From Heterotrichella gracilis (Eukaryota; Sar; Xanthophyceae; Tribonematales; Xanthonemataceae), in contig JAULBX010013762.1 of NCBI GenBank assembly GCA_032358255.1, positions 1 to 64,000 of the forward strand: DNA of 64,000 nt. The letters are read 5' to 3'. Under the pieces are notes generated by a model. The model did not search any database. It worked only from the letters and a program-made list of their open reading frames with translations, and was not told the origin of the DNA. The stretch's first letter is position 1, and each line of letters opens with the position of its first letter. Below are positions 1 through 64,000 of this stretch, one piece after another. A program made the position numbers and the translations under genes.

Positions 1-188
1 GGGGGGGGTGGATGGTGGTGCTGGCCACACTTCAGTTATGTTAAGCAGTGTAGTGGTGGTGTAGCTACGTACGTATGTGACTGCAGCATCTCAAGGTTAT
101 CCTGCTGTCACCCAAGGCGAATTTATACTTCTGTCCATGAGAACAACATTCAGAGGGGGAATTTGCAGTATTTTCCCTTCCGATTGAC

Positions 189-620
189 CCTGTAGGGTTT
201 GAAACTGCGCCCAGCGCCTCAAGATGATCACGCTGTCCCCCAAAGGGCCTCTACTAATTGTGGTATGGCTGAAAAGAAAAGTAATTAAATTTACTATACC
301 TTACTTCCCCTGTGCAGGGTGTGGAACTGCGGCGACCAGCGCCTCAAGATGATCACGCTGTCCCCCAAAGGGCCTCTATTCATAGTGATATGGGTAAAAA
401 TGGAAAGTATCTAAATTACCGTAACGTTACCTCCCTGTAGGGTGTGGAACCGCGGCGACCAGCGGCTCAAGATTATCACGCTGTCCCCTAAAGGGCCTAT
501 ATTCTTAGTGATATCGGTAAAAATGAAAAGTATCTGAATTACCGTACCGTTACCTCCCTGTAGGGTGTGGAACCGCGGCGACCAGCGCCTGAAGATGATC
601 ACGCTGTCTCCTAAGGCGGC
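189..620 (+). repeat. Fourfold tandem repeat of a splice acceptor plus exon head
   Basis: Four units of about 122-124 bp start near 189, 310, 434 and 557. Each carries a pyrimidine-rich stretch, a TAG or CAG acceptor, and about 55 bp coding for a variant of VWNCGDQRLKMITLSPK, followed in units 1-3 by AT-rich intron-like sequence. Unit 1 is the most diverged; units 3 and 4 are the most alike. Each unit offers a possible alternative 3' splice site, but only the last continues into a long open frame. Confidence 0.8.
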
Positions 621-996
621 GGACGAGGTGTTCACGCCCGCAGCAGACGCGGCTCCCGGGAGGCCAGATGGCTATGGCATGAGCTACGGTAATGGCAGCG
701 GCAATGGCATGACAGGTGGCATGACCGGGGCCAATGGCATGGCAGGCGCGGCAGCTGAGAGGGGCGGCGAGGGCAATGGCAATGGCACCGGCATGGCAGG
801 TGGGAATTGCTCCCCATTGTCCAGTGTCAGCTTGCTCACCTCTGGTACCGTATACTTTGTTGGTCGCATCAGTATTTCTGGGATTTTGTCTGGTTGCATG
901 CGTAGCAGTGGTTCAGCCAGACCAGCAGGTACTCGTGTGCCCCATGTCATCCGTGGTCATTCCCCTTATCTCCACCAAACCCTTCACAAACCCTAG
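557..996 (+). CDS. 3' end of an unrecognised protein gene (partial)
   Basis: An open frame begins right after a splice acceptor at about 560 and runs to a stop ending at 996. It starts VWNRGDQRLKMITLSPK and passes into a tail rich in Gly, Asn, Met and Ala (about residues 30-85, with repeats of the form NGMTGG and GNGNG). After that the composition looks less like coding sequence, and a donor-like GGTGGG near 800 means the true end may be spliced. Upstream exons are outside the window or not recognised. I do not recognise the family. The conserved-looking head suggests the end of a folded domain followed by a disordered tail. The head is repeated three more times upstream (see the tandem repeat at 189-620), and this copy is the only one that opens into a long frame. 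Confidence 0.45.
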
Positions 997-2387
997 CGAA
1001 CTTCTGCACAACATCCCGCGCAGGGCCAACACCCGACAAGCGCTACCCTCCTGGACCCTCGGCTTCTTCCCAGAATGGTGCTACGCGCCAGTAGCCCCTC
1101 TGCTGCCCTGGCTGGAGCACTGCGGACCATGTACTGCCCTCTGGAGTAGTACAGACCATGTATTGCCACCCGCCTGGAGCCCTCCACTCTCTCCCATACC
1201 GGGTTCTACGCGTCATTAGTCTCTTGACCAGAACTTTTGAGGACCATTTGTACAGTAGCTTCTCCATAGGACGATGGGCCTGTCTTGTGCACAATGACAT
1301 CTAGGCTAAAAAATGCGCCATTCATTCATTATTGCATTATTGTGCACATATGCACCTTTATGTTCTGTATGTTTTCACCGTTTGCTGAATGGAATTATTA
1401 CACTGTGACAACCTGGGTAGAATTAAAACTGGATAAATACAATCAATATTCTATGTTACACTATTTTGTGTATCAACTGATTGACAATGTGCACCACGGC
1501 GTGTGCTCATAGGGCTGCTGGTTGTGCAGTCACTTCAGTGGGAAGGTTTCAAACCCCAAAATTTGGGTATAAGACTTGCTTGTTGAAGTCACTGCCAGTT
1601 TGGGGGTTTGGGTTTGGGTCTGTTGCCCAGTGAAAATATTTCAAAGATGTTAGCCTGACGGTATTAATGATTGACAACTTGCATTGTCAATGACCGCATC
1701 AATGATGGCCTCCAATTTTGTACCTTGAAGGAAGTTCCCTTAAAGTTTCTTTGTGTCACACTGAACCTAATTCACCCCTTTCAGACGAGCACCTATTGGC
1801 AAAGCCACCCTGTAACAGTTACTGTTACTAAGTACAGTGGACTACTAAGCGCGTGACGGTCTGTAAATATTGCTTTCTGCGGCAGCGCTGATTGTGAGAC
1901 TCAGTCGGGACCGACATCTGCATGCAATTAGTTGGTGTTCACAACCTAGAACCAAACATGTACGATGCTGCACGCGTGCAGCTGCTGCACCCGTCGTTCA
2001 CATGCGTGCTGCACGCTTGCACCCAAAGTATTTTACAGCCAAATAATCATATACCATGCTTTCAGCGGAACTGAGTCTTTGTGCCTCCTGGGCCCCAAAT
2101 CAATATGGCATATCATCTTGCCCTGGGCCAACAACATTGCATTGCGGCATGTTGCCCTTGGCCAGAAGTCAAGCAACCTGTATAGAAAAGGACTGCATGT
2201 GACGTGGCCATAATCTCAACAATGAAACTGAAAAATATAAAGAAATTGCGCAGCCACCACTGCATTGTGACAAGGCATTGCCATTGTATGGTTAGGCACA
2301 CAGCCTGTAGTACAACCTGCACCTGACAAAGGACCTGAATCATGTGTGAATAAATACCAACGTAACTAGCAACCTCCATGCCACACA
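997..2387. other. Intergenic region between convergent genes
   Basis: No supportable gene. It lies between the + strand gene fragment and the 3' end of the - strand nucleosidase, so it should hold both 3' UTRs. A TTACA at about 2033-2037 reads TGTAA on the - strand and could be the nucleosidase poly(A) signal, about 350 bp after its stop. The rest is moderately AT-rich unique sequence with no clear repeat. Confidence 0.5.
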
Positions 2388-4291
2388 TCACAACTCAGAT
2401 AGCGGCTTGTTTGCAATCCACTCCAGAACCTTCGGCAGCGTTTGCTGCAGCGATGCAGCTGCTGCGGTTAGGTTCTCAAGGAACTCCTCCTCTGTCGCCC
2501 TGTCTCCTGCGCCACACCACACCAACAAAGGTTACATGCCATGGCAGGTAATGATGCATTGCAGGTAGCGATGCCCCACAACTGTTGGCACTGCTGCACG
2601 TTTGCAGGACTATGCAACGTCACCGTGCCATGCCAATAAGCTGCTGCGAGGCTGCTTGTCGGTGTATTGTAGATGCAGGAGCATGAAAAAGAACGCGAAA
2701 TGGTCTGTGGAATTGTTGCATTGCATGGATCCAAATCAGTGCATCTTCCTATCATAAGATGGTGGTTAACAGATCATACAACAAATTACAACAATCAATG
2801 ATATATATACATTTTCTTCAAAAAAAATGTGGTGGACCCTACCATCCACGATGTCGGTGATTGCCTTGAGCGAGAAGAACGGCGTCTCAAACTGGTGCGC
2901 TGCCCACGCGATGGCTGCCGCCTCCATCTCCTTCACCACTGCGTTGTTGGACTCCATAAGGTCCATGTCCTCCTTGGTCCAGTCAAGGGAGTTGCCGGAG
3001 GACACCACGCCACTCTGTACAGCAACAGTGCTGGTCAGCAAGCTGTTGTAGGACATCATAAAATGTGTGGCAGCGTGTGTGCCAGCATTTGTATGATTAC
3101 TTGACTGTGGTGGATGGCGAGAGTGTAATGTCGGCCACCGGTGCATGCAACCAACGGCAGCGCTTGGAGTAACCTAATGTGATGGATGCCTGGGGAGCAT
3201 GCAGCATTCAAAGTGTGGCACAGCACATACCTTAAGCTGAAGCGCCTTGGCTAGATTTTCGGTGGGAAGGGCATCATACAGTCCGATGCCATACTTGTCA
3301 AAGCCCTGCATCAGACATGCCGTGCGTCAGTCCCGAGCAAACCCACGACCGCAGCTGGAATAGGTGAGTGCTGTAGGTACACAGCAGCATGCAGACACAG
3401 GTGAATACCCTATACCCTAAAATGCATACCGAGATGGGTATGCGGCGGTCGTTGTTGGCGCTGGCTGTCCCCACAACCACAGGTGAAAACCCTAGCCCCT
3501 GAACCCTAACCAAGGCATACCGGGATGGGTATGCGGCGGTCGTGGTTTGCGCTGGCTGTCCCCACAAACACATCGCCAATGGCTGCCCCCCGCGCCTTGA
3601 ACCCGCCAGCTGTTCCCACACTGACAAGCAGGTCTGGCTGGAACTGCTGGATCGCCAGGTAGGCGGTCAGGGCGGCAGGCACTGTGCCCACGTTGTCCAC
3701 CCCAAACTTCTTACACTTCCCTGCACACACAATCGATGATCTACCTTGGATCGCCAGGTGGACATCTAGTGCAGACAGGGAGCAGGAGAGTACCGGCGCA
3801 AGACTGCTTACCAATGGGCCTGCAAAGCTGGAACGCAAGTGACCAACTACCTAGGCGTCCGGCCCTAGTGCACTTGGTGCTGCCACTAGTCGCCAATAGC
3901 AACAGTGGATAGCTAGATGCCAGAGAAATGGCAAGCGGGTAACTGGGCAACCTTGAGCAGGCTCCTCACCATTGCAAACGAGGTGGATGTTCATGCCAAA
4001 GTGAGTGCCAGAGAAGCTGACACAGGGTGCTGGGGGCTTGATCAGTGGGGGGTCGTCCTTTTTCAACTCCAGGTGGTGGATGATTGGGGCAGCCTCTGCC
4101 TCCATTGCTGTAGACAAACAGGCCAATTTTGAGGTCTAGCCGTATGTGATCCACCACAGTTCAACAGAACCAAAGCGTAAGGAGCAAAATGGGAGCTAGG
4201 CACAGTATGTGGCACACAGATCCATCCACCCACCTACGAGCACTACCACAGTGCCAACCCTCGCCTCCGTGCTGTCGTCAATGACCACCAT
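2388..4291 (-). CDS. MTN: 5'-methylthioadenosine (MTA/SAH) nucleosidase, plant MTN type
   Basis: This enzyme should cleave adenine from 5'-methylthioadenosine, and perhaps S-adenosylhomocysteine, in the cytosolic Yang (methionine salvage) cycle. Six exons: 4291-4234, 4107-3970, 3720-3521, 3305-3231, 3014-2843 and 2506-2388. All phases agree and give 253 aa, close to the usual length for plant MTNs. Visible motifs are VVVLVAMEAEAAP near the start (catalytic Glu24), NVGTVPAALTAYLAIQ, VSVGTAGGFK, DRRIPIP, KEMEAAAIAW (ribose-binding Met187-Glu188) and KAITDIVDG (catalytic Asp211), ending ANKPLSEL. The ATG at 4291 places the first strand as in Arabidopsis MTN1. It is divergent from FANCD2, with 976 bp between the start codons. 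A copy of the exon 3 3' end lies in intron 3. Confidence 0.93.
3428..3476 (-). repeat. Echo of the MTN exon 3 3' end
   Basis: About 50 bp in intron 3 repeats the end of exon 3 (coding ...DRRIPI) together with the start of the donor side. It lies about 90 bp downstream of the true exon end in gene orientation. Short CCCTAA-like motifs occur close by (near 3410-3420 and 3503-3508). Confidence 0.7.
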
Positions 4292-5267
4292 GCTGTGTCC
4301 TGTGGTTCGGGCTTTCACTTGGAGGGTTGAACCAATGCGGTTTGGAAAGTGCACGGCACACTAGTGTCCACCGAAATACTAAGTACTCGTTATTGCATGC
4401 ATATGTTGGCAAGCAAGCGTCTCCGGGTTTGCTCAGTATGTCCAAGCGTAAGACTGGTTGCCCCTGGCAGTGTGTCCGAGTGAAAAGCGAGATCAAATCG
4501 CACGACGCCTTCACAGCCTCTAGCAATTGCTCCTTTTGAACCCCTGTGAAAGTCGAGACGGCGCAACCGGTTGCGGGCAGGGGAGTCCAGCTATACATGG
4601 GTTTTGTTCAACTGTTTTGAAAACACAAGCACCGGTGTGAAACGCAATGAGAGCGTCACCAGTATATGCCCACGTCACCGATATAAAGCCCACACAAGGT
4701 TCTGCAAACCTTGACTGTATGCCTGCATGTTTGGCTCCATATCGCGGATATGCATGCTGCGGATGCTTTGCACGGCTCCAAGCACATCTGTAGCAGAAGC
4801 AACTTGAAGCAAATATCAGTGCGGTAAAATTCATGGGTTTCTCCTCAACACTGAGAACACACACTGGGTGAGTCGCATCGTGACAGTGCATGCATATTCA
4901 TACTGCAAAGTCGGTTGCCCAAGTCGAGTTCTGCCCTCCCGTATCAACCCCCTCACAGTTATATACCGTCGGAGTGTTCTGGCCACAACTGCACCGTATT
5001 GCGATCAGGCAAGTGTGGTACTGATTGATCGCAAAGTTTTGCTTCCACATATATTTCAAGATGTTACCCCTGCACATGCCAGCAGTGGAAGCCCACTTTG
5101 CAAGTCCTCACAGCCTATGTCATACTGAGACAGACCTCAGTAGGCAACATGCAGGCCATTGCTGCCTGTTTAAGATGCTGGGCCCTGTCTTAATTACCAA
5201 TGCTCTTACAGCTGCAGCGCGTCCTCTGTGTGTTTCCAGGTGCCAAAATTGACTGCAAGGAGGTGCC
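4292..5267. promoter_or_regulatory. Divergent promoter region of MTN and FANCD2
   Basis: 976 bp separate the MTN start (read leftward) and the FANCD2 start (read rightward). No open frame here has support. Both promoters and 5' UTRs must lie in it, or a 5'-UTR intron: an acceptor-like TTTCCAG ends at 5239, 28 bp before the FANCD2 ATG. No specific factor-binding site can be named. Confidence 0.5.
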
Positions 5268-8200
5268 ATGGAAGAACAGCAGCGACAGAAGCGCCAGAGG
5301 CAGGAGTCCGGCATTGACCAGTTCCACCAACTGGTACGCTCCAGGCAGGGGAGCGCGTTTGGACTGTTTAGGGTTTGGGGTTTAGGATGGCCACCCAGGG
5401 TTTTGCCTACTGGCTACTGACACATGGTGCACACACTGCAGGTCGAGGACGGTGGATGCATTCTCAATGCAAGCAGCGACTGCTCAGTGGCTGACTCGCG
5501 GAAGTTCAAGCGCACTCTGTCCTCAAAACTGATGCTGGACGCCAGCCTGTGCACTGCTTTTGTGGAAGGGTTTGAAGAGCTTGTCTCGTCACCCGATGCA
5601 CTCTACTTTGCCTTACGCCCTATGGCGACAACCAACCAGGTACGTATAAGCTGATTATATTGGTATTGAAGTCAATTCAGCATGCTGACCGGAAGTGGTA
5701 AATAGCAGGGGTAGCCCTCCAGCAAATTGACAGAATTGGTTGCCAATGGGGCAGCATTGCATCCTGATTACATTCTATTGTAGAGCGTGAACGCCAGCGT
5801 TGTGCCCCGCAGAACTCTCTGATAACTGGAGACAGTTTTGTGCGCCTGTGCCTGAACATTGGGTCGATCCAGCTGGATATCGCTCGCATCATATTGGAAA
5901 AGCTGCCTGAATTTGGAGAGGAGATTGATGAGCAACGCCCTGTGCAGAGACTGATCCTGGGTCAATTCAGATGGTGAGCTCACCTAGTAGGACCCTGGTT
6001 TAGCACCTCAATGTAGGCACATTTCTGAAGGTGCAACAGACCAAATTGGAATGACTTCTGGGTACCCTTTCACTGCCAATGCCTGTCAAGTACTGCTTTT
6101 TTGGGGTTGTGCTTCAGCATGGTTCTGCTGCAGGCTGGATCACGTTGTCGACAATCATTTCCTGACCACAAAATTCCTGGAGGTCATGGAGGTGTGCCCA
6201 GCCGAGCTGCAGAGGGACATCATTGCATTCCTGCCGGAAATACTCTCAGATGATGACTTTGAGGTGCAGCCAATTTCCATTGCCATTTTCTTGTCCAAAG
6301 TTGCACAGTGCATCATGGTGGTGGATGGCATTTGGAAACGCTCTGGTGGATCACGCAGGCAGTTTGGAGTCGTTTGGTCGAGCTTGTGCACCAGGATTCC
6401 TCATTCCTCATGCCTGTGCTGGATTCGCTGGGCAACATACAGCTGGATGAACTGTATCAGGTATACTTGCATAATTGGTGCTGGCTCATGATTGTCGACT
6501 TCAACCTGCAAGTGAGATGCCATGAATCATGAAGGGCGGCAACTCATCTGCAGCAACTATGCAAGTCAGATGGGTTTGAGTAGCTGCGCATTTGCTGTAC
6601 GAGCAAAAAGTTCAAAGGACAGCTATGACAACGCGTATTTGTGTCTGATTGATGCACTCCAATGGATGCCATTTTATTTCCTCATGGGCGTGTGCACATG
6701 TAGGACAACGTCATCGACATGATCTTGGAGAAGTTTTCGGCTGCTGAAGTGGAGGACCTGGCGGGGATCATCCAGTACATGCTGTCGAATGCGAGCGCCA
6801 TGAATGTGGACAAGGTGTGTCCGCAATGGGTGGTTAAGAATCCTATGCATCAGAGGCTCTCGCTGGTGTTGAAGTAATGCTATGCGCAGGTGGTGGAAGC
6901 ATTGAGGAGCAACATCTATCTTGTGAATGAAACAGACCCTCGCATCCATCTCCCAGACAGAAAAGGCAAGGGCGCACCCAGCGATGCGCAGAAGCGCCCG
7001 AAGGTTCGGGTGGTGTTGTCCCTGAAAGCAGGCCTGCAAGCAAATCCACTCGCGGCTGATGTTTTCCTCAAGCAGATAAAAGCATTGACAGGTGGGTGAA
7101 TCGCTCCTGTCCTATGTTGAGTCATTTATGTGTGCTGCCTTGTCAGAGCATATGTCCACATGGCATTGTCAAGCATCAGCGTCATTCTTTTGCAGATCCC
7201 AGTGGGCACAAGGTTGTGGATTTCTGGGTGCTGCTGGTGCTGTACTCACTTGATGCAAAAAGGAAAGATGTGATGTCCATTTTGAGGAGGAAGTTTTCAG
7301 ACTGCCATGTCACCACAAACTGGGTGCGAATGTCCATTTCAGGGCACCAGGTGGGTCAATATCATCAGAAAAAGGTTTCAGTTCAGTCATTGATATGGCT
7401 CATGTTGTAGCCATGATACTACATGTTCAAATAGCTTAAACGTCATATCATTGCGATGCACAGACGCGTGCTTTGATGAATGCAGGTGGCGCTGCAAGGC
7501 TTGTACTCTTCCCTGCTGTTGATAGCTGGGGAGCTGCTGAGCAGCAGCAATGATGCTGTCATGGAAGCTGGCATCGTTGGGTTCCTCACCTTGTTTGAGG
7601 TCTTTGCTGATGCTGCCCATCGGCAGGAGCTCGTGAGGCAGATCCACGTGCACCTTGGGTGCCAATCACCGCACGAGGTGTCTGCAGCTCTGCATGTGCT
7701 CCACCATCTGTCGCAGCACTTCCAACAGGCACTGCTAGGCTTTGCCAGCTTTTTGACCAACATCCTGGATCTGATTGAAGCCTACACTGATGAACAAGTC
7801 CGCAAGGTACTCACCTGTGCTCGCACATCTGAAAGGCCTGCTGGCAGCTTGCGATTGGCACACAGGTTGCATGCACGCCAAAGCTTTGTTGGCTGGAGTT
7901 CATGCTGCCATCAGTGCTGCACAGGGAAAAAGATCCAAGATTCCTTCTCTGAATGCAGGTGTTTCAGGTGTTCAGTGAGCTGGTGTTCTGCTCAGCTACA
8001 GCCCAAGGCGGACAGGGTGGCAGATCCAGGCTAGAAGATGAGATGCACATCTTACTGCAAAAGGTATTGGCTTGGATGTGTGCCAGCAAAACATTTCCAA
8101 TTACATCATTTACATTTGCTGTCTGATGCATATCTGATGCCTGTAGAACCAAGGAAGTGTGCCTCATTTTGCAGCTCTCTTCTCTTGATTCCAAACATAA

Positions 8201-11200
8201 GCGAATCGGGATCATTGGCTCGGTTGCACTGGCCACTAAAATGGGCTGCATAGCGTCTGCTTCTGAAGATGAGACTGCCATTGGTGCGTCATATTGTCTT
8301 GCCAACACTGTTCCTTTGCGTGAAATGCACACACCAGCTCCTGCAATGGTGGTACTCCCAATTATGTATTGTGCGCACTTTGCAAATGTGATGGGCAATT
8401 TGCATTGAGTATTGAATGCAAAATGAGGCATGGCATACTCATTCAAACAATTTTATTTGTTTAAAATTAAAAAAAAAAAAAAAAAAAACATTCAATGATC
8501 TTGAACTGAATCAGTTGTTAATGCAATGTTAATGCAAATATGTAAACCAGTTCATGCAACAGCAGTATCTCCATTGCGAGGGTTTGAAAGCGTAACACAA
8601 CTGCTGTATGTGCATGACAGGACACAGATGCGGCGAGGCCAGAAAGCTGTTTCAGGCCACCATGGAAAGCGCGGGCAAATTTGCCAGCTGCTTTGCGTTC
8701 TTTTGTGACGAGCTGGCAGGGGCTGCAAGTGAAGCGCCTTTAGATGGTCATTTGCTGAAATGGCTGGAGAAAACATTAATTGATGATCTCAGTGACAGGT
8801 ATCTTGAAGATTTGCAGGAGGGTCAATTGGAGCCAGATGCAGCTAAAACACTGGTGAGCGACCCCTGCAAGTATCAAACAGTGCATGCTTGTGAGTTGGG
8901 ATGCGCTGGCAGCATGCATGCATTGTTCACAACATGCATGGATATAAGTTTGTTGCAAAATGAGGAGCTCAGGGCGAAGAAGGCCTGCCTTTCAGTTGCG
9001 GCCTATTTGCTGTGGCCTGGTTGCTGTGTTGGGTAAGTATCATTAGCCCATGTCGCTGAGAGTGTTGCATCAGTGTTAGGGGTTTACCACTGGGTGACTG
9101 TGCTGGATCCTGCGTTTCCCCGGTAGCATTGGTGACCATCAGTCCACCAAATCCCAGCACTTCTGTATTTGTAAAGCGCCATATTGCAAGCATGCTCGGC
9201 AACAAGGATTAGCACAGGAATGACGGTGAGTTCCAGGAGTTGACAGGATACTATGACTCGAGTGAGGTGTTTGTTGCCGTTGCTCGCAGTACACTCAGGG
9301 CGGGCCCATAGCAGGCCACTTGTGGTATGATGTGCAGCCAGACGATGAAAGCTCGTCAGCACTGCGGCTACTGCCACTCCAGGCATCCATGGATCAACAT
9401 GAAAGGTGATGATTTTGTGAAGATGGCGCGTAGGGTTGCTGTAGCCTGTACCATTCACCGGCAGCATCACCCCACCATTTCCAGGTTTTGCCAGCAGGCA
9501 GACAGACATTCTTGTCCTTGCAGGGATTCGATGGCCTTCATGCATGCAATGTTGCGCCTTCTGGTTACTATGGAGTACCAGCAGTATGGCAAGCTACAAT
9601 CAACAATGCTGCTGTACCTGCCACTACACTTGGTCAGCCCGTCACTGCTGCAGCCTGAGGGCTTCAAAGAGCTATCCCCTGAACGACAGAGCCTCATGAT
9701 TCAGCTTTTGTTCCATGCCATCAACTGGAACAGGGAGTTGGTGAACGCTGTGGCAGTAGATAGTGCCAGGTATGGGCAGCCTGGAGGCTGCATGGACAGG
9801 GCTTGCATTTGTAACTTGGCTGCGCTTGTAACTGTAACGGTCAGCTGCAGCAATGTTGCATTATATTTGATGTGTTGCCTGGCTGTTGCATTACCAGAAG
9901 GACTTTGATATCCCACTGTGGTATATTAAAGTCCTCCTGGCATTACATCGGTCGTGTACCTTACAATTCATGGATTGCAGGAGTGGAGGCGAGGAAGCTG
10001 AAACCAGAGCTCTGTCCTGCCTGGCCACTGCAATCAGATTGGAATCGCTCCTTGAGCAGTGCTTGCAGTCCTGCAATGTTTCCTTCAAGCTACCCAACCT
10101 GTCCAATCCTCTTTCAGAGTCAGGGGGATACGAAACCATCAGCAAGCGGGTAAGTCTGTGCCTTCTGCTAGGCAAGTACTGTAATGATCTAGACGTCTAG
10201 AAGTACTTTAGGGTTTTAAAGTAGGGTTTGATGATGCTAAGTGTTGCCTGACTGCCTGTGTGTTTCTGTGCACCAGACTGAAGCAGGCAAGCCACGTTCA
10301 AAGGCTAAAGGCAAGGCTGCTCAAGATGGCCAGGAAACCCAGGAAAACGTTGCTGGGACAGCGACTACAGCGGCTGATGGCCATGCATTGAAGCAAGTGA
10401 GGAAGTGCTACAGGCAGCTTCATCCAAGCGCCCTGGCAATGCTGCATGGGACAGCTGATGAGGCCTATGAAGCACTGCCACTGCTGCTGTATGCCCTCCT
10501 CGACATCAAGATGAAACTGGAGTGCACATTCTTGACAAACAAAGGCCCCTTTGGCAAACAGGCGCCTGCTGGAGGTTAGTCCTTGCTGCTTTCTGCGGTT
10601 ATTATTGCAACAGAAGGCAGGTTATTTTCCTGACGCAATGGTGCTGGTCCATGATAGTCTTGTGGCCATTCACAGGTGAAGCATTGGCGCCTGAAGCCCT
10701 GCTGGGAGCCTTGAAGCCATCTTTCCCCATGCTGCGAAAAGCGCTGGATGTTGCTTCCTCAGCAACCGAGCAGATGTCAATGGGGATGGGCGTTGATGAC
10801 GGTGCGTGCTCTTCATCAGCATGTGTTCCACTTACTGGTGCAGCTCTGTTGCCCAACCACTGCTACGCACTTATTGGGAAAAAGCTGATTTTGTGTCGGT
10901 GCAGCCGCTGAAGCCAATGCAGCAGCCTTTGGGAATGGTTGGCAAAGCAAATTGGAAGCCTGCAGAGAAGCAATGCTGCCAAGTCCTGCAGCAGGAAGGT
11001 ATGCTGAGTAATGCTGAGTGGCTGCTGCATGGCAGGCAGACATTTGTATACAGCAGACTCTCACATTTTAATTACATGTCATTTGTTTGCCATAATCTGC
11101 AAAGGTCCAGTAATGCAATTGTATTGTGAGCCTGGGTAAGCTCCCTAGTTAGTTACATGCATTCCAGCAAAATAGCCAGATTAGCAGTCAGTCTTGCCTG

Positions 11201-14200
11201 GGTAAGCTCCCTGGATGTGCCTTTCATCAGGTTGAAAAAGAATTTATAGTTTTTGCAATAGAGGTTTAAAAAACACTGCCTTATTTTCGACCCTGGTCTC
11301 CCTGCAGGGTGGTTGCTGCAAGCGTGGATATTGTGAAGCTCGTGCTCAGTTCAAAGAACCTGGAGTCTTTGCAAATGAAGAACCATGCCTTGCAGCTGCT
11401 CACTGTGTTTGCTCCTAGCCCATCAGCTGGCAGTGGCACCCAGAGCGGTGTGTCATGGCAGCCCCAGCAGGTACTGTATCACTGTGATACCTGCATTGTT
11501 TCAGAAATTGCTGTGTGTTTTCTCCTGTCTGATGATGCTCTCCTCATACTGCTGGGTTGGATAATGCAACGTTGTTAGATTGGTCTGCGGATGCTAGGAT
11601 AGCACAGCATTATCTCCTCGCTTTTCACAGCATCACATCCTTGCTTGCACAGCATTACATCCTATGCACAGCATTATCTCCTCACTTGCACAGCATTACA
11701 TCCTCACTTTCATGCATCACAGGTGGTTGAGTGCTGCAAGGAGGCATACGCGTACTTTGAAAACGTTGCGGGCAACCAGCGAGAGGATTTTGAAGTTGCG
11801 TACAACTCCATCGTGGTCATGCACTCCGTCCTGCAGCTGGCAGAGTTGCACAACCTGCCAGAGCATGAGGCGATTCAGGCCTCACTGCAAGATATGCGTG
11901 GTGAGGCAATAGCTGTGGACATACCCATGCCAGTGTGCTATCTTTGATTGAATGTTCCCTGACAGGCCCATCCACGGGCGTTGCTGTGAACCACAGTATA
12001 TGTATATGTACATTACTCTAGTAGCTATCAGAGGGTTAAAGTACACATACATACAATACATTCACAAATGGTGAACCATTGTCTGTGCATATACAGGGAA
12101 ACTTGCCATTGCTTCCAGTATCATGCTCGACAAGGACTGGTTGCCAGCAGCACCTGACGCACACCCTGATAGCGGCTGGCGCAGCAGGAGCAGTGCCCTG
12201 TACCAGCTGCTGTCTTTGAGCATCACCTACAATGCAGACGCATCAGGCCACATGCTGCACCTGCTGCAGGTGGGAGTTGTAAATGTTGAGAAGCACCCTT
12301 TCATTGTGCAGTTCATGACAGCTATCAACCCACAAAGCAGCCATCAACCACAAACTATCAACCCACATTCAAATTACAGGAGAATGTCCCACATTTGTGC
12401 ATGCCTGTGACGTCACCCTGTGAAATGCAGGACGTGATGCCCCAAGTTCCTGCACAGATGACAGGAAAGCACGCCCACACCACGGTCCAGGGACACCCTT
12501 CTCTGAGCAATGGTACCCTGGTGACCTGGTACAAGGTGCTGGCTGATCGACTGCTTGAAGCCTGGTCAATCTTCTGCAAGGGATTGCTGCAACTCAAGGC
12601 CCAGTCAGGGTACGTCATCTGTCACCAGGCAATAGTTACCAAAAATGTCAGGGTGTCGTCACATGCATATACTCAGAAGCCATATTATCAATCCACATGC
12701 CAAGGGTCGCGATGACTATTAAGGTACTACATGGTTGCTAGTTTGTTTGACAACGTGCAAGGTGTGAAGCGCTGTGCTCGATGCATCTGAGCTTACATAA
12801 TGCACTGCCTGTGCATATTGGCATGGGTATAATGGACTTCAAATCATTTCTCGGTCCGTCACATCTGCTGTGCCGATGCAGCAATCATGTTACCCCGGAG
12901 GAGCTGGAGGGTCTGCAGCACCAAATGGAAGGCTGCGTGAAAGCGTTTGCCTCGCTGGTGGAGCTGACAAAGATTCACCCCAATCGCAGGTACAGTCTAT
13001 TGCGCTGGTCACACAAGTCAACAGTAACTGTCAGTACTTTGCGGCCTGTGGAGGACATGAATGCATGGCATGTGGTCACATTTGGCAGCGCATACCTCTG
13101 AAGGACACGCATGCCACCTGTACTGCGCATACTTCTGAGTGAAACTCGCATCACAAAAGACTGCTTCTTCGCTCAAATTTACAAGCAACACGTGCTTACA
13201 GCAAAACACTTACATTCGAATCTTGCAGCCCCATGCTCGGGACCGCCCTCAAGGCCACGCAGCGCATGCTGGACCTGCTGCTCAAGTCCATGGCCTTCTG
13301 GGAGGCGCACTTTGCATCCTGCAACAAGGAGCTATTTGTGGAGTGCATCAAGAATGTGCAGAAGGGCACACGCATCACGCAGTCCATCTGCGGGGACAGC
13401 AAGTCCCGCAAGGACAAGTCCCTGACCAGCAAGGTATTACCCTTATTTAGGGCATCATTGCAACCTGGCAAAATCGGCCAGGAGTCCAGATTATTCCTTT
13501 CTACCATCTTGACTGTTTGAAATGACCGCTGAGAATTGTGTTGTGAACACGTGGTGTTATGTGCAGGTCCCAGGTGCAAAGAAAGCACTGGAGCAGTTCC
13601 TCTTCCGCATGCGCAGCTTCCTCACAGCAGCAGGGTATCCCAATAGTCTGTGGATGGGTAATCTCAAGCACAAAAACCTGGCAGGAGACATACTGGCCTC
13701 TCAGGTAATCAGCTGTGCATGATGGGTCACGCACTAGAAGCGTCTTGCTGTTATGTATTTCAATTACCTGTAATTCACGGTGTCGACTAGTTCACTTAAA
13801 TTGATAATTTGGGTGCAAGCTGCTCAGCAGTGATCGATGCTGACTAGTCCTGTGGTACTGATCGCTGGTGGGCTCACCCAAATGTAGCTAATGGGACTGG
13901 TCTGATATGGGGATCCTGATGTACCGGATCAAATACATGTGGGCAAATTGGGGCAGAATGCGTCTGCAGAGTCCCATGGGTAGACATGACGTCATGTCAT
14001 TTGATGTACTTGATGAGTTCTCTTCATGTGCAGGCATATCCAGATGAAGAGGAGGAGGAGGACGAGGATGCAGAGGTGTCGGCAACTGACTCGGTGGGTG
14101 GCAAAACAGATGAAATGTCTTGCCCAAAAGTGGCTGCGGAAATTGCATGCACAAAGCCTGTTCATATATATTCAGAAGCTTGACTGCACTGCTCCTGCCA

Positions 14201-14474
14201 ATGCGTGTGCGTATCCATGCAGGCAATTATGTAATGTCTGTGGCAGCGTTACTCTCACAAAACTGATGTAATGTGTCAGTGCACACAGAAACGGGGTAAC
14301 CAAGCTGGCTGCCACCATGTCTAAGTGCAATAACTTTCCAATTCTTGCTGTGTACTATGTAGCACTCTGTTGCCGCAACTGCCTTGTGTGCAGGCGTCTG
14401 CATTGCATGATTGTGATTAAGTTTTCTCTCATGTGCAGGAGGAGGGAGAGGCAGCCAGTGGTGACGAGGAATGA
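5268..14474 (+). CDS. FANCD2: Fanconi anaemia group D2 protein
   Basis: FANCD2 forms the ID complex with FANCI; after monoubiquitination it clamps DNA at interstrand crosslinks and stalled forks in the nucleus. Exons: 5268-5333, 5442-5639, 5813-5973, 6134-6263, 6359-6460, 6704-6814, 6890-7091, 7196-7350, 7486-7806, 7959-8063, 8175-8283, 8621-8853, 9290-9405, 9524-9769, 9981-10149, 10277-10574, 10676-10801, 10905-10998, 11308-11470, 11723-11900, 12097-12269, 12431-12609, 12882-12989, 13229-13433, 13567-13704, 14034-14093, 14439-14474. The 4,182 nt stay in frame, giving 1,393 aa (human about 1,450). Family blocks: KLPEFGEE...QFRWLDHVVD, RDIIAFLPEIL, HKRIGIIGSVALA, SLWMGNLKHKNLAGD and an acidic C-tail (PDEEEEEDEDAE...ASGDEE). 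Lys482, the last codon of exon 9 (7804-7806, context EQVRK|VFQVF), aligns with human Lys561 (QQIRKLF), the ubiquitination site. The gene looks whole. Confidence 0.95.
8469..8488 (+). repeat. Poly(A) tract in FANCD2 intron 11
   Basis: A run of 20 A follows TTAAAATT in an intron. It is a simple repeat, or the tail of an old retroposed fragment; no recognisable element precedes it. Confidence 0.7.
11130..11212 (-). mobile_element. Tiny LINE 3'-tail insertion framed by a 17-bp direct repeat
   Basis: In FANCD2 intron 18, GCCTGGGTAAGCTCCCT occurs at 11130-11146 and again, identical, at 11196-11212. Between them lie 49 bp that match, on the - strand, the 3' end of the LINE fragment at 45515-45760 (shared cores CATGCATTCCAGCA and CCAGATTAGCAGTC, with GTTAGTTA tail units). 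This is what an extremely 5'-truncated target-primed LINE insertion with its target-site duplication should look like. Confidence 0.75.
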
Positions 14475-15221
14475 GCGTGCTGTTCTGTTAAGTGCCGCAT
14501 GGTTGCAGTCAATTTTGCGGGATGGGCTGGGCATCCACCGAGAGAAATCGATACGACTATCCATGCAAGCAGTGTATATTAGGTTTTGAATGGTTATCCT
14601 TGTAGTAAAGGCAGTGCATGTGGTTTTAGGTGCAAAGTGTGTAGCGCGGGAACAATCATCCATGGAGGCAGGTAGAGAAGGATCTGGCGAGAGTTTGGGT
14701 CTGGAAAAGAGGGTTAAAGCTGTGGCAAATGTTGTTTGGACAAACCACATTTCTCAGGACGATGGTTGTGACTAGCACTCCCCATGGACATGTCGTGAAA
14801 TTTTCAAAGTTCAGTGGACAGATCCTGGCACTTTGGACATGCGAAACATGCATGCAAATATTCAAATTTTTGTGGGCCCATCTTGGGCTGATATAATATA
14901 CTATGATACACAATGATTGTGCACTGACCGGCCACTCAGTGTAACACCTAAGTTTCCCCGAATTGAGCTGAGGTGGGCACTGCTGTGTTTCTGTAGGCTG
15001 TGTGGTTCTATTGGCAATGTACTGAAACGTTCATACGATGTACATGGGTAAACCCCCAGCCTGCGCTCGTAACGGTTGAAGCCACGCCTGCCTGTCGTGA
15101 CTTCACTCTACTGTAGCAGTAACTGTACGTGGCAGCCGTATCAGCAACTTACTGTATCACAACAGAAACGTTGTTGACTTGGGCTACAGCTCTGACCAGA
15201 CTCTGTCGGACTCACCCACCC
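14475..15221. other. Intergenic region after FANCD2
   Basis: About 750 bp between two tandem + strand genes. It should hold the FANCD2 3' UTR and the promoter of the next gene. A TGTAA occurs near 14940 and could be a poly(A) signal, though it is about 470 bp from the stop. No other structure was seen. Confidence 0.4.
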
Positions 15222-16462
15222 ATGGACGTCCCTGGAGGTTGCAAAGGCCGAACAGCCTTACCCAAGGCCCCAGTGTTAAACTTTATGCCAGTGGCCACGC
15301 CCTCAGTAGCTGCCCCAGGTGATGAAACATGCACACAGACTGTTCTGGCCACACCCATCAAGTTGGGTCTGATGCGTCGGGCTCCTGCCAAGCCTTGGTC
15401 ACAGACCCTTGATGCCTCAAAGTGCAACACTCTGAGCACGCTGAGCACACCACTGGACAACTTGGGTTGGCTCAGTTCAAAAGGGTATCTGCCCAGCAAC
15501 GAAGAGGAGCCATCAGTCTTCAATCAGCCACAGGAGTCCATTGGTGATGCTGAAGATGGCGGGTCCCCTTCAGTGTGCTTCCAGCCATCTGTACTGGTGC
15601 GCAAACGCAAGGCAGCAGCCCTGGCAGGGACCTCAGCAGAGTGCTCATTTGCAGAGTGGTCAGATGAATCAGATGAGGAGATATCCAAGCCAGCTCACAT
15701 GCACTTGCTTCCAGGGCCTGGCAGTGGACCAGGTGCAACAGTCAGCAACTCCCATTTCAACCTTCCAAGGCGCATCACAAGCAGCGCTGCACCGGCCCTG
15801 CTGCCAGTGGCTGGCAGTGGCCAACCTCACTCCTTCAACAGGAGAACAGATTTTGGTGGTACACAAAACAACTACAGCAAGAGGGACAACAGCATTTCCC
15901 CGCAAGCCCTGAAGGTTGTCAAGGGCCGTCGCGATGTCCTCTCTCCCAAAGGCAAGGGGCTTTATCGCAAGGGGCCAGCAGTTCCACTGAGCCCAGCGAG
16001 TCTTCTATTGCATGGACTGCCAAAAGTGAGTACACAACCTATTGAACCCACTCTATTGCTGGGATGCATGCCATGTTAGTAGGACAGCACCTATTAGTAA
16101 TTTGAAGTGGGATACACATGATGCATGCTTGAAATGCAGTGGCAATGATCTTCTTCAAATCATTCACGACAACTGATCATATTGCAGTGCACTGCAGCAT
16201 GGGCAGCCCTAATTTTAGCTGAGGCGATCCAAATGTTGGACAATGTCATTTGTCATGTCTATTTATAATACAGATTGTCAGACATGGCCTAAAAGTGCCA
16301 CTGCATGCCATGTAGGTGGAGCTTGCCGTCACCAACACAAGCATGGAGCAAAGAAACTGTGAGCTGGGTGCCGTTTCTGAAGCAATGGCTGCACAAGCGC
16401 CTGCTCTTGCCCTCCAAGCTGAATTAGAGGCCCTGCCACACCCCCTAGATGTTGAGCCTTGA
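15222..16462 (+). CDS. Unrecognised 316-aa, probably nuclear, disordered protein
   Basis: Two exons, 15222-16025 (donor GTGAGT) and 16316-16462, join in phase 0 to give 316 aa. The frame stays open for some 30 codons upstream, but the first ATG is at 15222 (MDVPGGCKGR). I recognise no domain. The protein is rich in Ser, Pro, Ala and Gly, with a basic patch VRKRKAAALAG that could be a nuclear localisation signal, an acidic patch EWSDESDEE, several SP/TP sites (LSPKGKG, PLSPASLL, FMPVATP) and a late basic stretch (VVKGRRDVLSPKGKGLYRKG). It ends in a short Ala/Leu/Glu-rich, helix-prone segment (AVSEAMAAQAPALALQAELE). The SP sites suggest CDK-type phosphorylation (inference). It follows FANCD2 on the same strand, but nothing shows a functional link. 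Confidence 0.6.
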
Positions 16463-17811
16463 AGGATTCCCACCGCTGGATGTGCACACATGGCCATGAA
16501 CTGTTAGCTGGGTTCAGACTCATCTGTGAGTAACTCTGTGATACTGGGTTAAGCAACATACTTATTAGTGAACTGACAGAAATGAGGTCCAATATGCATA
16601 ATGCTAATGGCCTATCAATGCGATTTGCCGGTCGCGCCCATCCATGCGTAACAATGTCCCAGCATCTCTGCCTTTTATATCTGTGTTGCCACCAGGCGTG
16701 ACAAATTCTGAGTGCAAATTTTCTGCCCAACTACTAGCCAGTAGGAGAGCTAAATATGCGGACTTATCCTCAGACACAATGATTAAAAATCAGTGTGCCA
16801 CCACAGGCCTCTTGTCAAAACATCATCACAGGCCCAGGACAAGAGGCTAGCAGGTTGCAGCAACACCCCGAGATGTGGTGTCTGTGTATGTTGGCACCTT
16901 GAACAACCATTTCCTTAGGTGCAGCATGCATAAAGTATGGCTAGCTGTTTCCAATGGAATGTCTGCCAGAGGGTAGTGCAGGCAGCAACTTGAAAGAGAA
17001 AGGCAGTGGCCCACAATTATCAGGCCACTGCCATAATCCATCAGGCACACCATGCTGTGATAAACTGTGTCAGCGGCCTAGAATGGTGTTGTACTCTTCT
17101 TCACTTATGCTCGCCAGCTAACACAGTGACTGTAAATGTGGCGATGCAAAGCGACACGCCATCCCACTGGTGCCACTTGCACACCATGGGATGACGTCAT
17201 CTCACATGGGCCTCGGCGAAAGCCTGCACTGAAACCAGTCAATGCAGCGCCGTACCAGCGCCGTACCAGTGCCGCCTACAGCTCCCCTTCCTCTGAGTGC
17301 TCCTTCTCTGCCTCCACCGCCGCCTCCATCACAGCCTCCTCCACAGCCTTCGCAGCATCAGCGTGCCCCGCATCCTCCTGCTGGCCTGGCCTGGCGGTGG
17401 GGTCCTCGCTCCCATCAAGGCTGTGGTGCCTGTGGACCAAGCAATGGCACTACTCAGAAAATGCGTGGTATAAACCTTGCTGACCCACAGGGCTGGTTGC
17501 TGAGCTGGGACCCAGAATGCAAGTGATAATAATGATAATAAACCTTTACTGAACCACAAGGGAGTAAATGAGTCCAGATCCACAGGGGCTGACTTACCCA
17601 ACAGGACAGATCAGTGTAACATTAAGAAAAGGTATCAACATTTGCCAAATTATACTATCTTATTCCCAGCTAACTGTGCTTGGCTGGATTGCATGTAGCA
17701 ACTCACCACCAAAAACTTTGAAAATTGAGTATTTGCATGCTATCACATTGACAGTTGCATCGCTGCGTGCTGGAGCGCATGCAAAAGCATCCCAGACAGC
17801 TCCCAAACCTC

Positions 17812-25432
<7,621 letters not shown>

Positions 25433-26114
25433 GGTGACTGAAAGAAATAAAACAGGAGGTAAACTGGCAGGCACGCCGCGGGTTTGTTGCAAGTATTACT
25501 GGCTGATGCGCTCGAACGAGCAACAGGGATCAGCGAGGTAGACACACCATGCACGGGCTGTTTCACCGGTTGCTGACCATCTCACACCGCACATATTGAG
25601 GAGTGTCGTCTATCTATGGGGCAGTGCATCGTCAGAAACTCTGAACCTGTTCGGCTTATGTTGGTGCAACTTTCGGTTTGGGCCTTTCTCATGAGAAATC
25701 CCTGGGGTGATAGCAATAAAGTGTAGGGATATCATGTTTCAGCAGTACCCATTTTCATTTTCACAAGGCCGCCTAGGTGTGAGGTTCGCTCAAAGGCTGG
25801 GCTAGAGGCTTGGCTTATTGGACATAACACGGCAACCGCTGCTGCTGTAACATATACTACCAAGTTACCAGCGCCCATCTGCGTGTTGCTTCGTGCATGC
25901 ATGGTCTCGCCACATCCCTGACAGGCACCAGCTGTGCGGCATCCCCCTAGCTACCCGGCTGGTTCCTCGTATTGCACCCTATTCACGCAGTACCACCCTG
26001 GAATTCACACAGCCATCGCCGCAGCGGGCCGCTTTCCGCCCCGCCATCTCGCCACCTCCCCTCCCCCATCCCGGTGCACGTGTGGCATTTGCCACCACAC
26101 ACTTGCGTGCTGCG
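25433..26114. promoter_or_regulatory. Divergent promoter region of PRP40 and the aldo-keto reductase
   Basis: 682 bp between two divergent start codons. No gene is supported in it. Both promoters must lie here, but I see no site I can name. Confidence 0.5.
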
Positions 26115-29100
26115 ATGGCCAAGGACGGGTGCCAGACGCCAAGCTGGACGGGGCAGGCGTTCCCTTACCTCATGCACCAGCCCAACCCCGCGCAGAGCTA
26201 CCGCGACGTGCGGGTGAACGGTGCGGGATCTAGCAGCTCATGCTTTTTTTTGCATGCCATGGTGCATGCATGCGTTTTGGCAACGAGGCCATGCAGCTGC
26301 AGATTGCCACCCCGCTGATTGAGACTATGTTGCTGCAGCCGAGAAGAAGGATGCCGCTGCTGCTGGGCCATCTGCCTCAATAGGGGTGAGTGGCATGTGC
26401 CCTTCGCCTCCCTTCACACCATTTGTATTATTATGTGAGCGCCGTTATCTAGTGGGCCCTCCTTTGACCCTTGCACTTCTAGCAAAGGCTCATAATACTA
26501 AACACCAATCAAAAGTGGCCAAGTCATAGTGGTGATGAAGTACAAGCAGCAACAAGCTTCCCGTGCACTTCAGGTGGTTGTGTCAGCGCGTACGTTGGGA
26601 GTTGCCCTAAACCCTAACCTAAACCCTAAATCCCAAGCCTGTGGCCTCGCAGGGGAACACCGGCACGTGGAATGGGCCGGCACCCAGGGGCAGGCAGGGA
26701 CCCCCGCCAGCACAGGTAGGGTTTTGGTAGACCACCATATTATATAACCCTAAACCCCAAACGCACCCCGACGGGGGAGGCAGGGATCCTCGCCAGCACC
26801 TGTAGGGTTTTGAAAAGACACAAACCACTGCCCAGTGTGAACCCCTTCACAGCTATTTGCACCACACCCAATTCCGCCCACTTGACACTTGACACGCTGG
26901 CGGGTGTTGCACCACACCATTGTAGCATGTTCAGCGCAGCATCTTTTGCACAGAGGCACTGCACGCGCTTGTTCACCCAGGACTGTGTGTTGTGTCTTGA
27001 CCTACAATCATAGCCTTAAACTTTGAGTTCAAGATGGTGGTTGGCACTCTGAGCGCTCAGCATATATCAGGATGGCAGCAGTTCACCATGGGCCCAAGGG
27101 GTATACCATTGTATACAGTCATCAGGGAATGTAAGCGCCAGCCACTAACACATAAATCTGGAAGAGGCATCATTCAGTATATTTTGGCATTTTGCAGGCT
27201 GCCGCTGCCGCTGCCGCTGCCACGCCTAGCGCTGTGTCGGAGCCTGACACCCTTGCGCTGCCAGGTGGCGCCCGCTTCCCCCTGGTTGGCCTGGGCACCT
27301 ACAAGCTCAAGGGGCCAGAGGTGGTCAGGTGCGCTCATGGCGTCATGGTCTTTAGGGTTCAGGGTTTAGGGTTTACGGTTTAAAGCGGCTTCCCCCTGGT
27401 TGGCCTGGGCACCTACAAGCGCAAGGGGCCAGAGGTGGTCAGGTGTGCTCATGGCGTCATGCTTTTTAGGGTTTAGGGTTTAGGGTCTAGGGCGGTTTCC
27501 TCCTGGTTGGCCTGGGCACCTACAAGCTCAAGGGGCCAGAGGTGGTCAGGTGTGAGGGTGCATGGCGCCGTGGGCGACATGCCCTTTAGGGTTCAGGGTT
27601 CAGGGTCGCGGTCATGCGGGGATGACACCCATCCTCGAGCCATGCATGGCGTGCATGGCGACATGGATGGCATTCACTGTTTAAGCCATGCATTACGGTG
27701 CACTTTATGATGTAGTACATTTCCACAGGGCCACCATGGCTTGTTGCTGAGCAAGTCAACAAGCAAGGCTATGGCGCGCCGCTCAACCGCATTGCTTAAA
27801 CAGGAAACAGGATATACCCCACATGCGGACCTGCTTCCAATGTATTGTGTCAGTTATATGCATCCCAAGAATCCAGCCAGACAAGCAGCTTCCAACATCT
27901 GACCAGTAAAAGATTGGAAAACACAATTTTTTTAAAGCTCCCCCGTCCCATGTGCAGCACCGCGCTTGCTGTGGGGTACCGCCACCTGGACTGCGCTCGG
28001 GAGTACAAGAACGAGGCGGTGGTGGGCCAGGCGCTGCGGGGGTGGCTGGGGGCCCAGGGCAACTCCCGGGGCCAGCTTTTTGTCACATCCAAAGTGTGGA
28101 ACGATGCGCACAGGCCGGAGGCAGCGAGGTGGGTGGGTGTTGCAATAATGCCCTCGGTTACGCAGAAGGTGGGCAGTGCCTCTGTGCGGCAAGTTAGGTA
28201 TTTACATCGGCAAATTAGGGTGTTCACAAGGTCAGGCGCTGCGGGGGTGGCTGGCGGCCGAGGGAAACTCCCGGGAGCAGCTGTTTGATTCGTCCACAGT
28301 GTGGAACGATGCGCACAGGCCCGAGGCAGCCAGGTGGGTGGGGCAGGGGCGTGAAGGGTGTGTATAGGGCTATGGTGGAGGGGTACTGGCATTGGCATGT
28401 TACAGGGAGGGGTATGTTACTTGATTTGATTGTGACATGAGTTGCTTCGTGTGCAACAGAGGATCGCGCCATGTTTGCCCCTCCGCATACATTCTGGGGG
28501 GCCTCCTGCCTGCACGCCATCTCTTGGTTCAACTCATGTACACCCCCCTCCAGCATTCAACCTTCAACCCTGCAAACCTTAAAACCCTACACCTGCAGGG
28601 CTTCCTGCCTTCAGTCCATTTCGGACCTTGGGTGCAGCTACCTGGACCTGCTGCCTTCAAGCCTAAACCCTTATCCTAAACCCCTAAAGGTAAAATTCTA
28701 TACCTGCAGGGCTTCCTGCCTTCAGTCCATCTCCGACCTTGGGTGCAGCTACCTGGATTTGCTGCTGGTGCACTGGCCGGTGGCATGGATCCCTGGGACC
28801 CAGGACAGGGATGAGGGGGTCACGCTGGAGGACACATGGTGGGTAATGATCTAGCTTTAAGCACCTGTAAACCCTAAACCCTGGCCAGTGGTGTGGATCC
28901 CGGGGGTCCAAGACAGGGATGAGGGGTCACGCAGGAGGACACGTGGTGGGTAATTTTCTACTCTACCCTAAAGCCCACATCCTGAATCGTAAACCCTCAA
29001 TTCCAGGGATGAGGGGGTCACGCTGGAGGAGACATGATGGGTAAATATCTAGGTTTTGACACCCGTAAACCCTAAATTCTGAACCTCGAATTTCAGCTTT

Positions 29101-31933
29101 TGCACCCGTTAACCCTCCCCCCTCCACTCCTCAAACCTCTCCACCCCCCGTCCTCAATCGAGGTTCAACGTCCTCGTCCCTTCTCAACCTGCCCCATTTC
29201 CCCCCCCTGCAGGCGCGCCCTCGAGGCCCTAGTGGACGAAGGCCACGTGCGCAACCTGGGGGTGTCCAACTTCAGCCTTTCGCAGGTCGAGGCACTGCTT
29301 GCGGTTGCGCGCATCAAGCCTGTGGTCAACCAGGTGGAGCTGCACCCGCTGCTGGCGCAGAGGAAGATGGTGGGGGTACTGTTCAGGAAGGTGAGGGGTG
29401 TGATTAGGGTTTAGGGTTTAGGGTTATTGTGGTCAACCAGGTGGAGCTGCACCCGCTGCTGGCGCAGAGGAAGATGGTGGGGGCGCTGTTCAGGAAGGTG
29501 CGCACCTGATTAGGGTTTGGGGTTCAGGGCGTGGGGTTCAGGGTTTAGGGTTCAGGGAGGTTTAGGGTTCAGGATAGGGTAGGTGGGCATGCTGTTCAGA
29601 AAGGTGCGCGGTATGCTTAGGGTTTTAGGGTTTAGGATAGGGTAGTTGACAGCAGGGAAACCCTATCTACTGCTGCGTTCAGGAATACAGCCAAATGAGC
29701 GGTTGCTCATAACGAGCTTGGCACAACCTGTTTGTCAAATCCAGTCACTGGCCTGTCTTTCAATGTACCTGCATCCCCATGGGCATCCCCACAATTATCG
29801 GATGGGGATGCTCTTTTGGCATGTACCTGCATCGGTGGCCTGGCCCTGGCCTGTGGGTGTGGCTGACGACCCATTTCGACCAAACCATTGACGCCCCGCA
29901 TGCACGCCATGTGGGTATACATGATCCTTCTTCCATGACTCTGACACACACACAAGCCAAGGCCAGGCACCCATACATGCATACCATATGCATGCACATC
30001 ATATCATGCACACCATATACATGAGTGAATCCTTGTACCGTAACTCTGACACACACATACAAGTTAGAGCCAGGCATCCATGTATGCACACCGCCTGCAT
30101 GCATGCCAGGACCCTGGACACTTAACCCTGGGCCCTAAATCCCTCTGACTCTGACAAAAGCCAAGGCCAAGCAACGCATTATGCACACAGTGCAGCAGCA
30201 TCCACCCACCCACCTTCTTCTATCATTAGTAATTACTGTTAACAGTTGACCTCCCCAGCGTGTGCACTACTGCCCTTGGACATGCGATGAGATGTGCATG
30301 CCTTGTGCCACATGAGTACACATTAGCCTGTGATGGCACATGATCCCTTAGCCTGTGGCATCAACAGCAATGACAGACTGATGATGATGATGATGATGAT
30401 GCATCCAGCTGAGATGCTGCTTTTTGATGAAAATTTGACAACTGGCCTAATAATGAAATAAAAATACTTGTCAAACTTCTGTGTCAAACTAATAATGATG
30501 CATCAACCTGTAATGCCAACCTGTGGCGCTGACCTGTGGTGACCTCCCCTGCAGGGCGTGTACAGCGTTGCCTATTCCCCCCTTGGCCACCGCGACGCCA
30601 CCCTAGTGTCTCACCCAGAGGTGCTGGCAGTGGCGCAGGAGGCAGGGAGGACGCCCGCACAGGTGAGGGGCTAAATATTGAACAAGGAATGGAAAAAAAT
30701 TGAAGATTAAAAACCTTGAATGAATTGGAAATTGCATTATCGTGGGTACCCTTGGATTGGGTGAGAGGTGCTGGCAGTGGCACAGGAGGCAGGGAGGACA
30801 TCCGCAGAGATGAGGGGCTAGATGTAAATTAATGCATCAATGGAGTGATAACAACGTTTTTGGGCATGATTCGTTTTGCAAAAGGGCATAAGCTCTAAAA
30901 CAGCGTGGGCTTCAGTACTTTGCAACCCATGAACGTATAGGAAATTGCATGCGGAGTGCAGCCGCGGTGTTGAAGGTAGCCCTTGAAATGGGTGTGACGG
31001 GCAAGATTGTGCGTTTGTTTTGTGGTATACATCTGAGGCCACCCACGTTTGTCGTTTTTAGTACCATGGGTATGATGCGCAGCTATTTTTCTTGCATTTC
31101 CAGGCAGTAATCCGACGCTAATATCAATGGTGCCCTTGTGTGCTTGTGTGTCCCCAAAATCCTAAATCCCCGGCGCGTTCCCATGTCACCCTTCCGGGGG
31201 GATGTGCGAAACCCTGAACCTACATGGCAAGCTTAAACCCCTTGCGCCTTCCCAGGTCATTCTGCGGTGGAACGTGCAGCGCGGCGTGGGCGTCATCCCC
31301 GCAGCATCCAGCGAGGGCCACCTGAGGGAGAACCTGGACCTGTTCTCTTGGAAGCTGACCAATGACCAGAAGGTGAGCAGTAGTTCAGGGTTTAGGGTAG
31401 CTGTTTAGGGTTTAGGGTAGCCCCAATGGAAGCCGTAATGAGGGCCACCCGAGGGAGAACCTGGACCCGTTGTCGTGGAAGCTGAACAATGACCAGAAGG
31501 TCAAATCCTGGGAAAAGCATCGTATAATTTTGGACAAGGGTGAGCAAAGGCATGTGGAGTCCCAGTGCGGGATGCACGCTGGTGAGGCAGTGAGGTACAC
31601 GCATTCCAGCAACACATCCAGATGAGCAGTAACCATCACCGGAGACATTTCACATGCAAATGCATCTAACAGTACCCTTTCCGAGGCGCGCATTTCGAAA
31701 CACTTGTGTTTCTTGCAGCTTGTAGTCCTTTTGTTTTTTTGCAGCTGGTCATTCTGTTGTTTTTGCAGCTGGTAATTGTAACTCTTTTGTTTATTGCAGC
31801 TGGTAATTCTTTTTTACTAATGCAGGCACGCCTAGACCGCCTAGACTGCGGCAAGCGCTTTGTGACCTCCACATGGCATGACTTTGGGGGCGCTGAGGAG
31901 GGGGGGGCGGCCAAGCCTAGCGAGCTACTGTGA
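26115..31933 (+). CDS. Aldo-keto reductase with a disordered N-terminal extension
   Basis: A TIM-barrel, NAD(P)H-dependent carbonyl reductase of the AKR superfamily, presumably cytosolic. Exons: 26115-26220, 26339-26385, 26653-26715, 27198-27328, 27958-28128, 28710-28838, 29213-29390, 30555-30662, 31256-31372, 31826-31933; in frame, 385 aa. The catalytic tetrad is complete with exact AKR1 spacing: Asp127 and Tyr132 (YRHLDCAREY), Lys161 (FVTSKVW), His194 (LLLVHWP). Other family blocks are NLGVSNFS, VVNQVELHPLLAQ, VAYSPLG and VILRWNVQRGV. The usual NADPH-phosphate motif VIPKS reads VIPAA. About 90 residues precede the barrel, far more than normal; they include DVRVNAEKKDAAAAG, GNTGTWNGPAPRGRQGPPP and an Ala8 run from a GCTGCC repeat. 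The first three exons are the least certain, though their phases fit. A TGTAA follows at 31990. Confidence 0.85.
29672..29712 (-). mobile_element. Possible LINE 3'-tail remnant
   Basis: In aldo-keto reductase intron 7, a stretch containing GGAATACAGCCAAATGAGCGG resembles, with several changes, the shared LINE tail core seen at 45540-45575 and 11150-11190. No flanking direct repeat was noticed. It is older or more diverged than the others. Confidence 0.35.
30383..30402 (+). repeat. (GAT)n microsatellite
   Basis: About seven GAT/ATG trinucleotide units in aldo-keto reductase intron 7. A shorter one of the same kind is at 50927-50942. Confidence 0.8.
31588..31628 (-). mobile_element. LINE 3'-tail remnant
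   Basis: In the last aldo-keto reductase intron, GCATTCCAGCAACACATCC followed by AGATGAGCAGT matches the LINE tail core at 45540-45575 with about six changes. The orientation is the same as the other copies (antisense to the host gene). Confidence 0.5.
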
Positions 31934-33083
31934 TTATCATTAAGGTGTCGTTGTAGTACTTCAGGCGTGATGAGCTGTTGCTGAAGAGATGTAAATAAAT
32001 ACCTTGGTTGGAACATAAATACTAAAGCCGCAAGCTGCATTCTATGTAGCCAGCCCGAGTCTCTCAGAGTGTTCACGGAGGGATGCACCGGGTGGCAGTA
32101 GTATCCCGCCAGGGCCCGTGATTGCAATGTGTTGAACAGAACTTGACGATATTTTGTTCCAGGAAACAAAACAGGACCTGAGCCCTAATTCATTGTGCAC
32201 GGTATCACTGATCAGCACTGGCGAATACTGTATGTGACATGCAAGTACTGAACCATTGACCGCCATCATGGAATGATTCGCTGGCCAGGGCAAGGCATGC
32301 CATGCCATTGGCACAGTTGGCAATAGTATACGATTGGTCTACCCAATGGATACGCATCCACGTGCGTCCCTGCGCGGATATGCTAGGCCCGCAGTGCACA
32401 CCATCAAATTGAATTCCATTTAATCGATTGGATGGCCCCCCCATGGTAGTACTACCAGGAGTCTCTAGGAATGCCTCAATAATTGATTCATCTGGTGGTT
32501 CACCAAACTGTCATCATTGCACAAGCAGACTGAGATCACGACCTAGGCTGCACAATGTGTTACGATGACAATGGTGCACATCCCATACACATCGGATGAC
32601 ACAGTCACTGTGCCTGATAGACTACTTAAGTGTTTCTCCAAAGTTTTTCGTTTTACAGATAGTGGTCCCGCTTGACCAGTGGTACACTCAGTGGGAATGA
32701 TATATATAATTCCACACCAAGTTGGACGCGGCAATTGCACAATGCTGAAAATGATAGATCCATCGACAGTGCGCACCCCTGCGACCCACCCCGTGCCGGG
32801 ACCGGCAAATTACTGAACGAATGAATGTACAATTCTGAAGAAAAAAAACAGTTGGCAAAACCTGCATGGAAGAGGACCAGTGAACACAAACATTTTAAAC
32901 TGCACGAGGATATGGTGCTGCGATACATCTAAGAAACCGATGCCAGTGGTAAGATCAATTGCCAATCGTCAAAAGACTGCTCCCCAGGTGATTCCCCGTT
33001 CTGCATCCTGCTACCAATGTGGCTTGCCTGTGCTGTGGTGGGCCATGTTGCATTGCACACCACCCATCCCAACCACCCCAGCC
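31934..33083. other. Intergenic region between convergent genes
   Basis: 1.15 kb between the 3' ends of the aldo-keto reductase and the MoCo sulfurase. No gene is supported. It is more AT-rich than its surroundings and holds no echo or telomere-type repeat that I can see. Confidence 0.5.
31990..31999 (+). terminator. Poly(A) signal after the aldo-keto reductase
   Basis: TGTAAATAAA lies 57 bp after the stop codon. TGTAA is the usual green-algal poly(A) signal. Confidence 0.6.
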
Positions 33084-36000
33084 TCACGATAGGAACCTGA
33101 CAACCTGCCCTACATGTAACATCCCCCCCTGCCCCCCCTCCCCACCCCCCGCCGCCTCCTGTGCCAGCAGCATGCCAAAATTGATTTTCCCCCTTGTGCG
33201 CCGGTACTGCGCCAGGGTCAACAGCGGCTCGGCACCCGTGCGCCTGCAGTCAGCATGTGATAAGGTCAGCAGAGAGGCGGCACATCAGCGCACAGGGGAG
33301 GGAGATACACAACACCTGATGTGGTCGGGACAAGTTTCCCATCCCCTGTACAAAGGCGACACAACGGTGCATAGGGGATGGAGATACCCTGCAACCCACA
33401 CGTACTTGAACAAGCCATGTAAGGGTATGGAAAGGCAGTCAATAGAAACACGTTTGACCTTGAGCCATGACTCCATTGCATCCTCCAGAGGCTAGCTTGA
33501 TGCGCCTGGATGGGTGAGGGGTGGGGTATAAATAAATAATTATTAATAATATTAATAGCACAACACATATCCGCCCAACCCCCCTCCCCCCACCCCCTCT
33601 CAACCCACCCACCTGCCGCTCCCAGGGTCCCTGTTCACCATCTCGCAGCGGTTGCAGGGCCCAACCACACGCAAGCAGTGGGGACCAACCACCACCCGCC
33701 CAGCGCCATCCTCCACATGCGCCACCAGCCCCTTGCCCCCCACCACCAGGTTAGGCCTGAAGCGGGTGGCCTCCACGGGTTGGGGGGAGGTGGTGGTGGG
33801 GGTGGCGGTGGCTGCCTTGGCTGCTAGGCGGGAGTTGAGTTGGTCCAGGCTGGCCTCGTTTATGAGCAGGAACTGCGCCTCATTGGCAAACCCTGCAATG
33901 GCAGGACGTCGAGTTGGGTCCCTAAACCCGAAAATCCTATCGAGGCAAACCCTGAGGCACCACCACTTCACACTATCGAGCAGCGGGAACTGAGCCATGC
34001 TGGCAAACCCTGCCAGAGAGCATGTGGTGATCATACCCTGACCCTACACACCCTGACACCTCATTCCTAGACACGCAAACCCTGTGACTCCCAGGCAGAG
34101 CAACTCCCAGTCCCCAGGAGGCATGCACGAGTGACACATGCTCTAATGCAAGCCGCAGCCACCCGGCCCTTACCAATGGTCGCCGCATCCCTGAACCCTG
34201 AACCGGAAGCCTAAACCCGAAACAGCCTTACCTATGGTTGCCGCCTCGTCCTCACTCGCTCCCCCCTCTCTCCCCTTGCCTTTCACTCCCCTCCTGCTGC
34301 CCGCGACCTGCCTCACCAGGCGGCACCGCACCCCCACCGCACCCTCCAGCCAGGCGGCAGCTGCGCCCCCACCGCTGCCCTCCCCCTCCTAAATCAGCCA
34401 CACCCCTTAGTTAGTCAATTAGTCCACAGACAGCCAGCTAGTTACTGTGTTAAAATAACTAGTATCCCAATGAGTTTTTACATTTGGTACAATGCTAGCA
34501 TTCTTGATCATCGCTCATCCCTATGATTGACACAAGTATTTGCCATAATGCAAGGACAAACATGCAGTCGCGATGGGCTTAAACCCTACACCCGCACCTG
34601 CATGCTGCACACCCTGTCTGTGCACACCCTAAACCATCCCCTACACCCTACACCCTCACCTGCATGCTGCACACCCTAAACCCTACACCCTGACCCTAAA
34701 CCCTAATCCCGCACCTGCATGCTGCACACGCTGTCCGCACACACCCGCACACGCGCCTCCCCACTTCCCATTTCCCCCACCCGCGCAATGGGGATCACCA
34801 GGGGCACCGATGCGCCTGGACAGGTGAGCGTGAGCGTGCCGTGCTGGAGGTCGATGTGTGGGGTGATGGTGGCCAGGGCAGGGCAGCGCTTTTGGGTGAG
34901 CGCCTGGCCCTGGTCATCCACCAGCGCCCACTCTCGGTCGTACAGCAGGCCGTTGGGTCCCAGGGCCCAGGAGGTGGCCTGCACCAGGATCAAATTTAGT
35001 CAGTGACGGGATGCAAAATAAAACTCCCACATCCGAATCCCACCACTTTTGCACACCATGTTCTGCTGCCCAAGGCCCGGGAGCCGACCATGCCCATTCC
35101 GGCATATGAATATTATGTTAATTGATGGCACCACCCAAACAGCCGCGCTTTGACCAGACGGCACTCTTTGGCTGGTGAAAAAACACACACATGCACACGC
35201 TTCTGGGTGTGTACCACCTCACCTGCATGGGTGCGCATGACTTCACCGGGTGCACACAAATGCTGCGCAGCACACCACACGTGTCTCGCCCCGCATCGCC
35301 CACCCCTGCCTCCTGTGTATCAGCCTCCCCCTGCACGAAGTTTACTATTGCGTTAGTGACCTGCGTAACCCAGCAACATGTCAACATCAATCAAGCTCCC
35401 AATGGCACTGTATTATTTAGAATATTTTCCTAAGCCTCGCGCTGTGCAAACACCTCAGCCGGCTCAAAGTATTTCTCCACACACCTATACCCTAACCCCT
35501 AAACCCTGCTCCCTCCTACCTGCACAAAGTACTTCTCCACAAACCGCAGCACCGCGCGCGCATCCTCAAACGCGGACATGTAGCCAAAGGACACCCGCAC
35601 AGCGCCCGTGGGAACCCCATCGATGACGTCATTGTCGTCCCAACACACGTGCCCCGCAGCGTGATGCTCCCGTAAATCATGGGCACTGAGTCCCAGGGCG
35701 GACGCGCATGCGCCTGGGTTGCAGAAGCAGCCGGTGCGCAGGCGCAGGTTGCACAGGCCAGCCAGCTTCTCCACCTCCCTGCAGGGGTTTGGGGATTAGG
35801 GTTTAGGGTTGCAGAAGCAGCCGGTGCGCAGGCGCAGGTTGCACAGGCCAGCAAGCTTCCCAACCTCCCTGCAGTGGCATTTAAATGGCGGTTAAGGGGA
35901 GTGACGGCAGCGGTGCTGTAATTGGGGGGGCAAGGGGGCTGCAGGCGGGGGTGCAGCAGGGTAGTGGTGTGTGGGGTAGGGGGCAACTGCATTCCTCTTT

Positions 36001-39000
36001 TTTCTTCTATATAAGCCATAATCTCCATGCAGTTGCTATAAGTGTGCTTCACTGGTATCGTGCGTGCCCTGCAGCCATTAATGGGTGTGTGAACTCATTA
36101 TCTGCGTTTGAGCCCCTCTCCCCTCCTTACCTGTAGCCCACAAAGCTGCCGTTTGGCCTCATGAGGTTGAACGTCACCACAGGGCCCTGGCCCACCGCAC
36201 CCCCAAACACAGGCTCATGGTCTCTGGGTGGGCTGCGCACAAACCCCTCGCCAGGTGCCCCCTGACCATGCTGCCAATCATGAGACTGATCATGTGATTG
36301 GCCGCTGTGGCTAGGCTGCGCCACCTGGCCCACAGGCAGTTCCCGGACCCTAGCCGAGGGTACCTCAGCCAGCTCCTGAACCCTAGCCAACGGCGCGTCA
36401 GGCGCCGCCAAGTGCCTGCTGGGTGTGTGGAAAGGGGTGCTCCCACCTCCACACCCTCCCGCTCCGCTTAGTGGCGCCCTCCCATTGTGCGCCGCCCCCC
36501 GGAGGCTGCCCTGCCCCTGGGATGGGTTCAGGGGCAGCTTGCGCCTGTGTTGAAGCACCGCCAGCCTGCGGCGCGCGTTGGCCGTGGGGCCATCCCCATC
36601 CAGGGAGCCGCCCGATGCGTCTGTGCATGTGCTGAGCGGGGATCCCGGGATGGAGCGGTCACCAGGCGCGCACGCACCTACATACACACAGGCTGTGCTT
36701 ACTGGCTGCCCTGTATCCTTATTTGTCCCGGGGACCCACTTATGCATCTATGCTGAAGGTCTTAGCAAGCAGGTAGCCTGGGATGCAGCAACACACACTC
36801 ACAAAGCACACACTGGAAAATTATGAAAACTCAATGACTGATATAATTTGGAATTTACACAACTACTTTCAACTCTAAAAATCACAGTGGGTATGGCAAC
36901 AGTCTGCTGCAGCATATTTTTGCAGTGTTGCACGCAAACACCATTGGCGCACTGCCATTGCACCCGTAATGCATGCAACCCTGGTGTGTAGCAACCCACC
37001 TGACTGGCTGGCACAGCTGCTGGATGACAGGCGGCCAAGGTGTGGGGGCTCAAAAGGGCCGCTTGCCGCACAGCTGCCGCTGCTTGAGGCGCTATCAGGC
37101 AGGCAGGGCTGCCCATGAGCCATGGCAAATGACCCTGGTGCGGATGCGTCCACATGAGGCGGCAAACGCTGTTGCTGCAGTTGCTCAGAGCCCGGCCTTG
37201 ATGAGGCTGATGCAGACGCCTCATTGTGTGCTGACACATGCTGTTGGTGCTGCAATTGCCCAGAGCCTGAGCGCATCGGCTGGCTTTCAAGTGCGCCACC
37301 TGGTATATGCTGGTGGCTTTCAGCGGCGCAATCCGATGGCTGCTGGTGGCTTTCAGCAGCACCATCTGATTGCTGCTGGTGGCTGCGCTGTGATGGAGAT
37401 GGCACCTGGCCGTGGCGCAGCGCGGCGTTGTACAGGATGCACACCGGCTGGCCGTTGTGGTGCGCCAGGGCTGCCAGCTCATCGCTCAAATACCTGCACC
37501 ACATGCACTGGGGATTCTTGATACGCAATACATCGATACGAAAAAAATGTGGACTTTGCTTTCTACATATGCTTGGCTTCCCATTCACAGTAGGGAGGCC
37601 AGTGGGGAACCACCATCTGGCCAGGGACCAAACCCACACCCACAAGCGACCACTTGAGTCCAGGCCACGTTCCAGCACCATTGAGCAGGCCATGGGTGGT
37701 GGGGGACCACGCACCGCGTGAGGGAGCGCGTGTGGGGCGCAATGGCGGGGAAGCCACCCAGCGCCGCCAGCTGTCGGAATCCATGTGGGAGCGCAGCCAC
37801 GCCCAGGTAGTGGCTGGTGCCGTCCTCAAACCCGGCCTCGCCAGGGCGCTTGCTGCAGCATAACAATAATCATTACTGCTTGATTCAATGGGGGCAGGCT
37901 GGGTTCACACCAGGGGATAGAATCGCAAGTTGGTGGATCCAACATTGCAAAGGGGTGAGGACACGGAATGATCAAAAGTGGTATAAGCAGCGCCAGGACA
38001 GAGTCAAGTGGCACAAGAATGTGCATGGCTGTCTGCTAATCTGGCTGTACTGGTGGAATGCTCTAGTTAGCTAACTACATTCATTGGTTATGAAAGCCCC
38101 AGAGCAGACCTAAAGTAGGGTTCCTTGCTCGCCATGAACAAGTGGGATGGTGTCCATGCCTTTGTGTACAAGTGGCAGGGGTGCGTGCGTGCGTGCATGT
38201 GGACGTGGCTGTCTGCCGCCATGATATGATATAATTTGATAACAAAACTTTAACAAAATGCCAACAAAAAATTCATTGTTTTTGTAGTTTGCGTACATGT
38301 GGAAGTGGCTGTCTGCCGCCGACACCTCCACAGTGCCCCCTCCAAAATAGGCCTTGTCCAGTACGGGCATGGCGGCCTTGCCCACCAGCAGCGCACCCAG
38401 GCCGCTGGGGTAGCCAAACATCTGCAACAAGGTGCTTGTCAGCAGAAGCAGCAGGGGACCCAAACAGAAGGCATGGCAACCTAACCGTCTGCACCTCAAA
38501 GTACATCCAGTACCACATGATTAATCAGATCAGCACTCTGATGCACTGGCATGCACGTGCCATGCGCACATGCGTGCGTGGAACTTCAGACCTCCTGGCA
38601 CTGTTGTAAGCATGGACAGATGCTCGCATAATGTGCGCACTGATGAGCTTATTGCTATACCTTGTAATAGGACAGCACCACGAAATCTGCCGGAAATGCC
38701 GTCAGATCCGGGGGGCTGGTCCCGCAGGCCTTGGCAGCATCCAGCACCACATGCCATTGAATATTTGGCGGGGATGCAGAACTGGGATTGATGGCCCCAG
38801 ATTGTATCTGGGTGATCCACTGGGGATCGTACTGCACGCCGCTGAAGTTGGATTCCAGGGGGAAAGCAAATAGCGAATGGGGCTGCCCTGGTGATGACAC
38901 GTGGCGGTGGGCGCCATGTGAGAAGCGCATGGGAGCACAGCAGGGCTGCAACGTTGGTGGTCCTGCAGGAGAGAAAAAACTTCTCGTGTTGCGACAACAG

Positions 39001-40837
39001 AGCTAGCATCTAGCAGGTGGGAAATAATTTACAATTTGCATAAATCTCAGCCATTTTTGGACACTAAAACATCCTCAAGGTTAAGGTGAATCGACAGGAA
39101 AACGAAATGACTTCAAAAAATGGAGGTTCTAGTGCACTAGTCCAGGTAGCGCGATCCCTCCCCGCCCTCCTCCCACCTTTCCTACCTGCTCCACCCCCCT
39201 GCCTTGCCTCCACCGGCAGCGCCTGCGCCCCCCGCTGCATGGCCACCTCCCGCACCCCCACGCAGCTGTTGTGGTTGTCAACCAGGTAGGCGAAGCAGCT
39301 GGCGGGAGTCCAGGGAAAGGCATCTGCAAGCAGCTTCAGGGCGCCTGCACAGGGAATGGGAAGAGAAGGCATGGATGGAAATTTCATCATGAAATCCCCA
39401 AATGACATGCTAAAGTGTTTGGGAGAAAACGGTGTGCTAGGCCAACCCACGACCACAAGGATTAGACTTTCTACTGTGCATCTATTCAGTTTTCCCATTG
39501 ACATACTGTAGCAGAACCAGGACGGGGTTACCGTGGCACAAGCTGGCGCAAGGCTGGCTGCTCACCCTAAACTCCAAACCCTAAACCCTACTCCCAGCGG
39601 CGCAAGCTGGTGCAAAGCTTTGTGCTCACCTGGCAGCACTGCCAGAATGCAAGTAACTAGATGCACAGTGCTGGACCCCTGCATACCTGTGGCGCCCGAC
39701 GTGAAAATGCAGTGGTAGTCCTGGGCGCTGGTGTTGCAGGCCTGAAGGGTCAGCTCCCGCGCCTGTGCCTCTGGCCCCCCACCAGCCGGGGCCTGCTGGC
39801 TGTGGGGGTTGCCGTGCACGCGCACTGCCAGCTCCTGCAGGGGCGTGCAAGGTGGCTGTGGGTGCAGTGGCCAGGGGGTGTGCAATAGTGGTGCAATGGG
39901 CAATGTCACGAAATGTGGTGCTAGGCGCTGTGTGCATGTGCCTAACTTCAGGGTCAATTCCATAGCCTTGGATCAGTGCTAATGCAGTAGCAATGTGCAC
40001 CACTGGCATTTTTGCAAAGCAGAGGACGCATGTACAGGCGTGTGAATCCCGCACAGTGGCGGTACCAGTAAACACCTTGGTATGCCTCTACTGGCCCTCT
40101 CCAAAGCGAGCCGATGTGAAGCCTATGTGGCTGTTGTCTGCCCTCACCTGAAACACCTGCCGTATCTGGCTCTCAGAGTAGAGCGTGGCGCCCGCGTGGT
40201 CCACATACACACACTGCTGCAACCGGCTGAACTCCTGTGCGCGAAGGGCGTCAATGGTGCCCCCATACCCGTAGCCTGTTTGGCCGTAACGGGCCAGGAA
40301 TGCCTGCTTGGCTGCTGAGTGCTCAGTGCCTGCCCTTGGTTGCTGGGTGGTGGTGACAGGAGCACCGGTATGGTGCGCTGGCACGGGTTTAGAAGGCGGG
40401 TGGGGTTTGTGGCCAGCTAGGTTGGAAACTGCAAGCGAGGGCAACAAAACTCTGACGCAGAAGGCAACGACACATGTGTGCATTACAGACTGGAAATGTT
40501 GCACCACCGTCGAGGTTCCTTCCTAGGTGCAACTCTCAGACTGAGGGTTAAAGCTTTGTAATATAACCAGCATGGAATATGCATGCATGCAGATGCATGC
40601 ATATAGACACAACCTCACAAGGTTGGTTGACAGTGCACACCAGCCTGCGCGGTTAAAATAGGATTATATCAAAGGTTTGCTACACAAGTAAAGCACACCA
40701 GGTGCTATTACAGCTGGGTTAAAACTAGGTTATCTACCTCTCGTAATCCACAGCAGGGTCTCCAGCGCTGCCCTCCAAAGCCACAACGACAACACCACCG
40801 GCCAGAAGGCAACCTGTATAGCTACCAAGACCCCCAT
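33084..40837 (-). CDS. ABA3: Molybdenum cofactor sulfurase (NifS-like plus MOSC)
   Basis: This ABA3/MOCOS-type enzyme moves sulfur from cysteine onto the Mo cofactor of aldehyde oxidase and xanthine dehydrogenase. Exons: 40837-40738, 40428-40148, 39834-39687, 39344-39186, 38962-38661, 38421-38297, 37852-37715, 37493-37000, 36677-36131, 35778-35520, 35330-35223, 34978-34715, 34388-34232, 33892-33613, 33243-33084; in frame, 1,173 aa (Arabidopsis 819). Motifs: VYVDHAGATLYSES, VHGNPHSQ, FTSGATG, SNFSGVQYD, the PLP lysine Lys330 (VVLSYYK|MFGYPSGLG), FEDGTSHYLGV, the LRTGCFCNPGAC cysteine pair (782/784) and PTGAVRVSFGYMS; then MOSC (SICVHPVKSC, VVGPCNRCEMV, LTLAQYRRTRGKINFG, ending LHVGQVVRFLS). 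Two odd parts: a hydrophobic first exon, and over 200 residues of Ser/Gln/His- and Gly/Pro-rich insert (exons 8-9) before the catalytic cysteines. Confidence 0.92.
33963..38222 (-). repeat. Set of splice-junction echoes in MoCo sulfurase introns
   Basis: Exon 14 5' end (33963-34010), exon 12 3' end as short copies with the donor (34590-34680), exon 10 3' end (35462-35490) and exon 10 5' part (35807-35878), exon 6 3' end (38183-38222). CCCTAAACCC or TTTAGGG runs sit between copy and source at 34680-34705, 35485-35510 and 35790-35808. As elsewhere, 3'-end copies lie downstream and 5'-end copies upstream of the source exon. Confidence 0.7.
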
Positions 40838-41452
40838 TTGGGCAAGCCTATACCATCAGTTAGCAGTGGCTGTTCATACGGTCTGAGGGGACTGCCAGCT
40901 GTGCTCAAGCCACTTTGGACAACCAATACGATTTTCGACAACTCGTTCCCTAAAAAGACAGTTGACCCCACCGTGGGCCATTTTAGGGTGCGGAGTTGGG
41001 GTCAAGAGCAGTTGGAAGTGGCGTAAAAAGCTTGCCACGGTTGCCAAGCCACGCAAATGTTTAGGGTTCTAGTATTAGGGTTCCATCCTCCCCACTGGGT
41101 CAGTCACACTTTCGGTGCTAGCCTAGCAGCTAGGCTGTCGAGCAAAGTTGGTCAAAACGTTGCTTTGCACCGTGTGCTGGTTGCCTTAATCGTGTGCTTG
41201 TGCCAGGGGCTCGACGTATTGAAGGGCACACCGGTCGAGTCGCCTGCCCAGCGCACAGGAGGCAAACAGCTGGTCTCGCTGGCAGCATGTTTCGTATGCC
41301 CAGGCTCGGCAAATCTTCTTTCAATGCGGCGTAAGGAGCTGGAGTGAAAGTGGGTACTCTCATCGAAGAGATTTTGCGCCGTAGCTTCGGTGCTATTTTG
41401 GCAACCGCCCAACAGCCCAGTTCATTACACAGCTGGGAACCCATCGACCATC
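40838..41452. promoter_or_regulatory. Divergent promoter region of the MoCo sulfurase and the OSCA-like gene
   Basis: 615 bp between two divergent start codons. It should hold both promoters. GTTTAGGGTT occurs near 41058. No other named site was seen. Confidence 0.5.
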
Positions 41453-44400
41453 ATGGCCACCTCAACCCAAGACTTCTTCGTGGCAGTGGGTATCAACGCC
41501 ATAGCCGGCCTGATATTCGCCATCTTGCTCAGCGTGTTCTCTTGGACGACTTCGTTGAGCAAGTTCTTCGTCCCGAAGAGGTAAAGGAGTACCACATGGC
41601 CTTCATGTTGCTTGGAGCACCCACATGCGATGCAGTGTCAAAGTAAGTCTATCCCCACTGCAGTCTATCGACTTCGGGGCCAAAGCCACACCCCATCCCC
41701 AAGTACCCCTTGGGCTGGATACCAGCAGTGGCAAAGCATAACGAGGGCGATTACATCCGGCTGTCAGGCTTTGACTCTGCTATGTACATACGGACGTTGT
41801 GGCTAGGTACGTTTCCATTACTTCGTTCAAGCTGAGCCTGAGTGGTCTTCACCAACCACAGCAGTACGGGGGCTTGTCTGTTCTGTGCACATTCAGTGAG
41901 CTATGCAGTGTACTGACCTTGGCCCCTGCCGTGTGTCAGGGCTCAAGATGTTTTCGGTGGTGACGTTCCTCAGCTGTGCTATCATACTGCCCATCAATAT
42001 GACGGTAAGTGGAGCACCTACACCTTTCCCCAACGCACATAATTGTGTCCTCAGAGTGTTGTTGGGCCAGATCTTTGCTGCCTGCACCTCCAAAAGCTGC
42101 ATACTAGGGAGTGTGTCATGGTGCTTGTACAACTGGAACAGCTTGTACAGCTTGTACAACTGGAAACTGCTCAACTGTGGAGTGTGTCATGGTGCCACGA
42201 GGGCCAATGACAGCCAAGCGCACTGGTTGTAGGGTGGCGAGGTGGACAAGCTCATGGCGGTGCAAGACATCCCCGGCAACTTCACCTACTGGGTCCCGCC
42301 CCCACCGCCCCCGGTACCCGCCCCACCCAAAGGCGAAGGGGACCCCCCATCGCTCCCCGAGGCAACAGCAACCACCTTCACAACGGTGAGTGAACCATGG
42401 AGCTAGTGAGTTGCTTCCCTGCCAGGAGTATGGCCAGGGTTGGCGGCCGCCCTTGCACAGCATGCGCCACCCAGCTCTGCCTCGTCATGCCTTGCACCTG
42501 CATTGCAGGACCCTGCTCCTGTCCACCTTGGTCTCTACGGTTCCATGGGTCATCATGCATGCTCAAACCCAGGAGCTCTACGAGCCCATCCCCACAGCCC
42601 CCTCCTCATGCTACACCTCTACCCATGGCCCTGCACCATTGCACGCGTCACCACGCACGCTGCGCTGCACCGCAGGCGCCAGAGTTTTACGAGCCTGTGC
42701 CCACCGCCCCCCCTGGCCTGGTGTGGTGGCAGTACAAGGACGATGTGCCTCCCCTCCCAGACCCAGCCACCTTCTTCAACAACGCCTCCTACTCCCAGTG
42801 GGGCTGGCGCTACGACCCAGCCTACCAAGCCAGTGACTACCAATTCACCGGCCTGGACAAGGTGGGCGTGGTTAGGGTTCAGGGTTAAAGATTAGGGTTT
42901 CAGAATGGCAATGGCGGTCCTGCAGCAGCTGCGGGTGGAAGTGTGAGGGGGTGGTGCTGTGGTTTGCAGCATGTGCAAGCCAGGAGTGCTTGGCGTGCGG
43001 CCACGGTTGGTGGATGCACTCTGCGGGGCCCACACATATTTGTAAGCGTAATTGAATGATTTATACGCGTGCCTCTGACCCCCTGTGGCCCCCCTGCAGA
43101 CCACGCTGGCCAACATCTCCAACGGCAGCCCCCGCCTGTACGCGCACTCAATCATCACATGGGTCATCACGCTCATCCTGTTCAAGGTGGGAACCATAGG
43201 CCGTCCTTTTTAGTTGTCAGAGCAGCTGCTGCTCTGCCGCCTTGGAACCCAAATCATACCATGTCCATCCTGCATGCCATTGGCGGCAATTTCAAACCTG
43301 TGCAAGTGATGTGGAGCAACTGAGTTCATTCTGCATGCCACTTATGCAGCGAAATTGCACACCGATGCAGATGGTATGATTCAATTCAGTTCATTTCTGC
43401 ATGCCACTGGTAGCATGTTCCATATGTAATAGTCAGGCGGAGTCACGCTGTCCAAGCATAGGCACCTCCTGCCTTTCCGGTTGCCTGTTTGGTTTCTAGA
43501 GCACCCCCTAAAAACCCTGCAAATTGGGAAACCCTAAACAAGCGGCGTGCCTCACCCCTGCAGATGCTGTGGAGCTTCAATGGCGAGGCCGTCCAGTTCC
43601 GCATCAACTACCTCATGCAGGTGCCCAAGGGCGCGGAGTCGCACACCGTGCTGGTGAGCGACATCCCCGGGATCAAGTGGNNNNNNNNNNNNNNNNNNNN
43701 NNNNNNNNNNNNNNNNNNNNNNNNNNNNNNNNNNNNNNNNNNNNNNNNNNNNNNNNNNNNNNNNNNNNNNNNNNNNNNNNGGGACCATACCCCAGCGACT
43801 GGACAGCAACGCGCTGCAGTTCCTGCCAAAATGCCTGCAGCGGCGGCTGCGCAGGTAGGGTGGTGGTGGTGGGCGCTGGGGTCAAGGCATGTTGAACGGG
43901 GCATGGACTGCATGGACTTGATGAGCATTGCATGCAAAAAACATGTTTTACTCCAAAGCTGTGAGCAACATCCCGGGGATTAAGTGGGGGACCATACCCC
44001 AGCGACTGGACAGCAACGCGCTGCAGTTCCTGCCAAAATGCCTGCAGCGGCGGCTGCGCAGGTAATGGTGGTGGGTATTGGTGGCTAGGGGTGTTGAGTG
44101 GAGGATGGACTGCATGGCCTTGGTAAGCATTCCATGCAAAACACATGTCCCCCTGAGTCACCTAGTGTGCCTTAATGCGGGGATCTAGTACCTAGCAATG
44201 CACTAGGGGATGCAATCCAACAGATTTGGTTCCCCTCCCTGCTCCTTAGGTATGCGCAGCACGGCTCGGGCAAGTTCACCCAGGGGGTTGGTGCCGCCAA
44301 GGAGGGGATGGCAGCAGTGGGGACCAAGCTGGCGGGGGTGGGCAAGGGGGCAGTGGAGTGGGTGAGGCACAGCAGGGGGGGAAGCAAGAAGGAGGAGCTG

Positions 44401-47400
44401 GGTGGAGAGAAGGGGGCAGCGGGCAGCGCGGGGGTGGTCAGGAGCACCAATGGGGAAGTTTCAGGGGAGGAAAACGGAGAGGGGAGCAAAGGGGGGACGT
44501 TTTTCAGCGCCAGCGAGGAGGTTCCGGGGGAGGAGGGAGAGGGGACCAAGGGGGAGTTCAGCCGCAGCGGGACCCTGAGGCGCATCGCCAAGCGCGAGGG
44601 TGGGGTGTGGGCTCGGGCGGAGAAGAAACTTGCGGAGGGGTGCAGTGTGCCACAGGTGGGTGGGTGTGGGGGGGCTGTTTCATCATGATTTTAATCTATT
44701 TTGTGTGGGGGGGTTGCGGGTGGCGGGGTAGGATTACACTTCCAAAGTGGCTGTATTCGCTGGGATGCATGTGGCTGATTAACAAGAAGCTTGCGGAGGG
44801 GTGTAGCATGCTACTAGTGGGGGTGTGAGGTGTGCCGGTGGCAGGATTACCTGGCATGCCATTTACAAACTTTGGGGATATCTACAGTGCCTGGTAGCCC
44901 CAGACTCCATGCATATATGATGTCAGCTGTACCACCCAATGTGTGATGTACGGTATGGTCCTGCCAAGGCATGGGGCAGTATATAGATAAAATAGCACTC
45001 GGAACTATTTTACTGCTGCTATTCTGCCTGCTGACCACTGCCACGTGTCGCGCAGCTGGTTGCCGAGCAATTTGAGAGCGTGCTGGGCGAGAAGGTATCG
45101 AGCGTGCAGGTGGTGTACGATACGTCCACCCTGGACGCCCTGGTGGCGCAGTATGAGGGGGTGAAAGGGGACATGGATGACCTAGTCAACCACTACGAGG
45201 CGCTCAAGGCCAAGGGGAAGAAGATAAAGAGGAAAATGGTGGGTCAACCTAAACCCTAATTAAACCCTAAACCCTGGATGACCTGGTCAACCACTGCGAG
45301 GCGCTCAAGGCCAAGGGGACGAAGATAAAGAGGAAAATGGTGGGTCAACCTAAACCCTAAACCTTAAACCCTAGATGATCTTGTGAGCCATTGCGAGGCG
45401 CTCAAGGCCAAGAGGAAGAAGGCAAAGAGGGAAAGAGGGTGGATGGGGAAGGGCCATGCTTGTGCAGCATGGGGTCAAATTGAATGTATCTCATACAATT
45501 TGACCCTGGGCATGGTTAGTTAGTTAGTTAATTACATGCATTCCAGCAATACAGCCAGATTAGCAGTCGGTCTTGCATATGCGGCGCCACGCAGCTCTTT
45601 CCTGGCACTGTCTGAACCACTGATTGATCCCACGCGACTTGAGGTCCTGCTGGAGTAAGTCAGCCCATGTGGCCCTTGGCTTACCTACCCCCTTGGCCCC
45701 CTCTACCCTACCAAACACCATACATTTAGGAACCCTATCGTCTGATAAACGTCCACCCCATGACCCCATGGTATAAGTATGCAATGCCCCAATGGTATAA
45801 GTATGCGATATCATTTTATTGCATTACAGACCCCTGCCTCTGCCACCCCCCGCACCCCCACCCCCCCACACCACTCCCCCATCCCACAGCTGCGGCTGCT
45901 GCCGGTCAAGTACGGGTCCTGGGGCACCGAGCGCTACGGCTCCGCCCCCTGCCAGGTGGATGCGCTGCAGTTCTACTGCGCGCGGCTACAACACCTGTGT
46001 GCCGAGGTGGAGGAGGAGCAGGTCAACGCGAAGCAGAAGGCGCGGCCCGCCGCGTTTGTGACGTTCGAGTGCGTGCGGGGGGCTGGGGGTGCATGGGAAG
46101 TTGCCTTGCATGGGGAAATGCCTTGGCCATCGAGAAGGAGCATGCTTTAATGGTATCGGCATGCAGCGTGTATGACGCGTAGCGCATTGGTGATCGATCA
46201 CAAAGCAGTTTGCACTTGTGCATGTGCCTTGTCGCCATTTGGTTGCTGGCACTTGCAAGACCTTGCAAGGGTAATCCGCTGTCCCCAGTGGACTGCTATG
46301 CGATGGCCGGGGCTGATGCTGATGCACCCCACATGTATCACACCCACCCATCCCTTGCGCAGGTCCCGCCGCGCGCAGGCCATTGCCGGCACCGCCATGC
46401 TCACCCACGACCTCAGCACATGGCGCACGTCACCGGCGCCGGGGCCTGAGGAGGTGGTGTGGCCTAACCTGGGGTGAGCATTTGGTACATGGGCAGGACA
46501 TGTGTGTTGGGTTGGTTGTCCATGGGAGGCGCCTGTTGCGTCACGCCACAGGATGGAATGCTCCTTGTTTCCCAGGCCTGGCGCGCCAATTCCTCGTCTA
46601 TATATGAATTCTTTCTTTCTAGAGCACCTCCAAACTGTTGTCCACCCCCTGATGCGACAACCGCTTGTTCTGTATACAGTTAGTTGCATGAAATTATTTC
46701 CTATCCAAATGTGTTGCAACAGTACACACCGTAAATTTGTGCCGTATAAATTACATATAAGTTTGTTATAATATATGCACGATGCAAGCTGCGCCACTTG
46801 CGCCAGGAAGAGAGCGCCTGTATGGCAATGGTCGATAGATTTCTTTTGTGATTCAATTCTTTCTTTTATTACACTTCTAGCACCTCACACCTCACAGGCT
46901 GCGCCACTGGGAGCGGCTGCTGCGCAGCGTGATCATCGGCGTGCTGTTCACCGTCATGACCTTCACATTCATCTTCCCGGTGGCAGCCATCCAGGGCATC
47001 ATCAGCTCGGTCAGCTGGCTCAACGTGAGCGGGATACCCGTGGTCAGCTCATTTGTGTCGGCCATGCTGCCAGGTACGCTGGCGCACCCACAGCTGTGAC
47101 CAAAACCCTAATACCTAAACCCTAAACAGGCTGGCTCAATGTGAGCGGGATACCCGTGGTCAGCTCATTCGTGTCGGCCATGCTGCCAGGTGCGCTGGTA
47201 CATGCAGGGATGTAGGGTTTAGGGTTTAGGATACATTGCAGCAGCTGCAGTGACGCTGATGCCCATCTACCATTGCAGTTGTAAGCCAGCCTGTCAAGAT
47301 TGTGCCATATGATCAGGTCAGGGAACTGGCTATCATCTGCGGGGCGCCATAATTTCCCATGGGGCTGCTGAAACCCTGGGCGTGGATCTAGGGGTCAGGG

Positions 47401-50400
47401 TTTCCGTAGAGCTTTCGCGGCTCTTGACATTCTGCTCACCCAACCCCTCTCAGGCTTGGTGCTCGCTCTAAACCCTACACCCTAGGCTATACCCTAAACC
47501 CTAACCCCGTGCAGCTGCTGACACCCTGCTCAACACCCTCCCCTAGGGTTGGTGCTTGGCCTGTTCCTGCGCTACCTGCCCGACATCCTGTGCACCATGA
47601 CCCAGTTCCAGGGGATGACATCAGCGGAGGACATAGACGGGGGAGGCATCTCAAAGTTCTACATCTTCCAGGTGAGGGAGTGGCCCACCCTAAAATCTAA
47701 ACCCTCTGAGACTTAGGGGTGTCAATGTTCTACATGCCCAAGGTGACCTGCACTAGCCATTAAATCGTCAATGGAACGTCTAGCAATGTATCGATTTAAC
47801 TTCGATCTCGGACCGCTGCACTTTGTGTACCATATCACCAAACTGGCCCTGCAGTAGCGCTGAAACATTGCATTTCCTCCCCGTTTCAGATCATTTCCAT
47901 GTACTTTGCCTCCCTTGTGGGTGGCAGCCTGCTGAACCCATCACATCTCCTCCCCTAACCCATGCCATGTCCTCCTGGTTTCAGATCATCACCGTGTTCT
48001 TCGCCTCCCTTGTGGGCGGCAGCCTGCTGAACCAGGTGAAGCAGCTCATTGCCCAGCCCACCCTCATCATCAAGCTGGTGGGCACTGCGGCACCTCAGAC
48101 CGCAATTTTCTTCATGACATACATTGTGCTGGTGGTGAGTGGCGGGTGGCAGATGGGGGGTTATCGGGGTTATTGGTAGGGACTGCGGTGCCTCAGACAG
48201 CCATCTTCATGATTACACTGTGCTGGTGGGAAGTGGCGGGTGGCAGATGGTGGGTGGTGGGTGGTGAGGGATTGATAGGACGTACAACTTGTGGGTTGAG
48301 CGTCATGTTCAAAGGGGTCATACTTTCAGTTGGGGTTCAAGGTGCAGTGCCCCACTCCTATCCTTTCAATGTGTGTCCAACCACACAATCACGAGATTGA
48401 AGCGGGGTTTCCTTTTTCTCTTCATGCAGTCCTTCTTCTCCAACCCCCTAGGCCTGCTCCGCCCCGTTGCACTGGTGTCCTACATGATCCAGTCAAGCCT
48501 GGCATACACCACCAGGGCAAAGGAGAGGCTGTGGAAGGACCAAACCAATGGTGCGCTGGGACCCTGTTTCCAAACCTCAAAACCCCTCAATACATCAAAT
48601 GCATGCATTCATAACTACCGACAATGCAGCACACAGCAGTAAATAACACAAATAAGTTTAAACCTTTTTTCTATGCTATTAGTTCTTCCTATAAATTCTC
48701 TACATAAATATCTCTAAATTCAGCCCTGACTCTGTACCCCAAGTCCTTCGCCCTAAACCTTATTCCCTCACACCACCTCATTGCGCTCTCCCTCAGACTG
48801 GGCTGCGCTCGTTGCCAACGACAACATCATCGTCATGCTGGGCCTGGTGTTCAGCGTGATGGTACCCCCCATCGCGCTGGGCTGAGGGGAATCCTCAACC
48901 CTGAACCCTACCCCCCCACACTGCCTTACTATTCTTCCCCTCAGGCTGGGCTCAGCCGAACCCTACACCCTACCCTCTCACACCCTCCTTGTCCTCCCCC
49001 TTCAGGCTGGGCTGAGCCGAACCCTATACCCTACCCTCTCACACCCTCCTTGTCCTCCCCCTTCAGGATGGGCTGAGCCGAACCCTATACCCTACCCTCT
49101 CACACCCTCCTTGTCCTCCCCCTTCAGGATGGGCTGAGCTGGTTGCCAACGACAACATCATCGTCATGCTGGGCCTGGTGTTCAGCGTGATTGTGCCCCC
49201 CATCGCGCCATGCACGCTGCTCTACTGCGTCACGCAGCTGAGCATGCAGGGCTACTTCCTGCTCTACGTGTACAGCCAGGACTACGAGAGCGGTGGCCTG
49301 GTGGGTGGAAGAAACCTGGGAAAACCTGATCCCCTGCTGGATACTGCCTGGAAAACACACCTTGCAAGGAAACCGTTGGCAAAACCCTAAACCCTGCGGG
49401 GCTACGCCCTACTGTATGTGCACAACCAGGACTACGAAAATGGCGGGCTGATAAGGGAGTTAGGGCGTTGCAATCGCTGTGTGGCACAGTTTTACACCCT
49501 CATTTCCCCCCTGCCCACAGCTGTGGGGCAAGGTGCACACGCACTTGGTGATGGCCATAGTCATCTGGCACCTCCTTATGGCGAGTTGCCAATGGCGACC
49601 AAGCAGGCCTACCCGCACTCCTGCCCACGCATCTGTATTGCACGCCCTGCACCATGCAAGGCCCACAATTCCCCACTGTTATGAACTACCAACACCCTCA
49701 TCTCCCCCTTATTCATAGCTTTGGGGCAAGGTGCACAAGCATCTGGTGGTGGCCATTGTCATCTGGCACCTCACCATGGTGGCGCTGCTGGCAATCAAGC
49801 AGGCATACCTGCCCGCACTCCTCCTGGTGCCGCTTATCATGCTGGACATGCTGTATGCGGCTGCGGCTTCAGCCACCTTCGACAAGCCGCTGGGCATCAT
49901 GTCGCTGTACGACGCGGCGATGCTGGATTTGCTGGATCAGGAGGTGAGTTGGTGGATGGATGGGGGTCCACCTTTGTATCACAATATCTGTGATGCTGCT
50001 GCCCCGCCCCTGATGCTAGATCGGCTGTATTCTATGAGGGAATCCAAGGTCATTTGCCCTGCATCCAGCCACCGCCCAGTGATGCGTAGCACTAACAGAA
50101 TAACCAATTTTAACAGGCTGACAAACTGATGAAAAGCTTTGCTGCTGAGGGCGTCTGGCAATATGTAGTGATGATTGATGCATTAGAGCAACATTACATG
50201 GTTCGCTGCATCACACTGGATCACCTGACACATTACCAGGACACAGCTGCATCACACTTCATCTCCCAATGTGGTGCACGACGCAGGTGGCTGCACTGGC
50301 AGCGCTCAGTCGTACCATTTCTTGTCATGTTTCTGGTGCCATGCTAGCTCAAGGGAAATGCCCAAGTCGTGGCTGCGGCATCACGCATAAGCCCCCTTGA

Positions 50401-51177
50401 GGAAGCAGATGGATGATGGATGCTTCTCCCTTTGCAGGAGGCAGCGACCCTGTTGGAGCATGGCCAGGATGCCGAAGCTGCAGAGGGGCCTGTGGAGTAC
50501 CTGAGCCCCTCCTTCAGGGTGGACAAGAGCGATCTGGAGCAGCTGTTGGAGGACGCTCGGCCATGGATGGTGGAGGATGCGAAGGCAAGCGGGGGGGCAT
50601 CGCTGGGCGCTCGCACCACAGACAAGGTGAGGCACGACACAGATTCTTCCACTGTTGAGCCATGCTCCCAGCATGTGTAGTAGCTTGAGCAGCAGGCGCT
50701 GTGGGTGGGCTGTAAGTGGGCAACGCGGGCGCCAAATTGCAGCAAATCTGTTGCCTTGGCAAGCTGCTCGAAGTCCTTGTTTCGATTGTTTCAATTTGAA
50801 CTGTTCAATGAGCACCCTGGTTTGTTGCACTGTCTGCTCTGTACTTGCTACTGCATGGGCATGTCTCCATGATCGCTATGTACTGGTAAATGAGTTTGTA
50901 TGCGAAGCTCAGCCGGGATTGTACCGATGATGATGATGATGACAGTCAGTTACTCAGGCAGTTAGAAAATGCGTGTAATGCTGGGATTGTACCGGTGATG
51001 ATGTTGAATGGCGACAGTCAGTTAGATAGGCAGTTAGAAAATGCGTTTAATGCATTAATCCAGTCTCCTTGTATGCAGGACGAGGAGTTCTACGACGCGA
51101 TTGAGCGGGGTGAGAGCTTCCGGATCAAGTCGGAATCAGACGGGGAGGAGGAGCCGGTGCCTGAGCCACAACCCTAG
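41453..51177 (+). CDS. OSCA/CSC1-like (DUF221) mechanosensitive cation channel
   Basis: Predicted multi-pass membrane channel of the OSCA/TMEM63 family (osmosensing, Ca2+-permeable). Exons: 41453-41580, 41664-41806, 41940-42004, 42233-42385, 42676-42861, 43100-43186, 43564-43854 (holding the N gap), 44250-44655, 45056-45238, 45890-46068, 46363-46473, 46898-47073, 47547-47671, 47985-48134, 48430-48550, 49128-49300, 49719-49943, 50438-50626, 51079-51177. In frame, about 1,029 aa without the gap. Seen: TM0 (GINAIAGLIFAILLSVF), KPHPIPKYPLGWIPAV, TM1 (SVVTFLSCAIILPINMT), a Pro-rich loop, TM2 (SIITWVITLILF), the cytosolic domain (HTVLVSDIPGIKW...VVYDTSTLDAL), then the DUF221 core (SVIIGVLFTVMTFTFIFPVA, GLVLGLFLRYLPDIL, FFASLVGGSLLNQ, FVFSVIVPPIAP-like exon 16, HLVVAIVIWHLTMVALL). 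The acidic tail ends EEEPVPEPQP. Exon 8 adds a long Gly/Lys/Glu-rich insert. Confidence 0.9.
43681..43780. other. Assembly gap (100 N) inside OSCA-like exon 7
   Basis: The run of exactly 100 N interrupts exon 7 in phase 0: ...GGGATCAAGTGG before it, GGGACCATACCC after it. An echo of the same exon at 43960-44064 runs straight across the equivalent point (AAGTGGGGGACC), giving IKWGTIP. So the gap may hide no coding sequence, or only an unresolved repeat. Confidence 0.9.
45515..45760 (-). mobile_element. 5'-truncated LINE (non-LTR retrotransposon) fragment
   Basis: On the - strand an open frame codes for the end of a reverse-transcriptase ORF: VPKCMVFGRVEGAKGVGKPR, then TWADLLQQDLKSRGI, QWFRQCQERAAWRRICKTD and a stop. 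This GxPRxxWxDxLxxDLxxxGI...A.xRxxWR pattern is typical of the C-terminus of L1/CR1-like elements. It is followed by a short 3' UTR and a (TAAC)n tail (GTTAGTTAGTTAGTTA on +, 45517-45532). It sits antisense in OSCA-like intron 9. The 5' end is missing and its exact boundary is unclear; a 24-bp tandem repeat (ATGGTATAAGTATGC units, 45767-45808) lies just beyond it. Confidence 0.75.
48944..49127 (+). repeat. Tandem 62-bp repeat ahead of OSCA-like exon 16
   Basis: Three to four units of about 62 bp, each with a polypyrimidine stretch, CTTCAG, then GGCTGGGCTGAGCC and ACCCTA-rich sequence. Each unit carries a copy of the exon 16 acceptor and the first about 10 coding bases (GGATGGGCTGAG in the last). 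They form a ladder of possible 3' splice sites before the real exon at 49128. Confidence 0.75.
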
Positions 51178-51359
51178 AAAAGGGTGTGAGTGGGAACGTT
51201 GCAGAGCCATGACCCTAAACAAGGGTGTGAGTGAGAATGTGGCCAGTGCCCAAGAGCTGTATGTACATCCCTTTCGCTGCTGGGGCAAGCAACACCTGGT
51301 ATTTACTAATAGCTAGGGTAGCAGTTGCGGCTATTTTGTTTCTTTTCTTGAAGTTTGTA

Positions 51360-51364
51360 TGTAA
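51360..51364 (+). terminator. Possible poly(A) signal after the OSCA-like gene
   Basis: TGTAA about 183 bp after the stop codon. Confidence 0.4.
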
Positions 51365-51477
51365 GTGTCTGGGGTCTTGAGGTCTGTATGTGAGGCATTC
51401 TGCAGCGGGGACATTGGACAAGTGACAGTGTCCATAATGTGAGGGCTTCATTCAAGCAAATTGGTTTCTATTGGTTT

Positions 51478-52195
51478 TCAAGTATATGCACCAGCCAAGG
51501 CTGGACTTTTCCCCTCCCCATATGGTATTTCCCTTTTCTTTCGTTCTAGTGATCAAGATGTCCGTGCTTGCAGCATCGTTTTACCACCTCTCCATATGTT
51601 TGAACCCGAAGTATTGGGCACTAAGTTATATATGAAGTGTGAGATTGAATGTGACACAGGTGGCTTACCCTCAGCCCGTGCAGCTTGGAACAGTTACTTC
51701 CAAGCCCTAGTTGGACAAACTGCATGAGATCCCAATAATTGGCCAGATACATGGAGACTGAGTGGAGGACAGACATTCAGTTTTTTGGGTACAATACCCA
51801 CACGGTTTAACGAGCCAGGTTACTTATGGGTCGGCTAGGTGCGTGCATGCATAACCAGGGTCTTGCCCCGAATGCATGCATGCCAATGAAGCCGGCTTGG
51901 AAGTTAGGAGGGACTCACAGTCTACTTGCCTGGACAAGTTGTCAAGCTGCATTTTCTTTCAACCCACCTCCCCGTACGTTGCGGTTTTAAGCAGGCAGTT
52001 CACGAGTTCTTTTTGTAAACATAGCTATTGCTAGCATACACACCCCGCGGTCCACAAGGGAAGCAACCCACTGCAAAGCATGCAAGCAACATATATGCTG
52101 GTTGCATACCAGTAGCAAGCCGGAAGGAACCCATCTCCTTGGCTTGCAGTGGGTAGTCCGCGATCCCTCGTGACTGACAAGGACTTGCCAAGGGC
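51478..52195 (+). repeat. Dispersed repeat, copy A
   Basis: About 720 bp that match 57897-58590 in the same orientation with substitutions and indels. Shared blocks include GCCAAGGCTGGACTTTTCCC versus GCCAAGGCCGGACTTTCCCC, GTGATCAAGATGTTCCG, CCAGAAGTATTAGGCACTAA, GAAGCCGGCTTGGAAGTTAG and GTGACTGACAAGGACT. A frame of 88 codons opens in this copy but not in copy B, so it is probably not coding. The rest of the 1.55-kb gap between genes (51178-51477 and 52196-52728) shows nothing else I can name. Confidence 0.8.
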
Positions 52196-52728
52196 CGGCT
52201 GCTCGCATTCCGTTATCGCTACCATGAGTTGTAACCACCATTGTCCGAGCACTCTCAAGTGCCACTCAAGCTATAGTTGCCAGTAAGCCACAAGGTAGGC
52301 AGGAATCTCTGGTTTCTCAACTCAAACATGTAGATCTGTGTCGGGGAGGTTGCTTATGCATGCATGCATATTGGCTGGGTGCCGGCACGCCCAGGAAAGC
52401 CAGTGGCCCCCCTTGGGGCGCAAACGTTTTTCTCCGCCTGTTGCAAACCTCTTTCTTACCCACGCCATGATCCACTGAAGCAAGATTGCTTTCCTTGCCG
52501 TCTATGTTTTGCAGTTTTCCTGGCTCATGATATCATAAGCCCTGATATTAGGGGATAACTCTCCTGGCATAGGGGTGCAAACCCACGCTTTGAAACCTGT
52601 GAGAAACAAACAGGGAGTGGTGAAAGCCTCAAAGTGTTTTTTGACACGCAACCAAACTTCTTGTTTAGCAGGTGTTTGACCAGTCTCGACCTGTCAGCAT
52701 TGGGTTGTGGGGTTCGGCGTCTTGTCAA

Positions 52729-55700
52729 ATGGAGGCACTCACTGCTGAGGTAGACAGCAAAATTGCAAAGACTAAAAACAAGAAAGACGAAATTCAGCAA
52801 GACGCAACCCATGGGAAACTCCTCGCTGAGATGCTGAAGGCCCCTATCCAAGGACAGACTGCAACAGGCCTGGACGAGCACGTCTATAAACTTTGGACTG
52901 ACCTGGATAGCCAGCAGGATGCACTGGAGAAGGAAGCCAGAGACCTGAGGAAGAACAGCATTCTGCTCGCAGCGCGAGATAACGTCAACGGTAGCCCCAA
53001 AACTGTACCCACGCTGCTGTGCCACCTCCCGAGTTCCCTCTTGTTGACTGGTTGACTGTTGACTGGTTGACCTTGCCACATTGCAACACACAGGATATGT
53101 TTGGCACTGCAGGAGGAGGAAGCAGCGATCAGGAGGCCCTCAGAAATTCCAAGAGAGCGTTGTTTGCTGCTGAGCTTGCCCTCAGCAAGACAAGAAAGAT
53201 CAGCACAGACACCAGCACCAGCACCATCGAAGTTGGAAATCTTGTTTTATCGCACGCAGATGTCTCTGAAGCTCACTTCGAGGGAAAGCTTGCCGGTACG
53301 TCAGCTTTGTGCTTGCACGGTGGAACCAATGGGCAAGAGTGCTCCAAATCAATTCTCTTTTGGTACCCACCAGGCATTTTCGCGCAGGTCTTCATCACAG
53401 GACAGCACTCCAGATATTATTGACAACATCAGATTGGAAGGAACACAAGAAGAGTTGGGAGGGCTCTGCCAATGAGGAGGATCTGCAGTCAGTGTTGAAC
53501 AAGATCATTCCTGACTTGCTGAGTTTGCGCGACCCTGCAAGTGGCAAAGCTGTATATTTTGATACGCACAGTGAGTACCCCTAGCACACACGGATTTAGT
53601 GGCTCAGCAAATTACTTAGCTGTCGGGCATATAAGTTTGACATGCTACCATTTGGACAGGAAATGAGTGCTGCCTTTCAATGGCTGCTGATTCTTAACGT
53701 TGTGACAAGCCTCGGATCATTACATTGGTGCAGGCTCACTCATTCTGAGGGGTTTCACTGCAGTTGTCTTGCGAGAATGCCCAACGCCCTGGGCAAATTT
53801 TAGCAAGTTTAGTTGCATGCTGCAAAGCACTCCACGTCTGCACTGTGTTGTGGCGCAAAATGTTTTTTTCGTTTGCAAAAAGAAAAAAACAATTAGAGAT
53901 TATTTTTGTCTTTTTGCATCTGTTTTTTCTATATCTTTTCCTTTTGCAGGGAGTGGGCTCGAGGGGAAGAAGCTGAAGATTGATTGCACCATTGCTGACA
54001 CACACCGCGCCGGGCCTCATGTTGCAACGTTCCTGGAAGCCAAGTTCAAGCTCCAGCAGGATCAGGCATATGCAGTTGGCCAGTGCGCGGTGCGTTCCTT
54101 CAAGACACCTTGTCGCGTGTGCTGCGTTGACATGCCACCACAACTCCTTGTTGCAATGTGCCGGCCGTGGTTTGCATGCCTTGCAATTTCATTCAACTTC
54201 AGCTGTACAACTGGAATGCTTCTCACTGGCATAGTGCATCCGCAGTGAAGAACTATACGGTAGTCAGGGAAACGCTGCAATGAGGATGATGTCTGGGGAT
54301 TATGTATGGCGGCGAGTGTTGTTTCTCCCAATTGAGAACATGCATTCCTTTGACTGTATGGCGCTTGGGGACCCCTTACAGCCTGTGTTCCTTGGCAGGA
54401 CCGAGCGACAGCATTGGCTTCAAATCAGGAACAAAGGGACATGTGGATGTGCGCAATTATTGGCAAGGAGCATTTCCAGTTGCTTCAGTTTCAAGCAATT
54501 TGCGGCTCTTCAGCAGTAGCTTATACCAACATGAGGTGCACCTCGCTTGTGGGGTTCAAGATGAGTGAGGACAATCACGGTTTCCAGCTGCTTGTCCGCT
54601 GGCTTCATACGCCATTCCAGGTGAGCATGTGTTTCTGTCTCAAACCTTTTGACCATTTAAAAGCTGTTTTTGCATTTAACTGTCCCTTTGGTGGTGGACA
54701 GGCAGTGTATGGACAGGGCGGTTGGCGCAAGGCAGGTAGGACTGAATGCATCCGTTGGGTGCTGTTGGAAACGCATGCAAGTCTGTGGGTGGAGGTGTGG
54801 TATGTCTCAGCTCTCCTGGTGTTTTGATTGGGGATACAGGAACACAATTGCATCGAGCCGTTGCAAGCGGCACATTTTTAGAAACCTTACATGTGGTCAC
54901 TGACATGACAAGGCATAGCCAAAGGATCCCTAAAACATTCATGCGGGTCTTCCATGACTGCTTTTTGGGGTATTTGTGTGTTGATTCCGGGGATTATCAT
55001 ATGGGGATTTGCCAAATAATTGGTGGCCACTTTTGAGCCAAAATCGCTGCGGTCATCGGGGTATGAAGACCCGAAACACTTTCACAATTCTATTGGCCCA
55101 ACAGGACACGGTAAGGAGCAATAAACCCAACCCTTTCTACCATCAGATCGTGATAAGAGGGCACAATGCCGTTAACCTACTCTGCCATCAGATTTGGCAA
55201 GGAGCGCTGTCAGGTAACATCAAACCCTAGGCCCTCGCAAGGAATTTTAAGGCTAGACAAGGGTAAACGGCACGTCCGGAGCATTATTGTCTTTTAGCAC
55301 ATTCTGTGCCTCATGCATGCAGGGGTGGGGGTACATCCCTCCGCAGCTTCCAGCTGAGTTCCCTGTTGGCACATCCGGGGAGACAGTGGTGGTGGAGTGC
55401 AAATTGCTGCAGAATGCGTCTCATGAGCACAATTCGAGCAAGCTGGAGGCCCGCACTGGAGTGATGGTGTACAAAGGCAATATGAAGCCAAGCATGGAAC
55501 CAGCAGTTGTGAAAATCCCAGGACAGGAGGAGCTGGCGGCCATTGAGGTGCGTTGGAATATTTGGCAGCGCCAAGATGTGGTAGCTGCTCTGTAAATGAA
55601 GTTATAGGTGTTGCTTGCATTGTTGCTTACCTAGCTCACCCAGCACGTGAACATATGGCGTATGCTGGGCTGCTGGCTTCGCTTGGCACGTTGACAAGGG

Positions 55701-56771
55701 CAATCCCAACTGATAATCTCAAAACCCTACCGCGTAACCAAAAACCCTACTGTACCTCGAAAAAAAAAAAACGACTTGTCAAACCTCACTGCCCACCAAT
55801 GTTCCTATGTGCAGGCAGCAAATTACGGCATCATCAGTCGGTTGCCGGCGGTTGCAGGCAGCTGCCTACGCCTCAAGGCAGAATGCCAGGCCGCGGTGGC
55901 TGGGATCATGCGCAACGTGCTGGTGCTGCAGCCCGTGGGAGAGCTCATCCCCTTCGACATCGAGCCAGCCGCCCTTGTGGAGTTCATGCGGAAGATGGTG
56001 CAGTTGGTTGACGCCTTACATTAAGCCAACTACCTCCACCGGGACCTTTCATATTACAACGTGCTCATCTTGGAGGGCGAGCCGCTGCTAGCGGATTTTC
56101 AGACTCTGGTGCCTGCTGATCACGAAGAGGTAAGGTTATTTTGGGCATGTGTGCCCCAAGAAGCCAGGTTTGTAAATAAAATGAAAATAAATTGAAAACG
56201 CAATTGGCTTTACGAATCTGAAATGCGTACATCGAATGTACCACCAAATTGTAAGGGTTGTCAAATTCTTTATTTGAGAATAATGAACATTGCTGCAACA
56301 AATGAGGTGGCCGATGGACCCCAATAATATGCCTATTATTGGTGTTGTATTGCCATGTGGATCTTGATTCCCGCCGTTTGAGGTTTAATTTCACTTGAAA
56401 CATGGCTTTTTGTTTCTGTTACATGTTGTGTATTTGTGACGCAGGGGCATTTCATTGGCACCCCACTATTTGCCGCGCTTGCTGTTCTGAAAGGCCACAA
56501 GCATACCATTTGCACGGAGCTTGAGACGCTGTTTTACGTCCTCCTCTTTGTCTTGTCCAAAGGCAACCTGTTTTGGGGCAACCTGACCCGAGACAACCCC
56601 CACCTTTACATAATCCGCTACGGTGGCCTGGTCGGCGAATTTGAAGACAGCGTTCTGCGGGGCACGCCAGCGGAGTGCCACCAAATGCTGACTCGTCTCC
56701 GCGATGTATTTTTCAAGGGTGCGGACTACGTGGGCCCAGAGGTGACTTGCGCGCAGTTTCTGGAGGCCTGA
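52729..56771 (+). pseudogene. Nuclease-like plus kinase-like gene, probably broken
   Basis: Three parts can be seen in order. First is a Lys/Glu/Asp-rich, probably coiled-coil N-terminus (start MEALTAEVDSKIAK). Second is a middle part with a PD-(D/E)xK-like signature (KLKIDCTIADTHRAG...ATFLEAKFKLQQ), then a Gln-Asp-Arg stretch (AVGQCA, DRATALAS) and WMCAIIGKEHFQLLQFQ, which resembles the strands after the ExK in restriction-endonuclease-fold domains. Third is a kinase-like C-lobe with an intact catalytic loop (YLHRDLSYYNVLIL), DFQ where DFG is expected, GTPLFAA and ELETLFYVLLFVL, close in style to fungal FunK1-type kinases. Several introns are likely. The frame seems interrupted at least once, so I call it a probable fossil or an unresolved splice form. 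It lies between two copies of a dispersed repeat. Function is unknown; a link to nuclease-kinase effector families is inference. Confidence 0.5.
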
Positions 56772-56823
56772 GGCTTGGGTGATTTTGACATCAACACCCA
56801 TGGGGTATTGACCCTACTCAATG

Positions 56824-56896
56824 GCGTGGCAACCTGTTCTAGCTGTCGCCATTGGCGTAACTTATACACAGTGACAGCTAGAACAGGTTGCCACGC
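56824..56896. repeat. Perfect 24-bp inverted repeat (hairpin)
   Basis: Arms at 56824-56847 and 56873-56896 are exact reverse complements (core CAACCTGTTCTAGCTGTC), separated by 25 bp. It lies 53 bp after the kinase-like stop. It could be a terminator-like hairpin or the end of a foldback element. Confidence 0.85.
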
Positions 56897-56900
56897 TGTT

Positions 56901-57058
56901 GAAGTAGCATAAGCAAAGTAAGGTGGGGCAGGAGGCCCCTGATGACCCGAATAAAACCCCGCAGTTCAACCCTAAATGCCTAAGGCGAAACTCCTGGGAT
57001 GGCATTTATTAGGGTAATCAGGGCCTCCTGCCCCACCCTATTTCGCTTATGTTACTTC
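56901..57058. repeat. MITE-like element with 42-43-bp inverted repeats
   Basis: The left arm, 56901-56943, and the right arm, 57017-57058, are reverse complements with about five mismatches and one indel (shared core GGGGCAGGAGGCCC; outer ends GAAGTA...TACTTC-like). The 73-bp spacer shows no coding sequence. The size (158 bp) and terminal inverted repeats fit a short non-autonomous DNA element. Target duplications were not identified. Confidence 0.65.
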
Positions 57059-57822
57059 CGACTTGGGAACAGCGTTGTGGCTGTGGCAAGACATTGTAAC
57101 ACCTGATCTCATTTCTGGTTGAAGTGACACATATTGCCCCTGGTGGTGCAGACCCCAGTCGGCATAACAGACATTATCTTGAGTCTCTCTGTGGCCGTAC
57201 GTGGCACAGGCTGTGTTTCAGTGCGAGACCTGCACGGGGTCATCCAAAACCCTACCAAAGCTGGCCGCCCCAAGGTTTTACCCTAGCATCCTCACCCCTG
57301 AGAAGGTGGACTTGCATCTCAGCTGGCCAGGAATTTTGGCTCATATCAGGTTTGTTGCTAGTAGTGGGTGCCAGAAGTCTGTGTTACACGATCGCTGATG
57401 CCAGCATGGATAGGTCACTGAACCTGTAGTTTGACAACTGCATGGGCCAAGTGTATAGCATGGCTGACGTTGAACAGGCTAGCTCATATGGCTGTGGGTG
57501 GTTGATGCTTAAGTTGGTCTAAGTGACCAGTATGGTGCAAACATAGCAGTCGCTGTCAGCGAATCCTTGGGTCCTGTGCTCAGTCTGTCTGCCTGGCCCA
57601 GTGGCTTGCTCCTGGGCGCTTCACGATGGGGGTGGTGGTGGGTGCTATGTCCTTTGCCTCGCACAGGTGGGACTGGTTGATGGTGAGTGCTGGTGCAGTG
57701 TCTGGGTCTGGGTGTCTGCCTTCCCGCTGGGGCTGGTCCCTGGGAGTCCTTGGCTTCTTGACCTGGGGTGATGCGTGCCCCTCCCTGCACACAGCTGCAC
57801 GGTGAGACAAGCATTAGTGGCC
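57059..57822. other. Intergenic region with one weak open frame
   Basis: A frame at 57201-57398 (AQAVFQCETCTGSSKTLP... ending VLHDR) has a CxxC pair and non-random-looking sequence, but no start, splice or family support. Otherwise nothing is recognised. Confidence 0.3.
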
Positions 57823-58657
57823 AGATGGCACAAAGCGTGCAGTGTGCTGCATGGGCCAGTACTGAGTAGGGCAGAAACCAGCACCCGAGTGTCGCAAGTG
57901 CATATGCACAGCCAAGGCCGGACTTTCCCCTGCCCATATGGTATTCCCCTTCCCTTTCTTTCTAGTGATCAAGATGTTCCGTGGTTGCAGCAGTCGTCTT
58001 TCCACCTCTCCATATGTTTACAACCAGAAGTATTAGGCACTAAGTTATAAAAGAAGCGTGAGATTTAGTGTGACACACGTGGCTTTGCCTCGGCCCTTGC
58101 AGCTTGAACAAACCTTCCATGCCTAGTTTGCCAGCATAAACTGCAAGCATGAGCATCCCAGTAACTGGTCAGATGCATGGAGACTGAGTGAGGTACAGAC
58201 AGTGAGCAGATGGCCCAATACCCATAAGTTTACAGAAGCCGGTTACTTATGGATCGGCCTGGTTGCATGCATGCATAACCAGGCATCGTCTGGCCAAATG
58301 CATGCATGCCAGTGAAGCCGGCTTGGAAGTTAGGAGGGACTCGACAGTCTACTCGCCTATACAAGTTGTCAAGCTGCATTTTCTTGATTTCACCCCGTCT
58401 CCTCGTACGTTGCGGTTGTATCGTTTTTGAAACGATTCCCTTGTGCACCACGCCCCCGCTGGGTCCACAAGGGAAGCAACGCATTGCAAACCAATTCAAG
58501 CAACATATGCAAGCCAGAAGAAATCCACCTCCTGGGCTTTCAGTGGGTAGTCTGTTCTGCGACCCTTCGTGACTGACAAGGACTAAAGGGTAGATGGCAC
58601 AAAGCGTACAGATGTGCTGCATGGGCCAGTAGGGCAGAAGCCAGCACCAGAGTCGCA
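57823..58657 (+). repeat. Dispersed repeat, copy B, framed by about 70-bp direct repeats
   Basis: The internal part, 57897-58590, matches copy A at 51478-52195. It is framed by two direct repeats, 57823-57896 and 58592-58657, which share AGATGGCACAAAGCG, GTGCTGCATGGGCCAGTA and GGGCAGAA.CCAGCACC. The second repeat ends exactly at the ATG of the Na+/H+ antiporter. Copy A has no such frame. The short terminal direct repeats and 0.8-kb size recall small TRIM-like elements, but I see no primer-binding or polypurine site, so the class is open. Confidence 0.65.
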
Positions 58658-61600
58658 ATGGCGTTGTCCATCCTGCAGGCCATGGCCGAGAAAAAGGACC
58701 CCTTTGCGTTCTGCCACTCGCAGGACGTGACGTACGCTCACCGTGTGGATGACCCAGGTGAGAACCCACCTCCACTGGATAACTGCTCCAAACCTGGTGG
58801 CGAGGCCCAAGGCAAGCATGCATACCCAAGTATTTTTGCAAACCAGGCGTGATGCGGACGGTGGTTGGGTTAGTGAAGGTGCCGAATACTATCCTTGACT
58901 TTGGGTCTCGCGTTGCGGTAGTATGCTGGGTTGGACTTTAGTTCTGTACTAGTCCGCGCACATGCCTCGCCACCCTGTCATGTGCAGCGTGCACGAACCC
59001 GTTTAGATCGAGCCCTAGCACACTTGTATAGAACAGTAAGCTTCTCCGGGCTTTGGATCACGATCCCTGCAAAGAGCTAGCTGCTTAGGGGCCAGGCGTC
59101 AATCAGCTGTCAGCAATGCATGCCGATTCCTCCATGTCTTGTTTCAAGCCCACTTGGGCATTGGCTGTGAGATACTGCGGCAGACTTGTTGCTGCATAGT
59201 CTACCAGGTGTGGGTATATATTAGGAAGCTAGACTAGAAGCTAGACTAAGAAGCGCGACCCACCATGGCGCAGCAGGTGGACTGCCAACAGCATGGGTTG
59301 TCAGAGGCAATGCAACAGCCCAGCAAAACCCAGAATATGCTTCACTATTGCACCATTGCACCCTCCATGATGCACCATTGCATCCGGTCCAGGATAATCC
59401 CCTTCACTGCACCCGGTTTAGGGTATCACGCTTTGGGTAGGGTATGGATGTCTGCTGCCCCGCTCCCTCCACTACCCTATGAGGGTAAACCAGCACGCCT
59501 GCCTCTCAGTTCAAAATGAGGCAGCATCGGCCTTATTCCAATGACCCATTACTCCCCTTTGTCCCTGCACCCTCAACCCCTACCTCCCCTTGTCCCCAGA
59601 GCACTACAACTTCTGTGCGGTTCCCCTGGCTGGCTGGGATGCGCTGCTCTTTGCCTCGGTGGCGCTGCTGGTGGCATGCCTGCTGCATGGCAAGGCCACG
59701 GCGGTGCTGGTGCTGGTCGCAGGTGCGCAAATATGGCAGTAAATGAGGGGAAATAAGGGGAAATAAGATAAGATACGGATGGAAAAGTGTAGGGGTGCGG
59801 GCCTGCTGCATGGCAAGGCCACGGCGGTGCTGGTGCTGGTCACAGGTGTGCAACTATAGCAGAGAAGGAGGGGGTACATAGGGGATTATGGAAAGTGAAT
59901 GTATCAAAATCATGCGTTTTTTTCTGCTGTGTTTCAAAATTGTTGTTTCCCGCAGGTGGCCTTGCCCAGGGCCTGAACTTCCCCTTGAACCTTGGCCCCT
60001 GGAGTAACGCGATCACCTTGTGGCTGGGCATCCAGCCTGGGGAGCTGTTCTTCTACATTTTCCTACCCCCCTTGCTGCTGGACTCCGCAGTGCACCTGGA
60101 ATTTTACATATTCAAAAAGGTGTGTGTGGGGGGTTGAGATAATTATAGCAAGTCATGTAGGCAAATGGCGCCACCGTGGGACTAGCCACCATCAATTCGT
60201 GTGGTTCCATGCGATTTTGGCCTTTTACCTATCACCCCAACCTTATTTTGCCGCAGATGGTCATCCAGATAATGATCCTTTGCCTTTTTGGTGGTGGCGA
60301 GCACTACTGCCCTCATGACCCCTTTTGTTAGGAATTCATACAAGTCACATTCCCCTGGTGGAAAGACTCAGTGCCATATTGGCCGTTTCATGATCCATGC
60401 ACAATCACATTTTGGGCGCACTCTATTTTTACAACCCCCATTGATCACAGATGATCGTCCAGATCATGACCTTTGCCTTTCTGGTGGTGGCTGGCACCGC
60501 TGCGCTCATGACCCCTTTCATGCTGTGGGGCCTTGACCTGGGTGCGCACGGCTGGCACTGGACGCACTGCGCGCTGTTTGCGGCAATGGTGGCGAGCACG
60601 GACGCGGTGGCGGTGTCTGCGATACTGAAAACAGGTGGGGAGTGGGGCGGGGTTTGGGAAGCGATGTTGGATTGTATGGGGAGGGAGCGCGGGAAGGTGG
60701 TGGTGTGGGACTGAAAATAGATGGGGAGGGGAGGCGGGCATGGGAAAGCATTAGGGTCTTGACTTGGGTGCAAATGGGTGCCACTGGACGCACTGCGCGC
60801 TGTTTGCGGTGCTGGTGGCCAGCACGGAAGCGGTGGCGGTGTCTGCGATACTGAAAACAGGTGGGGAGGTGGGGCGGGAGTTTGGTGGTGTTGTACTAAA
60901 ATGAGGTGGGGAGGTGGGGTGGGGCTTAGGAAGCGATGCTGGATTGTATGGGGAGGGCGGGCGGGCGGGCGGTGGTGTGGTAATCAATGAAGTAATGTCC
61001 AGTGCTGTTTTGCATCCTTAGCTTCACCTCAGATCTCGTGTACAAGCCCGCTGCAACCAAACCAAGCACCGCCTTGTTGCCCCCACTGTGACCTCCCTCC
61101 CTGTTATGTGCCCCACGTGGCTCCCCCCACCACCACCCATTCCCCCTCCAGGTGGCGGCCCCGAGGACCTTGTTGTGCTGATGGAGGGGGAGTCGCTCTT
61201 CAATGACGCAACTTCCATCGTGCTGTTTGAGATCTTCAAGGGACTGGTAAGATGTAATGCCACATTGTGGTGGAGGAAGACGAATTTTGAATTATGAATG
61301 ATTGGTTTCAACGGGCTGTACGGTGAAGTAACTGAAGCATTGCATTAGCCAGTAGCAGCAGTTCAACATGCGCCTGAAGTCCCCTTGTGTCCTGTCCTTG
61401 GTCCACATCCCCTAAACCCAAAATCCAACCCCCCCAGATTGCCAAGGGTGCACCACTGTCTGTCATGGCCGTGATAGGGTGGGAGATGAAACCCTAAACC
61501 CTGAATTATACTATCGTGTCACTGTAGGTTGCCAAGCTGGCTGAGGGTGGCAGTGGCGCCTCCATGTCAGTCATGGCAACACTGCCTGTGATAGGCTGGG

Positions 61601-63829
61601 AGATGACATATCTGGCGGTGGGGGGTGCGCTGTGCGGGGTGGCGTTTGGCGTGCTGACGTCAGCCTTCCTGTATTTTGTGAGGTACTACAGGGGAGGGAA
61701 GGCGCCACAGGTGAGGGGGGAAAGGGGACTGGTAATGGCGACTTTGGGAAACCCAGAAAGATGAAGTAGCGACACATAAAAATGGGCTTCAGCAGGCAGA
61801 CAGCGCAGGGACACAAAACACGCTCTAGCTGGTGCACCACAAACCCTAAACCCTAAACATGGACACCTCAGAATGCTGGAACCTAGGCGCATCCTAGACT
61901 CCACCCATCCACCCCTTCTGCTGCTTAATTATATCACCTTTCTTTCCGTCGCTGTACCCTCAAAAATTGCGAGGGTTCACATACCCCCCATTTACTCCCC
62001 CAGGAGCTCTCAGCCATCCTTGCATTCTCCTACATTTGCTTCTTCGTAGCCAACGGGCCCCTCAAGGTGTCTGGAGTCATCTCGGTGGTGGTGCTAGGGC
62101 TGTGGGGGTCAGCCACCCACCGGTGGGGGGTGGCGGCCAACACCGCCAAACCAGGGGGGGCGTTCGACTCGGTGTTTGAGACTCTAGGGTTCATCCTCAA
62201 CCACATTGTGTTCTTCTTTGCGGGGGTGTCGGGGGTCAATTTCTTTGTCAGGTGAGTTTGCTTTTTGCTCAAATTATGTGCAAGCTTTGGTGTGTAATCA
62301 CTTGGATGCACAATGGAGCAGGGACAATGTGAAAGCTATGATGAGGGGGTAGTGATGTTTGTTCCAAGCTGATGTAATTGCTTGTCAAAAGTGTATCTTA
62401 TATCAATTAACTCTCGTGGACGATGCTGGTTCTGCACCATCCATTAGGATTCCAGGGTGCTTGCCCATTTGCCGTTGCTTTCCACCCATTACCTCCTTTC
62501 ATGGCATTCCCCCTCACTTTCAGGTCATCTGTGGCTATGGAGCAGCACAGCTGCTGCTGCAGCTTACCAGCCTATGCTGATCCAATTGCTTGTCTATATT
62601 TCAGGCATGCATTGACCAGTAATTACCTGCCCATCCTGATCCAGTTGCTTATCAATCATGAATGATTACCCTGCCCAGGCTGATTTTGCTTGTCATAATG
62701 CCACTTCCTCCCCTTGTTTCCTCAGGTCATCTGTGGCTATGGAGCAGCACAGCAGCTACTACTCCCTGCTCTACCTGCCCATCATATACGCAGCCATGTT
62801 CCTGTTGAGGGGGCTGCTCATACTCATGTTCACACCGCTGTTCAACCTACTAGGTGAGGCCAAAAACCCTCACTAGGGGGTATTCAACCTACTGGGTGAG
62901 GCTGAAACCCTTACAAGGGGGGTGTACCTTAATGAAGGGTTTGCCCTTACTCATGTTCACGCCGCTGTTCAACCTACTAGGTGAGGCCGAAAACCCTTAG
63001 GTTACAATGACGGTCCATATTGTGCTCATGCACGCCACAGACAGGGGGATTGATGCAAGTTGAGTTGCACAACAGCGCTTGTTCTGGGGCAGGGGTGCAT
63101 ATGCTATTACGTTGCCACCAACATCTCGGGAAAGCCAGCGCAGTCTTTTTCCCACTTTTAAATCCTAATCTTGATTAGTGGAATCGCCCCCGAAAATTGC
63201 CTCCCCATGCGTCATCTTCACCATCTGGGGACAGCGAGTTATCGTCATTTCGTTATGACGTTTCAACGATTTCTCATACATTTTGGGTCAATTGATCAAT
63301 GCTTTTCCACCCCCGCAGGCGTGCGCCTCCCCCTCCCCTGCGTCCTGTTCACCACCTGGGGGGGCCTGCGGGGGGCACTGTCTCTCATCATGGCACAGGT
63401 CATCATCATGGATCCAGTCATCACACAGCACTTCCCAGCCATTCAGAGCCAGGTGACACCCTGCCACCCTCAATACTGAACCCCAAACCCTTAAACAGGT
63501 CTTCATCATGATGACCAATTATACCACAGCATTTCCCAGCCATTCAGAGCCAGGTGAAACCCTGCACCCTCAACCATTGCATAAACACCTCTACCTATGG
63601 CCACCTTTCATACCCAAAAGTGAGGGCTTGTCAAGCCCAACCAGTCATGGTGTGTGTGTGATTGGTGCAGATGGTGCTGTGGACCGCTGGCTTTGTGCTT
63701 CTCACCCTACTCATCAACGCTCCATTAATCCCCTGGCTGCTGTCGGCCACGGGGCTCAATGCAACGGACCCCGTCAAATTTGAGATCCGGGGCAAGGCCA
63801 AGAGGGCCCTTATCCGCTACACCAAACAG
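58658..63829 (+). CDS. CPA1-family Na+/H+ antiporter (3' end outside the window)
   Basis: Membrane antiporter swapping Na+ or K+ for H+, of the NHX/SOS1 group. Exons: 58658-58757, 59600-59722, 59956-60119, 60451-60634, 61152-61246, 61528-61710, 62004-62251, 62726-62853, 63319-63452, 63671-63829 and on past the edge; in frame for 506 aa. The start MALSILQAMAEKKDPFAF was chosen because exon 1 ends in phase 1 at a GTGAGA donor and joins exon 2 as DDPEHYNFCAVP; an ATG at 58682 is the alternative. Seen: TM segments (WDALLFASVALLVACLL), GLAQGLNFPLNLG, the amiloride-site-like region FFYIFLPPLLLDSAVH, ASTDAVAVSAILKTGG, the ion-binding EGESLFNDATSIVLF, and WGGLRGALSLIMAQ. The last two fit CPA1 exchangers. 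A cytosolic tail probably follows (FEIRGKAKRALIRYTKQ). Confidence 0.9.
59799..63556 (+). repeat. Set of splice-junction echoes in the antiporter gene
   Basis: Exon 2 3' end (59799-59850), exon 4 5' end (60253-60330) and 3' end (60761-60872), exon 6 5' part (61437-61489), exon 8 3' end twice (62880-62910, 62945-62985), exon 9 3' end (63495-63556). CCCTAAACCC-type motifs lie between source and copy at 61490-61502 and, weaker, at 63480-63496. Some copies keep a usable GT donor. Confidence 0.8.
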
Positions 63830-64000
63830 GTAAAGCACATGAGTCCTTTCCAAGACCCTTACCCACATCTCCACAGAAGGCCATGCCAAGTTTCTACCAT
63901 TGCTAGAAATTATTCCAAGCCAACCCCAAGCTTATTATGCCCATACATTGTGGTCAAATCCGCCTGTAGTACATTCTAAAAGCCATTTTCGTTGCTTGTA

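Follow-up and report, generated by a model that had tools for sequence, protein, structure and literature searches.

Why do introns of Heterotrichella gracilis carry partial copies of the exon ends that they adjoin? The window, the whole 64,000-nt stretch analysed here, had been described as holding at least 35 such copies (hereafter echoes) in six genes and a gene fragment at its left edge. We examined 254 kb of the 68.5-Mb assembly, consisting of the window, its 10-kb flank and 180 kb of other contigs that were chosen by number, with content ignored; from the first 20 stretches, L004–L009 (contig C1) were dropped as bacterial and L001–L002 as duplicates of the window. Exon and intron labels came from a self-trained gene model, used without RNA data and partially checked against solved homologues and Pfam; it mislabelled some echoes as exons, which lowers the exon-end hit counts and blurs the listing of window pairs. 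With telomere-like tracts masked, the sample contained 180 direct local repeat pairs (identity 73–97%, aligned length 32–220 nt; 5–95%) and 1 inverted pair, compared with none of either kind in the control, a single Markov resample, as was the control for tract counts. In the unmasked window, pairs within 3 kb at E ≤ 1 numbered 92 direct and 19 inverted. The direct/inverted imbalance, the resampled control and the random exon-end control given below rule out a chance origin of the echoes. The window had been picked because of the phenomenon, and 60 of the 142 primary pairs lie in the window and flank (74 kb), with 82 in the other 180 kb.

The masked window gave 43 primary direct pairs, and in 34 of them one copy included 15 or more exonic nt: eight each in an OSCA-like gene, an aldo-keto reductase gene (AKR) and a putatively PRP40-like gene, six in an SOS1-like, two in a MOCOS-like and one in an MTA-nucleosidase-like gene, and one in the left-edge array (Table 1). 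This tally agrees with the number and the genes originally described. Zero exonic pairs were found in the window's FANCD2-like gene (25 introns) and kinase-like stretch. Pfam matches were PNP_UDP_1 in the MTA-nucleosidase-like gene and Aminotran_5, MOSC_N and MOSC in the MOCOS-like gene. Gene content and splice consensus make the genome look green-alga-like.

Table 1. Exon ends and their echoes in the window (3′ and 5′ refer to exon ends; spacer, sequence between source and echo).
Gene	Span	Strand	Source	Echo	Remarks
Left-edge fragment	188–614	+	5′ end with acceptor	four copies, period ~123	predicted exon is the final copy, from 564 on
MTA-nucleosidase-like	3424–3572	−	3′, 3515–3572	3424–3481	telomere-like spacer
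PRP40-like	17819–17949	−	3′, 17903–17949	17819–17864	
PRP40-like	21151–21455	−	3′, 21366–21455	21151–21237	offset 215
PRP40-like	22915–23167	−	5′, 22915–22968	upstream, 23027–23079 and 23119–23167	CCCTAAA-type tracts between
PRP40-like	23470–23678	−	3′, 23602–23678	23470–23546	telomere-like spacer
AKR	27274–27607	+	exon end, donor and TTTAGGG tract	three copies, period ~110	AKR4 alignment takes one copy
AKR	28025–28342	+	3′, 28025–28137	28230–28342	offset 205; AKR4 alignment takes one copy
AKR	28594–28765	+	5′, 28705–28765	upstream, 28594–28654	telomere-like spacer
AKR	29321–29500	+	3′, 29321–29393	29428–29500 (97%)	each copy followed by telomere-like tract
AKR	31313–31501	+	3′, 31313–31374	31440–31501 (92%)	telomere-like spacer; match stops 2 nt past donor
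MOCOS-like	35716–35877	−	5′ of real exon, 35716–35787	35806–35877 (94%)	telomere-like spacer 35788–35805
OSCA-like	43781–44148	+	small predicted 48-nt exon with both splice sites, 43781	43988	offset 207; adjoins 100-N gap
OSCA-like	45175–45434	+	exon end, donor and CCCTAAA tract	three copies, period ~100	
OSCA-like	47014–47198	+	3′, 47014–47082	47130–47198 (96%)	spacer 47083–47129 with CCCTAA repeats; 13 residues of the doubled stretch lack a counterpart in OSCA1
SOS1-like	59678–59873	+	3′, 59678–59750	59801–59873	
SOS1-like	60254–60518	+	5′, 60448–60518	upstream, 60254–60325	offset 194
SOS1-like	60528–60885	+	exon segment, 60528–60657	60754–60885	
SOS1-like	62520–62760	+	5′, 62722–62760	upstream, 62520–62558 (95%)	offset 202

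The placement of the echoes is polar. Copies of exon 3′ ends lay downstream of 27 of 263 exons and upstream of none, and copies of exon 5′ ends lay upstream of 25 and downstream of 1; exon-middle copies were seen for 3/263 and 6/263, and the random control gave 0/600. The claimed polarity was borne out in the 254-kb sample, and so were dense, recurrent junction-spanning duplications of varied age (an exonic copy is present in 120 of the 142 primary pairs). The match extended a median of 44–61 nt on the exon side compared with 8–20 nt on the intron side, with the youngest copies alike; in the 19 pairs with at least 92% identity, the median intron-side reach was 9 nt for the donor type and 10.5 nt for the acceptor type. 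The match between young copies mostly breaks off no more than ~10 nt from the splice site, where an unrelated or telomere-like spacer takes over. The original view of a tandemly duplicated, junction-spanning segment therefore held for the junction, but simple tandem duplication does not describe many of the pairs.

The distance between source and copy is bimodal, with peaks at ~100 and ~190 bp (BIC 1464 for two classes versus 1502 for one; 140 of 142 pairs), and offsets of 175–210 bp were found in 44 pairs versus 16 at 140–175 bp. Pairs of the ~190-bp class (30 pairs) keep a fixed offset (sd 9.7) whatever length of exon was copied, which is variable (sd 21.2; r = −0.1); this makes added filler unlikely there. 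These properties bear on exon-bounded copying, in which an exon mark (a nucleosome, an RNA-DNA hybrid or a pre-mRNA template) would cause the exon and ~10 nt of flank to be placed ~100 or ~190 bp away in the intron. The fall in identity that young pairs show beyond the splice site, the constant offset of the long class, the two distances and the largely genic signal all favour it; however, fixed distance is less clear in the short class (offset sd 15.4, copied length sd 17.6), and some pairs run on through the intron, namely four pairs of 167–218 nt at 67–76% identity and the 27 of 104 pairs (15/48 short, 12/56 long, and not most young pairs) whose spacer resembles the post-copy sequence at z > 3. 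We consider such copying unlikely, if worth keeping in view. A slightly better, though still unlikely, prospect is that copying of exon ends is gene-restricted, bounded at ~10 nt, placed at ~100 or ~190 bp and joined in the shorter class by telomere-type repeats 15–45 nt from splice sites, with exon chromatin or RNA structure, not DNA sequence alone, setting its extent and distance.

Alternatively, local tandem duplication may occur everywhere without bias, with exons favoured in detection by selection on one copy, perhaps with gene conversion, while introns diverge fast. By our own arithmetic, the ratio of intron-intron to exon-intron shared 9-mers is about that expected if two neutral copies decay faster; spacer homology exceeds chance in part of the pairs, and exon-intergenic 9-mer pairs peak at 180–190 nt (13 matches) and 200–210 nt (24 matches). 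On the other hand, intergenic-intergenic 9-mer pairs were near background at both distances and just 2 of the 142 primary pairs were intergenic, although the sample holds only 46.6 kb of intergenic DNA. The youngest pairs should also continue through the intron under this reading, and mostly they do not. With breaks placed uniformly, intron-only detection halved as a crude factor-two correction, and 15 exonic nt required in both data and null, the exonic excess held in three of four age/size classes (p = 1.2e-4, 0.019, 0.20 and 3.3e-5), with 21 of 142 pairs falling outside both size classes. We therefore regard unbiased duplication as distinctly unlikely.

The two members of a pair also differ in constraint. 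Among 117 pairs, 88 have one exonic copy; mismatches at the three codon positions were 168/1501, 157/1513 and 293/1501, and 50 of 56 exonic indels across all 117 pairs were not multiples of three. The intronic copies decay neutrally. Alignments to AKR4, OSCA1 and OsSOS1 marked the echo copies as extra in three window genes; OsSOS1 residues 132–159, for example, aligned twice to the doubled SOS1-like exon segment, so one copy there is extra. These data make it highly improbable that the duplicates are exons functional in alternative splicing, even though the gene finder called both copies exons in 29 of the 117 pairs and the predicted 48-nt exon is doubled with both splice sites: homologues align to a single copy, and the frame-breaking indels deny the coding constraint on both copies that mutually exclusive exons demand. 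It is plausible that echoes would provide a steady supply of candidate decoy splice sites.

Telomere-like TTTAGGG/CCCTAAA tracts numbered 204 in the 254 kb, compared with 1 in one shuffle, and 190 of them were intronic. A tract occupied the gap in 61 of 149 pairs versus 338 of 2980 random intron zones, and tract midpoints fell 15–45 nt from a splice site in 93 of 183 cases versus 34 expected; genome-wide, a donor motif preceded a double repeat by at most 30 nt in 241 cases versus 66 at 200–230 nt. Echo density followed tract density over 34 genes (rho 0.65). Array copies each bear their own tract, so the tract lay within the duplicated unit there. Adjoining tracts, the gene-level correlation and the array units would suit template switching, whereby intronic tracts stall synthesis and the end slips back ~100 or ~190 bp and recopies; yet 32 of 40 tract-bearing typed pairs are below 140 bp and the ~190-bp class is mostly tract-free, and the splice-site limit and the intergenic deficit of tracts and copies are left unexplained. 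This mechanism is improbable.

The explanation that we tentatively prefer, at a little under an even chance, is that staggered breaks, situated within exons or next to them, were mended by end joining and left the echoes as scars; some ends would have gained telomeric repeats, and the scars that survived would be those spanning a splice site. It takes up the direct-only local copies, their polarity, their surplus over homologues, their neutral decay and the association and position of the tracts, all of which are observed; the breaks, their filling-in, the origin of the added telomeric repeats and the selection are what we infer. Fill-in of both sides and rejoining of a break with offset strand cuts in or beside an exon would leave a short exon-intron junction segment in two copies. 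In the ~100-bp class, break ends would often gain TTTAGGG repeats, giving a join with a telomeric tract 15–45 nt from the splice site. Duplications entirely within exons would be purged by selection, whereas splice-site-spanning ones would persist because the outer splice site still functions and the extra copy becomes intronic. As the intronic copy decays neutrally while the true exon is constrained, the exon part stays visible longest. Among the 28 tract-bearing short pairs, the offset grows with copied length (r = 0.43), as an added spacer predicts, and the likeness of the spacer to post-copy sequence in part of the short pairs is as plain tandem duplication predicts. Staggered-break repair leaves unexplained the ~10-nt splice-site limit, the near absence of copies from intergenic DNA and the constancy of the 190-bp distance, where spacers are unique, and the short intron reach of young pairs counts against a random break. 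Also against it are the near-background intergenic DNA, the tracts inside array units, the tracts that are frequent in zones flanking the copies (28 upstream and 38 downstream of 149), and the equal tract orientation of donor- and acceptor-type echoes, which showed no significant difference (p = 0.47).

Two further origins were weighed against the spacers and splice-site flanks. A mobile introner-like element, or an assembly artefact, lacks direct support and is barely conceivable: 120 tract-masked spacers gave one 14-nt match between distant spacers, neither terminal inverted repeats nor a motif at the spacer ends was prominent, folding z was below −2 in 11 of 67 spacers, and three spacers searched against the assembly gave only self-matches among the best candidates, including SOS1-like spacer 60326–60447. 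Unmasked, the spacers gave 566 matches, those listed being mostly telomere-like. These comparisons reject a mobile element or shared filler family, and graded divergence with a coding-aware pattern contradicts an artefact. Introners are repeated, intron-linked families for which nucleosome linkers matter (PMC9860276); the intron link is common to both, but no repeated family emerged among the 120 spacers here. The other origin is intron gain when an exonic AGGT segment is tandemly duplicated and one duplicated site gives both splice sites. In Drosophila, novel introns arose through exon duplication, the new intron coming from one copy (PMC2891723). Duplicated exonic sequence is shared with our case, and in one of 420 introns (L015, 102 bp) the flanks of donor and acceptor match in register; however, mean in-register identity over the 420 introns was 0.251 versus 0.250 in controls, which rejects this route for the bulk and makes it very improbable overall. 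In potato RdRp, a single tandem duplication over an intron-exon boundary made a new intron (PMC4974935); it too is junction-spanning, but here the cases are many and the copy lies within an existing predicted intron.

Small tandem duplications arise by fill-in at staggered breaks, with involvement of the telomere-linked CST/Pol alpha (PMC8355091, whose references include studies on rice and on plant nicks); they resemble the echoes in being short, direct and neighbouring, whereas the exon-end tie, the two distances, the spacer, the telomere-like tracts and the very high density set the echoes apart. In mammals, telomeric repeats are inserted at double-strand breaks, and in a minority of cases the site is duplicated, with counts of 6 among 130 loci in rodents and 4 among 25 in primates (PMC2246262, its Table 1). 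Short telomeric tracts at internal sites are common to both, but the present assembly has 5,629 exact double repeats in 68.5 Mb, which in the sample are mostly intronic, near splice sites and accompanied by exon copies. Among the papers listed by a literature search, which most subscription papers lay beyond, none reported exon-end echoes. The echoes have the look of scars left when DNA was repaired or copied locally, and the novelty of this process lies in how dense it is and in its tie to splice junctions. The tract association, bimodal distance, exon-biased match limits and near-background intergenic DNA are new here; the tracts, the split into two distance classes and the scarcity of pairs in intergenic DNA go beyond the first description. 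The echoes join topics that are usually kept separate: tandem duplications of small size, telomeric repeats at internal sites and the growth of introns. If this is right, up to ~1/5 of sampled internal exons would bear a scar that can be read and dated (52 same-side hits in 263 exons, where one exon may count for both ends), the rate and rules would be measurable from sequence alone, and effects on splice-site choice and intron length would be testable.

Tract orientation changes along introns, with G-rich sense in the first third and C-rich in the last (43:31 versus 14:40, p = 3e-4), a skew that fits either the addition of telomere repeats on the exon side or selection favouring branch-point/pyrimidine sequence. 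CpG depletion was similar in exons (0.58), introns (0.47) and intergenic DNA (0.57), and exon-specific methylation-driven nicking is therefore without clear support. Across the 34 genes, echo density was linked neither to the GC content of exons or introns nor to intron length, and tract density compared with median intron length gave p = 0.04.

The window opens contig C139 of the 68.5-Mb assembly. From this assembly, 25 stretches of 10 kb were drawn, and six from contig C1 (894,458 bases; L004-L009, GC 0.33-0.37) were excluded because of their bacterial look; L004 has long unbroken ORFs that we take to resemble Bacteroidota proteins, and C1 looks like a bacterial contig inside the algal assembly. 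The working set (254 kb) combined the window with 10 kb of right flank and with 18 stretches from other contigs (180 kb). A small gene finder trained on this set, on whose predictions all exon and intron labels rest, returned 40 genes and 439 introns (median 265 nt), with the splice consensus CAG/GTGNG (donor) and TGCAG/G (acceptor). The predicted proteins contained PNP_UDP_1, Aminotran_5 with MOSC_N and MOSC, and Aldo_ket_red (Pfam) and matched the homologues AKR4, OSCA1 and OsSOS1; the names PRP40-like, FANCD2-like, kinase-like and HDAC-like are presumptive, from sequence look.

With telomere-like tracts masked, the set held 180 direct local repeat pairs and 1 inverted pair, versus none of either kind in one shuffle. 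They collapse to 142 primary pairs (120 with an exonic copy, 20 intron-only, 2 intergenic-only); 43 of these, 34 exonic, lie in the window, which bears out the original prediction of exon-end copies (echoes) near their source exons. The polarity it described was nearly perfect: exon 5' ends had upstream copies in 25/263 exons versus downstream copies in 1/263, and 3' ends downstream copies in 27/263 versus upstream copies in 0/263 (copy-polarity control, 0/600), while exon middles were copied seldom (3/263 and 6/263). Echoes per intron ranged from 0 to 0.9 among genes; the FANCD2-like gene of the window differs from its neighbours, since across 25 introns it had a single tract and a single pair, which was non-exonic. 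Judged by alignment, homologues fit a single copy of the doubled stretches: AKR4 alignments take one copy of each, a doubled OSCA stretch has 13 residues without an OSCA1 counterpart, and OsSOS1 residues 132-159 align twice to the SOS1-like gene. Mismatches at the three codon positions numbered 168/1501, 157/1513 and 293/1501 among the 88 of 117 pairs that had a single exonic copy, and 36/603, 42/601 and 82/606 among the other 29, where both copies were called as exons. The frame was broken by 50 of the 56 exonic indels in the full set of 117 pairs. This pattern is what would be expected of one neutral and one constrained copy; the codon-position mismatches and frame-breaking indels rule out echoes as functional exons.

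For 140 of the 142 pairs (source-to-copy offset <300), a two-component mixture (means 100, sd 19, and 189, sd 26) gave a BIC of 1464, against 1502 for one component and 1466 for three, and 44 pairs lay at 175-210 versus 16 at 140-175 (p = 2e-4). The short class predominates in the window and contains 32 of the 40 tract-bearing typed pairs; the long class is frequent on contigs C103 (11/19) and C131 (9/16). In the long class, the offset was nearly fixed (sd 9.7) and the exonic copied length variable (sd 21.2; r = -0.1, 30 pairs). In the short class, the sds were 15.4 and 17.6 (45 pairs), so that a fixed offset is not clear, and with a tract offset and copied length gave r = 0.43 (28 pairs).

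Typed pairs numbered 110 (66 donor, exon 3' end copied; 44 acceptor, exon 5' end copied). In the 19 with ≥92% identity, the match covered a median of 46 nt of exon and 9 nt of intron (donor), or 45.5 and 10.5 nt (acceptor); medians across all identity bins were 44-61 and 8-20 nt. Mean identity was ~0.9 at the junction, had dropped to ~0.5 by +12 nt and lay at 0.25-0.4 by +30. Copying bounded by the exon itself would account for young copies that end near the splice site, for a fixed long-class offset with unique spacers and for echoes lying mostly in genes. We nevertheless consider it rather unlikely: some duplications continue through the intron (e.g., four rows, 167-218 nt at 67-76%), and spacer and post-copy sequence were alike at z>3 in 6/27, 9/21, 1/8 and 11/48 pairs of four classes, which tells against a strict splice-site limit. 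The same two observations would fit, in part of the pairs, the tandem duplication across the junction that had been proposed; the youngest matches, most of which end ~10 nt into the intron, do not. A 102-bp intron in the sampled stretch L015, the only one of 420 introns with donor and acceptor flanks matching in register, is a candidate gain by tandem duplication, and its length equals the short offset.

Shared 9-mers at 90-130 and 180-210 nt were strong between exons and introns, weaker between introns and near background in intergenic sequence (just 46.6 kb of the set); exon-intergenic matches, few in number (13 and 24), peaked at 180-190 and 200-210 nt. Set against a null that assumes uniform duplication with viable ends, the observed exon share was 27/31 (≥90% identity) and 30/42 (<90%) in the short class (null 0.37), and 10/11 and 36/36 in the long class (null 0.60); one more long pair was intergenic, and 21/142 pairs lay outside both classes. 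With intron-only detection halved (nulls 0.54 and 0.75), the exon excess held for both short groups (p = 1.2e-4 and 0.019) and for long pairs <90% (p = 3.3e-5), but not for long pairs ≥90% (p = 0.20). Unbiased duplication with differential decay is improbable, given an exon share above the null in three of the four groups and intergenic pairs near background.

At a score of ≥22 for TTTAGGG/CCCTAAA, 204 tracts were found (190 in predicted introns, 13 intergenic, 1 exonic) where a single shuffle gave 1 and four permuted units gave 16-23. The assembly contains 5,629 copies of the exact double repeat versus 5 of a reversed control pattern. Tract midpoints lay 15-45 nt off the nearest splice site in 93/183 cases versus 34 expected (introns ≥60 nt). 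Genome-wide, a donor motif preceded the double repeat by ≤30 nt 241 times and by 200-230 nt 66 times, and double CCCTAAA ahead of an acceptor motif gave 353 versus 219 (overlapping matches counted). Tracts occurred in 61/149 pair gaps versus 338/2980 random intron zones, and in 28/149 upstream and 38/149 downstream zones flanking copies. An echo accompanied 12/54 donors that had a tract ≤50 nt away versus 11/321 others, and 6/30 versus 22/341 acceptors; over 34 genes, echo and tract densities correlated (rho 0.65, p = 4e-5). In several arrays every copy has its own tract, which therefore belonged to the duplicated unit there, and the tract is not always filler. A genome-wide pattern search also returned an echo-like array on contig C23. 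Within 40 nt of acceptors, 21/25 tracts in the introns of the sample were C-rich on the sense strand, and there they could serve as branch point or pyrimidine tract.

Break repair is the best single explanation, at a little short of even confidence: fill-in at staggered breaks would duplicate a segment, and telomeric repeats would be added at the repaired breaks. These component features fit known kinds. Staggered breaks can be filled in, with telomere-linked CST/Pol alpha taking part, so as to leave duplications (PMC8355091); telomeric repeats have been described where breaks were repaired, in a few cases with the site duplicated (PMC2246262); and in potato a duplication spans an intron-exon border (PMC4974935). 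None of these explains why young copies stop near the splice site, why the long offset, with its unique spacers, is fixed at 190 bp, or why echoes are nearly absent between genes; because the known kinds fit parts of the pattern but not these, break repair and its two alternatives are graded as they are.

The window also contains a 700-bp direct repeat whose copies, 76% identical, are separated by 6.4 kb; it differs in kind from the short echoes. Its second copy is flanked by ~90-bp direct repeats, as a small element bearing terminal repeats would be. Hairpin-like inverted self-matches of ~97 and 164 nt lie nearby.

Coordinates of features in the window and in other sampled or searched sequence
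Feature	Location	Detail
FANCD2-like gene	window 5268-16097	
Repeat pair	window 31313/31440	match 2 nt into intron
Repeat pair	window 47014/47130	match 9 nt into intron
Repeat pair, 98%, HDAC-like gene	contig C131	match 3 nt into intron
700-bp direct repeat	window 51479-52185, 57895-58584	
Flanking direct repeats	window 57806-57897, 58575-58658	
Hairpin-like self-matches	window 56814-57058	
Candidate intron gain	L015 4787-4888	reverse-strand orientation
Echo-like array	G000:C23:72994-73249	donor motif + TTTAGGG tract x3, 112-bp spacing
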